From contig CANLVG010000004.1 in assembly GCA_947494565.1 (NCBI GenBank), forward strand, positions 372,001 through 436,000: a stretch of DNA of 64,000 nt, in the 5' to 3' direction. Under the pieces are notes generated by a model. That model saw nothing but the letters and a program-made list of their open reading frames with translations. It searched no databases and was not told the DNA's origin. The translations under genes and the position numbers were made by a program. Each line of letters starts with the position of its first letter. Within the stretch, counting starts at the first letter, position 1. Positions 1-64,000 of this stretch are shown piece after piece. The DNA comes from an uncultured Flavobacteriaceae bacterium. Its GTDB lineage: Bacteria > Bacteroidota > Bacteroidia > Flavobacteriales > Flavobacteriaceae.

Positions 1-164
1 GGCTATGGGTTTTAGTGGTGTCAGGAAAAGTATTCAGCGCCCCGGCGTCCGTGGAAAAATTAAGTACTACGAACTTTGAAGATAGAAATCTCTGGTTTCA
101 CACACTTCGCTTTGTCCAATAGAATCCGATTCGCTCAAGAAGCAATTATTGCTGTGTTTTAAGA

Positions 165-695
165 TCAATAACGTTTGACTTCAATACCGTTATCTTCGGC
201 ATAGGCCATAGCAATAATCATAAGCTTTTCATGTAGCGATTCCAATTTAGGCACGTTTTCGTCATCAAATTGTTCCATCAAGGCCGCGATTTCGGCTTTT
301 GGAGCTTGACGATCTATCAATTTGGCGATTTCAATATAGTCGGTTTCGTACTTTTTTTTTGCAAAATCATAGACCTCGAGAGAAGCTTCTATCATCGCCT
401 CGGTGTCTTCGATCGGCTTGAGGTCCTTCACTTTTTTAATATCTTTCTCGATATCCGGTAACAAGAAATTGAGAATGTGTTCTTCAACGCTGCTGGTCTT
501 TTCTAATTCTTCATTCTTGATGGTAAAGAGCATGTCGCCATCTTTTTCGGCTATCATTCTTTTAAGTCGTGCACTACCAAAGTCTCTTAATTTGTTCGTG
601 TTTAGCGTTGTTCTGTCAAAGTAGTTCTCCGGGGTGTCAAAGGAGCAAGATGAAATCGCGATTAAGGCCGTAAAAAGAAGAAGTATTTTTCTCAT
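165..695 (-). CDS. Small exported lipoprotein of unknown function
   Basis: A 176-residue protein beginning MRKILLLFTALIAISSC, a typical lipoprotein signal peptide whose lipobox ends at Cys17. The start at 695 is preferred over one 20 codons upstream because it puts the signal peptide at the N terminus. The mature part is acidic and rich in Lys and Glu, probably helical, with no motif I recognise. It lies downstream of argH in the same direction, separated by about 90 bases that hold a 9-bp hairpin, so it may be a separate unit. It should sit in the cell envelope facing the periplasm. I do not assign a function. Confidence 0.75.
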   Translation of the reverse strand: MRKILLLFTALIAISSCSFDTPENYFDRTTLNTNKLRDFGSARLKRMIAEKDGDMLFTIKNEELEKTSSVEEHILNFLLPDIEKDIKKVKDLKPIEDTEAMIEASLEVYDFAKKKYETDYIEIAKLIDRQAPKAEIAALMEQFDDENVPKLESLHEKLMIIAMAYAEDNGIEVKRY

Positions 696-748
696 GAATC
701 TAATATCAAAGATTTTCATGACAAAGATGAACAAATTACAGAAGAGTG

Positions 749-770
749 ATTTCACGGTTTTCCGTGAAAT
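749..770 (-). terminator. Perfect 9-bp hairpin after the arginine operon
   Basis: The sequence atttcacgg-tttt-ccgtgaaat forms a perfect 9-bp stem with a 4-base loop just downstream of argH on the minus strand. No clear T-run follows on that strand, so it may be a weak terminator, an mRNA 3'-end stabiliser or part of the 5' region of the lipoprotein gene. Confidence 0.4.
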
Positions 771-785
771 TTGGTCTATACTACA

Positions 786-2066
786 CTAGAATAATAAGGC
801 CATCTTCTTTTTGATTTCTTCCAGGCACAAATTCCCCAAACTACCCTCATGTGAATGTTTGATATTTCGTTTCGGACTAAAGGTGCCTGCTTGAATTTCC
901 TGACCCATTTGTTTGTAGGCATCTCGAAATGGCATGCCCTCTTGTACCAGTTCGTTTAGGGTGTCTACACTAAATAGATAATCATATTTCGGATCCTCAA
1001 TGATGTTTTCATTGACCCTAATTTCCCTCAAGCTGAACGTAAGTATTTCCAAACAGGCTTTCATATCTTGAATTGCAGGAACTATGATTTCTTTCACCAA
1101 TTGCAGATCGCGATGGTATCCGCTAGGAAGGTTATTGATCACCAGTGTCAATTGATTCGGTACGGCCTGTAGTTTGTTGCATTTGGCACGGATCAACTCA
1201 AAAACATCCGGATTCTTTTTGTGTGGCATAATGCTCGAGCCCGTGGTCAACTCATCTGGAAACGAGATGAAATCGAAATTCTGGCTCATATACAAACAAA
1301 TATCCATGGACAGTTTTGAAAGGGTAGCGGCAATATTAGCTATACCAAAGGCCGTCGCTTTTTCAACTTTTCCACGACTCATTTGAGCAGCGACCACATT
1401 GAATTTCATGGTTTCGAAACCCATTTCCTCGGTGGTATGACTTCTGTCGATCGGAAAGGAACTTCCATAACCCGCTGCACTCCCCAGTGGATTTTGATCA
1501 GCTACCTTATAGGCCGCCTCGATAAAGTATAGGTCATCGATCAGACTCTCGGCATAAGCCGAAAACCACAATCCGAAAGACGAGGGCATGGCGATTTGTA
1601 AATGGGTATACCCGGGTAACAGCACTCTTTTGTATTTATCCGCTAAATTCAGTAATAAGTCGAACAGTGTTTTCGTCTGCGCTTTGATTTCATTGAGTTC
1701 GTCTTTTAGGTAGAGATGCATGGCGACAAGCACTTGGTCGTTTCGGGAGCGAGCGGTATGTATTTTTTTTCCGGTATCGCCCAAAGCCAAAGTCAATTGA
1801 AATTCGATCTTGGAGTGCATGTCCTCGAAATTATCTTCGATAGTGAATGTGCCCTCCTCGGCCTTTGTGATCATTTTGTCCAATTCGGCAACCAAGGCTT
1901 CTGTTTCCTCAGCCGTCAATAATCCGATCTTACCCAACATTTTTGCATGAGCCTTCGAGGCGATGATGTCATATTTTGCCAAATGCAAATCGAGCTCACG
2001 ATCATTGCCGACCGTAAAAAGATCTATTTTTTTATCTGTGCTGAATCCTTTATCCCAGAGTTTCAT
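786..2066 (-). CDS. argH: Argininosuccinate lyase
   Basis: Splits argininosuccinate into arginine and fumarate, the last step of arginine synthesis, in the cytosol. The 426-residue protein has the fumarase/aspartase-superfamily signature GSSIMPHKKNPD, and the ARSRNDQV segment typical of ArgH. The start at 2066 (MKLWDKGFSTDKK) is chosen because the upstream in-frame extension only translates a TTCAAG microsatellite into Glu-Leu repeats. It is the last recognised arginine gene of the operon. The gap from argE is about 200 bases and full of repeats, which is odd because most junctions in this operon are only a few bases. Confidence 0.95.
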   Translation of the reverse strand: MKLWDKGFSTDKKIDLFTVGNDRELDLHLAKYDIIASKAHAKMLGKIGLLTAEETEALVAELDKMITKAEEGTFTIEDNFEDMHSKIEFQLTLALGDTGKKIHTARSRNDQVLVAMHLYLKDELNEIKAQTKTLFDLLLNLADKYKRVLLPGYTHLQIAMPSSFGLWFSAYAESLIDDLYFIEAAYKVADQNPLGSAAGYGSSFPIDRSHTTEEMGFETMKFNVVAAQMSRGKVEKATAFGIANIAATLSKLSMDICLYMSQNFDFISFPDELTTGSSIMPHKKNPDVFELIRAKCNKLQAVPNQLTLVINNLPSGYHRDLQLVKEIIVPAIQDMKACLEILTFSLREIRVNENIIEDPKYDYLFSVDTLNELVQEGMPFRDAYKQMGQEIQAGTFSPKRNIKHSHEGSLGNLCLEEIKKKMALLF

Positions 2067-2277
2067 AAGTTCAAGTTCAAGTTCAAGTTCAAGTTCAAGT
2101 TCAAACTCAAATATCAAATACAAATACAAGGGTTTTGAGCTTGTGTTTGAGTATTGCGTTTGTGTTTATTTTTCATCTCGTCACACCAAGGTGGACTATC
2201 GTTTTCAAGTTCAAGTATCAAATGCAAATACAGAGGTTTTGAGTTTGAGTTTGAATCTTGTGTTTGTATCTATTTTT
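2067..2277. repeat. TTCAAG microsatellite and two imperfect direct repeats between argE and argH
   Basis: Directly against the argH start codon (about 2068-2105, plus strand) lies a run of about six TTCAAG units. It is followed by two imperfect direct copies of a roughly 60-base sequence, about 2112-2172 and 2217-2277. Both read TATCAAAT-CAAATACA, then a GGTTTTGAG core, then a TTGTGTTTG end. Each copy is also partly self-complementary (CAAATAC runs against GTTTG runs), so it could fold. The repeat occupies the translation-initiation region of argH. Confidence 0.85.
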
Positions 2278-3337
2278 TTAAAAACCCCTCCAATAGTTGA
2301 ATATACAGATCGATGCCTTCCTCGATTTCGTGCACGTAAATATACTCATCTGCGGAATGTGATCGCCTACTATCTCCAGGTCCTAGTTTTAAAGACTGAC
2401 AAGTCAAGGCTGCCTGATCGGAGAGGGTAGGTGAACCATAGGTTTTGCGGCCTAATGCGATACCCGATTGTACCAAAGGATGGTCTTTGTCTATTCTGGA
2501 AGAGTTTAATTTTAGTCCGCGTTCTTGCAGTTCGCAAGGGGCTTCCGATTTTAATAAGTCGGCTATCTCTTGGTTGGAATACGCATCATTGACCCTTACA
2601 TCAATAACTAATTCCACCTGTGATGGTACTACATTATGTTGACTCCCGGCTTTGATTTGGGTCACGGTCATTTTTACGTCACCGAGTACCTCAGAGGTCT
2701 TATCGAAACGGTACTGCTTGAACCATTCCAAGACTGCTATGGTATTGTAAATGGCATTGTCGTCGTTCGGATGTGCCGCATGTGAAGGGGTTCCCTTGAC
2801 TACAGCATCAAAAACAATGAGTCCTTTTTCGGCAATGGCCAGATCCATAAGGGTCGGTTCGCCTACAATGGCCACGTCGATTTCAGGAAGGTGGGGCAGT
2901 AATCCCCTTAGGCTATTTTTTCCGGCGTTCTCCTCTTCCATAGAAGCCACCATTAGAATATTATGGCTGAGGTCTTTCCTGTCATAAAAATGCGTGAAAG
3001 TCGCGAGTAGAGAAACCAAACAGCCCCCAGCATCATTGCTGCCCAGACCATAGAGTCTTCCCTCTTCGATATGTGGATGAAAGGGGTCTTTGGTATAGGC
3101 TTGGTTGGGTTTGACTGTGTCATGATGTGAGTTGAGCAAAAGCGTGGGCTTGGTATTGCTCCAGTACTTATTTTTGGCGAAGACGTTGTTCTGCATCCGT
3201 TCAAACGGAATGTCAAAGCTTTTGAGCCAGTCTTGAATCGCGTCGGCGGTCTGGTCTTCTTCGGAGGAAAAAGATTGTATTGAAATCAATTGTTTCAGGA
3301 GTTGTAAGGCCTTTTCCGTTCGTTCGTTCTGTGTCAT
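2270..3337 (-). CDS. argE: M20-family N-acyl-amino-acid deacylase of the arginine pathway (ArgE type)
   Basis: A 355-residue zinc peptidase-like amidohydrolase. Metal-binding landmarks are visible: NSHHDTVKP near residue 70, GSNDAGG near 100, the catalytic pair in MEEENAG near 130, GEPT near 160 and a C-terminal His in RRSHSADEY. In pathways that carbamoylate an N-acylated ornithine, this enzyme removes the acyl group from N-acyl-citrulline rather than from N-acetylornithine. Given ArgF' in the same operon, N-succinyl- (or N-acetyl-) citrulline is the likely substrate. argB ends one base upstream of its start. Confidence 0.88.
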   Translation of the reverse strand: MTQNERTEKALQLLKQLISIQSFSSEEDQTADAIQDWLKSFDIPFERMQNNVFAKNKYWSNTKPTLLLNSHHDTVKPNQAYTKDPFHPHIEEGRLYGLGSNDAGGCLVSLLATFTHFYDRKDLSHNILMVASMEEENAGKNSLRGLLPHLPEIDVAIVGEPTLMDLAIAEKGLIVFDAVVKGTPSHAAHPNDDNAIYNTIAVLEWFKQYRFDKTSEVLGDVKMTVTQIKAGSQHNVVPSQVELVIDVRVNDAYSNQEIADLLKSEAPCELQERGLKLNSSRIDKDHPLVQSGIALGRKTYGSPTLSDQAALTCQSLKLGPGDSRRSHSADEYIYVHEIEEGIDLYIQLLEGFLKK

Positions 3338-3338
3338 G

Positions 3339-4118
3339 CTATAAGGTAATCGTCGTAAAAATTTCGTCTTTTGTAGTTAACATAGAGGGATGCCCTATGC
3401 ATACCTTGCCCACATTTTTCTTCAGCGCATGAAAACAATTCGTCAGTTTCGGAAGCATTCCTTCCGCTATAATGTCATCATTTAATAGCTGTTGGTATTT
3501 TTTTGAATCGATATGTGTGATGACCGAATCTTCCTTATTGATATCCATGAGCACCCCTTTTTTTTCAAAGCAATAGAACAGGGTCGTGCTGTAAATACCA
3601 CTTAGACCAATGGCGAGTTCCGAGGCAATAGTGTCGGCGTTCGTATTCAATAGTTGTCCCTTGCCATCATGGGTCATGGCACAAAACACAGGGGTCAGAC
3701 CACGCTCCAACAAGGTTGAGACCAATGGGCTATTTACACCATCTACATCTCCGGCAAAACCATAGTCGATATCTTTTACAGGGCGTTTATGGGCTTGTAT
3801 GGCATTGCCGTCTACACCACTTAATCCTATGGCGTCACAGCCATTAGCTTGCAATTCGGCAACAATGTTTTTGTTGGTCAAGCCGGCATACACCATCGTG
3901 ATGACTTCAAGAGTCTGGGCATCGGTGATTCTTCGCCCCCCGACCAACTTCGATTCAATACCCAATTTTGTCGCCAATTGTGTAGCGAGTTTGCCCCCGC
4001 CATGGACTAAGATCTTGGGGTCTTTTAACGAAGCGAATAGCCGCAAGAACGCGACCAGTTCGGTTCGATTCTCGATGATATTACCTCCTATTTTTATAAT
4101 GGATAGTTCTTGTGCCAT
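3339..4118 (-). CDS. argB: N-acetylglutamate kinase family (probable N-acylglutamate kinase)
   Basis: A 259-residue amino-acid-kinase-fold enzyme that phosphorylates N-acylglutamate, the second step of arginine synthesis. Visible motifs are IIKIGGNII at the N terminus, the glycine-rich LVHGGGK near residue 40, GLSGVDGN near 100 and NTNADTIASELA near 170. It is co-transcribed with, and almost abuts, the SDR gene upstream and argE downstream. Whether the substrate is N-acetyl- or N-succinylglutamate cannot be read from this protein alone; ArgF' points to succinyl. Confidence 0.92.
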   Translation of the reverse strand: MAQELSIIKIGGNIIENRTELVAFLRLFASLKDPKILVHGGGKLATQLATKLGIESKLVGGRRITDAQTLEVITMVYAGLTNKNIVAELQANGCDAIGLSGVDGNAIQAHKRPVKDIDYGFAGDVDGVNSPLVSTLLERGLTPVFCAMTHDGKGQLLNTNADTIASELAIGLSGIYSTTLFYCFEKKGVLMDINKEDSVITHIDSKKYQQLLNDDIIAEGMLPKLTNCFHALKKNVGKVCIGHPSMLTTKDEIFTTITL

Positions 4119-4119
4119 G

Positions 4120-4869
4120 TTATGTGTTTAGTATTCCCCCATCAATGTTCATTGCAGTTCCTGTTATCCATGAGGCTTCCTCGGAAGCCAGAAATAAGAC
4201 CAGATTGGCAATATCCTCAGGTTGTCCAAGTCGTTTCATCAAAGTGGCCTTAGCTGCATTTTCCACCGCACTTGCCGGATTTTCAAAGGCTTTTGCCGAG
4301 TCCCATATCAAGGGCGTATCCACGGGCCCGGGGCAGATAGCATTGACTCGAACTTGGGGGGCGTATTCTACGGCCATTTGTTTCATCAAAGCTAGCGCAC
4401 CGGCTTTTGAAGCACAGTAGGCCGGGTGGTTGGGGAAACTTTTGTATGCCGCAATGGAGGCATTGATAATCATATTCCCTTTAGTTTTTGCTAAATAGGG
4501 AAGGGCAGCTTTTGAAAGATAGAATAGGGAGCTCAGATTGGTGTCTAGGGTAGATTGCCAACTTTCAATGGGCAAATCGGTGACACTGCCAAGCCCTAAG
4601 GCACCTGCGTTCATTGATACAATATCAAGACTGCCGAATGTTTCAAGGGCTACATCAACTAGTTTTGTATTGTATGCTACATCTTTGACATCACCAGCAA
4701 CGAAAACGGAATCGCTAAACGTATTTGACAAGGCGTCACCCCGTTTCTCATTTCTTCCGGATAAAACTAGTTTTGCCCCTTCGGCATGAAATCGTTCAGC
4801 GATCGCTTTACCCATTCCGCTAGTTGCCCCGGTTATGATACATATTTTACCTTTTAGTTTCAAACTCAT
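4120..4869 (-). CDS. Short-chain dehydrogenase/reductase inside the arginine operon
   Basis: A 249-residue classical SDR. It shows the cofactor motif TGATSGMGKA near residue 15, the NAG structural motif in MNAGALGLG near 90, the Ser of NASIAA and the catalytic YCASK near 155, and ends with the usual GTAMNIDGG. It lies between argB (1 base away) and argF' (1 base away), so it is co-transcribed and co-translated with arginine enzymes. No step of the known pathway needs an SDR. The substrate is unknown; it may act on a pathway intermediate or simply share regulation. Confidence 0.85.
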   Translation of the reverse strand: MSLKLKGKICIITGATSGMGKAIAERFHAEGAKLVLSGRNEKRGDALSNTFSDSVFVAGDVKDVAYNTKLVDVALETFGSLDIVSMNAGALGLGSVTDLPIESWQSTLDTNLSSLFYLSKAALPYLAKTKGNMIINASIAAYKSFPNHPAYCASKAGALALMKQMAVEYAPQVRVNAICPGPVDTPLIWDSAKAFENPASAVENAAKATLMKRLGQPEDIANLVLFLASEEASWITGTAMNIDGGILNT

Positions 4870-4870
4870 C

Positions 4871-5809
4871 TTATTTGGTTTCCAATATTTTTTTTAAAAC
4901 CAATTGTGCCGCATAGGTTCGGTTGTTGGCTTGCTCAATGACCAATGATTGTGCGCCATCTAAAACGGCATCTTCAACGACCACGTTTCTTCGTACGGGT
5001 AGGCAGTGCATGAACTTGGCGTCTCCCAGTTTTTTAGATGTCATCATCCACTCCGGGTCTTGACTCAATATTTTTCCGTATTCGGTATAGCTGCTCCAGT
5101 TCTTTACATATACAAAGTCAGCATTGTGAAGGGCTTTTTTTTGGTCATATTCGATGGGAATTCCTTGCGTAATAGCCGGATTCAACTCATATCCCTTTGG
5201 ATGCGTAATGACAAAGTCCGCTTCTTGTAATGCCATCATTTCCACAAAGGAATTTGCGACGGCATGTGGCAAAGCCTTCGGATGCGGTGCCCAAGAGAGA
5301 ACTACCTTTGGGCGCGATTTTATTCGATGTTCCTCTAACGTAATAGCATCGGCCAGCGCCTGTAATGGGTGCCCCACGGAACTTTCCATGTTCACCACAG
5401 GAATAGACGCGTATTTCATGAAGCCGTTGAGGACTATCTCCGCTTCGTCCTTTTCTTTATCCGCGAGCGAAGCGAATGCCCGAATGGCTACGATGTCACA
5501 GAATTGTGAAACTACCTGGGCCGCCTCCTTAATATGTTCCGATTTGCCCTGGTCCATAACCACACCATCCCCGAATTCCAACTGCCAACCTTCGCTTCCA
5601 AAATTCATCACCAGTACGTCCATTCCCAGATTCAATGCTGCTTTTTGAGTGCTCAAACGCGTTCTAAGACTATTGTTGAAGAACAAGAGGCAAATTGTTT
5701 TTCCGCCACCTAGATGCTTATGGGCCGTCGGGTCTTTTTTCAGCTGCTGCGCTTCATCAACCCATGCTGGTAAGGTGTCGATATCCTGTATCGAGAGGTA
5801 GTGTTTCAT
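4871..5809 (-). CDS. argF': N-acyl-L-ornithine transcarbamylase, probably N-succinylornithine specific
   Basis: Transfers the carbamoyl group from carbamoyl phosphate to an N-acylated ornithine. The 312-residue protein has the carbamoyl-phosphate motif SLRTRLST near residue 47, MDQGKSEH near 85-92, and the C-terminal HCLPVRR typical of the N-acyl-ornithine branch. Residue 90 is Ser where Bacteroides fragilis succinylornithine transcarbamylase has Pro90 and Xanthomonas acetylornithine transcarbamylase has Glu92. Published swaps of that Glu to Pro, Ser, Val or Ala gave succinylornithine activity, so I predict N-succinylornithine as substrate. The start overlaps the proB stop by 4 bases. Confidence 0.92.
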   Translation of the reverse strand: MKHYLSIQDIDTLPAWVDEAQQLKKDPTAHKHLGGGKTICLLFFNNSLRTRLSTQKAALNLGMDVLVMNFGSEGWQLEFGDGVVMDQGKSEHIKEAAQVVSQFCDIVAIRAFASLADKEKDEAEIVLNGFMKYASIPVVNMESSVGHPLQALADAITLEEHRIKSRPKVVLSWAPHPKALPHAVANSFVEMMALQEADFVITHPKGYELNPAITQGIPIEYDQKKALHNADFVYVKNWSSYTEYGKILSQDPEWMMTSKKLGDAKFMHCLPVRRNVVVEDAVLDGAQSLVIEQANNRTYAAQLVLKKILETK

Positions 5810-6570
5810 GCTTTTATTTTGGTGTGTTTTGAGATGCCGTTTAAGGCGTCGGTAATGAAGTGGTCTTTTAACCCGTTGACGATCCAGGTTTCTATAGATG
5901 CTTTTTGCGCGATTGTCGCCGCTTCTACTTTCGATTGCATTCCGCCTGTACCGTGTGACGATTTCCCGGAATGTACCTCCTGTTCCAAGTCCGTGATCTG
6001 TGAAATATCCGTAATCGTCTGAAATTCCCCATTCTTGAAGGATGATTTGGTATAGATGCCGTCGGTATTGGTAGCGATCAATAGTAGATCTACCTGTAAT
6101 AACGCCGCGGTCAGCGCCGCTAATTTGTCATTGTCTCCAAATTGTATTTCATCTGTGGAAACCGTGTCGTTCTCATTGATAATGGGAATGAAATTATTGG
6201 CCACCAAGATATTTATGGTGTTCTTGATGTTTTCTTGGGATTCCGGTTTCTCAAAATCGGAGTACGACAACAGGCACTGGGAAGTGAACAGCCCAAGCTC
6301 CCTGAAGTTTTCCTGAAAAATACGCATCAAGTGCGGTTGTCCTATTGCTGCTAAGGCTTGTTTTATATTGATTTCTTGACCATTATGTTCCAGTTTTACG
6401 AACTGCTTCGCCGCGGCGATTGCCCCTGAACTGACAATGATGAATTCATAGGATTCTTTGAGTTCGGCGATCTGTCGGCCGATATCCTCGATCTTTCCCC
6501 GGGAAATTTGGTTGGTTTCCTTGGTCAACGTATTCGAGCCGATTTTCAGTAAGATTCTCTTCTTGGCCAT
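5806..6570 (-). CDS. proB: Glutamate 5-kinase, short form without PUA domain
   Basis: Phosphorylates glutamate, the first committed step of proline synthesis. The start at 6570 (MAKKRILLKIGSNTLT) is chosen over one 12 codons upstream because it matches the family N terminus and lies 2 bases from the proA stop. The 254 residues cover only the amino-acid-kinase domain, with VSSGAIAAA near residue 50 and NENDTVST near 145. The RNA-binding-like PUA domain of longer ProB proteins is absent. Its partner ProA is the next gene upstream. Confidence 0.93.
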   Translation of the reverse strand: MAKKRILLKIGSNTLTKETNQISRGKIEDIGRQIAELKESYEFIIVSSGAIAAAKQFVKLEHNGQEINIKQALAAIGQPHLMRIFQENFRELGLFTSQCLLSYSDFEKPESQENIKNTINILVANNFIPIINENDTVSTDEIQFGDNDKLAALTAALLQVDLLLIATNTDGIYTKSSFKNGEFQTITDISQITDLEQEVHSGKSSHGTGGMQSKVEAATIAQKASIETWIVNGLKDHFITDALNGISKHTKIKA

Positions 6571-6572
6571 GA

Positions 6573-7769
6573 TTATCTGATTTGTCCGCTGCCGGTTACA
6601 TACCACTTGTTGGTCACTAAATGTTGGAGGCCGATCGGGCCTCTTTGGTGTAATTTATCGGTGCTAATGGCAAGTTCGCCACCTAGGCCGAATTGGCTTC
6701 CATCCGTAAATCGCGTGGAAGCATTGTGGTATACGGCGGCACAGTCCACATTGTTCATAAAGTGTGCCGCAGTTTCTTCGTTCCCCGTAATTATAGAGGC
6801 CGAATGGCCACCGCTAAACTTGTTTATTTTAGCTATGGCCTCATTCAATTCCGCGGTTTGTCCGATAACAATTTTATAGTCGAGAAATTCTTCATACCAA
6901 ATACTTTCTTCTGAAATAGGATTGGTTCCGGCAAGACCTAACAAAGCTTCGTCCGTAAATATTTCGACATTACTCTTTTTTAATTCTTGAACCAATTGTT
7001 GTAGAAATTGATGTTTTCGATCCAGATTGGAGGCTATGAGCACCTTGTCCAAGGCATTGCACGCCGATATTTTAGCAGTTTTCGCATTGACGATAACTTC
7101 TAAGGCCATGTTCAAATCGGCTTCGGCATCAACGTAGACAAAATTGTTGCCACGTCCGCTGACAATGACCGGACATTGCGCATACTGCTTTACAAAGGCA
7201 ATCAATTTTTCACCACCCCGCGGAACGATTAAATCCAATTTTTGGGAAGGCCGAACTAGAAAATTCTGGGTTTCGCTTCTAGTGAATTGCAGGTAGCTGA
7301 CCCAATCGGTATCACAGTGATGTGTTTGTAGGGCCTGATGCCATAGATCGACTAGAATTAAATTGCTGTGCACCGCTTCTTTTCCTCCTTTCAATAAAAT
7401 GCTATTACCTGACTTGAAGGCTATTCCTGCTGCTTCGATGGTCACGTCAGGCCGCGATTCATAAATGATAAGAATGGTCCCAAAGGGTGCCGTTTTGTTG
7501 CTGATGTGTATTCCGTTTTCGTGGGTCGTAGCAAATCGTTCGATACCCAAAGGGTCAGGTTCCGAGGCCAATTGTTTTAAGGACGCGATCATACCATCGA
7601 TTTTGGCCTGGTCGACTTTTAGGCGGTCTTTCATCGCGATATCGCCACCGGAATAATTCTCTAGGTCCATTTGATTGGCCTTGATGATGTCTGTCTGCCT
7701 CTCGGCGACCAAGGTTGCCATAGTGGTCAAAACCGCGTTGCGTTGTGTACTGTTCAATTGCTTTCTCAC
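6573..7769 (-). CDS. proA: Glutamate-5-semialdehyde dehydrogenase (gamma-glutamyl phosphate reductase)
   Basis: Reduces gamma-glutamyl phosphate with NADPH to glutamate semialdehyde in proline synthesis. The 398-residue protein follows the aldehyde dehydrogenase fold, with YESRPDVTIEAA near residue 105, PRGGEKLI near 180 and the catalytic Cys in ISACNALDKVL near 235. It overlaps argD by 4 bases and is followed 2 bases later by proB. Having proline genes inside the arginine operon ties both glutamate-derived pathways to one transcript. Confidence 0.95.
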   Translation of the reverse strand: MRKQLNSTQRNAVLTTMATLVAERQTDIIKANQMDLENYSGGDIAMKDRLKVDQAKIDGMIASLKQLASEPDPLGIERFATTHENGIHISNKTAPFGTILIIYESRPDVTIEAAGIAFKSGNSILLKGGKEAVHSNLILVDLWHQALQTHHCDTDWVSYLQFTRSETQNFLVRPSQKLDLIVPRGGEKLIAFVKQYAQCPVIVSGRGNNFVYVDAEADLNMALEVIVNAKTAKISACNALDKVLIASNLDRKHQFLQQLVQELKKSNVEIFTDEALLGLAGTNPISEESIWYEEFLDYKIVIGQTAELNEAIAKINKFSGGHSASIITGNEETAAHFMNNVDCAAVYHNASTRFTDGSQFGLGGELAISTDKLHQRGPIGLQHLVTNKWYVTGSGQIR

Positions 7770-8893
7770 TGTAATGCTATTTTTAAGGCATCAAAAAAGA
7801 TGTCAATATCCGCTTGGGTGATATTGAGCGCTGGTAAAATCCGTAACACATATTTGTCCTTTGCCCCACCGGTGAATAGCTGATGCTCGTAAATTAGTTT
7901 TTTCCTAAGTTCAGCGACTTCGAAATCAAATTCCAATCCGAGCATGAGTCCGCGCCCCTTTACCCGTTTTACCTGTGGAATTTCGGCCGCTTTTTGATGA
8001 AAATAATCTCCTAATTGTGCTGCATTGGCTATCAGCTGCTCTTTTTCCAAGACTTCCAGTACGGCCAGGGTTGCAACACAGGCCAAATGATTTCCGCCAA
8101 AAGTGGTTCCTAAAAGGCCATAGGAGGCCTTGATATCCTCATGGATCAAAATTCCACCAACGGGAAAGCCGTTACCCATCCCTTTGGCAATGCTTATAAT
8201 ATCGGGCTGGATACCGTGATGTTGAAATCCGAAGAACTGACCACTTCTTCCAAAACCTGACTGTACTTCATCGGCGATCAGTACGACCTTGTGTTTTTTA
8301 CATAGCGCCGCGACTTCGCGATAGAATTCCGTTGCGGGTTCATCTAATCCGCCGACGCCTTGGATAGCCTCTAAAATGACACCACATACATCGCCTTTTT
8401 CTATTTCCACTGTAAAGGAAGAACTGTCATTGAACGGCAGTATGGTTACTTTTTGCTGCTTGTTCAGGGGAGCGTTGATCTTTTCGTTGTCGGTAGCCGC
8501 TACTGCTGCGGAGGTTCTCCCATGAAATCCGTTCTTAAAGGCGATAACCCTCTTTTTTCCGGTATGGAAGGAGGCCATTTTCAGAGCGTTTTCGTTGGCT
8601 TCGGCTCCCGAATTGCAGAGAAAGAGGTTGTAGTTTTGGCAACTTGAAAGCGTACCTAGTTTTTTGGCAAGCTCTTGCTGTAATGGGTTTTTCACGGCGT
8701 TGCTATAGAACCCGATTTTATCCAGTTGTTCCTTTAAACGGGCGACATAATGCGGATGTGAGTGCCCTATGGAAATAACCGCATGGCCCCCATAATAATC
8801 TAGGTATTCTTGACCCTTGTCATCAGTAACAACAATGCCCTTGGCCGAAACCGGGGTTACCTCGTAAAGGGGGTATACATCGAATAAATTCAT
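7766..8893 (-). CDS. argD: Acetylornithine/N-acylornithine aminotransferase
   Basis: A PLP-dependent class III aminotransferase that converts N-acylglutamate semialdehyde to N-acylornithine. The start at 8893 (MNLFDVYPLYEVTPV) fits the family N terminus better than one 11 codons upstream. Landmarks are DYYGGHAVISIGHSHP near residue 30, the cofactor-contacting CNSGAEANENALK near 95, the ADEVQSGFGR segment near 215 and the PLP lysine in SIAKGMGNGFPVGG near 240. It overlaps proA by 4 bases, so the two are probably translationally coupled. Confidence 0.94.
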   Translation of the reverse strand: MNLFDVYPLYEVTPVSAKGIVVTDDKGQEYLDYYGGHAVISIGHSHPHYVARLKEQLDKIGFYSNAVKNPLQQELAKKLGTLSSCQNYNLFLCNSGAEANENALKMASFHTGKKRVIAFKNGFHGRTSAAVAATDNEKINAPLNKQQKVTILPFNDSSSFTVEIEKGDVCGVILEAIQGVGGLDEPATEFYREVAALCKKHKVVLIADEVQSGFGRSGQFFGFQHHGIQPDIISIAKGMGNGFPVGGILIHEDIKASYGLLGTTFGGNHLACVATLAVLEVLEKEQLIANAAQLGDYFHQKAAEIPQVKRVKGRGLMLGLEFDFEVAELRKKLIYEHQLFTGGAKDKYVLRILPALNITQADIDIFFDALKIALQ

Positions 8894-8937
8894 AGTTTTT
8901 AATTCAAGTTCAATACTGGGTTGCATATTTTCGTATC

Positions 8938-9738
8938 CTAGAGCTGACGATCCCTTATTTTACTGATTTTCTCAAAAGAGGCAATAATCCCCTGGATCAA
9001 GGAAGAACTCAATCCTTGGTGTTCCATTTCGTTCAATCCCTGAATAGTACATCCTTTGGGTGTGGTTACCCGGTCGATTTCCGCCTCGGGATGACTGCCT
9101 GATTCTATTAATAGTCCGGCAGCACCATTACAAGTATGCATTGCCAGTTCTTGTGCTTCTTTTGCATCAAACCCCAATTGGATGGCTCCTTGGGTGGTAG
9201 CACGCATCAAACGCATCCAAAAGGCAATACCACTGGCACAGATAACTGTAGCGGCTTGCATCTGTTGTTCGGGGATTTCCATCGTATGCCCCATGCGATT
9301 GAAAATTGCCTTTGCCAAATCGATTCTGCTTTTACCCTTTTCATTGCTACACATACAAGTCATCGATTTCCCAATAGAAATTGCTGTGTTGGGCATACTT
9401 CTTACGATGTGGTGCTTCGCGCCGATAATGCCTTCTATCTTCGCAATGCTAAATCCGGTTATCGTAGAGATAATGACATGCTTTGCCTTCAGCAAATCTT
9501 TGATGTCGACAAGGATTGCCTCGAACTGACTGGGTTGAACCGCAAAAATCAGAACGTTGGAGTTTTTTACCGCCTCTCTATTGTCGGAGGTGATGATGAC
9601 GTTTCCATACTGCTCAAATTGGTAGATTTCACCCGGATTTCTTTTGGTGAGGTAGATATAGTTCGACCCCTTGGAATTAAGTATTCCTTTCGCAATGGAT
9701 GAACCAAGATTTCCTGCTCCTATAATGGCTATTTTCAT
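8938..9738 (-). CDS. proC: Pyrroline-5-carboxylate reductase
   Basis: Reduces pyrroline-5-carboxylate to proline with NAD(P)H. The 266-residue protein starts with a Rossmann motif IGAGNLGSSIAKG, and has the RSMPNTAISIG segment near residue 115 and the C-terminal GATTQGAIQLG-like and TTPKGCTIQGL regions of the family. It lies between argC and argD, completing a proB-proA-proC set inside the arginine operon. Confidence 0.93.
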   Translation of the reverse strand: MKIAIIGAGNLGSSIAKGILNSKGSNYIYLTKRNPGEIYQFEQYGNVIITSDNREAVKNSNVLIFAVQPSQFEAILVDIKDLLKAKHVIISTITGFSIAKIEGIIGAKHHIVRSMPNTAISIGKSMTCMCSNEKGKSRIDLAKAIFNRMGHTMEIPEQQMQAATVICASGIAFWMRLMRATTQGAIQLGFDAKEAQELAMHTCNGAAGLLIESGSHPEAEIDRVTTPKGCTIQGLNEMEHQGLSSSLIQGIIASFEKISKIRDRQL

Positions 9739-9762
9739 ATTTTCTATTTCTTTAATTCCTTT

Positions 9763-10737
9763 TTAGTAAACCCCTGCCTTCAATTTCAACCCTTCACTTT
9801 GGGCAATACCGAACATCAGGTTCATGTTCTGCACGGCCTGCCCTGACGCGCCCTTCAATAGGTTATCGATGGCAGAGGTCATTAGAAGCGTGTCATTGTG
9901 CTTGTGTAAATGTATGTGACATTGATTTGTGTTCACTACTTGTTTTAAATGGATGGGTGCCGATGTGATTTGAGTGAATTCAGCTTCGGAATAAAAATCT
10001 TGGAATAATTGAATGGCCTTATCCTCTGATTCTTCGAACCGTGTATAGACCGTTGCAAGAATGCCTCTAGTAAAATTCCCCCGGTTTGGAAGGAAAAATA
10101 ATTCCCCGGTTTCGTCTTGCAAAGAGGTTATGCTTTGCTTGATTTCGGCCAAATGCTGATGTGTAAAGGGTTTATACCAGCTCACATTGTTGTTACGCCA
10201 ACTGAAATGGGTAGTTCCGCTTGGACTTACACCCGCACCGGTGCTACCAGTGACGGCATTGATATGAACCTCATTTTCGAGATGACCCGCTTTGGCCAAT
10301 GGAAGTAATGCCAATTGAATCGCAGTGGCAAAACATCCGGGATTTGCGATATAACTTGCCTTTTGAATGGCTTCTTTATTCAATTCGGGCAAACCGTAGA
10401 CAAATGGTTTGCCGTCTAAGATGGAGTCTTCCCGCAATCTAAAATCGTTGCTTAAGTCAATGATTTTTGTAGTCCTCGAGAACGAGTTACTCTTTAGGAA
10501 TTTGGTCGAGTTTCCATGTCCAAGACATAGGAATACGACATCTACTTTTGGATTTACCTTACCAGTAAAGTCCATGTCGGTGGTGCCCAATAGATCAGGA
10601 TGCGCCGATGAAATCGGTTTTCCGGCTCTTGTAGTGCTGAAGACAAAGTCTATTGTGGCGCTTGGGTGATTCAGTAGTATTCGAATCAACTCCCCTCCCG
10701 TATAACCGGAACCGCCTATGATACCTGCTTTGATCAT
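9763..10737 (-). CDS. argC: N-acyl-gamma-glutamyl-phosphate reductase
   Basis: Reduces N-acylglutamyl phosphate to the semialdehyde, the third arginine step. The 324-residue protein has the N-terminal Rossmann motif GIIGGSGYTGGELIRIL, the catalytic Cys in NPGCFATAIQLAL near residue 135 and GSTGAGVSPSGTTHF near 165. It is shorter than the roughly 345-residue Proteobacterial forms but complete. It lies about 40 bases downstream of argG in the same operon. Confidence 0.95.
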   Translation of the reverse strand: MIKAGIIGGSGYTGGELIRILLNHPSATIDFVFSTTRAGKPISSAHPDLLGTTDMDFTGKVNPKVDVVFLCLGHGNSTKFLKSNSFSRTTKIIDLSNDFRLREDSILDGKPFVYGLPELNKEAIQKASYIANPGCFATAIQLALLPLAKAGHLENEVHINAVTGSTGAGVSPSGTTHFSWRNNNVSWYKPFTHQHLAEIKQSITSLQDETGELFFLPNRGNFTRGILATVYTRFEESEDKAIQLFQDFYSEAEFTQITSAPIHLKQVVNTNQCHIHLHKHNDTLLMTSAIDNLLKGASGQAVQNMNLMFGIAQSEGLKLKAGVY

Positions 10738-10779
10738 TTTGTTCTCTTTCTTAAATCGTTTGTCTTTTAGAATGCATTC

Positions 10780-11964
10780 TCAAGTTGGATTAACATGGGT
10801 GTATATTTTTCCTGAATTCGAGAGAATTTTAATAAAGCCCTTTGCTTCATCGGCTGTCCAACCCTTGTTCATTTCGCCATAGCTCCCAAAAGAAGCGTTC
10901 ATCAAATCGTGTTCAGAGCTGATTCCGTGCAATCGGAATTGGAATGGGTACAGGCCAACAAAAACATTTCCGGAAACTGTATTTTGGGCATCCGTCAGAA
11001 AAGCCTCGATGTTTCGCATGACGGGGTCCAAATAGTTGCCCTCGTGCAATAACATACCGTAGAAATTCCCTTGCTGTTCCTTTTGATATTGCTGCCATTT
11101 TGAGAGGGTATGTTTTTCCAATAGGTGATGTGCCTTAATAATAATAAGGGCTGCTGCGGCCTCGAAACCGACTCGTCCTTTAATACCGATGATCGTATCA
11201 CCAACATGAATGTCCCGGCCAATAGCATATTTACAAGCCAGTGCTTCCAACTTTTCAATATTGGCCACGGGCGTATCCTTGGCGCCGTCAATAGCGACTA
11301 GTTCTCCTTTTTCAAAGGTGAGTTGCACTTCGGAAGGTTCTTTTTTTTCAAGTTGGCTGGGGTAAGCGGAATCAGGTAACGGTTTTTCTGAAGTCAAGGT
11401 CTCTTCTCCACCGACCGAGGTTCCCCAAAGTCCTTTGTTGATGGAATATTTTGCTTTTTCCCAAGAATAAGTCACCCCATTTTGTTTGAGGTATTCGATT
11501 TCCTCCTCCCGGGCTAATTTGTTATCCCTGATAGGTGTAATAATACTGATTTCAGGCGCGATAATCTGAAAGATCATATCGAATCGCACTTGGTCATTAC
11601 CAGCCCCGGTACTTCCATGAGCGATATATTCGGCCCCGACCTTTTTGGCATAATTGACAATTTCAATGGCCTGTACAATGCGCTCCGCACTTACGGAAAG
11701 CGGATACGTATTGTTTTTTAAGACATTCCCGAAGATGAGGTATTTGACCACCTTATCATAAAACGTCTGTACAGCATCAATGGAGGTATAGGAAGTCGCC
11801 CCTAGCTGCAGTGCCTTTTCTTTGATCGATTTGATTTCTTCGGACGAAAATCCACCGGTATTCACGCTTACGGCATGAACTTCAAATCCTTTTTCTTGAC
11901 TTAGGTATTTGGCACAGTAGCTTGTATCCAATCCGCCACTATAGGCAAGTACTAATTTCTTCAT
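10780..11964 (-). CDS. argG: Argininosuccinate synthase
   Basis: Joins citrulline and aspartate using ATP to give argininosuccinate. The 394-residue protein opens with the nucleotide-binding LAYSGGLDTSYC and has the HGSTGAGNDQVRFD signature near residue 115 and TPIRDNKLAREEE near 160. It follows the GNAT gene after about 90 bases. In this pathway citrulline is released by the ArgE-type deacylase of the same operon. Confidence 0.95.
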   Translation of the reverse strand: MKKLVLAYSGGLDTSYCAKYLSQEKGFEVHAVSVNTGGFSSEEIKSIKEKALQLGATSYTSIDAVQTFYDKVVKYLIFGNVLKNNTYPLSVSAERIVQAIEIVNYAKKVGAEYIAHGSTGAGNDQVRFDMIFQIIAPEISIITPIRDNKLAREEEIEYLKQNGVTYSWEKAKYSINKGLWGTSVGGEETLTSEKPLPDSAYPSQLEKKEPSEVQLTFEKGELVAIDGAKDTPVANIEKLEALACKYAIGRDIHVGDTIIGIKGRVGFEAAAALIIIKAHHLLEKHTLSKWQQYQKEQQGNFYGMLLHEGNYLDPVMRNIEAFLTDAQNTVSGNVFVGLYPFQFRLHGISSEHDLMNASFGSYGEMNKGWTADEAKGFIKILSNSGKIYTHVNPT

Positions 11965-12057
11965 AATGGTATTTCTCTAGCTGTCTGTTCAAGTCTGAGC
12001 TATCGGCAGGTGAAGTGCTATGCGTAACGCGTCTCGACTCCGCTTGTTGTGACAGGG

Positions 12058-12675
12058 TTATTTGTTCTTTTTCTTTAGGAATAAACTCTCCTTTATACTT
12101 TTTAATCGTTTGAATGCTTTACCGTTCACTTTCTTTTCTTTCTCTTTTGCTTTCGTGGTGGGGTCATATAACATGCCGGTACACAAACACATCTTTTGTT
12201 CGGTTCGGGTCAAAACATCAAAATTTTTGCAGGTTTGACAGCCTTTCCAAAATTCAGGGTCATCGGTAAGCTCAGAGAATGTGACCGGTTTGTAGCCTAA
12301 CTCGTAGTTGATTTTCATGACGGCCAACCCGGTCGTAATACCAAAGATCTTGGCATCCGGAAATTTTTCCGTAGATAACTCAAATATCTTTTGCTTGATT
12401 TTTTTTGCCAAACCTTGCGCCCTGTAATCCGGGTGTACAATGAGGCCCGAGTTGGCAACGTACTTGTCATGCCCCCATACTTCAATGTAGCAGAAGCCGG
12501 CGAATTTATCCTTATCCAAAGCGATTACGGCATTACCGTTTTCCATTTTTTTGAGGATGTACTCCGGTGTGCGTTTGGCAATACCCGTACCGCGTACCTT
12601 TGCCGAATCGGCAATGGTATCGCAGATGATTTGAGCGAATTTAAAATGTGATTGATTGGCAACAACAATATTCAT
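12058..12675 (-). CDS. GNAT acyltransferase, candidate first enzyme of arginine synthesis
   Basis: A 205-residue GNAT protein with the acyl-CoA motif HPDYRAQGLAKKIKQ near residues 85-100. It is the first full gene of the arginine operon, which otherwise has every step except N-acylglutamate synthase, so I infer that it transfers an acyl group (acetyl or succinyl) to glutamate. The C-terminal quarter has an unusual Cys cluster, CQTC followed about 19 residues later by CLC, that could bind a metal, and ends in a very basic Lys-rich tail. No classical argA or argJ is present in the window. Confidence 0.75.
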   Translation of the reverse strand: MNIVVANQSHFKFAQIICDTIADSAKVRGTGIAKRTPEYILKKMENGNAVIALDKDKFAGFCYIEVWGHDKYVANSGLIVHPDYRAQGLAKKIKQKIFELSTEKFPDAKIFGITTGLAVMKINYELGYKPVTFSELTDDPEFWKGCQTCKNFDVLTRTEQKMCLCTGMLYDPTTKAKEKEKKVNGKAFKRLKSIKESLFLKKKNK

Positions 12676-12910
12676 TGCTGAGGTATTTTACTGAAATTTC
12701 GAACTGTTTTTACGGTTTTTGCGGAACTGGACTCACCTAATTCCATAACATGTGTAGTACCCTTACGGGCGACGGCGACGGGGAGCGAATGGACGTACTT
12801 GGGCATTAGGGCCCACAGGAAGTAATATGTTGTGCTGTTCGTTCATTACGAAGTAAATGTACAAATTATATTGAATTAACCTAGAAGGACATGTTTTTTT
12901 TACAAAAACT
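12676..12910 (-). promoter_or_regulatory. Leader/regulatory region of the arginine-proline operon
   Basis: The 235-base gap upstream of the GNAT gene contains the Arg leader ORF and several possible hairpins on the minus strand. These are GGGC-CCTAAT-GCCC inside the leader ORF, CCC-GTAA-GGG with the leader stop codon in its loop, and a GGAA...GG/CC...TTCC stem between the leader and the GNAT start. A TATAATTTG element about 20 bases before the leader ATG resembles the Bacteroidota -7 box with altered spacing. None is proof of mechanism. Confidence 0.55.
12763..12846 (-). CDS. Arginine-rich leader peptide of the arginine operon (predicted)
   Basis: An unannotated 27-codon ORF begins with ATG at 12846, beside the upstream end of the arginine operon. 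It ends with four consecutive Arg codons (CGT CGC CGT CGC), a Pro codon and TAA; a fifth Arg codon is codon 18. It begins MNEQHNILLPVGP. It lies 87 bases before the GNAT start. An Arg run at the end of a short ORF upstream of arg genes is the classic layout of a leader peptide sensing charged tRNA-Arg. I see no intrinsic terminator with a T-run behind it, so control could be Rho-dependent, translational or by ribosome stalling. Confidence 0.7.
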   Translation of the reverse strand: MNEQHNILLPVGPNAQVRPFAPRRRRP

Positions 12911-14254
12911 TCACGTTTTGTTACGATAAGCTATTAATTCATAAATCAAAAAGGCAAATACTACACTATACTCAAGCGCAAGTAGCCAAAGGTTTTCTTT
13001 GAAATCAGCCAACGAATACGCAAAATAGCTGAGAATTATAGTGGCCGACCAGACCAGGGCGAAGCGATATGTTGTAAAGATGGTCAGGGTTACAAGAAAG
13101 ACGACGTACCAAGGATGTACAGTAGCAGTAGTAAAATAGTACACTGTCAATACCCATAACATGGAGGATATTAGAATCGCCGGATTTTGATTTCTTCTCA
13201 AAAAAGTAAAGAGCAAAACAGTCACAATGGTCAGCAGCGGGGTTATTTTCCCGTAGGTCTTGATGAGTTCCCAAGGTTTGGCATCAAACTGAATGGCGAT
13301 TTGTTTAATGCCATTGTAAATACCGGCATTGAATTCAAAATTGGAAAACCACAACCCGATGGTCTTTGAATAGTTAGTGATGAATTCTGTCGAATAGAAG
13401 GGAGCAAAGAGCAAAACGGAAGCAATGCCGATAATTATATAAAAGCCTATCGCTTTCTTGAATTTGAAATGTTTTAAAAATAAAGGAAGGAATAATAAGG
13501 GCACCAACTTCACTGAAATGGAGCAGGCGTAAAGCACGGCTGCCCATTGCCATTTTTGAACGGAAAGCAGGTATAACGACCAAACAAAAAAGAAGAGCAT
13601 CACCCCCTCAAAGTGCAGGTTGCCGGTTAATTCCAAAATAATCAAGGGATTTAAAAAATACCAGAAAATCAGGTGTGGCGACTGATTGAGGTTCTTTAAA
13701 AGCTTGCGCCCAAAATAGAAAATACCAACATCGGCCAATATGATGATGCCTCGTAAGGCCATTGTGGTGCCCAAAACACTTTTGCCACCGAGAAGTGCGG
13801 CCAAACCAAAGAGCAGTTGATTCAATGGCGGGTAGTTGCTGAAATGTCTTGCACTCAAACTGCCCATGCCCTCATAGAGCTCTTGGGCATTCGAAATGAC
13901 CAGGTCAGGTCGATCGATCAGGGTGTTTGGAATGTTCAGGTATGGATTCACAAAGTGACGTACCAGCTCACCATCCCAAATGAAACGATAAAAGTCTTGC
14001 GAGAGGTTGGGTTCTGCTATGAAAAATACCAAGCGACAAAGGATACCTACGCCCAAAAGGAACTTAAAATTCCACTTTTCAAATTGGATCAATTTGTAAC
14101 ACAAAAAAAATAGGGCCGCAAATAGGGAGATGAGTTTTATAAAGTCCGTTCGCTCCAAATGATAGGCGAAGGTGTAATATAAACCAAGACTTAATAGCGC
14201 CAGAAGAATGGATACCCTATGGAGATTCCAGTATGTGAGTATTCTTTTGGGCAT
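12911..14254 (-). CDS. Polytopic membrane glycosyltransferase (GT-C / DUF2029-like)
   Basis: A 447-residue protein with about ten or more hydrophobic segments and a short loop near residue 80 with acidic residues (WDGELVRHFVNPYLN) of the kind seen in GT-C mannosyltransferases that use polyprenyl-phosphate sugars. It probably adds a sugar to a lipid-linked glycan at the inner membrane. It is followed downstream by two GT2 genes in the same orientation, suggesting a glycolipid or polysaccharide pathway. Donor and acceptor are unknown. Confidence 0.7.
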   Translation of the reverse strand: MPKRILTYWNLHRVSILLALLSLGLYYTFAYHLERTDFIKLISLFAALFFLCYKLIQFEKWNFKFLLGVGILCRLVFFIAEPNLSQDFYRFIWDGELVRHFVNPYLNIPNTLIDRPDLVISNAQELYEGMGSLSARHFSNYPPLNQLLFGLAALLGGKSVLGTTMALRGIIILADVGIFYFGRKLLKNLNQSPHLIFWYFLNPLIILELTGNLHFEGVMLFFFVWSLYLLSVQKWQWAAVLYACSISVKLVPLLFLPLFLKHFKFKKAIGFYIIIGIASVLLFAPFYSTEFITNYSKTIGLWFSNFEFNAGIYNGIKQIAIQFDAKPWELIKTYGKITPLLTIVTVLLFTFLRRNQNPAILISSMLWVLTVYYFTTATVHPWYVVFLVTLTIFTTYRFALVWSATIILSYFAYSLADFKENLWLLALEYSVVFAFLIYELIAYRNKT

Positions 14255-14304
14255 TTTTAGTCAGTTAGTTAGGCCTGACTAAAATAGAATATTTGTGGAG
14301 AACA

Positions 14305-15789
14305 TTAAGCTCTTGCCGTCAGCGACTTGAAGAAAACATATCCAAATCCTAAGAATAACATGAAATGAAATGGAAAGAGCCCAAAATCATTTAGCGGAAT
14401 CGCGCTGTACATGCCGAATAGAAAATAACCCATTAAGCCAAACTCCAGAATCATATTTGGAGATAGTTTTTTAGCGAGGTATTTATTGCCCTTCCAGCTT
14501 TCGGTCAAACTATTGATATTGAATTTAGGGGTTCGTACAAACTCGCTACGTTTGCCCATGTGACCTTCTAAAACGGCAATCGAATTGTGCAGTGAAAATC
14601 CTAGTGCTACCGAAAAGAAAGTAAAGAACAATTTGATATAGTCCACAAAATTGTCAAAGCTGCTGCCCTGAATACTCTTATAGGTGAACCAATAGCAAAT
14701 GAACAGGATGATCGTACTCAAAACGAAAAAGCTCAAGGTTGTGAATACCCAGTCCAAATGAGGAAAAATAGCCTTGATGTACATCGCGGGAATACTAAGT
14801 AAGGAAACTAAGAAAACGCACAAGAACATTGAACTGTTCAGTAAGTGCATTACCCCGTGAAATTTTGTTTTGAACGAAATATTCTTGGCGGCTAGTACGC
14901 TCCAAACAGTCTTTCTGAAATTTTCGGCCCCACCCTTGTTCCAGCGGAATTGTTGCGAGCGTGCCGCACTGATCACCACGGGAAGTTCGGCTGGCGTCTC
15001 AACATCTTCCAGGTACTTGAATTTCCAGTTCTTTAATTGTGCTCGGTAGCTCAAGTCCAAATCTTCGGTCAAGGTATCGCCCTCCCAGTTTCCAGCATCG
15101 AGAATGCACTCTTTTCGCCAGATACCGGCAGTTCCGTTAAAATTGATGAAGTGACCTTTTGAGTTTCTTCCCACTTGCTCTAGTGTGAAATGGGCATCCA
15201 AAGCAAAAGCCTGTATTTTGGTCAACGTGGAATAATCTCTGTTGATATGGCCCCATCGCGTCTGTACGACACCGATTTCAGGATCCTTGAAATAAATTAC
15301 GGTCTTTTTCAACCAATCACCGTCAGGAAGGAAGTCTGCATCAAAAATGGCCACAAATTCACCTTTAGCAATTTCTAAACCATCTTTAAGCGCACCGGCC
15401 TTGAACCCTTGTCGATTTTCTCGGCGTATATGCGTAATGTCCAAACCGGTATTCCTGAGCGCTTCTACATGTTTGGCCGTATCGATAACCGTGTCATCCG
15501 TAGAATCGTCCAAGACCTGTATCTCCAACTTGCTTTTAGGATATTCTATTTTGGCGATATTTTCAAGCAAGCGATCCATCACATATTCCTCATTATATAC
15601 CGGAAGCTGAATGGTCACATGCGGAATTTCCTTGGGATCGAGAAGATTGAATTTAGGGGCGGTTTCGTTTTGTCTTTTGTTGCCCAAATAATTTACCAAT
15701 AAGTTCAATTGGGCTAGGCTGTAAAAGAATATGAGTAATAGTGCGAAACTATATACGGCAAGTATGATGTAAGTTATGATAAGTCCCAT
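14305..15789 (-). CDS. Membrane processive-type family 2 glycosyltransferase (cellulose-synthase-like)
   Basis: A 494-residue GT2 enzyme with an N-terminal membrane segment, a cytosolic catalytic domain and C-terminal membrane segments. The catalytic series is visible: DDSTDDT near residue 92, DADF near 150, EDLDLSYR near 245 and the QQFRWNKG motif near 282. QxxRW is the signature of beta-glycan synthases and of glucosylceramide-synthase-like enzymes. The next gene upstream encodes a second GT2, 1 base away. The product could be a polysaccharide or a glycolipid; I cannot decide. Confidence 0.8.
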   Translation of the reverse strand: MGLIITYIILAVYSFALLLIFFYSLAQLNLLVNYLGNKRQNETAPKFNLLDPKEIPHVTIQLPVYNEEYVMDRLLENIAKIEYPKSKLEIQVLDDSTDDTVIDTAKHVEALRNTGLDITHIRRENRQGFKAGALKDGLEIAKGEFVAIFDADFLPDGDWLKKTVIYFKDPEIGVVQTRWGHINRDYSTLTKIQAFALDAHFTLEQVGRNSKGHFINFNGTAGIWRKECILDAGNWEGDTLTEDLDLSYRAQLKNWKFKYLEDVETPAELPVVISAARSQQFRWNKGGAENFRKTVWSVLAAKNISFKTKFHGVMHLLNSSMFLCVFLVSLLSIPAMYIKAIFPHLDWVFTTLSFFVLSTIILFICYWFTYKSIQGSSFDNFVDYIKLFFTFFSVALGFSLHNSIAVLEGHMGKRSEFVRTPKFNINSLTESWKGNKYLAKKLSPNMILEFGLMGYFLFGMYSAIPLNDFGLFPFHFMLFLGFGYVFFKSLTARA

Positions 15790-15790
15790 A

Positions 15791-16501
15791 TTATTTCATG
15801 CTATACTTAAAAATCCAACCTAAAATTTTTATGCCTGCAAATATACTACCTTTTACCGTACCTGATACTTTTGAAACGCCAATTCTTTTCTTGTAACGTA
15901 CTGGTACTTCGACGTATGACAACTTTTTCTTTAAAGCCTTCAATTGCATTTCCACGGTCCAACCATAGGTTTTATCCTCCATATGCAATTCAAGCAGTTT
16001 GTCATACTTTATAGCTCTAAACGGACCAAGGTCGGTAAATGTTGCCCTAAAAAAGAGCTTCATTAAAAAGGTAGCCAGCCAATTACCGAAAATCTGCTGC
16101 GGGGTCATACTGCCTTCTTCCCTTAGTCGCTTCACACGAGCACCGATTACAAAATCGAGGTCGTTCTTTATAATAGGACTTACGATTTTGGTGAGCTCCT
16201 CCGGATAATCCGAATAGTCTCCGTCAATAAATACGACAATATCAGGGGTTTTGGATTGTTGGGCTATGTAATCCATACCCTTTAAGCACGCATATCCATA
16301 TCCTTTTCGTTCTTCTGTCAAAACCGTAGCACCCGCTTTTTCAGCGTTGATGACCGTGTCATCGGAAGAATTATTGTTTACCACGATAACCTCCGAAACT
16401 GTTTTGGGAATCTCGCTAATAACCGCTGTAATGGAGTCGGCTTCATTAAAAGCGGGAATAATTACCTTGATGTCAAAATCGGTTTCGGATGTTTTGGTCA
16501 T
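15791..16501 (-). CDS. Family 2 glycosyltransferase, dolichyl-phosphate-sugar-synthase-like
   Basis: A 236-residue soluble GT2 protein with VIIPAFNEADSI at the N terminus, VVNNNSSDDT near residue 42 and the metal-binding VFIDGDYSDYP near 92. This arrangement is typical of enzymes that charge polyprenyl phosphate with a sugar. No C-terminal membrane anchor is evident. It abuts the processive GT2 and is 2 bases from the MORN-protein gene, so the three form a unit. It may make the lipid-linked sugar used by the GT-C enzyme encoded downstream. Confidence 0.8.
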   Translation of the reverse strand: MTKTSETDFDIKVIIPAFNEADSITAVISEIPKTVSEVIVVNNNSSDDTVINAEKAGATVLTEERKGYGYACLKGMDYIAQQSKTPDIVVFIDGDYSDYPEELTKIVSPIIKNDLDFVIGARVKRLREEGSMTPQQIFGNWLATFLMKLFFRATFTDLGPFRAIKYDKLLELHMEDKTYGWTVEMQLKALKKKLSYVEVPVRYKKRIGVSKVSGTVKGSIFAGIKILGWIFKYSMK

Positions 16502-16503
16502 TC

Positions 16504-16989
16504 TTATTTGAGATCGGAAAGTTTGTTTTCGCGCTTAAAACTACTGAAACTCGTCCACTTTTTTATTTTCTTTCCGTTCTGATATTTTTCGGCAGAGGTC
16601 AATTTCTCGTTTTCATATTGCAGGCAATAGCCATTTTTTCTTCCGTTACTCAGCTGACACTTGTGATTTACGGTACCCTGGGAATCAAAAAATAACCACC
16701 AGTCGGACATTTTGCCCTTTGAATAGTGTCCTTCCTGTTTCGGCTTTCCGTTTTCTTTATAAAAGTACCAATAAGCATGGCGTAGCCCTTTTCTATAATG
16801 TCCTTTTTCCGAAAGGTTCCCATTCCGATGATAGAACTTCCAATACCCTTCTTTTAGGCCATTTTTTAGCCAACCCTCTGCTTTGATCTTGCCATGCGGG
16901 TAATATTCTTTCTGGTACGAACGACTATCCTCGGAAGGATTTTCAGTATAAAGAAGAAAAATGACTAGGAAAGCTATTTTGGTAAACAC
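16504..16989 (-). CDS. Exported MORN-repeat protein
   Basis: A 161-residue protein with a short hydrophobic leader (MFTKIAFLVIFLLY) and about five MORN/YwqK-like repeats of the form YYPHGKIKAEGWLKNG, each ending in Gly-x-W-x-F/Y. Such repeats form beta-sheet ladders in envelope proteins of Bacteroidota. The C terminus is very basic. It is the first gene of the small glycosyltransferase group, so it may have an envelope role. The exact function is unknown. Confidence 0.75.
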   Translation of the reverse strand: MFTKIAFLVIFLLYTENPSEDSRSYQKEYYPHGKIKAEGWLKNGLKEGYWKFYHRNGNLSEKGHYRKGLRHAYWYFYKENGKPKQEGHYSKGKMSDWWLFFDSQGTVNHKCQLSNGRKNGYCLQYENEKLTSAEKYQNGKKIKKWTSFSSFKRENKLSDLK

Positions 16990-17161
16990 CGTGACTGTTT
17001 AAGATTTTTGTCGAATGTCTTTTGGTAAACTAACATTAAAATCAGGTAAACTGAATTTATACTTTCAGTTCGATCCTGCCGGTAGACAGGCTTGAAGTGA
17101 CAATGTGATTTTTCTTTTGTTCGTGTTGCCCATCGGATTTTTTCGATCCCGATCGGTTCTT

Positions 17162-18742
17162 CTATTTTTTATTCACCAACTCCATTAAATCCACATCATT
17201 GCCCAATAACACTTGCGTAGGGTTAATGCGTCCTGCTTCGGGCCCGTTTTCGAGTTTCAGCACCCCCCTTGGGCATACTGCTGAACAAACCCCACAGCCC
17301 ACGCAGCTTGAACGAACTATATTTTCGCCTTTTTGCGCGTAAGCCCTAACATCGATGCCCTGTTCGCAATAGGTAGAACAATTACCGCAGGAGATACACT
17401 GCCCCCCATTGGTAGTAATTCTAAACCTTGATTTGAAACGCTGTACAAAACCCAGATAGGCAGCAAGTGGACACCCAAAGCGACACCAAACGCGATTGCC
17501 AAAAATGGGATAGAAACCGGTGCCGATGACTCCAGCGAAGACGGATCCTATGGCCAAGCTATAGGTATTTTGAATAGATTGCGTTTTGATACCCCAAACC
17601 GTGCCGGTTTCGGCAAAGAAACTGTACAGGGTCATACCTGTCATCACAACAGCAAAAACCAAAACACCATGAATCAGCCAACGTTCCACTTTCCAGGAAA
17701 ACAACGATTTACTTGAATGTTGTCGATAAGGATCCCCTAGGGTTTCTGCAAGTCCACCACAGCCACAAACCCAAGAGCAGTACCATCTCTTTCCGAAAAA
17801 GTAGACCATGACGGGCACCACAATTAAGGTCAGGGCGACACCCCACACCAAAATAAACAGTCCGATTCCGCCACTATTCAACAGTGATTTCAAATTCCAC
17901 TGGAAAAAGAAGTCATAATCGAGCGGGAAGGCATTCTTGAAATCATAGTAGGGCATCTGCAAGCGCACCATAATTTCAGGAATCAAAAATGCGAATACGA
18001 TTTGAAAGAACAAGACCGAAGTCGTACGTACCATTTGATACATGTTGTGCCGGTATTTGATGTACATGCGGACGGCCATAACGCTCATCACCACACAATA
18101 CATAAAACCATATACGAACCAATGTCCTGCGGGATTCCCACTCAACCCCTCACTGATGGGGTCGACTAGATAGGTCCAATTCACGGCATATTCTGATTTA
18201 AAATACAGAATGAGGTAGAAGCCGACCAAGAAAATGAACACCAACCACGCAATCCAACCCTGGTTGGTAGAACTTTCATGGTAGATGCCGTCATTTTTTA
18301 TTCCTTTCTTTCCTAAGAGCACTACATTGGGAATAATGAAGAGCAATGCACCTATGATTCCCAGGCCAAACGTAAGTAGCCACATAAGCCCTTTATTTTC
18401 AGCAATAAAGCCAGAACTGGATTTTTTCCCTATGGCTGCCGCCATATCACTAGAACTGGTATAGATTTTCTTTTTGTACTCCTTATTTTTTACGTGTGCT
18501 GCATTGGCATTATCCAATGCGTTACCTACTAGCGGGGATAAGGATTGCATTCCTTGAAACTCTTGGCCTACCACATTTTTTTGAAGGTCTTCAATAAAGA
18601 GCTCGCTTTTGATCCGTTTTTCCGAGATAAGTTCATCAAAGGCGGCCTGATTGATTTGGTAGGTGCCAAGTAAGGGTAACGCGGTAAAAATCGCGAGGCC
18701 AATCAAGAAGATGACAAGCCCTATATTTTTGATTGTTTTCAT
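17162..18742 (-). CDS. Membrane 4Fe-4S electron-transfer protein (NosR/NapH/CcoG-like)
   Basis: A 526-residue protein. After an N-terminal membrane segment and a periplasmic part (to about 115) come several membrane segments, with CSWVCGCGG near residue 325 and RFGCPLAAYLGF near 425 (the paired CxxxCP-type motifs of the NapH/NosR family). Two C-terminal 4Fe-4S motifs follow, CISCGNCSTYCEQG and CVGCGVCSAVCPRG. It probably carries electrons across or along the inner membrane. The flavoprotein reductase gene lies 12 bases upstream, a likely partner. The electron acceptor is not evident. Confidence 0.8.
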   Translation of the reverse strand: MKTIKNIGLVIFLIGLAIFTALPLLGTYQINQAAFDELISEKRIKSELFIEDLQKNVVGQEFQGMQSLSPLVGNALDNANAAHVKNKEYKKKIYTSSSDMAAAIGKKSSSGFIAENKGLMWLLTFGLGIIGALLFIIPNVVLLGKKGIKNDGIYHESSTNQGWIAWLVFIFLVGFYLILYFKSEYAVNWTYLVDPISEGLSGNPAGHWFVYGFMYCVVMSVMAVRMYIKYRHNMYQMVRTTSVLFFQIVFAFLIPEIMVRLQMPYYDFKNAFPLDYDFFFQWNLKSLLNSGGIGLFILVWGVALTLIVVPVMVYFFGKRWYCSWVCGCGGLAETLGDPYRQHSSKSLFSWKVERWLIHGVLVFAVVMTGMTLYSFFAETGTVWGIKTQSIQNTYSLAIGSVFAGVIGTGFYPIFGNRVWCRFGCPLAAYLGFVQRFKSRFRITTNGGQCISCGNCSTYCEQGIDVRAYAQKGENIVRSSCVGCGVCSAVCPRGVLKLENGPEAGRINPTQVLLGNDVDLMELVNKK

Positions 18743-18754
18743 TCTTCTAGATAA

Positions 18755-20101
18755 TTAAGTAGTACTAAAAATTCGTTTCCAACTTTTTTTCTTCGGGCTT
18801 ATGCTCGTCCCAAAATCCGAATTGAATTTCGCGGCGATTTTGGCCTCATACGGGGCATAGAATTCCGGATCGAAATTCGCATCCTTTAAAAACTCGATGA
18901 CGTAATTGACATCTCGTTTTTCGGTCAGCCAACGATCGAAAATTTCGTGTCGCATGCGAATGCCAAAAGTATTGATGCCTAAGAATTGTTTGTCGTTCTT
19001 ATCAAAGGCAATAGTGATACATATCTTCTCCTTGGCATCCCTCCAATGAAAATGTTGTTCATTTTCCTGCATCCCTCGTTCGCTGAATACCCAGCCGTAG
19101 GTTTGATATTCTAAATCCAAGAACTTGGCCGAATTGAACCAGTGCCCTGGTTTATAAGCCGTTCTATTTTCGCAAATGGTCTGGGCTACCGTTTCGCCCA
19201 TCATACGGCCTGTATACCATACCGCTTCAATGGGTCTTCTTTGCCCAATACCTTCATGTTGCTCGGCGCAATCGCCAATAGCGTAGATATCCTTGATATT
19301 CGTTTCTAGGTGACGGTTCACCTTTACACCTCTTCCCAGTTCGATTCCCGAATCTTTCAAGAATTCGATATTTGGCGACACGCCTGCCGTAAGCCCGACC
19401 ACCGAACATTCAATGGTATCTCCTTTGTCTGTGGTCACCGCTTTTGCCCGACCGTTTTCGTCTGCCAATATTTCTACCAAATTAGTGCCTAATCGTAAGT
19501 CGATATGATGTTCTAAGATGTGCTCGTTGATCATAGCTGACTCGCCAGCTGGTAAAACTCCGTTCCAAAAACTGGTTTCCCGCACTAGAAAGGTGACCGG
19601 TATTTTTCGACTTCGGAGCATTTCGGCCATTTCGATACCGATGAGTCCACCTCCAACGATGACCGCTCGCTTGCAGGTCTCTTTGTTCGGGGCATTTGCT
19701 TCAAGTTCATCGAGGTCTTGTTTGGAGTAGAGTCCTTGAACCCCAGGAAGATCTTGACCTGGCCATCCAAATTTATTGGGTTTTGAACCCGTAGCGATAA
19801 TCAGTTTGTCATAGGTAATGTCGCCGCCATTTTCTAGTATCAGTTTTTTGTTCTGATGGTCTACCGTGTTCACATAGCCTTTGACCAGATCGATTCGATT
19901 CTTCTTCCAAAACCAATTCTCATAAGGCTGCGTGTGTTCGAACTTCATATGTCCCATATATACGTACATCAGTGCTGTACGGGAGAAGAAATAGTCGGTT
20001 TCCGCAGAGACGACAGTGATTTTTTTATCGGAATTTTTTCGAATATGTCGCGCGGCGGTTATGCCGGCAATTCCGTTACCTATAATAACAATATGTTCCA
20101 T
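18755..20101 (-). CDS. NAD(P)/FAD-dependent oxidoreductase
   Basis: A 448-residue pyridine-nucleotide disulfide-family flavoprotein. The start at 20101 (MEHIVIIGNGIAGITAARH) places the FAD-binding GxGxxG at the N terminus. A second nucleotide motif, VIVGGGLIGIEMAEML, is near residue 155, and YAIGDCAE near 280 is the usual FAD-contacting stretch. It lacks a CxxC redox pair. The gene is followed 12 bases later by the Fe-S membrane protein, so the pair probably passes electrons from NAD(P)H to iron-sulfur centres. Confidence 0.85.
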   Translation of the reverse strand: MEHIVIIGNGIAGITAARHIRKNSDKKITVVSAETDYFFSRTALMYVYMGHMKFEHTQPYENWFWKKNRIDLVKGYVNTVDHQNKKLILENGGDITYDKLIIATGSKPNKFGWPGQDLPGVQGLYSKQDLDELEANAPNKETCKRAVIVGGGLIGIEMAEMLRSRKIPVTFLVRETSFWNGVLPAGESAMINEHILEHHIDLRLGTNLVEILADENGRAKAVTTDKGDTIECSVVGLTAGVSPNIEFLKDSGIELGRGVKVNRHLETNIKDIYAIGDCAEQHEGIGQRRPIEAVWYTGRMMGETVAQTICENRTAYKPGHWFNSAKFLDLEYQTYGWVFSERGMQENEQHFHWRDAKEKICITIAFDKNDKQFLGINTFGIRMRHEIFDRWLTEKRDVNYVIEFLKDANFDPEFYAPYEAKIAAKFNSDFGTSISPKKKSWKRIFSTT

Positions 20102-20185
20102 ATGATTTTGTTGGTAAATGAAAATTAGGTCGTCGTGCAATGTAAGAACTTAATTGCTTTGCTTAATTTAGAAACAATTTAAATA

Positions 20186-20193
20186 CAAACCTA
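20186..20193 (-). promoter_or_regulatory. Possible -7 promoter box for the flavoprotein/Fe-S operon
   Basis: On the minus strand this reads TAGGTTTG, a perfect match to the Bacteroidota -7 consensus TAnnTTTG, 85 bases before the flavoprotein start. No good TTG -33 element is visible at about 20 nt, so support is partial. Confidence 0.35.
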
Positions 20194-20342
20194 TTTTGTA
20201 AGGTTCCGATGGGATATTCGTACATGTAACGCCTTGATTTTTAAAATCTTAAAAAAACTATAAAAGTTAAGTTTTTTTGTAGGGTTACTCAAATGTGATC
20301 GACAGAGGTTGCAGTTTTACATCAGTATTAAATAACGACATA

Positions 20343-21059
20343 ATGAAAAATGCATCTTTAATTATCATTTTATTATTGACCGCTTCCCTTGCATGGGCTC
20401 AGAGTACAGCCGATTTTTTCGCCAAGTCTGACGCTTTCTTCAAAGAGAACGTCAAAAATGGCCGGGTCACCTATAAGGCTATAACAGAAAATCCCGCTAC
20501 GTTGAACGAGTTGCTTGCCATGGCCAAGAGCATATCGGTGGCTAAGGAAAATGGAGCGGAGTACCAAGCATTTTGGATCAATGGGTATAATCTTTTGGTC
20601 ATCGATGGAATTATAAAAAACTACCCTATTAAGTCTCCTTTGGATAAACCCGGGTTTTTCGATGGCACAAAAAATGAAATAGGAGGTGAACGAATAACCC
20701 TCAATGATATTGAAAATAAATTGCTGCGAAAGAACTTTCCTAAAGAGCCACGCTTTCACTTTGTTCTGGTCTGTGGTGGTTTGGGGTGCCCTCCAATTAT
20801 TGATGAGGCTTATATGCCTTCGAAATTGGACAATCAGTTGGAGCGCCAGACGAAACTGGCGATTAATGATGCTAACTTTATTCGGGTGAATAAAAACAAG
20901 GTGCAGGTTTCCCAGATTTTTGAATGGTATCCTGGCGATTTTAAACAAGATGGAAAGAAATTGGTAGATTTCATCAACAAATATCGATCAGAGCAACTTC
21001 CTGAAAAAGCCAAAGTGTCTTATTATAATTATGACTGGACATTGAACGAGGCCAAATAA
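20343..21059 (+). CDS. Exported DUF547-domain protein
   Basis: A 238-residue protein with signal peptide MKNASLIIILLLTASLAWAQ; the start at 20343 places that peptide at the N terminus. The body matches the DUF547 family, including the FWINGYNLLVIDGII stretch near residue 65, the FHFVLVCGGLGCPP segment near 135 and a C-terminal FEWYPGDF. The family has a papain-like core with Cys and His, but no verified activity is known to me. It probably acts in the periplasm. It is the first gene of a plus-strand set of exported proteins. Confidence 0.8.
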   Translation: MKNASLIIILLLTASLAWAQSTADFFAKSDAFFKENVKNGRVTYKAITENPATLNELLAMAKSISVAKENGAEYQAFWINGYNLLVIDGIIKNYPIKSPLDKPGFFDGTKNEIGGERITLNDIENKLLRKNFPKEPRFHFVLVCGGLGCPPIIDEAYMPSKLDNQLERQTKLAINDANFIRVNKNKVQVSQIFEWYPGDFKQDGKKLVDFINKYRSEQLPEKAKVSYYNYDWTLNEAK

Positions 21060-21152
21060 CCACGAAAACAACAACGTATTTTAGTATTGAATTCCCACAA
21101 TAGGGAGATTTCAACAGCAACAACTATATCAAATCCTAAAAAGACTTTTAAA

Positions 21153-22061
21153 ATGAAGACAATACCGAGTAACTTACTAATGCTAGCCGTCCTTTTTTCT
21201 GCAACGGTTATGTTCGCGCAAGACGATGCGAATGACAAAGAAATGGATGACGAGCCTGCACAGAGTAATATTCAGCAGTATACACCATCAAAACTTATCG
21301 GGAAGGGACAGGTAGATATCAAATGGTTCAACAATCTATACACGCAAACGAAAAGTACTTTTTCGGATGGTAAAGAACCCAGACAATCTTTTTTTACTTC
21401 CACTTTTGAATTCTACACTGGCGTAGGTCAGAATAAAAGGGTCAATCTTGGTTTTATAGCAAGATTACGATCAAATGTGATCAGTTCCCAAAATGACGAG
21501 CGAGGCGCTTTGGATGTGTTTAACTTTAGCGGAGATGATAACTCGAGGGCTGGACTTACCGCCTTCGCCCCATCGATTAAATTTGTTCCATTTCCTTCGG
21601 TGAGTAACTTCTCCATTCAGAGTTCTTTTTTCATTCCTCTAATTGATGCGGAAACAGAAAACGGTGTTTTTCTAGAACAGAAAGGTTCTGTATGGCAAAA
21701 CCGATTGTTCTATGACTATACGTTTCCAGGAAACAAGTGGCAATTATTCACTGAACTGACAACCGAATTGAATTTTGGGGATAAAGATGAGAGTTTTGCC
21801 AACAATAGCCTGAATTTAAACCCAGGGGTCTTCCTGAGTTATTTCCCAAGTTCAAAGTTTACGATCTTGGCCTTGGCACAGCATTCGCAACGCCTTGATC
21901 TTGGCAATGATTTTGCGCAAGACTTTACCGCTATTGGCGGTGGTGCCAAGTATCAGTTGACCAAAGCGTTGAACCTCGAAGTGCTCTACACCAACTTTGT
22001 CAGAGGAAGCAATACAGGCTTAGGTCAAACATTTAACTTAGGCCTCAGAGGTATATTTTAG
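21153..22061 (+). CDS. Outer-membrane beta-barrel protein of unknown function
   Basis: A 302-residue protein with signal peptide ending VMFAQ (start at 21153, MKTIPSNLL). The mature part is rich in alternating aromatic and polar residues and ends in Phe (GLRGIF), as expected for an outer-membrane barrel. A short acidic segment (DDANDKEMDDEP) follows the signal peptide. It may be a porin-like or structural protein. No closer family is recognised. Confidence 0.65.
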   Translation: MKTIPSNLLMLAVLFSATVMFAQDDANDKEMDDEPAQSNIQQYTPSKLIGKGQVDIKWFNNLYTQTKSTFSDGKEPRQSFFTSTFEFYTGVGQNKRVNLGFIARLRSNVISSQNDERGALDVFNFSGDDNSRAGLTAFAPSIKFVPFPSVSNFSIQSSFFIPLIDAETENGVFLEQKGSVWQNRLFYDYTFPGNKWQLFTELTTELNFGDKDESFANNSLNLNPGVFLSYFPSSKFTILALAQHSQRLDLGNDFAQDFTAIGGGAKYQLTKALNLEVLYTNFVRGSNTGLGQTFNLGLRGIF

Positions 22062-22108
22062 AACTATGAGGTAAAAAGCCTATTTTTGGAGTTCTTAATT
22101 GCTAATGA

Positions 22109-23110
22109 ATGAGGACTTTAGGTTTTTTCTTATTATGTTTTTTACAGCTATCCTGCGCAAGCCAAATAACCCAAAAAATAAACGGGGTCAGTTTTGTTGC
22201 CGCTCCTGAGCGAGTAGAACAGGAACAGGTGAATGAATTACTGCAAGTGAACGCCAATCATGCGGCCGTGATGCCTTTTGGCTTTATTCGGGATATCAAC
22301 TCACCTGAAATCATTCACAATACGGATAGGCAATGGTTCGGTGAAACACTTCAAGGGGCTAAGCAGTATATTGAGCTTTTAAAGCAGAATGGGGTGGAAA
22401 TTATGATAAAGCCTCAAATCTGGATTTGGAGGGGCGAGTTTACGGGAACCTTGAAAATGAAGTCGGAAAACGACTGGAAAATATTGGAAGGCTCTTATGA
22501 TGATTTTATTCTGACCTATGCCCGCTTGGCTGAGGAAACAAAGGCGCCGATTTTTTGTATTGGCACCGAATTGGAGCAATTCGTAAAAAATAGACCGGCG
22601 TATTGGAAAGGGTTGATCAAAAAGATCAGAGCCGTATACAAAGGGAAATTGACATATGCGGCAAATTGGGATGAATACCCGCGAACTACGTTTTGGGAAG
22701 ATTTGGATTTCATCGGAATCGATGCTTACTTTCCATTGTCAGATGCGCGCACCCCTTCGGTTGAACAATTACAAGAGGGATGGCAACCTTGGAAAGAGAA
22801 AATCGAGGCCTTATCAAAAGCCAGGAATAAACCTGTGCTCTTCACGGAGTTTGGCTATAGAAGCATGGATTATACAGCCAAGAAACCTTGGTTAGTGGAT
22901 CAAAATGATGATAATGTAAACTTAGAGGCCCAAGTGAATGCCAAAAAGGCTATTTTTGCCGAATTTTGGACAGAAGACTGGTTTGCAGGAGGTTATGTTT
23001 GGAAGTGGTTTATCAATCACAAAAAATCTGGAGGAGATAAGGACAATAGGTTCACTCCGCAGAATAAACCGGCCCAAAAGGTCATCTCCGAAGTCTATAA
23101 AGCACATTGA
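22109..23110 (+). CDS. Lipoprotein glycoside hydrolase, GH113-like
   Basis: A 333-residue protein with lipobox FLQLSC and a TIM-barrel glycosidase body. Candidate catalytic residues are the Glu pair in IGTELEQF near residue 153 (acid/base) and FTEFGYRS near 248 (nucleophile), plus Trp-rich substrate-binding patches such as KPQIWIWRGEF near 95. The pattern fits family GH113, known for beta-mannan hydrolysis in related bacteria. Being a lipoprotein it should act at the cell surface or in the periplasm. The lipoprotein gene downstream starts 1 base after its stop. Confidence 0.75.
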   Translation: MRTLGFFLLCFLQLSCASQITQKINGVSFVAAPERVEQEQVNELLQVNANHAAVMPFGFIRDINSPEIIHNTDRQWFGETLQGAKQYIELLKQNGVEIMIKPQIWIWRGEFTGTLKMKSENDWKILEGSYDDFILTYARLAEETKAPIFCIGTELEQFVKNRPAYWKGLIKKIRAVYKGKLTYAANWDEYPRTTFWEDLDFIGIDAYFPLSDARTPSVEQLQEGWQPWKEKIEALSKARNKPVLFTEFGYRSMDYTAKKPWLVDQNDDNVNLEAQVNAKKAIFAEFWTEDWFAGGYVWKWFINHKKSGGDKDNRFTPQNKPAQKVISEVYKAH

Positions 23111-23111
23111 T

Positions 23112-23843
23112 ATGAGTCGATTTTATCTACTTGTCATGATGATGGGTGTACTAATGGGGTGTTCTACCGATGCGCTTCAAGAAGATGTGAATGTTCTTGA
23201 AAACTCCATTGCTAGTAAAGAGGTGGTGATCGATAATGTCATTGCCTGTGCCGCCTCCAACCCAAATGATGACACGATCAGCGTTTTCTTTTATCCACGA
23301 GCCGGGGCAACGAACATCCAGTATTTTGAAACTGAAAATACCAAGGTCGATAAAAGCGACTTGGACAACTATACGGCAGTGCTCAAACCGGTGCAAAATG
23401 TCTTTAATGGGTATCTTCAGAAGTTTGAAGTAACGGCCCTAGAAGAAAAATGGGCCATCGTCGCCTTCGATGAAGATGGTAAAACCCACCTTTCGAACCC
23501 TATACGTCTCAAACAGTTTACAAAACCTACGGAATACCTTCCACAGAATATTACGGTAGCAGCGGCTACAAGCACTCCGATTTTCACATGGGAAGATGGG
23601 AGCTATGACGATACCAAAATTTACTTTCAAGTACTATCCGATAGCCGAAACAATCTTATTTCAGGAACCTACACCTTTGAAAAAACATTTCAATTCTATA
23701 ATCTTGAAAACGTAGTCCTCAACATTACGACAAACCCTCCAGGCCAACTCCGAAGCGGCAATTCATATGGAATTACATTGATGGGAGTCAGCGAGGATAA
23801 TTGGGTAAACATGATTGCTGTACGGGGTTTTTCCGTTAATTGA
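23112..23843 (+). CDS. Lipoprotein of unknown function
   Basis: A 243-residue protein starting MSRFYLLVMMMGVLMGC, with lipobox Cys17. The start at 23112 is chosen over in-frame upstream starts inside the hydrolase gene because of this signal peptide. The rest looks beta-rich, with no family I recognise. It is translationally adjacent to the GH113-like gene, suggesting a shared surface role, perhaps glycan binding. Confidence 0.7.
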   Translation: MSRFYLLVMMMGVLMGCSTDALQEDVNVLENSIASKEVVIDNVIACAASNPNDDTISVFFYPRAGATNIQYFETENTKVDKSDLDNYTAVLKPVQNVFNGYLQKFEVTALEEKWAIVAFDEDGKTHLSNPIRLKQFTKPTEYLPQNITVAAATSTPIFTWEDGSYDDTKIYFQVLSDSRNNLISGTYTFEKTFQFYNLENVVLNITTNPPGQLRSGNSYGITLMGVSEDNWVNMIAVRGFSVN

Positions 23844-23941
23844 TGGCCTTAGCCAGTTAAAATCGAATTGACGGTGACCTGTGATTTCTTTGTTAGACCT
23901 AAAGAGTATCTTTGTCTCTTAGCTAACTAGTGAGACAATTC

Positions 23942-25204
23942 ATGATTCGCTACAAATTCGTTTTTCTATTTTTATCGGCGGTGATGATGGGCTTTGCCCA
24001 AGAACCTCTCGTAGACGATCTCAAAATAAGCGGGGCGAAAAGAACCAAGGTCCAATTCTTGAAAAAACTCGTTCAAGTTGGTCCGGGATCGGTATTGGAC
24101 TCTGTGCTAATGCAGCAAGATATGGAGCGTTTAAAGCGACTGCCCTCTATTTCGCATGCCTATTTTCAGGTGTTTTCAGCCGCAGATGGCAAACATAATG
24201 TCTTCTATCATATTGAAGAAAACTTCACTTTGATTCCATTTGCCAACTTGTTTAGTTCGAGCAATGATGATTTTGCCTTTAGAATCGGTTTGCAAGAGTT
24301 TAATTTATTGGGAAGAAATATTACCCTAGGAGGGTTTTATCAATTGGACGTTTTCAATAGTTATGGTCTTAGTATCAGAGCGCCTTATCTCTTTACCAAC
24401 AAATTAGGGTTGGCCATTAACTATCACGATTTTACCACGCAAGAACCGGTGTTTTTTGATAATACCACAGCTGATTACAAGTATAACAATAACGGATTCG
24501 AGGCATTGGGCCTTTACGAGATCAATTTCAGGCATCGGGTTGAATTGGGCTTTAGTCTGTTTACCGAAGACTACACCTATCTTGCCGGTGCGACCAACCC
24601 CAACGTTCCTCAGGCCTTAAAGGTTGACAAGCATCTTTTCAAGTTGATTTACAATTACGATGACATCGAGTATTTCTATCAGTATCTATCTGGTTTTCGC
24701 AGCGCGTTGAACTTTCAGTATGTAGGAAGTACGGATACGGCGCTTCCCGAATTTTTGATCGGATTTAATGACTTTGCCTATTTCCATAGAATTGGGGATA
24801 AGGGTAATTGGGCAAGTCGATTACGGCTTGGTCTGGCCAGCAATGTCGATACCCCATTCGCGCCCTTTACCGTAGATAATAATTTGAATATTCGTGGGGT
24901 CGGAAATACCATTGATAGAGGTACCGGAGCCATTGTATTCAATACGGAATACCGCCATACCCTAATTGATGAAAACTGGTTTGTACTGCAGGGCAATTTT
25001 TTTGTGGACGGTGGTTCATGGAGAAATCCGGGTGGCGGATTTGGTGACTTCGCAGATAGCCAGAACATTCGTATTTATCCCGGTGTTGGCTTGCGATTCA
25101 TACACAAAAGAATATTCAACGCGATCTTTCGTATTGATTACGGCTATGGTATCACCAAAGATGCATCGCGGGGCTTGGTCTTCGGAATTGGACAGTATTT
25201 CTAA
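23942..25204 (+). CDS. POTRA-containing outer-membrane BamA/Omp85-like protein
   Basis: A 420-residue protein with signal peptide MIRYKFVFLFLSAVMMGFAQ (start 23942, preferred to a GTG 4 codons upstream). One short POTRA-like region follows (KISGAKRTKVQFLKKLV..GSVLDSVLMQQDMERL), then a beta-barrel ending GLVFGIGQYF. This is shorter than BamA, which usually has five POTRA domains, and looks like an accessory Omp85/surface-antigen family member. Its stop codon overlaps that of the convergent VOC gene (TTCTAAAG). Confidence 0.75.
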   Translation: MIRYKFVFLFLSAVMMGFAQEPLVDDLKISGAKRTKVQFLKKLVQVGPGSVLDSVLMQQDMERLKRLPSISHAYFQVFSAADGKHNVFYHIEENFTLIPFANLFSSSNDDFAFRIGLQEFNLLGRNITLGGFYQLDVFNSYGLSIRAPYLFTNKLGLAINYHDFTTQEPVFFDNTTADYKYNNNGFEALGLYEINFRHRVELGFSLFTEDYTYLAGATNPNVPQALKVDKHLFKLIYNYDDIEYFYQYLSGFRSALNFQYVGSTDTALPEFLIGFNDFAYFHRIGDKGNWASRLRLGLASNVDTPFAPFTVDNNLNIRGVGNTIDRGTGAIVFNTEYRHTLIDENWFVLQGNFFVDGGSWRNPGGGFGDFADSQNIRIYPGVGLRFIHKRIFNAIFRIDYGYGITKDASRGLVFGIGQYF

Positions 25205-25848
25205 AGTATTACCGTACCTCTAGGACTTTCCAGTACTAGTTTTAGGCAAATCTGAGGTGATTTTTCCACTCTGAAATCAATGCCTAGCCCCGCAAAGACT
25301 TTGTTATAGGCTTTCGGGTTTGGATGTGTGCCATACAGTTCGATCAAGGTACAGCCCATATCAGGTAGCGCTTGATGCGGATGTATTTCCGAGCTACCCC
25401 AATCAATGCAAAAAGGAATCAGTTCTACTTCAGGTAGCGGTAAAGGCTTGCTCAATTCCCATTGCAAAAGGGCGCTATTTGCCATAGTTCTCGAACCTTC
25501 CATTATTCGGCCCATATCCGGGTGGTGTTTTTTCAATATCCTACTGTCGAGCTCAAGGTCGGTCGATTTTAAGGCCCAGCGCGTAAGTTGCTCTTTTGTT
25601 AAAACATCGACGCCCATCCATCTTGGTTTTTTGATCACTTTGTTGGTGTTGTCCGAAGCCAAGAGCTCTAAATAGATGCCACTATCCAAATTGATAAGCG
25701 CATTTTTAGTCCCGAAAGTCTGGTGGTAACCCCCAAAGATAGGCCGGATACCCAATCGCGTTTCAAAGTCATCCATTGATTTGTCCAAATCGAAAACCGT
25801 ATATACCAGATGGTCGATAGACCGGCCCTTGTATCCGTTTGTATCCAT
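25201..25848 (-). CDS. VOC / glyoxalase-like domain protein
   Basis: A 215-residue protein starting MDTNGYKGRSIDHLVYTV. The opening DHLVY and Glu of YLELLA near residue 58 fit the glyoxalase-like branch of the vicinal-oxygen-chelate superfamily, which uses a His and Glu metal site. The substrate is unknown. It is encoded singly, convergent with the Omp85-like gene and divergent from the SDR gene. Confidence 0.7.
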   Translation of the reverse strand: MDTNGYKGRSIDHLVYTVFDLDKSMDDFETRLGIRPIFGGYHQTFGTKNALINLDSGIYLELLASDNTNKVIKKPRWMGVDVLTKEQLTRWALKSTDLELDSRILKKHHPDMGRIMEGSRTMANSALLQWELSKPLPLPEVELIPFCIDWGSSEIHPHQALPDMGCTLIELYGTHPNPKAYNKVFAGLGIDFRVEKSPQICLKLVLESPRGTVIL

Positions 25849-25984
25849 GTCTCAAAGATATTCATCTTGCTTTTTGAATTGAGGCAGTTTCTCAAAATTA
25901 CCGTTCATTCTCTGTTTCGAACTACAATCCCAGTTAGCGTAGGCATAACTTTGGGGCTCCAAAAAAGAACAATTAAAATTAGTT

Positions 25985-26734
25985 ATGATGAAACGAGCAT
26001 TGATTATAGGAGGTAGTAGCGGAATTGGAAAAGCGACGGGCGAGAAGTTATTAAGTGAAGGGGTCGAGGTACATGTGGTGGGTACCAACCCCAAGAAGCT
26101 GGAAAATTTTAAAAGTTCCAGTACGGGTGAGGTGACGATACATCAAGTAGATATTACCAAGAGTGGTGAAATGGCCGATTTAAACCATATTATAAATGGC
26201 TGGGACCGTTTGGACTATTTAGTAAACGCTTCTGGGATATTCAGACCAAAACCGTTCTTAGACCATACCATGGATGAATATGACAGCTATATGAATCTGA
26301 ACCGGGGCTTCTTTTTTATTACCCAGGCCGCAGCCAAAAAAATGGCGGAAACGCAGGGAGGCGCAATCGTGAATGTGGGGTCAATGTGGGCCAAACAAGC
26401 TGTGAAAGCGACACCATCATCTGCCTACTCCATGCAGAAAGCTGGTCTTCATGCCTTGACTCAGCATTTGGCGATGGAGCTAGCGGATCATAAAGTAAGG
26501 GTCAATGCAGTTTCACCGGCAGTAGTGCAGACCCCTGTTTATGACAGTGTCTTCGGAAGTGAAGCGGCAGCCCATAATGCCCTACAAGGGTTCCATGGTT
26601 TTCACCCGATCGGTAGATATGGAAGGCCGGAAGATGTGGCAAACACCATTTGCTTTTTGCTATCGGATGAAGCTTCGTGGGTTACAGGTGCTATTTGGGA
26701 TATCGATGGCGGTGTCATGGCCGGAAGAAATTAA
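25985..26734 (+). CDS. Short-chain dehydrogenase/reductase
   Basis: A 249-residue classical SDR with [15 protein letters not shown] at the N terminus, [11 protein letters not shown] near residue 82, Ser in NVGSMWAKQ near 132 and the catalytic YSMQK near 150. It ends [12 protein letters not shown]. The amine oxidase gene begins about 30 bases downstream, so the two may act in one oxidation pathway. The substrate is unknown. Confidence 0.8.
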
Positions 26735-26763
26735 CCTTAAAGTACTACTTTCGTAGGCCGTCT

Positions 26764-27807
26764 ATGGAAACAAAATCAGTGAAATACATCATTATCGGTG
26801 CTGGCCTTTCTGGCCTTGCCACGGCTTACGAACTATTCAGGGCTGGCGAAACGGATTTTCTGGTTTTGGAATCTCGAAATCGTATCGGAGGGAGGATTAT
26901 GACATTTGAGAGCATTGATTTTGGGGCGACTTGGTTTCAAAACCATCATGGGCAGGTTATTCGATTATTAAGGGAACTACAGCTCGATAAATTTCATCAG
27001 TACGCTCAAGGAAAAAGTGTGTTGGTATACAGTAGCATGGCTCCTGAGCATTATTTTGAAAGCGATCCGAATGTCCCCACCGCCTATCGCATAAAAGGCG
27101 GCTCCGATGCTATGATCCAGGCCTTGGCAAGGCATTTTCCTCAGAAAATTCAACTGGGAATGGCTGTGACGGGCATCATTGAAAGAGAAAATAGTTTAGC
27201 TATTGAAACAAATAGTGGAACGTACTTTGCGGAAAAGGTCATTTGCACCATTCCGCCCAAGATTGCGCTGCGAGTGCGATGCACACCTGAACTTCCAGAA
27301 GCTCTAAAGCAGGTGATGGATAAAACCCACACGTGGATGAGCAATGCCATCAAGGTCGGATTGACCTTTGAAAGCCCCTTTTGGAGAGTCAAGAAATTAT
27401 CTGGAACGATTATCGGTCAAGTCGGAGCGGTTACCGAACTTTATGATCATACCACTAAAGATGAAACGTATTTTGCGCTTATGGGTTTTGTCAACGAAGG
27501 CTTGCGTGATTGCAGTACGGAAGAACGGAAAAAGCGTATTCTGGAATACCTGTCGAAATACCTAGGCCCGGAGATTATGCATTTTAAGACCTATGAAGAG
27601 AAAGATTGGTCACAAGATGAACATACTTCTTGTGAGACCATCAAGTCGGTTTATATGAGTCCCGCCTATGGCAATCCCGTATTCGAAAAAATGTATTTTG
27701 GGAATAAATTGCTTTTTTCAGGTGCGGAAACTTCCCCTGTTCATGGAGGATATATGGATGGAGCTATTTATTCGGCAAGCCGTGCGGCGAAGAAAGTATT
27801 GGATTGA
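26764..27807 (+). CDS. Flavin-dependent amine oxidase family protein
   Basis: A 347-residue flavoprotein starting METKSVKYIIIGAGLSGLA, with the FAD Rossmann motif, RNRIGGRIMTF near residue 45, and the C-terminal FSGAETSPVHGGYMDGAIYSA split by Gly residues as in monoamine oxidases. The start at 26764 removes an overlap with the SDR gene. It should oxidise an amine or a related compound in the cytosol; no membrane anchor is seen. It is encoded next to an SDR and an AraC-type regulator. Confidence 0.8.
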   Translation: METKSVKYIIIGAGLSGLATAYELFRAGETDFLVLESRNRIGGRIMTFESIDFGATWFQNHHGQVIRLLRELQLDKFHQYAQGKSVLVYSSMAPEHYFESDPNVPTAYRIKGGSDAMIQALARHFPQKIQLGMAVTGIIERENSLAIETNSGTYFAEKVICTIPPKIALRVRCTPELPEALKQVMDKTHTWMSNAIKVGLTFESPFWRVKKLSGTIIGQVGAVTELYDHTTKDETYFALMGFVNEGLRDCSTEERKKRILEYLSKYLGPEIMHFKTYEEKDWSQDEHTSCETIKSVYMSPAYGNPVFEKMYFGNKLLFSGAETSPVHGGYMDGAIYSASRAAKKVLD

Positions 27808-27846
27808 TTTTTCGACTAAACGGTCTGTAAATGATTGCGGTTACCT

Positions 27847-28725
27847 ATGAAAATATCTCCTCAACACATTGTACAGTACCATCTTCACAAGGCCCATCCG
27901 GAGAAATTGCAGTTTGAATTGTACGATTTGAATGCCTATCGAAAGGAAAGCGGTGAAAAAGCAGCGAAACCACATTCACATAGTTACTATCAGATTATTT
28001 GGTTTTTTGAATCTGGAGGTACCCATACGGTTGATTTTACACGCTTTGACATCAAAGCGAATACCATCTTGTTTATTTCAAAAGATCAAATACACGCGTT
28101 TGATGACACTGATGTCAAGGGTTGGCTTATCCACTTCAATGAAAGCTTTTTCATGCATAGCGAAGTCGATATCTTCTTGAAATATAGGATCTTTAATACA
28201 CCCCTGAAATCTTCTTTGGAAATCACGGGAGAAAACCTGCAAATGGCTACTTCATATATTTCGCTCCTGAAAAAGGAACAGGCCCAAAACAATAGTTTTG
28301 GCAATGAGGAGGTGGTGCGCTACCTGCTCAAGTCATTTTTGATTAATCTTGAGCGCTTACACCGCAAAGGCCCGAATGAGCTGCTTGAGCTCAATAATCC
28401 GTATGAGCTGCGGTTTCTTCAGTTTAAGGAATTGTTGGAAGAGCACTACAAAAAAGGATTTTCCGTACGAGAGTATGCCGATGCCATGGGCATGTCAACA
28501 AAGACCTTGAGTACCATTACAAAAGCAGTAGTACACCGGCCACCATTAGTTTTGATTTCGGAAAGGTTGATCTTAGAGGCCAAAAGGCTATTGAAATTCA
28601 CTCCCTTACAAATCAATGAAATTGCCTATAAGATAGGCTTTGAAGACGCTTCTAATTTTGGGAAGTTTTTTAAAAGAAAAGTAGGTCGATCACCAAAGGA
28701 GTATAGAAACTATCTTTCTGACTAA
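27847..28725 (+). CDS. AraC-family transcriptional regulator
   Basis: A 292-residue protein with an N-terminal cupin-like sensor domain (HSHSYYQIIWFFESGGTH near residue 42) and a C-terminal double helix-turn-helix with FSVREYADAMGMSTKTL near 208 and the family signature INEIAYKIGFEDASNFGKFF near 260. The start at 27847 (MKISPQHIV) is preferred to an upstream TTG. It follows the amine oxidase gene by about 40 bases and may regulate that group. Confidence 0.85.
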   Translation: MKISPQHIVQYHLHKAHPEKLQFELYDLNAYRKESGEKAAKPHSHSYYQIIWFFESGGTHTVDFTRFDIKANTILFISKDQIHAFDDTDVKGWLIHFNESFFMHSEVDIFLKYRIFNTPLKSSLEITGENLQMATSYISLLKKEQAQNNSFGNEEVVRYLLKSFLINLERLHRKGPNELLELNNPYELRFLQFKELLEEHYKKGFSVREYADAMGMSTKTLSTITKAVVHRPPLVLISERLILEAKRLLKFTPLQINEIAYKIGFEDASNFGKFFKRKVGRSPKEYRNYLSD

Positions 28726-28895
28726 ATTTAAATCCGCTTTCAACGTTTGATATATAGAGGCGCAACACTGTTGAAGAAATAGTTAACTAATTTTTTTTGC
28801 CCTATACGTCAATTCACTTGGGTTATTTAATTTTGTAAGCGTTAATTGGATTTTGGGCATTGTTTTTGAAGTTTGCCTTTTACATCAATATCTTA

Positions 28896-29963
28896 ATGAA
28901 GGTAACACTATATTACAAAAAGGTTTTTGGTTTTTTAGGGCTATTTTGCCTGCTCGCCGGATTAAGGGCCCAAGATTCATTGGCCACGGTTACCGCCGAA
29001 AAAGGGGATGGAATTCTTTCCTTGCTCCGAAAACACGGAGTAAATCCGTATGATCATTACGATGACTTCATCGCCATGAATATGGATAATCTGAGAGACA
29101 GCGTTCATTTATATGCGGGTCGTACCTATCGCATTCCCTCCGTGAAACTAGATACGGTTCCTGTGGTTGATTCCATACAAAAACAGACTACGGAAATTAA
29201 GGAGGTAGTCGGTAAAGACTATGCCATTTTTGGGAAACGCCATGCTACGGTAGTTGCCAAAAGTGAAAAGTTAAAGGGGGCCGTGTATTACCTAGTTTCC
29301 GGTCACGGGGGGCCAGATCCCGGAGCAATGGCCGTCTATGCGGGCAAATCTTTGGCGGAAGATGAGTATGCCTATGATATTACCTTGCGCTTGGCCAAGG
29401 AATTATTGTCGCATGGCGCAATGGTGTATGTCATTATTCGAGACCCTAATGATGGCATTCGTGATGAACGAATTCTTAAGATAGATCATGACGAGTTGGC
29501 TTATGGTGGTAAGACCGTGCCCTTAAATCATTTGGCACGCCTCAAACAACGTGTTGATATTGTAAATGAACTCCATCGACAGAATCGGGGCAAGTTTCAA
29601 CGATTGATCGTTACCCATGTGGATAGCCGCAGTAAAGGCCAAAATATCGATGTTTTCTTTTATCATCATGAAAAAAGCAAAAACGGAAAGAAGTTGGCGG
29701 AAAGCATTCACAAAACGTTTCGCAAAAAGTATAAAAAATACCAACCCAATAGAACGTACACGGGTACTTTTGGTGATCGAACGGAATTGTATCTCGTGAG
29801 AAAAACGCATCCGGCCATGGCATATATTGAAATTGGTAATATTCGAAACAAAAAGGACCAGAAACGTATTTTAGTTCCTGAAAATCGCCAAGCATTGGCC
29901 AAATGGATAAGCGAAGGGGTCATTCTTGACTTTGAGGGGGGCGAAATAGGGCGTATTCGCTAA
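28896..29963 (+). CDS. N-acetylmuramoyl-L-alanine amidase with LysM-like domain
   Basis: Cuts the amide bond between peptidoglycan glycan and stem peptide. The 355-residue protein has a signal peptide (to about GLRAQ, residue 26), a LysM-like segment (GDGILSLLRKHG...YAGRTYRIPS) and an Amidase_3 domain with LVSGHGGPDPGAM near residue 140 and a Glu of YAYDITLRLAKE near 165. The His in THVDSR near 240 and the IEIGNIRN segment near 315 complete the zinc site. The start at 28896 keeps the signal peptide N-terminal. Confidence 0.85.
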   Translation: MKVTLYYKKVFGFLGLFCLLAGLRAQDSLATVTAEKGDGILSLLRKHGVNPYDHYDDFIAMNMDNLRDSVHLYAGRTYRIPSVKLDTVPVVDSIQKQTTEIKEVVGKDYAIFGKRHATVVAKSEKLKGAVYYLVSGHGGPDPGAMAVYAGKSLAEDEYAYDITLRLAKELLSHGAMVYVIIRDPNDGIRDERILKIDHDELAYGGKTVPLNHLARLKQRVDIVNELHRQNRGKFQRLIVTHVDSRSKGQNIDVFFYHHEKSKNGKKLAESIHKTFRKKYKKYQPNRTYTGTFGDRTELYLVRKTHPAMAYIEIGNIRNKKDQKRILVPENRQALAKWISEGVILDFEGGEIGRIR

Positions 29964-30664
29964 ATCGTTATTTTTCGCTTGTAATATTCATACAATTCTT
30001 CGGGCCCGGCGCCCAAGTAGTTTTTCAAGTGGATCATCCCAAAATGGAACTGCAAAGCTACCTCGCCCCGTTCTTCATATCTTCTAGCCGAAGTGATAAC
30101 ATGCCTTGGCAAGATTTTGAAATCAGTGAGGTTGTAGAGTCTATCTGTAAATTCGTTGTCCTCATAGACCAAATAGTCCTCGTTAAAACCACCCGTTTTC
30201 TGAAAAAGAGTCTTAGTGATGTAGAGGGATTGATCACCTCCTCTGCACACTTTGAAATTTAGTTTAGTGAACCAGGCGAAGAATGCCAAAAAACGACTCG
30301 AGCTATCGAACTTCATACGAAAGCAGCCCGCCGCATTACCTATTCGTACGGCATTTAAAATAGTCTCGTCAAAATTTTTCGGGGGTAACGTATCTACATG
30401 GAGAAAATACAGGGTGTTTCCCCTTGCCAGTTTCGAACCTATATTCATTTGTTTGGCCCTACCTTTTGATGATCGTACCACTTGAACTCCTAAACGAGAG
30501 GCGATAGCGACGGTGGCATCAGAACTGCCCCCGTCAACAACGATAATCTCTTCAATATTGGCCGGAGTACTGTTTTTTACCAGAAATTCGAGAACCGCAC
30601 CAATACAGTTTTCCTCGTTTAGAACGGGGATGATAATGCTTATTCGGGGGTTCTGGGTCATCAT
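29960..30664 (-). CDS. Family 2 glycosyltransferase, arsenosugar cluster (TIGR04283 type)
   Basis: A 234-residue GT2 enzyme with ISIIIPVLNEENCIGAVL at the N terminus, VVDGGSSDAT near residue 45 and FLHVDTLPP near 92. This compact form next to arsM matches the TIGR04283 group linked to arsenosugar biosynthesis. It is expected to add a sugar-derived group to the methylated arsenical, though biochemical proof is limited. Its 3' end overlaps that of the convergent amidase gene by 4 bases. It follows arsM by 10 bases. Confidence 0.8.
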   Translation of the reverse strand: MMTQNPRISIIIPVLNEENCIGAVLEFLVKNSTPANIEEIIVVDGGSSDATVAIASRLGVQVVRSSKGRAKQMNIGSKLARGNTLYFLHVDTLPPKNFDETILNAVRIGNAAGCFRMKFDSSSRFLAFFAWFTKLNFKVCRGGDQSLYITKTLFQKTGGFNEDYLVYEDNEFTDRLYNLTDFKILPRHVITSARRYEERGEVALQFHFGMIHLKNYLGAGPEELYEYYKRKITI

Positions 30665-30674
30665 TCAAAATAGC

Positions 30675-31640
30675 TTAGCAGCAACCACCGCCATTATAAT
30701 GCCATGTGCTTTCGCTAATATGTATCTCATTGCTGGCTTCAGCTAAAGCTGCTGCAGTTTTGTCACAGACGGCAAGCGGTTGGTTTTGCATGAGCACATG
30801 CCCTTTCTTATCATCAAAATAGTCCTCATCACCATAGTAAATAGCGGTCTTACCCGTGAACATACAAGGCCCGTCTTCGGGCATCGGATCTTTAATGGCA
30901 GCGATTTCTATTGATTCGATAAACACAAGTTCGTCCGTTGGGTAGTGATTTGGCGATAACACACGATATGATTTTCTAGCCCTGATTTCTATAGTGCCAA
31001 AACCGGCATCGGTCAGCACCTTAACGTAGTCTTTTATGGGAATACTACCACTTAGGCAGAGTGCGCGTAGGCGGTCATCATTGCGCAAGGTCTCGTTCAT
31101 CGGTTGTTCACAGGTGGGATCGCTCATCACCAGTCGTCCATGGGGTTTTAACACCCTGTACATTTCTGCTACTGCCTTTTTAAGATCTTCCATTTTGAAA
31201 ATGTTGAAAAGACAGTTTTGGGCCGCTACATCAATGCTTTCGCTTTCTACCGGAAGGTTCAGCGCATCGCCTTTTACCAAGTGTACAAACTCACTTTTGA
31301 ACCAATCGTTTTCGACTTCGGCAATTTTGAAATTTTCACGGGAAGCTTCGAGCATTTCGTCTACGACATCAACGCCGATAACGCCTCCTTTCTGTCGTGA
31401 GAAGTACGAGAATTGTAACAGCTCCATTCCTCCTCCAACCCCTACATACAAAACTTTAGGGTTGTTGATGAGGTCTTGGGCCGATACCGTACTACCGCAG
31501 CCATAGTTCATCTCCTGCATGATCTTGGGAATGGATAGCCCGGGAAATTGCCAGATTGGATTGGTGGTGCAGCATAATCCAACATCGGGGGTCAATGCGG
31601 CTTCTTTGTATAAATCGTTCGTTGCTTCTAGATAACTCAT
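30675..31640 (-). CDS. arsM: Arsenite S-adenosylmethionine methyltransferase, arsenosugar type
   Basis: Methylates As(III) using SAM. The 321-residue protein has a SAM motif LYVGVGGGMELLQF near residue 65 and several Cys suited to thiol arsenic binding (GLCCTT near 22, AQNCLFN near 140, RALCLSG near 193), and ends WHYNGGGCC. The C-terminal GGCC tail and long C-terminal extension are features of the arsenosugar-associated form. It lies in an operon of arsenosugar genes on the minus strand. Confidence 0.9.
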   Translation of the reverse strand: MSYLEATNDLYKEAALTPDVGLCCTTNPIWQFPGLSIPKIMQEMNYGCGSTVSAQDLINNPKVLYVGVGGGMELLQFSYFSRQKGGVIGVDVVDEMLEASRENFKIAEVENDWFKSEFVHLVKGDALNLPVESESIDVAAQNCLFNIFKMEDLKKAVAEMYRVLKPHGRLVMSDPTCEQPMNETLRNDDRLRALCLSGSIPIKDYVKVLTDAGFGTIEIRARKSYRVLSPNHYPTDELVFIESIEIAAIKDPMPEDGPCMFTGKTAIYYGDEDYFDDKKGHVLMQNQPLAVCDKTAAALAEASNEIHISESTWHYNGGGCC

Positions 31641-31715
31641 AATTTTAATGTAATTTGTATAAGTAGTGATATATGTTGCTTGAACATGACATCGCTTCCT
31701 ACATCGGCATATTAG

Positions 31716-32537
31716 TTATATTTCTTTGATCAATTCCCTGAATAATTTGACCATTTTCGGTTCAGTATTTTCGGCAATCTCTATAATTTCTTGAATGTCA
31801 ACCGGTTGTAGGTTGTCTGGATCGCATTCGTCCGTCAAAACCGAAACGGCTACAATGGGTAGTCGTAAATGATTGGCGACAATTACTTCTGGTACCGTAC
31901 TCATTCCGACAGCATCGGCACCGATTATCTTCAACATGCGGTACTCGGCCCTTGTTTCCAACTGGGGTCCGACTACAGAGGCATACACCCCTTTTCGCAA
32001 TGTAATGTGCTCTCTGCTGGCAATTTCTAGAAGTTTTGACCGCATTTCGCCATCATAAGGCTCCAGCATATCAACAAACCGATCACCGAATTGTGCCACA
32101 TTTTTAAAGGCTAAGGGTGAGCTTCCTTGCAGATTGATATGATCTTCGATGAGCATCATATCTCCTTTTTTATAATCGAGATTGATGGCACCGGCGGCAT
32201 TTGAGATAAATAATTTTTTGATGCCCAGTTGGTGCATGACCCGAATGGGGTAGGTGACATCCATGAGGTCATAGCCCTCGTACAAATGGAATCTACCCTG
32301 CATAACGACCACTTTCTTTCCTTCGAAATCACCATAGATGAGCTTTCCGGAATGGAACTCGACAGTCGCCAATGGAAAAAATGGAATGTGATTGTAGTGA
32401 GCGACGATAGGATTTTGAATTTCATCGGCCAATTTTCCTAATCCTGTACCGAGGACAATACCGATTTCAGGCTTGTCAAATCCTTTGTCGGTCAGGTAGG
32501 CGGTTGATTCTTGCAGTTGTTTTTCTGTCAATCTCAT
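31716..32537 (-). CDS. Purine nucleoside phosphorylase
   Basis: A 273-residue PNP/MTAP-family protein with IVLGTGLGKLAD near residue 27, the phosphate loop GRFHLYEGYDLMDV near 85, the substrate region ISNAAGAINLDYKKGDMM near 115 and VGMSTVPEVIVANH near 200. PNPs are often encoded with arsenosugar genes, where one may cleave the adenosyl-derived arsenical to free the ribose, besides general purine salvage. It overlaps the TIGR04282-type gene by 4 bases, so it is translationally coupled to it. Confidence 0.88.
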   Translation of the reverse strand: MRLTEKQLQESTAYLTDKGFDKPEIGIVLGTGLGKLADEIQNPIVAHYNHIPFFPLATVEFHSGKLIYGDFEGKKVVVMQGRFHLYEGYDLMDVTYPIRVMHQLGIKKLFISNAAGAINLDYKKGDMMLIEDHINLQGSSPLAFKNVAQFGDRFVDMLEPYDGEMRSKLLEIASREHITLRKGVYASVVGPQLETRAEYRMLKIIGADAVGMSTVPEVIVANHLRLPIVAVSVLTDECDPDNLQPVDIQEIIEIAENTEPKMVKLFRELIKEI

Positions 32538-33205
32538 ATCATATCTAAATAAGGTTGAAATGCTTTGATGTCTTTGATATCCTCATAAAGATCGATATCA
32601 TTTCTGGTTTCCAATAAGTGAATTTTTTTATCGTGGAGGTCGGTAAGGGTATCTTTGAGCACAGTGTCCGTACCCCAAGCTTTCTCTTGAAAGACCCCCT
32701 TTGTAAACGTGGTCATGCCCAGTAAATAATATCCTCCATCTTGGGCCGGACCAATAACCGTATCTTCCGTGGACAGGGCCTTGAAGGCCTGGTCGATGTC
32801 CGTGGTAGTAAGGTCGTGCATATCGCTTCCAATGATGATAATACGCTCAAAACCATTTGCGAAACCTTCTTGGAAGGCCAGCGCCATTCGCGCACCCAAA
32901 TCGGCACCCTGCTGTAACTTTTTGGTGAAAATGCCGGCATCCCAAATATCCTTTTCCCAAATCTCTTCTGAGTACCAAACTTGTTTTGCCGCTTTGACGT
33001 CTTTTGTTACCACTACCGTATGCTGCAATAGAAAATTGTAGATATCCAATGCTTTTTGATTACCGATAGTGGCGGCCAAACGGGTTTTGCATTTGCCTAA
33101 TTCCGGATTTCTCGTAAAGATCAAGAGTAGATTTTTTGAGTCTTTGTCGTCGCGATCTACAACCATCTGCTCTTTCTTCTTATCGTTTTGGGGGATGCTG
33201 CTCAT
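32534..33205 (-). CDS. Arsenosugar biosynthesis glycosyltransferase (TIGR04282 type)
   Basis: A 223-residue DUF2064/TIGR04282 protein with LLIFTRNPELGKCKTRLA near residue 27, the DGGYYLLGM motif near 157 and IIGSDMHDLT near 122. The fold resembles nucleotide-sugar transferases. With arsM and a PNP in the same operon it is best placed in arsenosugar formation. The exact donor and acceptor are not established from the sequence. Confidence 0.82.
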   Translation of the reverse strand: MSSIPQNDKKKEQMVVDRDDKDSKNLLLIFTRNPELGKCKTRLAATIGNQKALDIYNFLLQHTVVVTKDVKAAKQVWYSEEIWEKDIWDAGIFTKKLQQGADLGARMALAFQEGFANGFERIIIIGSDMHDLTTTDIDQAFKALSTEDTVIGPAQDGGYYLLGMTTFTKGVFQEKAWGTDTVLKDTLTDLHDKKIHLLETRNDIDLYEDIKDIKAFQPYLDMI

Positions 33206-33240
33206 TTTACGGGATAATTTGACTTAGGGAAAAAACGGAT

Positions 33241-33747
33241 TTAATGTATCTTTTTGGTATCGTATACTTTGATGCCGTTATTTAAGAGTTTTCCCCATTG
33301 TTTATTGAAGGTGTGTACACTGTCGGTTTCCGAATTATTTCGATAGACTGGCTTTCCTTGGTTTTTCCATTCAAAGATTCCGCCATACAGATTTTCGACA
33401 TTGGTAAAACCTGCTTTTTGAAGCTTTTCACCAATGTCTTCGGATCTTACCCCTATAGAGCAATACACGACTATGGGCGCGTTCTTATCCGAAATCTTAG
33501 CTATAATAGTGTCTTCTTGAAAATCTTTGTACCCCACCCAAATAGCGTTTTTAAGATGGCTGATCTCGTATTCTTCTCGTTTACGGGTATCTAAAAACAC
33601 CTTATCCGATTTTTCCTGTAGTTCATTTACGTAAATATAAGGTACGCTACCTGAGTTCAGTTGTTTTAAAGTTCGCTCCAGCTTTTTTTGTCCAGTTGCC
33701 GAAAGCACAAAGGTGAACGTGACACATATTGCGAAAAAAAATCTCAT
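33241..33747 (-). CDS. Exported rhodanese-domain protein
   Basis: A 168-residue protein with signal peptide MRFFFAICVTFTFVLSATG and one rhodanese domain holding the active-site loop VVYCSIGVRSEDIGEKL, with the catalytic Cys near residue 96. It may transfer sulfur or act as a sulfur carrier in the periplasm, perhaps related to thio-arsenicals. It sits at the upstream end of the arsenosugar group. Its start region is divergent from the GH32 gene. Confidence 0.8.
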   Translation of the reverse strand: MRFFFAICVTFTFVLSATGQKKLERTLKQLNSGSVPYIYVNELQEKSDKVFLDTRKREEYEISHLKNAIWVGYKDFQEDTIIAKISDKNAPIVVYCSIGVRSEDIGEKLQKAGFTNVENLYGGIFEWKNQGKPVYRNNSETDSVHTFNKQWGKLLNNGIKVYDTKKIH

Positions 33748-33826
33748 CTTATTTCTGTAATAATAGGTGCAAAGATACTATTTTAGACAGGTCTTCTTAA
33801 AGAGAAGGATACGTGATACCTTAAAA

Positions 33827-35428
33827 ATGATGAACATTTCAAAAATACTACGAGCCCTTCTGTTGCTGCTAGTTCTTGCGTCGTGCAAAGAAAATAAGAA
33901 GACGGAAATTAGTGCAACTGAGAAAAGTATGTCGGACTATTACACGGAAACTTACCGTCCTCAATTTCACTTTACACCGGAGGAGAAATGGATGAACGAT
34001 CCGAATGGTATGGTGTATCATAAGGGCGTCTATCACCTGTTTTATCAATATTACCCAGATGATATCGTTTGGGGTCCTATGCATTGGGGACATGCTACCA
34101 GTGAAGATTTAGTGCATTGGCAACACAAGCCGATCGCTCTTTTTCCGGACAAACACGGATTGATATTTTCCGGGAGTGCCGTGGTCGATTTTAACAATAC
34201 TTCCGGGTTCGGCACAACAGACAATCCGCCATTGGTTGCCATTTTCACCTACCATTTGATGGAAGGGGAGAAAGCGGGGAGAACTGATTTTCAAACCCAG
34301 GGCATCGCATACAGTTTGGATAACGGCGCTACTTGGACAAAATACGAAGAGAATCCGGTGATTGGGAATCCTGGAATCAAGGATTTTCGAGATCCGAAGG
34401 TTTTTTGGGATGCTGAAAACGACCAATGGATGATGAGCTTGGTCGCCGGTGATCATTTGCAACTCTGGGCATCGGAGGATCTAAAGAATTGGTCGAAACG
34501 CAGTGAATTCGGAAAAGACAAAGGCGCACACGGTGGCGTATGGGAGTGTCCGGATCTCTTTCCTTTGAAAGTCGCGGGTAGCGAAGAAGAAAAATGGGTG
34601 TTGCTCATCAGTATCAACCCCGGAGCGCCAAACGGAGGCAGTGGGACGCAATATTTCATCGGCGATTTTGATGGTAGCCAATTTACCACCGAACAGACCG
34701 AGGTCAAGTGGATCGACTGGGGAACTGACAATTACGCGGGGGTAACCTACAATGTGCTTCCTAAAGGGTTTTATGGCGAAACCTATACGAATGATCCCGG
34801 ACAAGACCGGATTTTTATCGGTTGGATGAGCAACTGGACCTATGCTCGTGATACTCCTACGGAGACTTGGCGTAGTGCCATGACGGTGCCGAGAAAACTA
34901 ACGTTGAGAAAAGTAAGTCAGGGGTATGATCTGTTCAACTATCCCATTGCCGATTTAGATACGATTATCGACGCAGTGGCACCATCGGACATCATAATCG
35001 AGGCAGAAAAAGGAAAGGATTTCAAGTTTGATCAACTCAATCAAGCGGAGGTAAAATTCAAAACGACCAAAGGTGATCTCTCATTTGGTTTTCAAAATGA
35101 CCTGAAAGAAACACTTCTGTTGACGTTCGATACAGACGAAAACCTATTTTCTTTAGATAGAAGTACCTCTGGAGAAGTCGATTTTCAGGAAGATTTTGGT
35201 AAGGGAATTCAAAAAATGCCCGTACCTGATTTGCCGAATGGTGAGTTTGAAGTGCGCATCCTGTTGGATGCCTCATCTATAGAAGTATTTCTAAATAAAG
35301 GCCAATATGTGATGACCGCACAGCTCTTTCCGAGAGAAAATTACAATACACTTCACGTAGAGAATACCTCGAATGTATCGATGAAGCTTGGCGATTTTGC
35401 GATAAGCCCAGTTAACCGTATTTGGTAG
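33827..35428 (+). CDS. GH32 fructan hydrolase lipoprotein (levanase/inulinase type)
   Basis: A 533-residue lipoprotein (lipobox VLASC) with the five-bladed GH32 catalytic domain: the nucleophile motif WMNDPNGMV near residue 55, FRDPKVFW near 190 and WECPDLF near 240 carrying the acid/base Glu. A C-terminal beta-sandwich follows from about 380. It hydrolyses beta-fructosides at the cell surface or in the periplasm. No SusC/SusD pair or fructose transporter is nearby. The start at 33827 (MMNISKILR) is preferred to an upstream GTG. Confidence 0.9.
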   Translation: MMNISKILRALLLLLVLASCKENKKTEISATEKSMSDYYTETYRPQFHFTPEEKWMNDPNGMVYHKGVYHLFYQYYPDDIVWGPMHWGHATSEDLVHWQHKPIALFPDKHGLIFSGSAVVDFNNTSGFGTTDNPPLVAIFTYHLMEGEKAGRTDFQTQGIAYSLDNGATWTKYEENPVIGNPGIKDFRDPKVFWDAENDQWMMSLVAGDHLQLWASEDLKNWSKRSEFGKDKGAHGGVWECPDLFPLKVAGSEEEKWVLLISINPGAPNGGSGTQYFIGDFDGSQFTTEQTEVKWIDWGTDNYAGVTYNVLPKGFYGETYTNDPGQDRIFIGWMSNWTYARDTPTETWRSAMTVPRKLTLRKVSQGYDLFNYPIADLDTIIDAVAPSDIIIEAEKGKDFKFDQLNQAEVKFKTTKGDLSFGFQNDLKETLLLTFDTDENLFSLDRSTSGEVDFQEDFGKGIQKMPVPDLPNGEFEVRILLDASSIEVFLNKGQYVMTAQLFPRENYNTLHVENTSNVSMKLGDFAISPVNRIW

Positions 35429-36715
35429 TCAAGGCCCGACCAATTCTTTGGCCAAGGCTTGCAAATCGATACCGATCTGTTCTCTACTGACCAGCACCAC
35501 CTCTTCCCTTAGGGCTTTGGGTAAGTTCGAATACCCTTCTTTGGCTCCGAGAATCATTCCCGCGACCGCCGCAACGGTATCATTATCACGCCCGTAGTTG
35601 ACAATGAATTGCATGGTTTTATCAAAATCACCTTCCCCGAACTGGAGTCCGGTAATCAAAATTTGCCAAATCTCGCCGGCATGAAAAGCAATCCCTTTTT
35701 TATCTTTTTCAAGTAATTGGTACACCATCTCTTGACGCACCCATTCTTTTTGGGTTCCGGGAAACTCTTCCGGACGTCTAAAAACCAAGGTGTCTTTAGC
35801 TACTAAAGAATCAATGAGAACCAAATTTTTGATGCGAAGTACATTTTTTACCGAAGCATCGGCCGTGGCATGTGAAATTCTACCCACCAACCTGCTGTCC
35901 TGATAACCATAAGGATCGATAAAGGTCGCGGTATTGATAATGGAATCCATATTTTGGGTACGCATTGCCATTTGTGTCATCGCGGCAACCAGTGCCGAAA
36001 TATCCTTGGCATAACCCAAATCGAATAAGGTGTGATCGTAAGCCATGGTGTACGCTTCTTCAGGATTCGGTGCTACCAATCCGAACATGGGGGTGTATAA
36101 TTGTCCTGCACATGACATTTCACCGCCATAAAATCTATTTTGCGCCCTCTGGTAGGCTTCCGCACTTTCTTGATACGCTAAAGTGACGCGAGCCCATTCT
36201 TTTATCCAATCGATTTTTTCATTTTGATCGTCCAACAAATCAGGATTCGTCCGTATTCTAGAATCTGATAGGCCTGCAGCCAATTCGCCATAATAGCTGG
36301 AAATAAATTTCGCGAAAAGTTCAGGATTCATGGCGTCGCCATGGGCCGAGAAGTATTTCACCATAGCATATTTCCACCGGGTATCGTCTGTAGTGGCACC
36401 GGGCAAAAGATTGTGTTCCCATGTGCCTTCCGGTGATTGCTCGCGTACGGCAGGTGTTAGCCCTGTGATGTATTGATACTTCAATTGAATATCATTGCGA
36501 TGCCACATTTCGGTAGAGGCACCCATGGCATCACCGATTGCAGAGCCAACAAGAGCACCCAGTACTTTGTCATAGCGCTGGTCTTTCGACAAGTCGAAGG
36601 TTTCGGACGTGTAGGTGGTTTTTGTCGGACTATTGATTTCGATGTTGGTATCGGCCTCTTTACAGCTCAAGAAGAAGGCTAGGAAACTTAAGACAACGGG
36701 TTGCATTTTTTTCAT
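35429..36715 (-). CDS. Exported ADP-ribosylglycohydrolase-family lipoprotein
   Basis: A 428-residue protein with lipobox FLSC (Cys18) and an ADP-ribosylglycohydrolase domain: GSAIGDAMGAS near residue 55, TTDDTRWKYAM near 110 and GRDNDTVAAVAGMILG near 375, the three acidic magnesium-binding sites. Known members of the fold cleave ADP-ribose from protein or small molecules. An exported, lipid-anchored form is less usual and suggests an extracellular or periplasmic glycosidic substrate. It is followed in the operon by no other gene; the kinase gene lies upstream with a 4-base overlap. Confidence 0.82.
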   Translation of the reverse strand: MKKMQPVVLSFLAFFLSCKEADTNIEINSPTKTTYTSETFDLSKDQRYDKVLGALVGSAIGDAMGASTEMWHRNDIQLKYQYITGLTPAVREQSPEGTWEHNLLPGATTDDTRWKYAMVKYFSAHGDAMNPELFAKFISSYYGELAAGLSDSRIRTNPDLLDDQNEKIDWIKEWARVTLAYQESAEAYQRAQNRFYGGEMSCAGQLYTPMFGLVAPNPEEAYTMAYDHTLFDLGYAKDISALVAAMTQMAMRTQNMDSIINTATFIDPYGYQDSRLVGRISHATADASVKNVLRIKNLVLIDSLVAKDTLVFRRPEEFPGTQKEWVRQEMVYQLLEKDKKGIAFHAGEIWQILITGLQFGEGDFDKTMQFIVNYGRDNDTVAAVAGMILGAKEGYSNLPKALREEVVLVSREQIGIDLQALAKELVGP

Positions 36716-37683
36716 GACAGCACCATTTTTCGGGCGAGTGTCAAAAGATACTGTTTTTCATCAAGAGTTCGTTCCAAAGGTAGTTGGGCCAGACCAATGA
36801 TGCGTCGCATAATTTCGATTCCTGCGACTTTGGCGATCAAGGTCTTTTCGGCCTTGCCTTCGTACGACTCAAAAATGAGGTCGATGTAGCGTTCATCTGC
36901 CGTGGCCATGATACAGTGTGCTGTCATAACGCCTAAATCAAATTCGGCGAAGCCTGAAAAGCCGAATTCAGGATCGATGATGTATAGGTGGTCTTCAGCG
37001 GTCATCCAACTACCGGGATAGTAATCGCCATGCAACAGGGTATCACCTGACGAGAGGTACTTTTCTCCGATTTCACCAATAATCGATTTGAGGTGTTCGT
37101 CCTGTTTGTACCCCATGGAGAGCTCTTGCAATCCTTCTTGAATATCATTGAGTTGAAATCCGTTATCCGTTAGAAAGGGGAGCACGAAAATATGTTGGTG
37201 ATTCAACCTTCGCATCTCCAGATTTTGCGGAAAATCTTTGGGGACTTTGGTGCGGTGTATGTGACCAATGGCGCTCATGAGTTGCTCCAGAATGACCGGG
37301 GCTATTGAGCGGTCCGAATAGAGGTAAGACATGTCTTCGCAATCGCCAAGATCTTGTAATAACAAAACATGTTCTTCTTCATCGTACCCTAGTATTTTTG
37401 GAAGGTGGGCAGCCAAAGCTTCATTTTGCAATACGTTATAGAACTGGTGCTCCACGGCAATCCGATCAACAGGTGCTTCAATTTGTTGGTATTTCTGTAC
37501 AAAGGGGCGTGACTGTTTGAGAATGAAAGATCGTTCGTCCAAGATAATGCGAAGTACGACATTCATATTGCCCTCTCCTGGTTTTTCGACAGCTAAGATG
37601 CGTTCATCTGAGGTAATCCAACCTTTGGCGACTAGGTAACTCTGCAGTGTTGTTGTAGAGGTGTTGTTGTCTAAATAATTCAA
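36712..37683 (-). CDS. Aminoglycoside-phosphotransferase-fold kinase, MTR-kinase-like
   Basis: A 323-residue kinase-fold protein with FILKQSRPFV near residue 52 and the catalytic LLHGDYYPGSWM near 215. YIIDPEFGFSG, with the DPE metal motif, follows near 235. The HGD(Y/L)xxGS pattern is close to methylthioribose kinases. The gene overlaps that of the exported ADP-ribosylglycohydrolase, so the kinase may phosphorylate a sugar released by that enzyme; this is inference. It acts in the cytosol. Confidence 0.78.
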   Translation of the reverse strand: MNYLDNNTSTTTLQSYLVAKGWITSDERILAVEKPGEGNMNVVLRIILDERSFILKQSRPFVQKYQQIEAPVDRIAVEHQFYNVLQNEALAAHLPKILGYDEEEHVLLLQDLGDCEDMSYLYSDRSIAPVILEQLMSAIGHIHRTKVPKDFPQNLEMRRLNHQHIFVLPFLTDNGFQLNDIQEGLQELSMGYKQDEHLKSIIGEIGEKYLSSGDTLLHGDYYPGSWMTAEDHLYIIDPEFGFSGFAEFDLGVMTAHCIMATADERYIDLIFESYEGKAEKTLIAKVAGIEIMRRIIGLAQLPLERTLDEKQYLLTLARKMVLS

Positions 37684-37693
37684 AATGCGATAT

Positions 37694-38140
37694 TTAATGG
37701 TCCAATAATCGGCGATGATAGTTGATCTGTCCCAAGTGGTAGGTGAGATGAGTCGCCAAATGTGTCAAAAAATAACCCGTGGTCATGGGTTTTTTGAATA
37801 CAGGTATCGGATATTCTTTGTTGAGGTCCTCTTCCGACAATTCCTCAAGCGTACATTCGATCATGGCCATGGTACCATCGATCTGCATCAACAGTTCCTC
37901 TTTAGGTACGTCGCGTAGTGAAAACTCCAATTCACGTTGCCGTACATAGCCCGTGTTGCCCAGTTCCGTTCCTATAAAGGCATTTAAATTTCCTAGTAAG
38001 TGAAGACATAGGTTGCCTCCGCTATTGCGAATACCTTTGTTGGTAGTCCACAGATGATGTTCATGGTGATAGGCTTCGATTTCCCTTTTTAATTTTTGAA
38101 GATCCCTTTGGAACAGTGATTTGAGTATCGAGATATGCAT
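37694..38140 (-). CDS. DinB-like four-helix metalloprotein
   Basis: A 148-residue helical protein with NLCLHLLGNLNAFIG near residue 45 and a C-terminal THLATHLTYHLGQINYHR near 130. The three spaced His residues (near 47, 130 and 134) fit the metal site of DinB/YfiT-like proteins. The function is unknown; some members transfer thiols or act in stress. It precedes the kinase gene by 10 bases. Confidence 0.75.
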   Translation of the reverse strand: MHISILKSLFQRDLQKLKREIEAYHHEHHLWTTNKGIRNSGGNLCLHLLGNLNAFIGTELGNTGYVRQRELEFSLRDVPKEELLMQIDGTMAMIECTLEELSEEDLNKEYPIPVFKKPMTTGYFLTHLATHLTYHLGQINYHRRLLDH

Positions 38141-38191
38141 AAACGAAATACGGGTCGTTGTAATTATATGGATTGCATCGCGGAAAATAAT

Positions 38192-38222
38192 AAAAGCCGC
38201 GACTAAATATAGCGCGGCTTTT
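38192..38222. terminator. Bidirectional terminator
   Basis: A perfect 10-bp stem (aaaagccgcg / cgcggctttt) with an 11-base loop and T-rich runs on both sides. It lies between the DUF6747-like gene and the DinB-like gene. Confidence 0.85.
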
Positions 38223-38327
38223 TCAATAAATACATATGGGCACGATCAAAAATGTAAATGATGCCAACAAGGTGTCAACATGCAAGTTTCCATGTTTAGA
38301 AACCTTATATTCTTTTTAACTGTTAAG

Positions 38328-38498
38328 CTAGTCAAAAGCAAAACCGGTTGAGACTCTAAAAATAAAGGCGTAGAGCACAACAATGAACATGATAAAACTG
38401 AACCATGCAAAAATTTTAAAATACCTCTTCACAACGAAGTTTCCGAGGTTTTTAAATCCATCAAGATAGATTTCTTTCAATAGTAAAGCTACTTTCAT
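38328..38498 (-). CDS. DUF6747-like 56-residue membrane protein
   Basis: A small gene encoding 56 residues that begins MKVALLLKEIYLDGFKNLG and has one membrane segment near residues 29-47 (FSFIMFIVVLYAFIF), ending GFAFD. It matches my memory of the DUF6747 family, small inner-membrane proteins common in Flavobacteriaceae. The function is unknown. Before the element inserted, this gene was the next one downstream of tRNA-Phe on the minus strand. Confidence 0.75.
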   Translation of the reverse strand: MKVALLLKEIYLDGFKNLGNFVVKRYFKIFAWFSFIMFIVVLYAFIFRVSTGFAFD

Positions 38499-38728
38499 AA
38501 TCTGGTTATTTTAGGGATTAATAGGGGACAAAGATTTAACCTTTGGTTTGAGTAAAGGAAAAATTCAGACCAAATGAACGCAATGCTTGTTGATCGGTCT
38601 GGTGCAGGGATAAAATTCGAATAATCGGGATGAACGGTTGTCGGACAATTCTTCACGAATTGGCAAACGGCATTAAAATGCGGTAAGTGGCACAGCAGGT
38701 CTTCGGGAAAACCATTGGCAAACAAAAA

Positions 38729-38748
38729 ATCCCCGCAAAAGCGGGGAT
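38729..38748 (-). terminator. Displaced original terminator of tRNA-Phe
   Basis: The stem atccccgc / gcggggat with an aaaa loop is followed on the minus strand by a T-run (ATTTTTT). It lies 5 bases outside the left att core, so it was probably the terminator of tRNA-Phe before the element inserted. The tRNA now uses a terminator carried by the element at 53576-53608. Confidence 0.75.
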
Positions 38749-38753
38749 CTAGT

Positions 38754-38766
38754 GTGGTGCCTCCAG
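38754..38766. repeat. Left att core
   Basis: The 13 bases gtggtgcctccag are identical to the end of tRNA-Phe at 53612-53624. Similarity continues inward (TTATTGAAC against GAATCGAAC), giving 22 bases with 3 mismatches. Confidence 0.85.
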
Positions 38767-38885
38767 TTATTGAACTATTTGCAGGTTAATAACTCCTAAC
38801 AACTCCAATACCTTTGAACCCTATAGAAACCGGGTATTTCGTAAATTTAAATATAGATAGGAAACATGTTTAACCATAAGATTTC

Positions 38886-38915
38886 TGTCAACTAAATTGT
38901 CAACCGTATGTCAAC
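38886..38915 (+). repeat. Three TGTCAAC direct repeats, candidate integrase arm sites
   Basis: TGTCAAC occurs at 38886, 38898 and 38909, spaced 12 and 11 bases, the last overlapping the integrase start codon. The middle copy sits in CTAAATTGTCAACC, which recurs with one mismatch near the right end at 53542-53555 (CTAAATTGTGAACC); TGTCAAC is also at 53560. Repeats shared by both ends next to an integrase fit arm-type binding sites, and could also let the integrase repress itself. Confidence 0.5.
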
Positions 38916-40176
38916 TATAAATTCCACATTCTTTTTAAAAAAGCCAAAATCGGATAAGGAAACATTGATACTCTTCTCGTCATACTTCAAGTTCGAGGAA
39001 AAGAAATTCGTTTACTCCACGGGAGAGAAAATCAACCCAAAATCATGGGATTTCAAAAACCGTCAACCAATAGCGCACGGAAAGAATAAATCAGGGGAAT
39101 ACAGCTCGATAAGAAGGCAGCTTAATCGTTACACGGATAAATTCGGCGAGCTTCAAGCTAGATCCAAGATATATGGTGAGGAGTTCACTTCTCAAATTGT
39201 TCGTATCGAATTCGATAAGGAATTCAAGAAAGCCAAATCAGGTAAGAACCTGTTTTTCAAAGCCTATGACAAGTTTATGGAGGACAATCAAAAACAGCAG
39301 AAATGGTCGCTCAATACGATTAAGAGATATAACAACATCAAAGGTATCTTGGAGGACTTCGAGCGGGACACGGGCTACAAGTTAAGTTTTAAGAGCATTA
39401 CAAAGCGTTTTCACATCGAGTTCACCGAGTACTCGATGAACGTAAAGAAACACGCGACAAATACCTTTAGGAGGAATTTGGGACTGTTCAAGACCTTCAT
39501 GTTCTATGCCTTGGATAACGGGTATACCTATCAGGACGATTTCAGGAAATTCCAGAAGATGAAAGAGGCATTTACGGAGAAGGTAGCGCTCAAAGCGGAA
39601 GACCTGGCCAACATTATGGAACATCAGTTCGAACTTCCGAGGTTGGAGCGGGCTCGAGACGTTTTCGTTTTTGCATGCACAACCGGAATGCGATTTGGGG
39701 AACTCAAACTCATAGGTCGCCACAATGTAATAGACGGTAGCATTTTATTGAAGGAGGAGAAAGGCGTGAACAAGAAACCAAGGGAAATTCCTCTGAACAA
39801 TGTTTCCGAGATGATATTACGGAAATACGACTATGATCTTCCCCTGATAGCGAACCAAAAACAGAACAAGTATATTAAAGAGGTTTTCGAAGCTGCGGGA
39901 TATACACAGGAGTCTGAAAGAGTAATCGTCAAAGGTAAAACAGTCGTTCGTGAAAAGATGCCGCTATTCGAAAGAATTAGTACTCATACCGCACGAAGAA
40001 CCTTTATAACGATGATGAAGAGACAGAAAGTCTCCGATAAGCTTATTGCTTCAATTTCAGGCCATAAGGATCTGAAAACATTAAACACCTATTATCAGGT
40101 GGACCAAGAGGCAAAGAAAGAGGCTGTGGCAGATGTGTTCGATAATATTGTTCAACCATTAAGAAAAGTCAATTGA
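38908..40176 (+). CDS. Tyrosine recombinase (integrase)
   Basis: A 422-residue phage-type integrase with an Arm-type N-terminal domain (KKPKSDKETLILFSSYFK), an SAM-like core-binding domain (about 110-215) and a catalytic domain. The catalytic Arg is in CTTGMRFGEL near residue 253, HTARR gives His360 and Arg363, His386 is in ISGHKD and the Tyr nucleophile is in TLNTYYQ (395 or 396). It sits 142 bases inside the left att core and should integrate and excise the element at tRNA-Phe. Its stop overlaps the next start. Confidence 0.92.
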   Translation: MSTINSTFFLKKPKSDKETLILFSSYFKFEEKKFVYSTGEKINPKSWDFKNRQPIAHGKNKSGEYSSIRRQLNRYTDKFGELQARSKIYGEEFTSQIVRIEFDKEFKKAKSGKNLFFKAYDKFMEDNQKQQKWSLNTIKRYNNIKGILEDFERDTGYKLSFKSITKRFHIEFTEYSMNVKKHATNTFRRNLGLFKTFMFYALDNGYTYQDDFRKFQKMKEAFTEKVALKAEDLANIMEHQFELPRLERARDVFVFACTTGMRFGELKLIGRHNVIDGSILLKEEKGVNKKPREIPLNNVSEMILRKYDYDLPLIANQKQNKYIKEVFEAAGYTQESERVIVKGKTVVREKMPLFERISTHTARRTFITMMKRQKVSDKLIASISGHKDLKTLNTYYQVDQEAKKEAVADVFDNIVQPLRKVN

Positions 40177-40910
40177 AAAGACCGGCCAAAAGGAAGAAGG
40201 ACGACACGGCGGAGATTGAAGTTAAACTCAAGCACTTGTTCGCGAAGGATAAGTTTGCCAGGGTGAAACCGAATGGGACGAACGTTAATGAAATTTTCGA
40301 GAACAACCTCAAGATTTGGTTGCTCAACAATAGTGACGAAACTCAGGTGCTTCATGGTGAGTCGGTCGTTATCTCAAATGGAGTTATGGAAAATCCTGAA
40401 AATGTGATAACAGGCAACACAAAAGAAGGTTTTGAATTAACTGCAACTGATTTTATCAGCGCGGAACTAGATTTTCTTTCCGGCCTTAGTGCCAATTACT
40501 ATTCAATTGTAGAGGGCAAACAATTAGCTATTTACAAGGGCTATCTAGAGCAACAAAGGAAAGTTAAGGCCGAAATTAAAATATCATTCCGTGACTCTTT
40601 CTACGAGGTTTCGGATTACGAAAAGGTTATGGCGCAACTAAATGAATACAGTATAGCCAGTAAAGTTGGAAACAAACACACATGGAATGTCGGAAGCGAA
40701 TCTAGGTTGACCTTGATGACTGCATTTTACGATACATTACTTGACAACGGCTTAATTAGAAAACATCGCACACTTCAAGAAGCTGCTGACGCAATTAACA
40801 ATCACTTCCACATAAATTATCATCGTGGGTATTTTAAACGTCATAGAGAGTATGAATGGTATGAAGGAATGCGAAACGACTTCCATTTTATACCAAAAAG
40901 AGTTAAATAA
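40173..40910 (+). CDS. Protein of unknown function, co-translated with the integrase
   Basis: A 245-residue protein that starts with TTG overlapping the integrase stop codon (TTGA), because the first in-frame ATG lies about 70 codons inside. It begins with a basic segment (KRPAKRKKDDTAE) and ends with a probable DNA-binding-like region (RTLQEAADAINNHFHINYH). I recognise no family; a faint likeness of the C-terminal part to RteC-type regulators is not enough to name it. The tight coupling suggests a role in integration or excision control. Confidence 0.65.
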   Translation: MKRPAKRKKDDTAEIEVKLKHLFAKDKFARVKPNGTNVNEIFENNLKIWLLNNSDETQVLHGESVVISNGVMENPENVITGNTKEGFELTATDFISAELDFLSGLSANYYSIVEGKQLAIYKGYLEQQRKVKAEIKISFRDSFYEVSDYEKVMAQLNEYSIASKVGNKHTWNVGSESRLTLMTAFYDTLLDNGLIRKHRTLQEAADAINNHFHINYHRGYFKRHREYEWYEGMRNDFHFIPKRVK

Positions 40911-40998
40911 TCAGTTTCTACTGTTACCGTAACTTGTAACAGATAATTACATATCCACATATATAAATTAGCCTTGTATAACTATAAAAACAAGGCAT

Positions 40999-41277
40999 AT
41001 GTATCTACCATTAGAGGAGCTGCTGGAGGCTCAAAAATCAAATTCCAGTCGTCTACAGAGAATTGAGCAACTATTGCTGAGTAATCCCATAAAAAGATAT
41101 TCCCCTCAAGAAATCTCAGAAAATACGCCCCTTAGCACTCAGACAGTGCTCGCCGCAATTAAGGACGGTAGAATCAAAGCTCAAAGATTCGGAAGAAAGT
41201 ATTTGATAACCGCAGAAGAGTTTGAACGGGTTTGTAAGGATGCAAAATCCTTAAAATATAAACGTTCGGTAGCTTAA
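40999..41277 (+). CDS. Excisionase-like helix-turn-helix protein
   Basis: A 92-residue protein with an N-terminal coiled segment (LEELLEAQKSNSSRLQRIEQLL) and a MerR/excisionase type winged helix (STQTVLAAIKDGRIKAQRFG, then RKYLITAEEFERVC) as in HTH_17 proteins. Such proteins act as directionality factors or regulators in Bacteroidota integrative elements. It lies downstream of the integrase group and is followed by an intrinsic terminator. Confidence 0.78.
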   Translation: MYLPLEELLEAQKSNSSRLQRIEQLLLSNPIKRYSPQEISENTPLSTQTVLAAIKDGRIKAQRFGRKYLITAEEFERVCKDAKSLKYKRSVA

Positions 41278-41284
41278 AGAAAAA

Positions 41285-41328
41285 AAGCCCAGAATAGTCC
41301 ACCAAAGACTCTGGGCTTAACTTTTTTA
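41285..41328 (+). terminator. Intrinsic terminator after the integration module
   Basis: The outer stem aagcccaga / tctgggctt is extended by an inner agtc/gact pairing and followed by a run of six T. It separates the integration genes from the replication genes. Confidence 0.85.
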
Positions 41329-41338
41329 CATAAACGGT

Positions 41339-42187
41339 ATGGAGACAAATTTACTAAAAAACACGGTAATATCACAATTTAATAGGGTTAGCGATACCTT
41401 AGGGGAGAAAAGAGAACTAGAACTCGTATTGAATGAAATCAGATCAAATAAATATGTAAAGCTTATAAGTGGAATTCGCGCTACTAGCGAAAAAAAGAGG
41501 AGCACTTCATTGAAAATGCAATTGCCGGCCGTCACCTTTGCCGGAACTTTTTCAAAAAGGGCTAAAGCCTTTTGTACACAACCATCAGGGTTGATTTGTC
41601 TTGATTTCGATGGCCTGAGGAATGCGGGTATCGTAAAGGAAAAACTGGCCAGGAGCAAGTATTGTCTTTGCATATTTATATCCCCTTCGGGAAATGGTCT
41701 AAAAATGCTCGTACGCATTCCTTTGGTAATAGGCGACGAACGTTATAAGGAATATTACAATGCCGCACTTCTTCATTATGGTGACTTCAGGCCCGATACC
41801 TCCACGAAGGATATCTCCAGGTTGTGTTTCCTCAGCCATGACCCTAAACTTTACCTGAACGAAAACGCAGAGGTCTTTACAAAAAGGTTTATCGCTCCGG
41901 TCTCACGTCCAAAAGTCAGGAACCTTAAATCCATTGGTAGTGCCACCGAGGGCGCAAGAATCAAAGGACTTTTCAAATGGTGGAAAAACAACCACTGGGA
42001 TCCATCCGCAAGGAACAATAGTCTGTACAAGCTTGCTGCTGCCTTTTGTGAATACGGTGTATCCCTTGATTCTGCATGGGCGGTTATCAGGACATACGAA
42101 GAGCCGGATCTCGATCAATATGAGCTTAAAAAGCTAACGGATTCGGCCTACAAGAGAATAACGTTCAACGCAAAAGAATTTGTTTAG
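41339..42187 (+). CDS. VirE N-terminal (BT4735-like) primase-type protein
   Basis: A 282-residue protein with the BT4735-like/VirE_N domain seen in Bacteroidota islands: LICLDFDGL near residue 83 (the likely metal-binding acidic cluster), ISPSGNGLKMLVRIP near 115 and SRLCFLSHDP near 160. It resembles archaeo-eukaryotic-type primase domains. Its stop codon is immediately followed by the VirE-C start, so the two form a primase plus helicase unit, probably for replication of the excised element. Confidence 0.82.
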   Translation: METNLLKNTVISQFNRVSDTLGEKRELELVLNEIRSNKYVKLISGIRATSEKKRSTSLKMQLPAVTFAGTFSKRAKAFCTQPSGLICLDFDGLRNAGIVKEKLARSKYCLCIFISPSGNGLKMLVRIPLVIGDERYKEYYNAALLHYGDFRPDTSTKDISRLCFLSHDPKLYLNENAEVFTKRFIAPVSRPKVRNLKSIGSATEGARIKGLFKWWKNNHWDPSARNNSLYKLAAAFCEYGVSLDSAWAVIRTYEEPDLDQYELKKLTDSAYKRITFNAKEFV

Positions 42188-43426
42188 ATGGAGGCAGTGA
42201 AGAAAATGGATGTACACTCAAAAGCGATGAGCAAAGTAATTGAGATAACCAAGAATGATAAAATCGACAAGCTAGAACAGTTTCTCAAAAGATTCGGCTT
42301 ACGACATAATTCAATTACTCGGGAAATCGAATTAGATGGTGACGCGATTATCGATAGGGATATCAACACCATCTACACCAAAGCCATGCGCGAGATTAAC
42401 TATAATATAAGCAAAAACAAAATATGGGACTACATCAACAGCGACTTCACTAAAACGTATAATCCGTTCCTGGATTTCTTCGAAAAGTACCAAGAGATGA
42501 AACCTGTGGGGCGGGTAAAAGAACTGCTGGATTGTATCGAATACGAGAAACCCGATCTTTCATTGGACAGCTTGACCGAGGACGAGTCAAATGCTGATTT
42601 CTTGGAGGTGTTCATGGAAAGATGGCTGCTCAGTATTATTGCCGCTATGCACGGAACTTATTCTTTACTAGTGCTTGTCCTCACCGGGCCACAGGCAAGC
42701 GGTAAGAGTCGGTTCTTCCGGGAGTTGCTTCCCATAGAACTGAGACCCTACTATGCGGAAAGTAAATTGGACAGCGGGAAGGATGATGAGATATTGATGG
42801 CCAAGAAACTGATCGTTCTAGATGACGAGTTTTCCGGGAAGTCCAAAAAAGAGGCCGCAAAGCTCAAAGATCTTTCCTCAAAGGATTCCTTTACGGTCAG
42901 GAAGCCTTATGGCAAAGCACATGAGACCCTCAAGCGCCACGCTGTACTATGTGGAACTAGTAATGAGGAACAAATACTCAATGACCCGACCGGAAACCGA
43001 AGGCTTATCCCTATCAACGTGAAAAGCATAGACCTGGAGAAGTACTCCAAGATTGATAAGGTAGAACTCTTCATGGAACTATACCATACCTATCAAGAAA
43101 TCGGCGACGGGTGGATGTTGGGACGAAATGAAATCGATTACCTAAATAAATGTACTTCGAGAAACGAGCAGCCCGACGTGGTTAAGGAGATGGTGCAGCA
43201 ATACTTCGAACCAGTAGAAATGGAAGGTGGAAGGGCTATTAAACTCACTTCTACTGAGATAAAGAACAAGCTCGAAACAAGGACAAGGGAAACCATCAGT
43301 ATCTACAAATTGGGGAGCATTATGAAATCCCTTGGGTACAGACAGGTGAAAGTGTACGACAGTAATACAAAGAACAGCAAAAGATGCTATTTGATGATAG
43401 ATAAGACTAACGAGAGCCAATCATGA
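42188..43426 (+). CDS. VirE-family P-loop NTPase (replicative helicase-like)
   Basis: A 412-residue protein of the virulence-associated E family. Walker A is TGPQASGKSR (167-174), Walker B is LIVLDDEF (208-215) and the sensor-type CGTSNE is near 260. The C-terminal 100 residues hold a winged-helix-like region (SIYKLGSIMKSLGYRQVK). It probably acts as a superfamily-3-type helicase with the VirE_N protein. The first TGACA iteron-like repeat overlaps its stop codon. Confidence 0.85.
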   Translation: MEAVKKMDVHSKAMSKVIEITKNDKIDKLEQFLKRFGLRHNSITREIELDGDAIIDRDINTIYTKAMREINYNISKNKIWDYINSDFTKTYNPFLDFFEKYQEMKPVGRVKELLDCIEYEKPDLSLDSLTEDESNADFLEVFMERWLLSIIAAMHGTYSLLVLVLTGPQASGKSRFFRELLPIELRPYYAESKLDSGKDDEILMAKKLIVLDDEFSGKSKKEAAKLKDLSSKDSFTVRKPYGKAHETLKRHAVLCGTSNEEQILNDPTGNRRLIPINVKSIDLEKYSKIDKVELFMELYHTYQEIGDGWMLGRNEIDYLNKCTSRNEQPDVVKEMVQQYFEPVEMEGGRAIKLTSTEIKNKLETRTRETISIYKLGSIMKSLGYRQVKVYDSNTKNSKRCYLMIDKTNESQS

Positions 43427-43679
43427 CACTATTGACAATATGTAATGACACGATACGAACTCAACGGATGCGGGGGCTGAGGAGCATATCTTGTCACCTT
43501 GTCATCATGTCACTTGTTTTTGTAAAACCATACGCCTATACCCCTCTCTATATTAAACTAATATTTACCCTTTTATAATGACACTACTGACAAGATACTT
43601 TGGGAGGTCAACAAACATGGGACATAGGTTCGTGTCAATTGGTACAAATTCAAATGACAAGACTGTGACAAGAATGACA
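43424..43679. repeat. Cluster of 12 TGACA/TGTCA repeats, candidate replication origin or packaging site
   Basis: TGACA is at 43424, 43433, 43446, 43579, 43588, 43655, 43666 and 43675. TGTCA is at 43492, 43500, 43508 and 43633. About 0.5 would be expected by chance in 256 bases. Pairs are often 8-9 bases apart, and three TGTCA units lie at exact 8-base steps. The cluster lies between the primase/helicase genes and the terminase genes. This fits iterons of a replication origin or a TerS recognition site. Confidence 0.7.
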
Positions 43680-43877
43680 AGTTTCGAAGACATAGAAATA
43701 CCACTGGGCGCCCCCATTTCCATCGAAAAATTGAATAAAAATCATGCTTTATACCAACCAACCTGTCAACTAAAATTGTAAAACATTGAAAATCAATAAT
43801 ATAAAATCACATATGTGGTGCCATAAAGTATCGAACCCTAAAATTATATCATTATAAATCAATAAAATTTCAAAGTT
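43427..43877. other. 451-base region without a confident gene
   Basis: Apart from the repeat cluster, it holds an open frame at 43578-43781 (67 codons) that spans part of the repeats and shows no family resemblance; I do not call it a gene. The last 80 bases before the TerS start are AT-rich and probably contain its promoter, but I see no clear TAnnTTTG box. Confidence 0.5.
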
Positions 43878-44135
43878 ATGCAAGGAGGAAAAAGACCCGG
43901 AGCGGGCAGGCCAAAAGGTTCCAAGAACAAAAAGACCGAAAAGATCAGGGAGCATTTCGAGAAGTTCATTTCGGACAACTTGGTGCAAATGCAAGAGGAC
44001 TATGATAAACTTGACCCCAACCAAAGACTACAGTTCATTTCACTATTGACGAAGTACGTACTGCCATCAATGAAGGCTATCGAGATGACCGGGGCAGTGG
44101 AAAGCCCTGTGATAGATATGAGCAAATGGAAATAA
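43878..44135 (+). CDS. Terminase small subunit-like protein (AT-hook)
   Basis: An 85-residue basic protein starting MQGGKRPGAGRPKGSKNKK, an AT-hook type GRPKGS core, followed by a helical segment (IREHFEKFISDNLVQMQED). Its gene overlaps the terminase large subunit gene by 10 bases, the usual place for TerS. In Bacteroidota phages, TerS-like proteins with this N-terminal hook are common. It should recognise the packaging site, perhaps in the TGACA cluster just upstream. Confidence 0.78.
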   Translation: MQGGKRPGAGRPKGSKNKKTEKIREHFEKFISDNLVQMQEDYDKLDPNQRLQFISLLTKYVLPSMKAIEMTGAVESPVIDMSKWK

Positions 44136-45397
44136 AGCCTCCCCAACTAACGGATTATCAAAAGGCGATCGTATACTCGGATGCTAGGTTTACAATTACC
44201 GAGGCATCCACTAAATCCGGCAAGACCTATAGCCATATCATATGGCTGTTCATGAAGGCCCATGAGAAGGGCATCGACCATGACGGACGCAGCTACTGGT
44301 GGTGTGCGCCCATTTACAATCAGGCGAAGATAGCATTCGATAGGTTCAGGAGGTATCTATCCGCAGCTGGTATATATAGGTTCAACGAGACCCATTTGGT
44401 GATATACTGTCCCAATGGAGCGAAGATTTATTTCAAATCCGCTGAGAAGCCGGACAACCTGTATGGTGAGGACGTGTATGCAGCGGTATTCGATGAGGCG
44501 CCGAGGGCGAAGGAGGCTACATGGTTCGCACTCCGTTCTACACTGACGGCGACCGAGGCACCATGCAAACTGATCGGGAACTTTGGGGGCCAGAGCAACT
44601 GGGTACACCTTCTAAAGGAGAAGGCAGGCTCGGATACTACATACCAGTACTTCAAAATTACATGTTGGGATGCGATTCGGGAGGGGATAATCACGGAAAA
44701 GGAAGTGCTCCAGGCGAAGAGGGATCTACCTGAGAAAGTCTTTAAAGCGCTTTATGAAGCAGAGGCCAGCGAGGACGAGGGGCAGTTAATAGGCTATGCA
44801 GCTATTAAGAAATTGTTCGAGGAGCAAGAACTCAAAATCGAGAAGAGATATATCACGGCCGATATTGCGAGATTCGGCAAGGACAGCACTGTAATCATGG
44901 TTTGGAACGGTTTCACGGTCATCTATGTAAAGGCATTACAGGCATCATCGATTGACCAATGTGTGGAGGCTATCAAGTCCATTCAAAGGTTGCACGATGT
45001 GGATATTCACAATGTAATCGTAGATCAGGACGGTTTGGGCGCGGGAGCTAAGGACTACCTAAAATGCAGAGGCTTCGTCAACGGTTCAAGGGCGGTGAAG
45101 ATCAAGGGCAAAGAAGAGAACTTCGCCAATCTGAAGACCCAATGCTACTGGAAACTGGCGGAAATGATAAACGATGAACTAATCCGCGTCAGATGTTCTC
45201 CGGAAGTGGAGAAATCCCTTTCCCAAGAACTGGAATGGGTCAGGTTGCCAAGGGAAATCGATACATCCAAAATCACAATCCTAAGCAAGGATAAGATCAA
45301 GGAGTATCTGGGCCGCTCACCGGACTATTCGGATGCGCTTATGATGAGGATGTGGTTCGTTCTCAAACCAAATTATGCTAGGTATGCCGTTAGATAA
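44126..45397 (+). CDS. Terminase large subunit
   Basis: A 423-residue DNA-packaging ATPase and nuclease. Walker A is TKSGKT (29-34), Walker B is AAVFDEA (119-125). The RNase-H-like nuclease shows YITADIARFGKDS near 242, VIVDQDGLGAG near 293 and DYSDALMM near 405 as the acidic triad region. Both domains look intact. It should cut and pump DNA into a prohead, yet no capsid or portal gene is present, which is the central oddity of this element. Confidence 0.92.
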   Translation: MEIKPPQLTDYQKAIVYSDARFTITEASTKSGKTYSHIIWLFMKAHEKGIDHDGRSYWWCAPIYNQAKIAFDRFRRYLSAAGIYRFNETHLVIYCPNGAKIYFKSAEKPDNLYGEDVYAAVFDEAPRAKEATWFALRSTLTATEAPCKLIGNFGGQSNWVHLLKEKAGSDTTYQYFKITCWDAIREGIITEKEVLQAKRDLPEKVFKALYEAEASEDEGQLIGYAAIKKLFEEQELKIEKRYITADIARFGKDSTVIMVWNGFTVIYVKALQASSIDQCVEAIKSIQRLHDVDIHNVIVDQDGLGAGAKDYLKCRGFVNGSRAVKIKGKEENFANLKTQCYWKLAEMINDELIRVRCSPEVEKSLSQELEWVRLPREIDTSKITILSKDKIKEYLGRSPDYSDALMMRMWFVLKPNYARYAVR

Positions 45398-45423
45398 GCC
45401 ACTTATTGCACCTTCCAATTAGC

Positions 45424-45488
45424 CAAAAACACAACTTCTAAGTCTTTTGTGTGTAAAAAAGTTTGAAAAATAGACAAAAACACAACTT
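45424..45488. promoter_or_regulatory. Two 14-base direct repeats before the RHH gene, candidate operator
   Basis: caaaaacacaactt occurs at 45424-45437 and again at 45475-45488, 51 bases apart, with the second copy 26 bases before the RHH start codon. This is a plausible autoregulatory operator for the RHH protein that follows. Confidence 0.5.
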
Positions 45489-45514
45489 ATGTGTTATATG
45501 TAAAAGCAGGAAAC

Positions 45515-45658
45515 ATGGAATCCGAAACCAAATTACAGAGGCAAGTCTATCTCACAGTGGACAATATCGAAAAAATAAAGCGTGTATCGAAGACCCTGGG
45601 GATAACCTACTCCGGGTCTATCAATTATATGCTCAATAAAGTGAAACTACCGGAATGA
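45515..45658 (+). CDS. Ribbon-helix-helix-like small DNA-binding protein
   Basis: A 47-residue ORF starting MESETKLQRQVYLTVDNIEKI. The pattern of a short beta strand (QVYLTV) and two helices (DNIEKIKRVSKTLG and SGSINYMLNKV) fits the Arc/MetJ fold. It would bind DNA as a dimer. It lies after terL, where phages usually have the portal. It may regulate the tail genes. Confidence 0.6.
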   Translation: MESETKLQRQVYLTVDNIEKIKRVSKTLGITYSGSINYMLNKVKLPE

Positions 45659-45699
45659 ATGGCTTCTCAGTCTTAAGGAATTAAATCTCAAAAAAAGAT

Positions 45700-45840
45700 A
45701 TGAAGAATAAACAACGTCCCGATTTCTTGGAAATAGCTCTAGGAAAGGCAAGGGTAGCGAACGCAAAATATGAAGCGAAACACGGTAATCCCTTTATGAA
45801 GATCCTAAGGGATTCGGAACTATTTAAAAATAAGAAGTAA
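45700..45840 (+). CDS. Small basic protein before the tail-tube gene
   Basis: A 46-residue ORF starting MKNKQRPDFLEIALGKARVA and ending ELFKNKK. Its stop overlaps the next start (TAATG), which argues for translation. It occupies the space where phages hold head-tail connector genes but is far too small for one of those. The function is unknown. Confidence 0.6.
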   Translation: MKNKQRPDFLEIALGKARVANAKYEAKHGNPFMKILRDSELFKNKK

Positions 45841-46373
45841 TGGCAAGCAATTTAACTTCAGGCAGAAAAGAGCCTTGTAAGGATTCGGTAGGTGGTATCA
45901 AAAAGGCCATATTCCTTGATTATGTCGAGGCACCTTTCACTTTGACGGGAGGCCAGGGCACTGGGATCAATGTAGCCGTAACGGAGGTGTTCGAATACGA
46001 ACTACGCTCGGATAACAATACGTTCACCGAATCGGTAGTAAGTGACAAGAACGCCGGAACGACCATAAACACACAGACATCGGAAATCCGTTTGAAGAAG
46101 CAGACTTCCGCCACATCCAACGAGATAACCCTAATGGCGAACGGAAGACCGGTAATCGTACTTGTCGGTTATGACGGAAGCTATAAGGTAATGGGCTATA
46201 CGGAAGGTTGCGACCTTACCGGGTCGAATATTCAATCAGGTGGAGCTAAAGCGGATTTCAACGGTTACGATCTTACGTTTACCGCAATCGAAACTCAATT
46301 GGCACCACATCTCGATAGCGCGACCATTACAGCACTCGAAGCCCTGGTCAGCGCGAATCTAATAACAGTTTAA
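45840..46373 (+). CDS. Major tail tube-like protein
   Basis: A 177-residue, Thr/Gly-rich, beta-rich protein with a central VTEVFEYELRSDNNTFTESV and KAIFLDYVEA near the start. In Bacteroidota siphoviruses a protein of this size in this place (upstream of the tape measure) forms the tail tube. A capsid identity is less likely because of its size and its distance of two small genes from the tape measure. The call rests on context and composition. Confidence 0.6.
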   Translation: MASNLTSGRKEPCKDSVGGIKKAIFLDYVEAPFTLTGGQGTGINVAVTEVFEYELRSDNNTFTESVVSDKNAGTTINTQTSEIRLKKQTSATSNEITLMANGRPVIVLVGYDGSYKVMGYTEGCDLTGSNIQSGGAKADFNGYDLTFTAIETQLAPHLDSATITALEALVSANLITV

Positions 46374-46384
46374 ATAAAAGTATA

Positions 46385-46942
46385 ATGAAAATAGGATCAA
46401 GAAGAGAGGAGTATCTAAAATTGAATAAACTCCAGGATGAATTGGAGGCGATTTGTTCGGCACTGGTAGAGAAGGCAAAAAAGATACTTGATGTCACGCA
46501 AATTGATGACCATCAAGCCTTGTATACTACGGGGTTGGAGTACATTCAAAACGAGTTTTTCAATAGGTTCGGGGCAAATGAGCCTCCCCATATAGATAAA
46601 CTAAGGTTTATGCTTTCCAAGTTCGATGTGGATACCGTGGAAATAAACCGATTGACCAGTGCTATCAATAATCTCGTTAAGAAGTTTTACAGGCACCCTC
46701 CGGTATTTTCCGCTATAGGTGTGACCAGTGGTTTTGCCGAAAGTGATTTTGACTATATACTGGATGAAAGTAAGCGCGACGAGTATGAAGCGCTGACCGC
46801 CTTTTTGGATGCAGCACGTGCTCTGAAGGACAATTATCATACAGGAGGTAGTATAGGCATTCTAAGATTCCACGACGGACTTCAATGGGATACTAGCCGT
46901 ATTTTTCCTGAAATCAATCCATACAAGTTCGCCCAGAGATAG
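46385..46942 (+). CDS. Tail-region protein, possible tail assembly chaperone
   Basis: A 185-residue, mostly helical acidic protein. It begins MKIGSRREEYLKLNKLQDEL and has no recognised motif. Its position between tail tube and tape measure matches the first of the two chaperone genes of long-tailed phages. A hairpin follows the stop codon. The function is inferred from order only. Confidence 0.55.
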   Translation: MKIGSRREEYLKLNKLQDELEAICSALVEKAKKILDVTQIDDHQALYTTGLEYIQNEFFNRFGANEPPHIDKLRFMLSKFDVDTVEINRLTSAINNLVKKFYRHPPVFSAIGVTSGFAESDFDYILDESKRDEYEALTAFLDAARALKDNYHTGGSIGILRFHDGLQWDTSRIFPEINPYKFAQR

Positions 46943-46989
46943 GAACAATTCAAGATTTTACTGATTGCTTCATTTTTTTATTATTAACC

Positions 46990-47018
46990 ATCCCCCTTGC
47001 TGTTATGGTGAGGGGGAT
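46990..47018 (+). other. Hairpin between the two tail-region genes
   Basis: The stem atccccc / gggggat has a 15-base loop and is followed by an A-run rather than a T-run. It is not a canonical terminator; it may tune the level of the downstream gene or protect mRNA. Confidence 0.45.
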
Positions 47019-47032
47019 TTAAAAAAAATCTT

Positions 47033-47302
47033 ATGCCTCGTGTCAAGAAAAAACAAATTCAGGTTAAGGACTATGTTGATTTCTCTATCGATGAGATTAT
47101 TACGGAGTTTACAAAGCTTAATGAGTTGAGCATGACGAATCTCGATCTCGGCCCTATTGAGATAATGACCCAGAGCTTCCACATAATATCGGAGCAATTG
47201 GAACTTATCGAGGAAATGAAAAGAAGAACAGGATTGAACAACAGGGAGCTTAACTCATTGTTCCCTAAAATCGATAAGAGCCAATGGTTACCAAGACAAT
47301 AA
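47033..47302 (+). CDS. Small tail-region protein before the tape measure
   Basis: An 89-residue protein starting MPRVKKKQIQVKDYVDFSID with a likely helical body (IEEMKRRTGLNNRELNS). It overlaps the tape-measure start by 19 bases. By position it would be the second chaperone-type gene, though no slippery frameshift site links it to the previous gene. The function is not recognised. Confidence 0.55.
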   Translation: MPRVKKKQIQVKDYVDFSIDEIITEFTKLNELSMTNLDLGPIEIMTQSFHIISEQLELIEEMKRRTGLNNRELNSLFPKIDKSQWLPRQ

Positions 47303-48780
47303 CGATAAACGTTCAGGACGGGGAACTCGACGAACTGAACAAGGATCTCCAAAAGACCAAATCGAATATCGACAAAGTAGAGGACTCCGCGCAGAAAGCG
47401 GACGGGGGCCTCAAGAAAGTCGGGGAGAACAGCGGGGCCATAGCCACGTTGGACGCGCTCACAGGTGGGGCCGCCTCCAGGATACGTGACGCTGCCGAGG
47501 CAAGTAAGCTGCTCTCCTTCAATTTAAGGGGCGTTCAAGCCGCAATCGCAGCGACCGGTATAGGTGCGTTCGTTGTGGCCTTGGGCCTAGTCGTTGCCTA
47601 TTGGGACGACATAAAGGGCGCGGTCACCGGTATCAATTCGGATCTTAACGACCAGATCGAGCTACAGGCGCAAATAACGGACGAGGCCCGCTTCCAATTA
47701 AAGTCCCATGAGGCTGGTGAAAATGTCCTTCGTTTGCAAGGGAAGACGGAGAGAGAGATCATCGAATTAAAGAAAGAACGCATCCAACAGGTGCTCGATA
47801 CTACGAAAGTCGAGCTTGAGTACCAGAAACAACAATTGGAGGGCCAACTTGAGGCCGAGAAGAACGCTAAAACCATATTTTATGCGGTAACGGAAGCCGG
47901 GAACCAGTTCTTTACGTTCATCGCGCGGGGTATGGACTCATTGTTGTCCAACCTTGGTATAGATATAGGGCTTGAGGGCAAGGTAGGCGAGATCCGTGGC
48001 AGTGTCTTCGACTCTTTGTTCGGAAGTGCCGAATCGATAGAGACCCGTAAAAAGGAGATCAATGAGCTGACCCTTGCTATCATAGGCCAACAGGACAAAC
48101 TGGCCGCTATGGAGCTTGCTAGGCAAGGTGAAGGCTCCAGGGGGCCGGATCAAGAGGCCGTAGCGATCCTTCCATTAACGGGATTGGCCGGCTTCGATAG
48201 CCTTGACCAGACCCTTAGTGCCGAATTCGATGCTATTTTTCTTGCGGAGACCGCTAGAACCAACCTTGAAAGGGAGCAGAGCGAAATCAGGAAGACCATA
48301 GCCGAAGGGGAGAAAGAGGCAAAGATATTGGCCCTTCAACAAGTGGGCGCGATATTCGAGAACCTATCCAGTATTGCCGGCAAACAGACCGAGGTAGGCA
48401 AGGCATTGGCCGTGGCCTCTACGCTGATCAATACCTTTGTTTCGGCGACCTTGGCATATAAGGCGGGACTTGAAACGGGAGGGCCGCTAGGGATCGCATT
48501 AGGGATCGCCTCATCGGCCGCTGCGGTAGCTGCCGGACTTCAGAACGTGAAGAAGATACAGCAGGTAAAAGTGCCAGGCGGTGGTGGTGGCGGATCCATT
48601 GGGAATACGCCTAGCACACCACCTGCGTTCAATGTCGTAGAGAGCAATGCCCAAAATCAATTGAACCAAAGTTTATTGGAGCAGAACGATCAACCGGTTC
48701 AGGCATTCGTTGTAGAGGGTCATGTGACGACTGCCCAGGAATTGAGAAGGAATGCGATAGAAAGCAGTAGTTTAGGGTAA
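47284..48780 (+). CDS. Tape measure protein
   Basis: A 498-residue protein with an N-terminal coiled coil (DELNKDLQKTKSNIDKVEDS), a hydrophobic stretch near residues 78-100 (AIAATGIGAFVVALGLVVAYW), a long central coiled coil with KKERIQQVLDTTKVELEYQK near 165, an Ala/Gly-rich segment near 385-415 and a glycine-run linker (GGGGGS). These features fit a phage tail length ruler. By the usual rule of about 0.15 nm per residue it would set a tail of about 75 nm. No tail-tip genes follow. Confidence 0.82.
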   Translation: MVTKTITINVQDGELDELNKDLQKTKSNIDKVEDSAQKADGGLKKVGENSGAIATLDALTGGAASRIRDAAEASKLLSFNLRGVQAAIAATGIGAFVVALGLVVAYWDDIKGAVTGINSDLNDQIELQAQITDEARFQLKSHEAGENVLRLQGKTEREIIELKKERIQQVLDTTKVELEYQKQQLEGQLEAEKNAKTIFYAVTEAGNQFFTFIARGMDSLLSNLGIDIGLEGKVGEIRGSVFDSLFGSAESIETRKKEINELTLAIIGQQDKLAAMELARQGEGSRGPDQEAVAILPLTGLAGFDSLDQTLSAEFDAIFLAETARTNLEREQSEIRKTIAEGEKEAKILALQQVGAIFENLSSIAGKQTEVGKALAVASTLINTFVSATLAYKAGLETGGPLGIALGIASSAAAVAAGLQNVKKIQQVKVPGGGGGGSIGNTPSTPPAFNVVESNAQNQLNQSLLEQNDQPVQAFVVEGHVTTAQELRRNAIESSSLG

Positions 48781-48787
48781 TTTACAA

Positions 48788-49363
48788 TTATTCAAAGCCA
48801 TTGTTTAAAATCGAATTTCTTAAGTTATAGATTTTATAAATATCTCTGTCGATTTTCAAAGCATCAATTGCGTCTCGGTAATTGTCAATATCCGTTATAA
48901 AGAATTCAATCATTTCGCTTCTTTCAAGCTTTGTATTTGATGTATATAGATCCATACGAATACTCAACAAAAAATCAGCAATCAAGGAAAGCATAATAAC
49001 TGAGTAAGAATTGTCATCTTCTCGAATATTGTCCACATCTGCATTGAACATTGATTGCATTAGTACGTTGAAGGATCTTACTACTTGGTCGGAACCAAAT
49101 GTTGTCAAGTTAAAAGCTGCGGTTTTATACTTCACCGATAGCAACTTTTTAGATCCGTCATCTTTCTCTCTTTTGCTGGCAGTAAATGTAAATAAGATTA
49201 TATATGGTTCTAATAAAGTTCTATAAGTCTCAATTTTAAAATCCCTTGTCCTTTCTTCTGCCAATAACTTATCTTCTCTCTTGGATTTAAGATACCAAGT
49301 GATCAAACCGCCTCCGAATATTATTATCTGAGCCGCAAAAACAATTACCAATTCCTTAACCAT
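48788..49363 (-). CDS. Single-pass membrane protein of unknown function (cargo)
   Basis: A 191-residue protein with one N-terminal membrane segment (LVIVFAAQIIIFGGGLITWYL) and a cytosolic helical domain rich in charged residues. It is transcribed alone, opposite to the tail genes, from a good promoter at 49428-49458. In phage-related elements such lone genes are often cargo that protects the host, but nothing in the sequence proves that. No enzyme motif is seen. Confidence 0.65.
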   Translation of the reverse strand: MVKELVIVFAAQIIIFGGGLITWYLKSKREDKLLAEERTRDFKIETYRTLLEPYIILFTFTASKREKDDGSKKLLSVKYKTAAFNLTTFGSDQVVRSFNVLMQSMFNADVDNIREDDNSYSVIMLSLIADFLLSIRMDLYTSNTKLERSEMIEFFITDIDNYRDAIDALKIDRDIYKIYNLRNSILNNGFE

Positions 49364-49427
49364 GGGTCTTAAGTTTTATGAATGAAATTCAATGTAGTAT
49401 TCGTATTTCATCAATTTATGATAAAAA

Positions 49428-49458
49428 CAAAAATAATTCGTAGTAAATAACTTCCAAA
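49428..49458 (-). promoter_or_regulatory. Strong Bacteroidota-type promoter for the membrane protein gene
   Basis: On the minus strand TTG (49456-49458), 20 bases, then TATTTTTG (49428-49435), a full match to TTG-n20-TAnnTTTG. It reads toward the membrane protein gene, 65 bases away. Confidence 0.65.
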
Positions 49459-49544
49459 GTGAATGAATGCGAATCGCATCCTTCGCCGATAAAATTACGG
49501 TAGCAAAAACCACGTTCCAAGTAAGTGAGTGTAAATAGAGGGGG

Positions 49545-49709
49545 TTCCAAAACGGAACGCCGCCCGCAAATAAGGGATGTCCTAAAATGGGGCATACCCA
49601 TCTCGTGGGCACGCTACCAGAGCGTAGCCACCCGGCGGCGATGTTTCCCGATTAGTTGGGAAAGGGAAATATTTCTCTCTACTGCGGCCGTACCCAATGG
49701 TGGGGACGG
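49545..49709. ncRNA. Candidate structured RNA or folded DNA repeat
   Basis: Five perfect or near-perfect hairpins lie in 165 bases: gttcc/ggaac (49545-49559), atgtcc/gggcat (49578-49596), cccat/gtggg (49598-49610), acgct/agcgt (49612-49626) and tttccc/gggaaa (49645-49664). A 7-bp helix, cgccgcc 49559-49565 with ggcggcg 49635-49641, closes the middle three into a multibranch junction. A last stem, ccgt-ccc / ggg-acgg, is at 49688-49709. Strand is unknown. It could be a regulatory RNA, a guide-RNA relic or a dispersed repeat. Confidence 0.5.
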
Positions 49710-49737
49710 AAAAGGACAAGGGTTTGATGAAAAGTGG

Positions 49738-49971
49738 TTAAATGATGATTTCCCCAGCATACTTTTCCATCCTTTGGCCATGTCCGAACGGATGTAGTCC
49801 AAGTATTTTTTCAGTTTCAACACATAGCTCTATCTCAACAAAGAATTTGTGCAATGCGTATAAAGTAAACTTACAATCTATGCTGCTATAATTATTTAAG
49901 TGTGTTCCATTATCCCAGAGCTCGTCCCACTGCTTTTCCGTAGTTAGGGATAAAAAATTTTCTAAAGTCAT
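49738..49971 (-). CDS. Small protein encoded behind the SRAP gene
   Basis: A 77-residue ORF starting MTLENFLSLTTEKQWDELWD, 20 bases after the SRAP stop and in the same direction, so probably one operon. It is acidic with several Trp, Cys and aromatic residues and has no recognised domain. It may work with the SRAP protein, but that is inference from position. Confidence 0.55.
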   Translation of the reverse strand: MTLENFLSLTTEKQWDELWDNGTHLNNYSSIDCKFTLYALHKFFVEIELCVETEKILGLHPFGHGQRMEKYAGEIII

Positions 49972-49991
49972 TTGGTCAGTAGTTTAAAGGA

Positions 49992-50810
49992 TTAGCCGAA
50001 TAGATCCTGTTGTGGTTTGTTCTCATAATCGATAGCGATTTCCAAATGATGCACCGGTGTTGTGATATCCGGTCTGTTCGATTCTACTTTCGGCCTATAG
50101 AGATCCCTACTAATGGGCTGGGCATAGATAAGTTCGTCCGGCATATCATTATCGATCAAATTTTCAAGGTCGCTTCGTGATGAGCTACTATCCAACCATC
50201 CCTCAACCTGATCATCATGTAATATTACCGGCCTTCTTTTTTTAGTGTGGTGGATCTTTTCAAAGAGAGGTGTCGCGGGTTTGGTGATTATAGCGAACGT
50301 GGCATGCCCGTCCTTTGTAAAACTGTAGATTCCCGCAAGTTTCGTTACTTCCTTATCCCTGCGCTCAAAGAAGAAGGGTATCGAAAACGGTTTTTTCACG
50401 TGGGTGACGCGATAGGGTTCGTAAAATCCCGTGACCGGTACGATACATCTTCTATTCTCGGCGCTATCCATGAACATACGCGAGGTAAATATCTTTTCAC
50501 TTGTGGCGTTCAGACCGGAACCCACTCCCCTTGTATCGGCATAATATCGTTCCGCATTCTCACCCAGTTCCCAACTTGGGATGAACCCCCACATCAAAGG
50601 CGCGAGGAATTTCGGGTTCTCCTGGGGCTGTATGGCCATTATAGGGTGAATGGATTCCTTTGTTCCGCCCTTCAACGATTGTTTGGCAAAACCGTTGATA
50701 TGGTATTGCTGAAGGTCGTCATCATCAAGGTATTCGGGTAGCTTAGCAACGGCGTTCAAGGCTTTCTCAAGTTCCGAAAGGGGCTTTCCCTGTTGGGTCG
50801 AATAACACAT
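49992..50810 (-). CDS. SOS-response-associated peptidase (SRAP / YedK / HMCES family)
   Basis: A 272-residue protein whose second residue is Cys (MCYSTQQGKP), the nucleophile that forms a covalent bond with abasic sites in single-stranded DNA. Other landmarks are LMWGFIPSW near residue 73, VPVTGFYEP near 128 (catalytic Glu) and IHHTKKRRPVIL near 187, where the usual motif is HxRMP. Family members protect abasic DNA. Carried by a mobile element it may protect its replicating DNA or resist base-excision-type defences. Confidence 0.88.
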   Translation of the reverse strand: MCYSTQQGKPLSELEKALNAVAKLPEYLDDDDLQQYHINGFAKQSLKGGTKESIHPIMAIQPQENPKFLAPLMWGFIPSWELGENAERYYADTRGVGSGLNATSEKIFTSRMFMDSAENRRCIVPVTGFYEPYRVTHVKKPFSIPFFFERRDKEVTKLAGIYSFTKDGHATFAIITKPATPLFEKIHHTKKRRPVILHDDQVEGWLDSSSSRSDLENLIDNDMPDELIYAQPISRDLYRPKVESNRPDITTPVHHLEIAIDYENKPQQDLFG

Positions 50811-50899
50811 GCTTATCGGTTTGGATTCAAGATAAATATTTTTGTGTTAAAACAGATTGTCTTCTTTCAAATTATGGAAATATACCTAATATTTGGAAT

Positions 50900-51184
50900 A
50901 TGTCCGAACCATACAATGTACATCAAGAGCTTATCGACCTTTGGGTCAGGCAGGCCATATATTTCGAAGGGGATTTTATGGTAAAGAACGCGGGCAGAAG
51001 TTATCTATCCGTGGTCAAGGGTAAAGCTGTGTTCTGTGACAATGGACATATCACCAACTACAAAAGAAAGCCAGAGGTATTGGAAAGGATATTACATGGA
51101 TTGGTAGACAGGTATCATAACTTCACCCATTGCGGATACTATTACTTTTATTCAAGAGGCGAATGGCAACGATTCAAGCCTTGA
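50900..51184 (+). CDS. Protein of unknown function
   Basis: A 94-residue ORF starting MSEPYNVHQELIDLWVRQAI, rich in Tyr and aromatic residues, with two Cys near residues 50 and 81. It lies divergent from the SRAP gene with about 90 bases between. It has no recognised family; it may be cargo. Confidence 0.55.
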   Translation: MSEPYNVHQELIDLWVRQAIYFEGDFMVKNAGRSYLSVVKGKAVFCDNGHITNYKRKPEVLERILHGLVDRYHNFTHCGYYYFYSRGEWQRFKP

Positions 51185-51282
51185 ATTAACGATGTTAAAT
51201 TTCCTATTTGATTGAAAATGTTCTTTTTAAATAATAATTTTAGGAAGATCCAGTTATCAATTAAACTTAAAAACAAAAACCA

Positions 51283-51612
51283 ATGGGAAAATTCGAAATC
51301 AAAAAGGACAAATCCGGCCAGTTCAGGTTCAACCTTAAGGCGGGTAACGGCCAAGTAATCTTAAGTAGCGAAGCCTACAAAACAAAATCATCCTGTGACA
51401 ACGGTATCGAATCCGTTAGGAAGAATTCGCAAGATGACGGGAAATACGATAGGAAAACCGCAAAGGACGGAAGTCCGTATTTTAATCTAAAGGCATCAAA
51501 CGGACAGGTTATAGGAAGTAGTGAGATGTATTCAGGTACGTCCGCTATGGAAAACGGAATAGCCTCTGTGAAAAAGAACGCTCCAGATGCTACGATAACT
51601 GACAATTCGTAG
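51283..51612 (+). CDS. DUF1508 (YegP-like) two-repeat protein
   Basis: A 109-residue protein made of two tandem DUF1508 repeats: GKFEIKKDKSGQFRFNL...NGIESVRKN and a second with DGSPYFNLKASNGQVIG...NGIASVKKN. YegP-like proteins are small beta-rich domains of unclear function, common in bacteria and in mobile elements. It ends before a clear intrinsic terminator at 51658-51687. Probably a cargo gene. Confidence 0.85.
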   Translation: MGKFEIKKDKSGQFRFNLKAGNGQVILSSEAYKTKSSCDNGIESVRKNSQDDGKYDRKTAKDGSPYFNLKASNGQVIGSSEMYSGTSAMENGIASVKKNAPDATITDNS

Positions 51613-51657
51613 TATATTTGAATTCACTCATTATATCCCATAGGGTTATAATATGAA

Positions 51658-51687
51658 AGGCGGCCCCGCTAATGGCCGTCTTTTTTT
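51658..51687 (+). terminator. Intrinsic terminator after the DUF1508 gene
   Basis: An 8-bp GC-rich stem (51658-51665 with 51674-51681) is followed by a run of seven T. It also touches the end of the convergent XRE gene. Confidence 0.85.
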
Positions 51688-51973
51688 ATTCTCCTTTCGT
51701 AAGCTCAAGCAGCTTTTCAAGATCTTCTGTCGAGCCAACTTCGTGAATTATGTTTCCAACTTTTACGAAACCCTTAATCGCAATGTCCTCGTTCGAAGAA
51801 ACAAAGAAGTCTTTTACATCTACTCTCAGGACTTCGGCGATTTTACCCAAGGTTTCAATCGTGGGGTTACCATTTATATTTCTACTCAACGACACCCTAT
51901 TGATGCCTAAGGTATTGGCGATTTCCTCCATCGAAATTCCTTTCTCCTTCGCGACTTCCTTTATTCTCAACAC
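51686..51973 (-). CDS. XRE-family repressor-like regulator
   Basis: A 95-residue protein with an XRE helix-turn-helix (ISMEEIANTLGINRVSLSRN, then INGNPTIETLGKIAEVL) in the first 55 residues and a short C-terminal segment (VGNIIHEVGSTEDLEKLL). It is divergent from the right-hand operon, the classic layout of a lysogeny-type switch. It probably represses the rightward promoter at 52047-52077 and its own. Confidence 0.85.
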   Translation of the reverse strand: MLRIKEVAKEKGISMEEIANTLGINRVSLSRNINGNPTIETLGKIAEVLRVDVKDFFVSSNEDIAIKGFVKVGNIIHEVGSTEDLEKLLELTKGE

Positions 51974-51985
51974 TGTATATGGATT

Positions 51986-52110
51986 AACAATTAACTATAC
52001 AAAGTTACAAATTAAATATAATTTAACATTAAATAGTTAAATATATTTGGACACTTAACTTTTAAATGCTACATTTGAATTATAATTATAACATTAAAGA
52101 GTTAATTGTT
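51986..52110. promoter_or_regulatory. Divergent switch region with GTTAA/TTAAC operator-like repeats
   Basis: Perfect inverted 10-base elements aacaattaac (51986-51995) and gttaattgtt (52101-52110) flank the region, and atttaac / gttaaat (52021-52027, 52036-52042) forms an inverted pair. A further TTAAC lies near 52055. The rightward promoter is TTG (52047-52049), 20 bases, TACATTTG (52070-52077), a full consensus match. The leftward -7 box is TAACTTTG on the minus strand (52000-52007). The repeats overlap or flank both promoters. Confidence 0.65.
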
Positions 52111-52124
52111 TAAAAACCACCATC

Positions 52125-52433
52125 ATGGACAAATCACATTTATTCAAGCAGGCCTGGGTAATCGCAAAGGCGACAGGCAAATCATTTCGTATCGCTCTTG
52201 TAAAGGCATGGAGCATCTATAAACTTAAAAAGGAAATGCTCAAGCGCAAGGTAAAGATAGCGTACGAGAAAAAGGACGGCAGCCTACGCTATGCGATGGC
52301 CACCATGCAAACGAAGTTCCTAGGGGACATCAAAGGGTTGCGCGCACCTAATCCCAAAGTAGTAACGTACTATGACCTTGATTCAATGGCGTTCCGTTGC
52401 TTCAAGGCGGAGAATCTAATCCAAGTATACTAA
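52125..52433 (+). CDS. DUF2693/WYL_2-like small beta-barrel protein
   Basis: A 102-residue protein. The N-terminal half is basic (MDKSHLFKQAWVIAKATG), and the rest is an SH3-like segment (VKIAYEKKDGSLRYAMATMQ, then TYYDLDSMAFRCF) of the type seen in Bacteroidota phages and plasmids. It is the first gene of the operon repressed by the XRE protein. It may bind nucleic acid. Confidence in the fold is moderate. Confidence 0.7.
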   Translation: MDKSHLFKQAWVIAKATGKSFRIALVKAWSIYKLKKEMLKRKVKIAYEKKDGSLRYAMATMQTKFLGDIKGLRAPNPKVVTYYDLDSMAFRCFKAENLIQVY

Positions 52434-52444
52434 AACCCATTAAT

Positions 52445-52765
52445 ATGAAAACAAACATTTCAAAAGAGAAGGCTATTGCGCTTTTGACCAACGTATTCAA
52501 GCACAACGACATGGCAACGGCCATATCAAAGCTTGCCGGCAACGTGATACATAACAACTACCCGTTGCTGTGGGACTATATCGAGCCGATATTCGGATTT
52601 GACCCGGACAATCTGGAGTTTCCCGCCTCCAACCATTACCTGGACTTGTTCTTTACGGTTTCAAGATTGGATTCCAATGCAAAGGAAAGAGCAAAGGTCT
52701 ATTACGCCAACATGGCGGACTTCGTCAAATCAAGGATCGAAACTATTAAAACAACTAAATCATGA
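52445..52765 (+). CDS. Protein of unknown function in the switch operon
   Basis: A 106-residue helical protein starting MKTNISKEKAIALLTNVFKH. The start at 52445 is preferred over one 16 codons upstream because it avoids overlap with the previous gene. It overlaps the next gene by 4 bases. No family is recognised. Confidence 0.65.
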   Translation: MKTNISKEKAIALLTNVFKHNDMATAISKLAGNVIHNNYPLLWDYIEPIFGFDPDNLEFPASNHYLDLFFTVSRLDSNAKERAKVYYANMADFVKSRIETIKTTKS

Positions 52766-53520
52766 TAGTAAAACAAAAAATCGGCAAAAAGCTGCTAAAG
52801 GAAATCAACGGCAATAAGGAAAACTACGTACTCCTTAATATAGAGAACGTGCCTTATTGGAAAAGGAAAGAGTTCAAGTTGTGCCTTCCCCTTTTGGGTG
52901 TCATATCTCAAGGTGAGAACGTCAAAAGTACGTTGGCGCAGTTCGATCCGGCCAATCCGATCGTCACGGACGTACTGTTCAGGGCCATGCGGGTGATAAT
53001 GTCGGACGATGGTGGCCTTAGCCATGATGAGATAAAGGACTACCTGTACACTACGGGCCAAATAGAGGATTTTGCAGGTGATACGGAAACTCTTGAAATC
53101 ATGGTGCCGGACGAGGCGGCACTCAGGATATTGGGCTTCTCGAAGAAAAATCTTAGGGACATGCCGGATAGCCGTAAGAACGAAGTGCTAGAAGAGTATT
53201 GCCGCGCCCTTGGTGCGTACAACGTGGACAAGACCAATCTAGATTCGTCCACCGAAAGGCTCTGGAACCTTGTCGAGCAGTACAACAAGACCAAAGAGGA
53301 ACTTAAAAACGAACGACTTGCGGAGCATGCTGCGCACATGGATAAGGAGAATGACAAATTGAAAAGGCAGGGCGTCATATTGAAAGAAATCAAGGAAAAG
53401 ACCAAAAAAGGAGAGAGCCTTAGCCTTGCGGAACGGTGTTTTCTCAACCCGGATTATGTCAATAAGATAAAGCTGCCTGAAGAAAGCCTGAAGGAAATTG
53501 CCTCTTCCGTGATCAATTAA
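52762..53520 (+). CDS. Protein of unknown function with C-terminal coiled coil
   Basis: A 252-residue protein starting MIVKQKIGKKLLKEINGNKE, with a probable coiled-coil segment near residues 175-215 (NKTKEELKNERLAEHAAHMD). It is the last gene of the element and ends about 90 bases before the right att site. No domain is recognised. It may be an early protein of the element, possibly for induction by or interference with a helper. Confidence 0.65.
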   Translation: MIVKQKIGKKLLKEINGNKENYVLLNIENVPYWKRKEFKLCLPLLGVISQGENVKSTLAQFDPANPIVTDVLFRAMRVIMSDDGGLSHDEIKDYLYTTGQIEDFAGDTETLEIMVPDEAALRILGFSKKNLRDMPDSRKNEVLEEYCRALGAYNVDKTNLDSSTERLWNLVEQYNKTKEELKNERLAEHAAHMDKENDKLKRQGVILKEIKEKTKKGESLSLAERCFLNPDYVNKIKLPEESLKEIASSVIN

Positions 53521-53575
53521 AAACGGCCACTTATCAAAAACCTAAATTGTGAACCCGATTGTCAACCAAAAAACA

Positions 53576-53608
53576 AAACCCCCGTAGTTATTGAAACTAC
53601 AGGGGTTT
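53576..53608 (-). terminator. Element-encoded terminator for tRNA-Phe
   Basis: A 13-bp stem with one mismatch (aaacccc...gtagtt / aactac...ggggttt) is followed on the minus strand by a T-rich run (GGGTTTTGTTTTTT). It lies just inside the right att, so the element brings its own terminator to replace the displaced one at 38729-38748. Confidence 0.8.
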
Positions 53609-53611
53609 GAG

Positions 53612-53624
53612 GTGGTGCCTCCAG
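53612..53624. repeat. Right att core
   Basis: gtggtgcctccag is the 3' acceptor part of tRNA-Phe and is identical to 38754-38766. It marks the right boundary of the element. Confidence 0.85.
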
Positions 53625-53685
53625 GAATCGAACCAGGGACACATGGATTTTCAGTCCATTGCTCTACCAACTGAGCTAAGGCACC
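53613..53685 (-). tRNA. tRNA-Phe (GAA)
   Basis: The minus strand folds into a full cloverleaf: acceptor GGTGCCT/AGGCACC, D arm GCTC...GAGC, anticodon arm ATGGA-CTGAAAA-TCCAT with anticodon GAA, and T arm CCTGG-TTCGATT-CCTGG. CCA is not fully encoded. The gene is intact despite the element, because the att core restores its 3' end. Confidence 0.95.
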
Positions 53686-53728
53686 GTACCATTTCTAGAA
53701 GCGAAACATATTCGCCCAAAACGGGGTG

Positions 53729-53758
53729 CAAATATAATTTCAAATTTAGGATATACAA
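53729..53758 (-). promoter_or_regulatory. Promoter of tRNA-Phe
   Basis: On the minus strand TTG (53756-53758), 19 bases, TATATTTG (53729-53736), a full Bacteroidota consensus match placed about 44 bases before the tRNA. Confidence 0.75.
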
Positions 53759-53811
53759 ACAAAAACCGTAAAAAAGGAAATTGTTTTTTCTGAAATTATG
53801 ATCTTTGATAC

Positions 53812-54540
53812 ATGAACCTGATTGTCGACGTTGGAAATACAGCCACCAAGCTTGCCGTGTTTCACGGTCAAAAGCTGTTGTTTGATACAGTTTTGGAGAA
53901 AAAGGGACTTATCGATGAGGTGAAGGAAATCTTTGATCAATACCCCAATATTCGTAGGGCCATGGTTTCTTCGGTGGGTGAGTTCGATACAAAGCAATTG
54001 GCCGCCCTTTCCATTTTTTGTAAAGTGTATGTCTTGGATCATACCACACGTACTCCATTTAAAAATTCGTATGCTACCCCACAATCTTTGGGTGTGGACC
54101 GTATTGCCTTGGCCGCTGCGGCTTTTTATCGAAATCCCAATGGCAATATCTTAGTGGTGGATGCGGGTACCTGTATCACATATGATATGGTGAATGACTA
54201 CGGCGAATATCTTGGCGGGGCCATTTCACCTGGAATCCATATGCGCTATCGCGCCATGCACGATCAAACTGCGAAATTGCCATTATTGCGAAAGGAAATA
54301 CCTATGGATCTCATCGGAAATTCAACCGAAACCAGCATGCATAGCGGCGTTGTCAACGGTGTCTGCGCCGAAATTGACGGGGTAATCGACCAATATAAAT
54401 CGCGTTTTGCACATTTAACAGTTATTTTAACAGGCGGCGACTCCCAATTTTTGTCAAAACGATTAAAAAATACCATATTTGCGGATTCCAAATTTCTCCT
54501 TCGAGGACTAAATTACCTACTGGAATACAACAAGCACTGA
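53812..54540 (+). CDS. coaX: Type III pantothenate kinase
   Basis: Phosphorylates pantothenate, the first step of coenzyme A synthesis. The 242-residue protein has the N-terminal phosphate motif LIVDVGNTATKLAV, GVDRIALAAAAF near residue 96 and VVDAGTCITYD near 117, with the acidic catalytic residues of the ASKHA fold. It is translated just before the outer-membrane protein gene (stop TGA, then ATG directly), a pairing I know from other Flavobacteriaceae. Confidence 0.93.
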   Translation: MNLIVDVGNTATKLAVFHGQKLLFDTVLEKKGLIDEVKEIFDQYPNIRRAMVSSVGEFDTKQLAALSIFCKVYVLDHTTRTPFKNSYATPQSLGVDRIALAAAAFYRNPNGNILVVDAGTCITYDMVNDYGEYLGGAISPGIHMRYRAMHDQTAKLPLLRKEIPMDLIGNSTETSMHSGVVNGVCAEIDGVIDQYKSRFAHLTVILTGGDSQFLSKRLKNTIFADSKFLLRGLNYLLEYNKH

Positions 54541-55845
54541 ATGATCAAAAAAATTGGATTTGCAATAGTGTGCCTGACCTTTTTCGGCGCGTATGCTCAA
54601 GATGGTACGGTATCTCCCTATTCCTATTTTGGTATTGGCGAATTGAGATCGACCACGACGATCGAAAACCAAATGATGGGTGGTATTGGCGTCTATACCG
54701 ATAGTATACATGTCAATCTGCAGAATCCGGCGGCCTATGCCGACCTAGGGGTGCAGTTTGGCGAAACATTTGGGTTAACGACATACACGGCTGGTGTTTC
54801 ATATAACCAGCTTACCCTTTCAAGTGCTACGGCCGAAGAGAGTAGTAGCGTCACTAATCTTGAGTATTTGGCCCTCGCCTTTACGCTACGGGAAAATTTA
54901 GGTATAGGTATAGGTCTTATGCCGCTTTCATCGGTAGGGTACAACTTTGAATCCGCTATTGACGGGGTGGGAGATGACCCCAATATTGTCAACCGCTTTT
55001 CGGGCACAGGAGGACTTAATAGGGTCTATGCCTCTATCGGTTGGGGTATTACCGATAATCTGAAACTAGGGGTTACGGCCAATTTCAATTTTGGTACCTT
55101 AGAGAGTGAACGTCTGCAGCTGGTGGAAGATGTGCAATTGGCTACTTTCGATGAAAGATCATCGCGTATCAATGGGATGGACTTGAACTACGCGTTGAAC
55201 TATACCCCGCGATTCAAGGATAAATACAGACTTCATACCTCTATTCGTATAAATACCCAAGCGAACCTGACGGCACGCAATACCCAACGAATCGGTTCGG
55301 TAGTGGCTGATGAAGATAGCCCCGTCTTAGGTACGGAGCTAGAAAGTTCCGATGTAAACTTAGACGCGCTCGGACTCAAGGAGACCGCGGTAAAAATACC
55401 GACGACGCTGACCATGGGCCTCGGTTTCGGTGAGGATAGAAAGTGGTTTTTGGGAGGTGAATATAGTGTCCAGGATCTGGGTGATTATGTCAACCCGTTT
55501 TTGCAGTTCGAAAACCTACAATATCAAAATGCAAGTACCATCGCTTTTGGTGGTTTTTGGGTTCCCGATCATACGTCTTTCAAATATCTGAAACGCATTA
55601 CATACCGCGCCGGCGTGCGGATGGAGAACAGCGGTATGCTTGTTAACGATACGGAAATAAACAACTTTGGCATAACTTTTGGAGTTGGACTACCACTGGG
55701 ACGAAGTCTCTCAAACCTCAACCTAGGTTTCGAACTAGGACAACGAGGTACGACAGATGCCAATTTAATAGAAGAAGGATACTTTAAAATAAATGTAAGT
55801 CTTTCACTGAATGACCAATGGTTCCGTAAGGCAAAAATAAACTGA
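54541..55845 (+). CDS. Outer-membrane beta-barrel protein
   Basis: A 434-residue protein with signal peptide ending GAYAQ (MIKKIGFAIVCLTFFGAYAQ). The mature N terminus (GTVSPYSYFGIGEL) and long beta-rich body fit an outer-membrane protein family found beside coaX in Flavobacteriaceae. It starts directly after the coaX stop codon. A role in envelope assembly or transport is possible; none is proven here. Confidence 0.8.
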   Translation: MIKKIGFAIVCLTFFGAYAQDGTVSPYSYFGIGELRSTTTIENQMMGGIGVYTDSIHVNLQNPAAYADLGVQFGETFGLTTYTAGVSYNQLTLSSATAEESSSVTNLEYLALAFTLRENLGIGIGLMPLSSVGYNFESAIDGVGDDPNIVNRFSGTGGLNRVYASIGWGITDNLKLGVTANFNFGTLESERLQLVEDVQLATFDERSSRINGMDLNYALNYTPRFKDKYRLHTSIRINTQANLTARNTQRIGSVVADEDSPVLGTELESSDVNLDALGLKETAVKIPTTLTMGLGFGEDRKWFLGGEYSVQDLGDYVNPFLQFENLQYQNASTIAFGGFWVPDHTSFKYLKRITYRAGVRMENSGMLVNDTEINNFGITFGVGLPLGRSLSNLNLGFELGQRGTTDANLIEEGYFKINVSLSLNDQWFRKAKIN

Positions 55846-55885
55846 GAAAAATTTAGTACATTAACCGCTTTAAACAGATATCAAA

Positions 55886-57259
55886 ATGAAAACAACATTC
55901 TACTCTACGGTATTTATGCTTCTTGGATGTATGATGATGGGTAATGCCCAGGCTCAAAATCCGGAGTGTATGACCAATCTTTCAATTTACACTGAGCACG
56001 TAAAGGTGAAAAACTATGACGCTGCCTATACGCCATGGAAAATGGTTTATGAGACCTGTCCTGAACTGAATTATGCGAATTTTCTGTATGGAGAGCGAAT
56101 CCTTAAGGATAAGATCAAAAAATCGTCTGGAGCTGAAAAAGATGGTTATATCAGTGATTTATTGGCGCTTTTCGATGGTAGCATGAAGTATTTTCCAAAG
56201 AAGGCCAAATTGGCTTCGGTCATTATAGATAAGGTGTTGTTGAAATACGACAACAAAATGATTTCTGATGATGAAATCTATTCGATGTTGGGCAAGGCCT
56301 TTACTGAAGATTTGGCCAACTTTAAAAATCCAAAAGCCCTCTATCTGTATTTCTCAAGTTTGGTAGATTTGCACAAATCAAATAAGAAAGATCTTCAAGA
56401 AGTTTTCGATGTATATGATAACGTTACCGAAAAAATCGAGGACGAGAATGCAAAGCTTACAGGTGCAATTGCGAAGTTGATTCCAAAAGATTCCGCTGGT
56501 ACCTTGACCTCAAAGGAGAAAAAAAGGTTTAAGGCATATAATACCAATTCCGCATCCTTTGGTAAGATTGCAGGAAGTATCGATACCAAGCTAGGTGATT
56601 TGGCCGACTGTGGAAACTTGATTCCGTTATATCAAAAGAATTTTAGTGAAAAGAAAGGTGATGTGGTATGGGTGAAAAGAGCGGTGAGCAGAATGTTCAA
56701 CAAAGAATGTACGGATGATCCCTTATTTAGTCAGATGGTCGAGGTTCAGGCCGAACTAGATCCATCAGCCGATGTTTATGTGTATCTCGGAACTTTAAAG
56801 TCAAAAGCCGGTGATACCCAAGGGGCCATTGCCGATTTCGACAAGGCGTTGGAATTAGAAACGGATGCTCGAAAAAGATCTAATATCGCTTACAAAGTTG
56901 CTACGCTCTTCAGAAGAAAAGGCAGCAAGTCGTCGGCTAGAAAATACGCCCAGAAAGCGATTGATGCCAGTGGTTCAAATGGAAAAGCGTATTTGTTGAT
57001 TGCAAACCTTTATGCGACCAGTGCCAACAATTGTGGTAAAGATACCTTTGAGAAAAGGGCAATGTACTGGAAAGCAGCGGATATGGCTAGTAGAGCGGGG
57101 CGTGTAGATCCTTCCCTTGGTTCAAGAGCTAGGAAATCGGCCAGCAGTTATCAGCAAAAAGCTCCGGACAAAGCGATGATTTTCCAGAAGGGAATGTCAG
57201 GTAAAACCGTATCCTTCAGTTGTTGGGTCGGAGGCAGTGTAAAAGTGCCTAATTTGTAA
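55886..57259 (+). CDS. Exported TPR-repeat protein
   Basis: A 457-residue protein with signal peptide ending MMMGNAQAQ. The N-terminal third looks like a TPR-type helical array and the region near residues 310-390 contains TPR-like helices (AGDTQGAIADFDKALELE, then ARKYAQKAIDASGSNGKAYL). It ends with a small Cys-containing domain (SFSCWVGGSVKV). It probably acts as an envelope scaffold. It is encoded between the outer-membrane protein and lptC genes. Confidence 0.8.
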   Translation: MKTTFYSTVFMLLGCMMMGNAQAQNPECMTNLSIYTEHVKVKNYDAAYTPWKMVYETCPELNYANFLYGERILKDKIKKSSGAEKDGYISDLLALFDGSMKYFPKKAKLASVIIDKVLLKYDNKMISDDEIYSMLGKAFTEDLANFKNPKALYLYFSSLVDLHKSNKKDLQEVFDVYDNVTEKIEDENAKLTGAIAKLIPKDSAGTLTSKEKKRFKAYNTNSASFGKIAGSIDTKLGDLADCGNLIPLYQKNFSEKKGDVVWVKRAVSRMFNKECTDDPLFSQMVEVQAELDPSADVYVYLGTLKSKAGDTQGAIADFDKALELETDARKRSNIAYKVATLFRRKGSKSSARKYAQKAIDASGSNGKAYLLIANLYATSANNCGKDTFEKRAMYWKAADMASRAGRVDPSLGSRARKSASSYQQKAPDKAMIFQKGMSGKTVSFSCWVGGSVKVPNL

Positions 57260-57260
57260 A

Positions 57261-57887
57261 ATGAACTTACTTTTAAAGTTGAATATACCAAGCATTGCCA
57301 TGATTTTCATGGCAATGCTTTTTTGGTCTTGCTCGGATAACTATACCCGGGTAGGTGATGAAGCACAAAAAAAAATCTTCCCTCAAGGGATAGCCGAGAA
57401 TTTTGTCATGACCTATACCGAAGTTAGGGAGAACCTAGAGCCCGAAGATTCGGAACCTTCTCGAGTCATTTCCGTTCTTACGAGTGATAAAAGCGAGGAT
57501 TTTACGAATTTGACGTTTCCGTATCAGACCTTTCCCGATGGTTTGGTTCTTGATATCTACGACGCCGAAAATAGAAAAAGTGTAATACGGGCAGATTATG
57601 GTATCATCTATTCTGCAACTGATTTAATAGATTTGCGTGGTAATGTGGTTGTAGACAGTTACGATGGAAAAAAATTGGAATCACCACAACTTTACTATGA
57701 TCAAATCAATGAATGGATATTTACTCAGGAAAAGTTCAAGTATACAAACCCTGAGGAAGGTACCATTATGGATGGTGAGGGAATGGATCTCAAATACGAC
57801 AAAAGTCTAAGCTATGTCAGCGCGCATAAAACATACGGACTTATGTTAATCAAAGACGAAGCACTCAAAGAAGATACTGATGAATAA
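57261..57887 (+). CDS. lptC: LPS export protein LptC-like lipoprotein
   Basis: A 208-residue lipoprotein (lipobox LFWSC near residue 24) with a beta-jellyroll-like region (MTYTEVRENLEPED... IRADYGIIYSATDLIDLRGN), fitting the LptC/OstA-like fold that carries LPS across the periplasm. In Flavobacteriaceae this gene typically lies in this neighbourhood. It starts 1 base after the TPR gene stop and overlaps the next gene by 8 bases. Confidence 0.8.
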   Translation: MNLLLKLNIPSIAMIFMAMLFWSCSDNYTRVGDEAQKKIFPQGIAENFVMTYTEVRENLEPEDSEPSRVISVLTSDKSEDFTNLTFPYQTFPDGLVLDIYDAENRKSVIRADYGIIYSATDLIDLRGNVVVDSYDGKKLESPQLYYDQINEWIFTQEKFKYTNPEEGTIMDGEGMDLKYDKSLSYVSAHKTYGLMLIKDEALKEDTDE

Positions 57888-58083
57888 ATACCTTAAATAC
57901 ACAATTTATGTGAACTTGGTAGTGGCCGTACTCTCGGCTATCATGGCCTTTAACACATGGAATACAGATCGTTCAAGATCGTATATTTTTATCTTTTTGG
58001 CGGTGATTACCGGCTTTATGTTCTTTTTTAGAAGGCATTACCTGAAGAAATTTGAACAAAGAAAACGTGACAACCAACAGTAG
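57880..58083 (+). CDS. Small two-helix membrane protein
   Basis: A 67-residue protein with two membrane segments (IYVNLVVAVLSAIMAFNTW and SYIFIFLAVITGFMFFF) and a basic C terminus (RRHYLKKFEQRKRDNQQ). Its start lies inside the end of lptC and it is 2 bases from the CNNM gene. The function is unknown. Confidence 0.75.
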   Translation: MNKYLKYTIYVNLVVAVLSAIMAFNTWNTDRSRSYIFIFLAVITGFMFFFRRHYLKKFEQRKRDNQQ

Positions 58084-58085
58084 CC

Positions 58086-59375
58086 TTGGATACCTCTATA
58101 GTTATTATTGTCCTTTCCTTATTGTTTTCCGCCTTTTTTTCGGGTATGGAAATCGCCTTTATATCGGCCAATAAGATCCATATAGAGATTGAGAAAAAGC
58201 AAGAGGGCTTTCTAGCGAATATACTGACCAGACTTACCAAGAAACCTTCCAAGTTCATAGCAACCATGCTGATCGGCAATAATATTGCCTTGGTTATCTA
58301 TGGTATTTTTATGGGCGACTTTCTAACGGATTGGCTCCTGCACTTTTCCATGAATAGCGACATAGGCTTTTTGACCTATTTGACGGAGTTCAGTTTACTC
58401 ACCAAAACGATAATATCCACCTTGGTCATCCTGTTCACTGCCGAATTTCTGCCCAAGGTGCTATTTCAGATCTATTCGAACACCTTGCTTAAATTGTTCG
58501 CATTGCCGGCTTATCTATTTTACCTTTTGTTTTCGTTGATTTCTGAATTCGTGATTAAAATCTCTGATTTTATCTTAAAGGCCTTCTTCAAAACCGAGGG
58601 CGATGAGGTGCAATTGGCGTTCAGCAAGTTGGAATTGGGCGACTATATCACGGAACAAATGGAAACCGTAGAAGAGGAAGATGAAGTGGATTCGGAGATT
58701 CAGATTTTTCAAAATGCACTGGAATTCAGTGCGGTAAAGGCACGTGAAGTTATGGTGCCTCGAACTGAAATCATGGCCGTGGAACTGCATGAAACCCCTA
58801 AAAACCTCACCAGGATCTTTTCGGAAACCGGGTATTCGAAAATCTTGATTTTTAAAGATACCGTAGATAATATCATCGGCTATGTGCATTCCTACGAGAT
58901 GTTCAAAAAACCGAAAACGGTAAAAAGTATCCTCCTGCCCGTCGAGTTCGTACCGGAGACCATGTTGATTCATGACATTCTGAATGTGCTGACCAAAAAG
59001 CGTAAAAGTATTGCAGTGGTTTTGGACGAATACGGTGGTACTTCGGGGATCATAACCGTGGAAGATATCGTAGAGGAACTTTTTGGGGAAATAGAAGATG
59101 AACACGATACCACAGATTTGATAGAAGAACAGATCGAAGATCGTACGTATAAGTTCTCCGCAAGGCTTGAGGTAGACTTCCTAAATGAAAATTACAAGCT
59201 TGAACTACCTGAGGGAGATGAATACGAGACGTTGGGAGGGCTAATCGTAAACGAAACCGGTGAAATTCCTGAGCAGGACACCGAGATAACCCTGGAAAAT
59301 TTTCGTTTCACTATCCTTGAGGTCTCCAATACAAAAATCGATTTGGTCAAACTTGAGGTGTTGGAAGGGGAATAA
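58086..59375 (+). CDS. CNNM-domain and CBS-domain membrane protein (CorC/HlyC family)
   Basis: A 429-residue protein with a TTG start, since the first internal ATG would cut into the first membrane segment. It has the CNNM transmembrane domain (about residues 1-140, with FFSGMEIAFISANKI near 18), two CBS domains (about 205-330, with MVPRTEIMAVEL and VLDEYGGTSGIITVEDIVEE) and a C-terminal CorC-type domain. Family members affect magnesium or other ion transport. Related proteins in this group include GldE of gliding bacteria, but I do not assign that. Confidence 0.85.
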   Translation: MDTSIVIIVLSLLFSAFFSGMEIAFISANKIHIEIEKKQEGFLANILTRLTKKPSKFIATMLIGNNIALVIYGIFMGDFLTDWLLHFSMNSDIGFLTYLTEFSLLTKTIISTLVILFTAEFLPKVLFQIYSNTLLKLFALPAYLFYLLFSLISEFVIKISDFILKAFFKTEGDEVQLAFSKLELGDYITEQMETVEEEDEVDSEIQIFQNALEFSAVKAREVMVPRTEIMAVELHETPKNLTRIFSETGYSKILIFKDTVDNIIGYVHSYEMFKKPKTVKSILLPVEFVPETMLIHDILNVLTKKRKSIAVVLDEYGGTSGIITVEDIVEELFGEIEDEHDTTDLIEEQIEDRTYKFSARLEVDFLNENYKLELPEGDEYETLGGLIVNETGEIPEQDTEITLENFRFTILEVSNTKIDLVKLEVLEGE

Positions 59376-59482
59376 AAACGAATTCCGGTTAAACCTATTT
59401 TCTGTTGATTTATACCATAATAAAAGGCGTCAACTATAATGATAGCTAACTGATTATAGGGCTATTTACTGGTGGAATAAAT

Positions 59483-59513
59483 TTGAACAGATGAAAAGAA
59501 AATGGTAATTTCG
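59483..59513 (+). promoter_or_regulatory. Promoter of the peptidyl-prolyl isomerase gene
   Basis: TTG (59483-59485), 20 bases, then TAATTTCG (59506-59513), one mismatch from TAnnTTTG, about 42 bases before the start codon. Confidence 0.55.
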
Positions 59514-59555
59514 CACCCCAATAGTGAAGAATAGAATTTAAAACATTCCATAAAG

Positions 59556-61679
59556 ATGGCGATTTTAGAAAATATAAGAAAACGAACCACCATATTGATA
59601 TTGATCATTGGTATGGCGTTGTTCGCATTTGTGATTTCAGGTGTTTTCACAAGTAGTAATTTTGGTGCCGGAGGTAAGGTCGGTTCTACAGTGGCGGAAA
59701 TAAACGGTAATGAAGTATCCATAGACGCCTTTCGACAAAAAGTAGAAGCTGCCTCCAGAAGGGTAGGGCCGAATGCATCTTCAATGCAAACCATAAATCA
59801 AGTTTGGGACCAAGAAGTCAGAAATTCCATTTTGGGTGAACAGTTTGAAGATTTGGGAATCAATATCGAAGAAGACCAGATCATGAACTATATCAAGACC
59901 ATGCCTGGATACAACCAAGCGCCTCAATTTCAAAATGAGGACGGTATTTTCGATGAGAACAAGTTCAGGGAGTTTATTTCGGAGATGAGCGTTAACAACC
60001 CTCAGCAGTATGAATTATGGCTGCAAGATGAGCAGAATATTATTCAAAGCAGTAAGGAGCAAACCTATTTCAATTTGGTCAAGGCCGGAGTGGGAGCGAC
60101 CTTGAAAGAAGGGGAGTTGGAATATAAGTTGGCCAATGATAAAGTGGATATGCAATACGTGCGTATTCCGTTCGCTTCCATTGCAGACAGTACTATAAGC
60201 GTGACGAAAAGTGAAATCGCTGAATATATCAATGCCAACAAGGAAGATTATAAACAAGAGACCTCAAGAGACATTCAATTTGTGAACTTCGAGGAAAAGC
60301 CCTCTGCGGCCGATGAGGCAGCGGTCGAAGCCAGTGTCACCAAATTATTGGACGATACCATAGAATATAACGAGCAGACCGATAGAAACGATACCATTAC
60401 CGGTTTCCGAAATACGACGGATTACGCGGCTTTTTTAGATCGTAATTCAGACATTAAATTCGATACCATTTACAAGGCCAAGAAAAGTTTGCCCTCTTCA
60501 TTTGCCGATACTTTGATGACACTTCAGGCTGGGGAACTCTTCGGACCCTATCGTGATGGAGACTATTTCAAAGTGTCGAAAATGGTCGATAGAAAACCGA
60601 ACGGATCTGTAAAGGCAAGTCATATACTCATTACATATGAGGGTGCGCAGCGGGCGAATGCCGATATTAAAAGAACCAAGGAAGAGGCCGAGGCCAAAGC
60701 TAATGAGCTCTTGCGCGATGCGAAGAAGCGGGATGCCGATTTTGCTCAGTTGGCCCGTGACAATTCCGATGGTCCTTCTGCCCCTACCGGAGGTGATTTG
60801 GGCTTTTTCCAACAAGGCACCATGGTGCCCGCATTTAACGATTTTGCCTTTGGCAATTCCGTTGGTAGCATCGGTTTGGTCGAAACTGACTTTGGGTTCC
60901 ACGTCATCAAGGTTGATGATAAGGAAGACATTGTACAGATAGCCACTTTGGCACGAGCGATCGAAGCTTCTGAAGAAACCAGCAATACGCTGTTCACCGA
61001 CGCGACCAAGTTTGAAATGGAAGTTGGTTCAGGTGACAAGGTGTTTACAGAATTGGCTTCTGAAAACCAATATTCTGTAATGCCGGTATATAAGATCAAG
61101 TCTTTAGACGAGAACCTGCCTGGTCTTTCCAATCAACGTACAATTGTGCAATGGGCCTTTAACGATGAAACCGAAGTGGGTGACATTAGACGGTTCAATG
61201 TCAATAACGGATATGCCGTTGTTCAATTGGTTAAAAAGTACAAGGAAGGTGTAATGTCGGTCGAGGACGCTTCGGCTACCGTACTTCCGAAAATAAGAAA
61301 AGAGCGCAAGGCTGCACAGATTATCGGACAGCACCAAGGGAAATCAATGGACGCTATTGCAAGTGACGCTTCCCAATCCCTTTCTAATGCTACGGGCTTG
61401 ACGGTTAAATCCCCAACGATTCCAGGTGCCGGTAGTGAACCGGCTGTGGTGGGGGCAGCTTTTGCCATGAAGGATGGAGAGACTTCCGACCTGATCGAGG
61501 GCAATACAGGGATCTTTATGATCAAAGTGACCAAGAAGGAAGAAGCGCCTAAATTGGATAACTACAGTACGTACGCAAATACGTTGCGAACCGCAACGGC
61601 GAATAAGGTCAACACAGCGGTTTATAATGCCTTGAAGGAAGCCTCGGAAATTGAGGATAACAGGGCTACATTTTACTAG
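59556..61679 (+). CDS. Membrane-anchored peptidyl-prolyl cis-trans isomerase (PpiD/SurA type)
   Basis: A 707-residue protein with an N-terminal membrane anchor (TILILIIGMALFAFVISGVF), a SurA_N-like chaperone region (to about 240) and a parvulin domain near residues 348-455 (KASHILITYEG, then GGDLGFFQQGTMVPAF and FGFHVIKVDD). A second, less clear PPIase-like region follows to the end. It should help fold outer-membrane and exported proteins in the periplasm. Confidence 0.88.
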   Translation: MAILENIRKRTTILILIIGMALFAFVISGVFTSSNFGAGGKVGSTVAEINGNEVSIDAFRQKVEAASRRVGPNASSMQTINQVWDQEVRNSILGEQFEDLGINIEEDQIMNYIKTMPGYNQAPQFQNEDGIFDENKFREFISEMSVNNPQQYELWLQDEQNIIQSSKEQTYFNLVKAGVGATLKEGELEYKLANDKVDMQYVRIPFASIADSTISVTKSEIAEYINANKEDYKQETSRDIQFVNFEEKPSAADEAAVEASVTKLLDDTIEYNEQTDRNDTITGFRNTTDYAAFLDRNSDIKFDTIYKAKKSLPSSFADTLMTLQAGELFGPYRDGDYFKVSKMVDRKPNGSVKASHILITYEGAQRANADIKRTKEEAEAKANELLRDAKKRDADFAQLARDNSDGPSAPTGGDLGFFQQGTMVPAFNDFAFGNSVGSIGLVETDFGFHVIKVDDKEDIVQIATLARAIEASEETSNTLFTDATKFEMEVGSGDKVFTELASENQYSVMPVYKIKSLDENLPGLSNQRTIVQWAFNDETEVGDIRRFNVNNGYAVVQLVKKYKEGVMSVEDASATVLPKIRKERKAAQIIGQHQGKSMDAIASDASQSLSNATGLTVKSPTIPGAGSEPAVVGAAFAMKDGETSDLIEGNTGIFMIKVTKKEEAPKLDNYSTYANTLRTATANKVNTAVYNALKEASEIEDNRATFY

Positions 61680-61701
61680 GCCAAGAGATCATCCAAAAAT
61701 T

Positions 61702-61732
61702 AAAACCCCGGTAGTTGCTATCGGGGTTTTTT
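61702..61732 (+). terminator. Intrinsic terminator after the isomerase gene
   Basis: A 9-bp stem aaaaccccg / cggggtttt with a short inner tag/cta pairing is followed by T residues. It lies between convergent genes and may serve both. Confidence 0.85.
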
Positions 61733-62639
61733 ATAAGATCATTTTTTGAAAGGGAACCACAATGGGGTATCCCTTTTTTTGGAAGTAATCAGGACTCTTA
61801 TCAAGTCCGGTAACCAGCACAAAATCCCCTCCCCAGGCACCCAAACTTTTAACGTACCCTTGATAATCCGAAAACAATTCCTGTTGTATCGTCGGAATAC
61901 CAAGCGCTTCGGATAGCAGCGCTTCATGGGTTCGAATCAATCGTTCAAAGTGTTCCATGGATGAACAAGCTATCATTTCGATGGTCAACGTACTGATTTT
62001 TTTAATTAATGCCACCTTATCGATTTCCCTCTCTCGATAGGCGACAATGGCGTCCCTGCTATTTCTTTTCCTGTTCAAGTGTACAAAATGGACGGAATTC
62101 AAAAATGTAGGAGGTTTGGCTAGTTCCGTCACGATGGGTACCCCATTTTTTAATTGATATGAGATAGGGGTGTGGTGCGTGGCACATGCAATGTCGTAAC
62201 CACTACCTGAAAAGGCATTCCATAACAGTTGAAAGGGGTCGATCCGGGCCCATTGGGCTATAGTACTGATGAGGGTAGAGGAAGAACCTAGTCCCCAATC
62301 CCTGGGAAATGTCAATTCAGTTTCTATGGTATATCCTTTCGAAGCGTTCAGAAAATCGGGATTTAATCTTTGGGCCTCGGTGAGAAGTTTCTGAAGGGTA
62401 TGTGAAGTGTTGGTATCAGAACTGGAGATTTCGATCAATGAACCTTGTTCAAAGACAGCTGTGAACCATGGAAGACTCTTTTCATCCAGACTTTTCCATA
62501 CGATTGTTCCGGAATTGGTTTCGAAAACACGCAGGTGCTGACCGAACTTGGTGGGCATGGCCCAGGCCACCGCACCATCGAGTACGGCATATTCGCCGGA
62601 AATCAATAATTTACCATGGCCATAAAATTGTTGTGGCAT
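61731..62639 (-). CDS. GYDIA-family GHMP kinase (mevalonate-pathway kinase-like)
   Basis: A 302-residue GHMP kinase with YGHGKLLISGEYAVLDGA at the N terminus, the ATP motif PRDWGLGSSSTLIS near residue 115 and the family-naming SGYDIA near 145. In Bacteroidota this family lies beside HMG-CoA reductase and is thought to act in the mevalonate route to isoprenoids; the exact step is not settled. Its start overlaps the reductase stop by one base. Confidence 0.88.
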   Translation of the reverse strand: MPQQFYGHGKLLISGEYAVLDGAVAWAMPTKFGQHLRVFETNSGTIVWKSLDEKSLPWFTAVFEQGSLIEISSSDTNTSHTLQKLLTEAQRLNPDFLNASKGYTIETELTFPRDWGLGSSSTLISTIAQWARIDPFQLLWNAFSGSGYDIACATHHTPISYQLKNGVPIVTELAKPPTFLNSVHFVHLNRKRNSRDAIVAYREREIDKVALIKKISTLTIEMIACSSMEHFERLIRTHEALLSEALGIPTIQQELFSDYQGYVKSLGAWGGDFVLVTGLDKSPDYFQKKGYPIVVPFQKMIL

Positions 62640-63955
62640 TAGTTCCGGAGCTTTTCAAATGCATCAACAACGGCACTGTGGGTCGCCGTATTTTTTTTGA
62701 AGTGTTCGATCAACGTCTTCTTTTCCGTGTTGGTCGCCCCCAATTGGTTCAAGATATTCAAGAGATGCATCTTCATATGACCTTCTTGTATTCCCGTGGT
62801 GACCAAAGAACGCACCGCAGCAAAATTCTGGGCCAGACCTGCTACCGCCACAATTTGCATAAGCTCTTCGGCAGAAGGGTGCTGAAGGACTTCCAGCGAC
62901 CACTTCACTAACGGATGGAGACTGGTCAAACCGCCAACTGTGCCAAGGGCTAAGGGAATTTCTATCGAAAATGAAAAGATACCGTTTTCAACGGCTGCGT
63001 CGGTTAGGCTCGAGTAGCGGCCATTTCGGGCGGCATAAGCATGCATTCCAGCTTCTACCGCTCTAAAATCGTTTCCGGTAGCAAGAATAACGGCATCGAT
63101 TCCGTTCATGATCCCCTTGTTGTGGGTCACGGCCCTATGCGGTTCCACTTTGGCGATCGCGACCGCCCGAACCATTTTCTGGGCAAATTCCTGAGCGGAA
63201 ATCGAATCGCTTACCAGTAGCTCTTTGACAGGACAAGAAACCTCGGCCCTGACCAAGCAATCGGGTACGTAATTGCTCAAGATACTCATGACGATTTCGA
63301 TATCCTTCTCGGCTTCCGTAAAATCTGTATAGGCCTGTGCCTCTTCCTTAAAGGTCGAAGCGAATTGCTCTAGACAAGAATTGATGAAATTGGCACCCAT
63401 AGCATCACGAGTCTCAAAAGTGCAATGCAACTGGAAATAGTTGTCGAGTAGATCCGATTGGTCTCGCAAGACGATATCGGTAACACCGCCTCCTCTTTTT
63501 TCCATGTTTTTGGTAATGGATGAGGCCGATTGCAATAATTTGGGTTTCACCTTTTGAAAGAACGATCGCAGTTTCCCGGTATCCCCGGTGAACATGAAAT
63601 GAACTTGACCTACTTTTTCTGTCCCGAGTACTTTGGTCTTGAATCCACCACGTTCCAACCAAAACTTAGCGGCTTTACTGGCCGCCGCTACTACGGAGCT
63701 TTCCTCGATGGCCATTGGCAGTGCATAGAGCTTGTCATTGATAAGGAAATTCGGGGCAACACCCAGAGGCAGATAGTAATTGCTAATGGTATTTTCAATG
63801 AATTCATCATGCAATTTTTGAACACCGGCATCGGTATTCCAGTATGTTTTTAGAAGAGCCTTTGAAGCGTTCTTGTTTTGGGTATACTTCTCGGAAATCC
63901 AATCGACTTTTTCTTCTTTCGTCAGTTTTGAAAATCCTTCAATGGGCGAAATCAT
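62639..63955 (-). CDS. mvaA: Hydroxymethylglutaryl-CoA reductase (class II type)
   Basis: Reduces HMG-CoA to mevalonate with NAD(P)H. The 438-residue protein has a class II layout with AMEESSVVAAASKAAKFW near residue 77 (catalytic Glu), NKGIMNGIDAVILATGND near 280 (catalytic Lys and Asp region) and a C-terminal His near 381 (EGHMKMHLLN). Class II enzymes are often called degradative, but in Flavobacteriaceae, which use mevalonate for isoprenoids, it probably works in synthesis with the kinase next door. Confidence 0.88.
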   Translation of the reverse strand: MISPIEGFSKLTKEEKVDWISEKYTQNKNASKALLKTYWNTDAGVQKLHDEFIENTISNYYLPLGVAPNFLINDKLYALPMAIEESSVVAAASKAAKFWLERGGFKTKVLGTEKVGQVHFMFTGDTGKLRSFFQKVKPKLLQSASSITKNMEKRGGGVTDIVLRDQSDLLDNYFQLHCTFETRDAMGANFINSCLEQFASTFKEEAQAYTDFTEAEKDIEIVMSILSNYVPDCLVRAEVSCPVKELLVSDSISAQEFAQKMVRAVAIAKVEPHRAVTHNKGIMNGIDAVILATGNDFRAVEAGMHAYAARNGRYSSLTDAAVENGIFSFSIEIPLALGTVGGLTSLHPLVKWSLEVLQHPSAEELMQIVAVAGLAQNFAAVRSLVTTGIQEGHMKMHLLNILNQLGATNTEKKTLIEHFKKNTATHSAVVDAFEKLRN

Positions 63956-64000
63956 TGGGTAGCGGGTTTGTCGGTAAAGATAAGTATAAACGCGAAAAAG

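Follow-up and report, generated by a model that had tools for sequence, protein, structure and literature searches.

Known phage satellites

To our knowledge, phage satellites borrow everything from a helper, redirect the helper's packaging motor by means of a small terminase subunit (TerS), or build heads and borrow tails, and the field is known mainly from phyla other than Bacteroidota. The sections of the literature drawn on here state that capsid-forming PICIs (cf-PICIs) carry genes for capsid, protease, portal and connectors and rely on borrowed tails, and that SaPI-type PICIs redirect the helper's motor using TerS only (PMC10690885). In the same sections, the Streptomyces satellites MulchRoom and MiniFlayer are described as encoding a portal and a major capsid protein, with replication genes absent (PMC10690885). 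PICMI is presented, in the part of its report used here, as a minimal island without identifiable packaging genes (PMC10803314). AH14b of Pseudomonas sp. ANT_H14 is a 16.8-kb prophage-like element thought to use the capsids of another prophage, and the relevant section of its description gives a VIRFAM analysis reporting no structural genes (PMC4936722). A literature search at the depth of title listings found no headless element carrying its own motor. The locus described here, from a stretch of 64,000 nucleotides (the window), carries a packaging motor together with tail-tube-like and tape measure genes.

Extent and insertion site

The element spans 14.9 kb (38754-53633) and is inserted in tRNA-Phe between 22-nt att copies. 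The left copy, attL (38754..38775, plus strand), repeats the tRNA-Phe 3' end and is identical at 19 of 22 positions to attR (53612..53633, plus strand), which lies within the 3' end of the integration target, the tRNA-Phe(gaa) gene located by ARAGORN (53611..53685, minus strand). Of the bounds first proposed, 38754-53624, the left end stands, and the att repeat moves the right end nearer to 53633. The initial annotation had raised the possibility that relatives at this site are full prophages; none was found, the site being empty, with matching flanking DNA, in both same-genus genomes examined. An assembly break or artefact was ruled out as the source of the element, which lies whole inside one contig (C4). 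Its exact layout is present in only one genome among those searched. In being integrated, bounded by att copies and equipped with an integrase, the element agrees with the general description of a phage satellite.

Integration, replication and accessory genes

The claimed integrase and replication genes are present and open. On the plus strand, a tyrosine integrase of 422 aa (38908..40176; Pfam PF00589, E 5e-11; PF13102, 7e-8) overlaps the gene of a 245-aa protein (40173..40910), whose sole Pfam match is below threshold (CBM_X2, E 0.016) and which has no match in PHROG and PADLOC searches. These are followed on the same strand by an excisionase-like HTH protein of 92 aa (40999..41277; HTH_17, 4e-6; phrog_1840 excisionase, 2e-4), a primase-like protein with BT4734_N and PriCT-1 domains (41339..42187; Pfam 1e-24 and 6e-9) and a VapE/VirE-type helicase (42188..43426; PF05272, 3e-33; phrog_15962, 2e-106).

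The distal region contains, on the minus strand, an AbiN-like protein of 191 aa that is possible defence cargo (48788..49363; PADLOC AbiN, 5e-5; phrog_8187, 0.003), an SRAP (HMCES/YedK-like) protein (49992..50810; PF02586, 1e-33) and a Cro/C1-type HTH regulator (51686..51973; PF01381, 2e-10). The plus strand encodes a DUF1508 protein (51283..51612; PF07411, 7e-49), a WYL_2 protein (52125..52433; PF10902, 8e-19; 43% identical in locus L174), a 122-aa protein matching no Pfam or PHROG family (52397..52765) and a 252-aa protein (52762..53520) with no Pfam match and two weak unnamed PHROG matches (0.02 and 0.07).

Packaging motor and tail genes

The initial annotation described a complete terminase with Walker and nuclease motifs, and this was borne out, TerS by weak matches. 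The TerS-like protein of 85 aa (43878..44135, plus strand) matches phrog_15261 (unnamed, 9e-9) and the TerS family phrog_18735 (0.005); it is assigned from position, size and weak matches, the better-scoring PHROG families being unnamed. The large subunit, TerL, of 423 aa (44126..45397, plus strand; Pfam Terminase_6N, 5e-7; phrog_2, 9e-30), has intact motifs: in a five-sequence alignment ASTK.GKT, VFDE, D246, D300 and D400/D403, which we take to be the Walker and nuclease residues, are invariant.

As initially annotated, two tiny genes on the plus strand separate terL from the tube gene. The first (45491..45658) encodes 55 aa, the earlier length of 47 having been counted from an internal ATG; its product weakly matches a 46-aa protein of a second island, G086 (E 0.005 in a single comparison), and possibly adopts a ribbon-helix-helix fold, a name given by inference. 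The second (45700..45840) encodes 46 aa, as annotated, and matches the unnamed phrog_36848 (E 0.025).

The 177-aa protein (45840..46373, plus strand) matches phrog_19091 (1e-48), and fold and structure searches support its description as tail-tube-like, in agreement with the initial annotation. Its AlphaFold2 model, built from 41 sequences (pLDDT 80), gives weak matches in the PDB (best E 2.6e-3, TM about 0.3-0.4), and 22 of the first 23 are tail, neck or baseplate chains of phages, GTAs and injection systems. Among the 50 matches listed from a viral structure library, most are uncharacterised proteins, and those with a functional name are major tail, tail tube or virion structural proteins. 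The next gene on this strand (46385..46942) encodes a 185-aa protein, for which AlphaFold2 on the single protein reached a pLDDT of 38.8. It is followed by the gene of an 89-aa protein (47033..47302, plus strand; weak unnamed PHROG match, 0.095) with no relative among the loci searched. This gene overlaps the start of the annotated tape measure gene, likewise present and open, whose 498-aa product (TMP; 47284..48780, plus strand; phrog_24676, 3e-28) aligns over residues 2-498 with a phage TMP at 34% identity. The late core genes are open over 423, 177, 185 and 498 codons.

Missing head and tail-tip genes

The absence of capsid, portal and tail tip was upheld by profiles and tblastn, within the profiles used. 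No capsid, protease/scaffold, portal, connector or tail-tip gene was detected in the element, and late-gene profiles of related phages (tac, two small neck/tail genes, tail341, tail776, protease/scaffold, presumed capsid, portal and connector) gave zero matches among all ORFs of the window. A tblastn search with 18 phage proteins reached only E 0.2 at best in the element and revealed no remnants of the missing genes. Profiles also detected no homologue of a tail tip, terminator or chaperone for finishing a tail. By profile, tblastn and Pfam/PHROG searches the virion gene set is incomplete, as in satellites, and lacks the capsid, portal and tail-tip genes of a complete temperate siphophage. The 245- or the 252-aa protein may be a divergent head protein.

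Gene order in related phages

The usual arrangement in related phages places the tube gene downstream of TMP, next to the presumed capsid gene (64 of 66 loci); the exceptions are the element and Nonlabens phage P12024S, a circularly permuted record, and these and the following locus counts may include near-identical contigs and do not represent independent events. The element has the reverse order, with tube upstream of TMP. A protease/scaffold or presumed capsid gene follows TMP in 50 of the 52 loci having at least 4 kb of plus strand after it, the element and prophage G023 being the exceptions; the portal and connector genes of G023 are found on its other arm. In all 65 loci having both, the tube gene is at most 300 bp from the presumed capsid gene, and a second tube paralogue occurs in only two of 67 loci (G215 and P12024S), placed after the connector gene. 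The capsid of these phages was assigned by position and one match (phrog_1623, virion structural, 8e-6), the gene being annotated as hypothetical in P12024S. Profiles were iterated on the same loci that were searched, and the family samples largely overlap in genomes.

Recent deletion from this kind of phage was rejected, since the gene order is reversed and no remnants are present. A simple deletion from a related prophage would not yield the element, because its tube-TMP order is unreachable by single deletions.

A second headless island

A second headless island, G086, occurs in another genus; it measures 12.4 kb and is inserted at tRNA-Leu with an exact 20-nt att repeat. Common to both islands are a TerL clade, a TerS-like gene (E 3e-11 in a single comparison), the 185-aa protein (31% identical) and the WYL_2 protein. 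The TerL clade has support of 100/100, and 92/96 in an earlier 18-row tree; it joins a pair of branches longer than any others in its group. Differences between the two terL genes at the three codon positions are 31, 21 and 60%, with dS saturated; therefore both motors evolved as proteins.

The 185-aa protein was found in two of 261 loci, namely the element and G086. A third candidate carrier, G298, was set aside (50 residues, E 4e-4, three in-frame stops), and scans of viral contigs with the tube, the 185-aa protein and its two-row alignment confirmed no relative. Beside the 185-aa gene stand an 89-aa protein in the element and an 88-aa protein in G086, which do not align. The tube and TMP look like an addition to the satellite rather than part of its core, because both are missing from G086, which carries the motor and the 185-aa protein. 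A 134-aa protein of G086 has a modest scaffold-like reading (phrog_24921, E 4e-4, matched by the profile seeded with it) and no match to the phages' own protease/scaffold profile at 1e-3.

A third island, at tRNA-Arg, has portal, terminase and TMP, with no capsid gene detected. Distant TerL matches in G023, judged by portal/connector profiles, and in G002, G125 and G311, judged by ORF lists only, were rejected as satellites and resemble ordinary prophages.

Interpretation

The element is probably an integrated, helper-dependent phage satellite. The best reading is a satellite lineage that has its own packaging motor and depends on borrowed heads, the inverse of the capsid-forming PICI strategy. 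The satellite interpretation of the initial annotation is strengthened by another, related island without a head and by a gene order beyond the reach of deletion alone; the tail genes on which it also drew are absent in G086. The mechanism it proposed, in which the element would substitute its motor, tube and tail length on the head, portal and tip of a helper, may apply. Upon helper infection, the element would excise and replicate, its TerS would mark its own DNA, and its TerL would dock on the portal of the helper head and fill the head with the element's DNA. Made late, the satellite's own tube and TMP would join or compete with helper tail assembly, leading to hybrid tails or fewer helper virions. 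The helper would most likely be an Inhavirus-like siphophage because the element's late genes are closest to those phages. In the host genome, TerL, tube and TMP each gave one match, the element itself, and no P12024-like helper prophage was seen by this route. The AbiN-like cargo would suit a satellite.

A fuller version of this reading is offered tentatively: headless satellites of Flavobacteriaceae may own the whole motor, with the element building its own tail shaft, tube plus 498-residue ruler, on the helper tip and packing through the helper portal. It is about equally conceivable that the tube, TMP, 185-aa and 89-aa proteins of a satellite mainly jam or decoy helper tail assembly instead of forming satellite tails. 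The lack of detected genes for completing a tail fits such a role, and blocking of tail assembly by some satellites and prophages is a known strategy, described for Tai in the part of the source used (PMC11364771). However, tube and TMP are full length, conserved and untruncated, and none of ten scanned proteins matches a PADLOC tail-inhibition family, Tai not being among the names searched.

TerL, tube and TMP are clearly descended from full phages, and TMP relatives occur in one of 14 genomes of the genus, the host itself, with no close copy elsewhere in it. Both points would fit a defective prophage that lost its head and tail-tip genes and is now resident DNA or a carrier of defence genes, which its SRAP and AbiN-like cargo could keep. 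This origin is nevertheless rather unlikely: the tube-TMP order is beyond single deletions of the phage map, gene fragments are absent, the att sites remain intact, as do the late ORFs, and the motor diverged as a protein in parallel with that of the second headless island. Slightly less probable still is a reading in which the tube-like fold of the 177-aa protein belongs to a head-associated or neck component, the element then supplying motor, head/neck part and TMP. The constant proximity of its gene to the presumed capsid gene and the rare paralogue after the connector gene point that way, whereas its named fold matches are tail proteins.

Comparison with known systems

The Nonlabens phages P12024S/L (genus Inhavirus) have a homologous tube-like protein (50%), TMP C-terminus (31%) and VapE helicase (44%), and the P12024S TerL does not match the profile of the element's TerL. 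They differ from the element as complete phages with tac, tail341, tail776, protease/scaffold, presumed capsid and annotated portal and connector. The P12024S TMP is also longer, at 686 residues to the element's 498; with about 0.15 nm of tail per residue, these lengths would correspond to tails of about 103 and 75 nm. Among satellites, SaPI-type PICIs resemble the element in being integrated islands with an integrase, a primase-type gene, a TerS-like gene and an accessory region; they borrow heads, as the element presumably does. Unlike these TerS-only islands, the element carries TerL too, plus tube and TMP. Its TerS and TerL also separate it from PICMI, and Pfam and PHROG scans of the element found no P4-like markers such as sid or psu. 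The motor plus tail parts are not described for AH14b in the section drawn on. MulchRoom and MiniFlayer likewise have terminase genes, and MiniFlayer also tail parts; as far as the passages used describe them, they have their own portal and capsid and no replication genes, the element being the opposite on both counts.

The cf-PICIs share with the element integration, a self-encoded TerS and TerL (TerS in the element by position and weak matches) and helper dependence, which the element probably has. They differ in that the element has no detected capsid, protease, portal or connectors and has tube and TMP instead. A headless lineage that keeps its motor would add a Bacteroidota group to the satellite field and show that a motor is separable from the portal and capsid with which it evolved; motor-portal and tube-TMP compatibility would become testable in nature. 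If the tentative tail-shaft reading is true, its hybrid particles would be assembled the opposite way round from those of capsid-forming PICIs.

Insertion Site and Gene Content

The initial annotation described an element with packaging and inner tail genes but no head, and this observation is confirmed: the element is integrated at tRNA-Phe, its genes look intact, and no head genes were detected in it. The host genome comprises 5.39 Mb in 45 contigs. The tRNA-Phe gene is encoded on the minus strand (53611-53685), and its 3' end recurs as a 22-nt copy, identical at 19 of 22 positions, at window position 38754. In two other genomes of the genus (2/2 examined), tRNA-Phe stands without an insert between the same flanking genes, which are taken to encode a DinB-like protein and a type III pantothenate kinase-like enzyme. 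Because the flanks are joined there at an empty tRNA-Phe, the 14.9-kb element is an insertion in the window.

The left part of the element encodes, in order, an integrase, a 245-aa protein, an excisionase-like protein, a primase, a helicase, a TerS-like protein, and TerL. These are followed by two small ORFs, a tube-like 177-aa protein, proteins of 185 and 89 aa, and the tape measure protein (TMP). The late genes appear to be organized in operons, since terS and terL overlap, the 46-aa gene abuts the tube gene, 11 bp separate the tube and 185-aa genes, and the 89-aa gene overlaps that of the TMP. Beyond the TMP, AbiN-like, 77-aa, and SRAP genes, all on the minus strand, lead into the accessory end, where the SRAP (HMCES/YedK-like) gene lies at 49992-50810. 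The AbiN-like protein (191 aa, 48788-49363, minus strand), encoded directly after the TMP, is possible anti-phage cargo.

Comparison with Complete Phages

In the nearest complete phages, represented by the prophage of genome G215, the late order is TerL, tac, two small genes, tail341, tail776, TMP, protease/scaffold, presumed capsid, tube, portal, and connector; the capsid is called presumed because its label combines position with one virion-structural PHROG. The Nonlabens phage P12024S holds the whole late set, including an annotated portal, when its record is treated as circular. Two tube-like paralogues occur in both P12024S (L006, 2149-2694 and 5953-6552) and the G215 prophage (L008, 12483-13016 and 15748-16317); in each, one paralogue follows the presumed capsid gene and the other the connector gene. 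The phage TerL group, 63-66% identical to the TerL of the window, has ORFs of 421-422 aa and comprises 19 viral-contig loci; tac comes after TerL in 17 of them, and the other two end less than 400 bp past terL. Profile searches of the window gave no match to tac, the two small genes, tail341, tail776, protease/scaffold, capsid, portal, or connector, and tblastn found no traces of the missing phage late genes in the element.

Among 66 loci that contain both genes, the tube gene lies downstream of the TMP gene in 64, the exceptions being the window and the permuted record of P12024S. In all 65 loci that contain both the tube and the presumed capsid gene, no more than 300 bp separate the two. In the element, the tube gene is upstream of the TMP gene, in what looks like one operon with two proteins absent from these phages. 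A plain deletion from the phage map is thereby ruled out as the origin of the element: removing phage genes cannot yield this order, so it calls for rearrangement or separate recruitment. Identity to relatives also varies gene by gene (TerL, 64-65% to the phages of L202, L204, and L219; tube, 55% to G215 and 50% to P12024S; TMP, 34% to phage locus L094), which makes the element a mosaic. Its TMP, at 498 aa, is near the low end of the related phages' range and is therefore not a truncated gene.

Other Islands without a Detected Capsid Gene

TerL matches at E <1e-60 were found in 4 of about 397 Flavobacteriaceae-level genomes sampled: the host, G086, G215, and G329. G215 carries a full prophage, while no capsid gene was detected in the elements of the other three (3/4). 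The G086 island (L174, 6041-18408; 12.4 kb, tRNA-Leu, exact 20-nt att repeat) encodes an integrase, AAA-type replication genes, a TerS-like protein, TerL, and a homologue of the 185-aa protein (31% identical); portal, capsid, tube, and TMP gave no profile match in it. The window and G086 TerL proteins, both long-branched, form a clade inside the phages at 100/100 in a 28-row tree and at 92/96 in an 18-row tree. The 185-aa protein occurs in 2 of 261 loci and, one weak broken match aside, in 2 of 397 genomes.

The usual siphophage order is tube, chaperone, chaperone, TMP, and the tube, 185-aa, 89-aa, TMP order of the element resembles it. However, the G086 homologue of the 185-aa protein stands without tube or TMP, beside a possibly scaffold-like 134-aa protein. 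The latter weakly matches phrog_24921, a family also matched by the G215 prohead protease/scaffold protein, and is possibly a capsid-assembly modifier.

The island of G329 (L176, 590-19547, and L177 from 18048; about 20.4 kb, tRNA-Arg) encodes a portal (phrog_64, 4e-52), a MuF-like protein, TerS, TerL, a TMP of 1226 aa, and a tail-like 805-aa protein. A PHROG scan of further ORFs found no capsid family in it, and a 281-aa protein has no assigned family; the island is possibly an independent headless element.

Proposed Mode of Action and Known Satellites

The element is likely a phage satellite. Its motor would dock on the portal of a helper, while its tube and TMP would join or disturb helper tail assembly; hybrid tails built with these two proteins are possible, though with lower confidence. 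A search of open-licence papers found no satellite with this layout, an absence that is not proof. The papers covered include PMC10690885, PMC11389934, PMC10803314, PMC11364771, PMC4936722, and PMC12324425.
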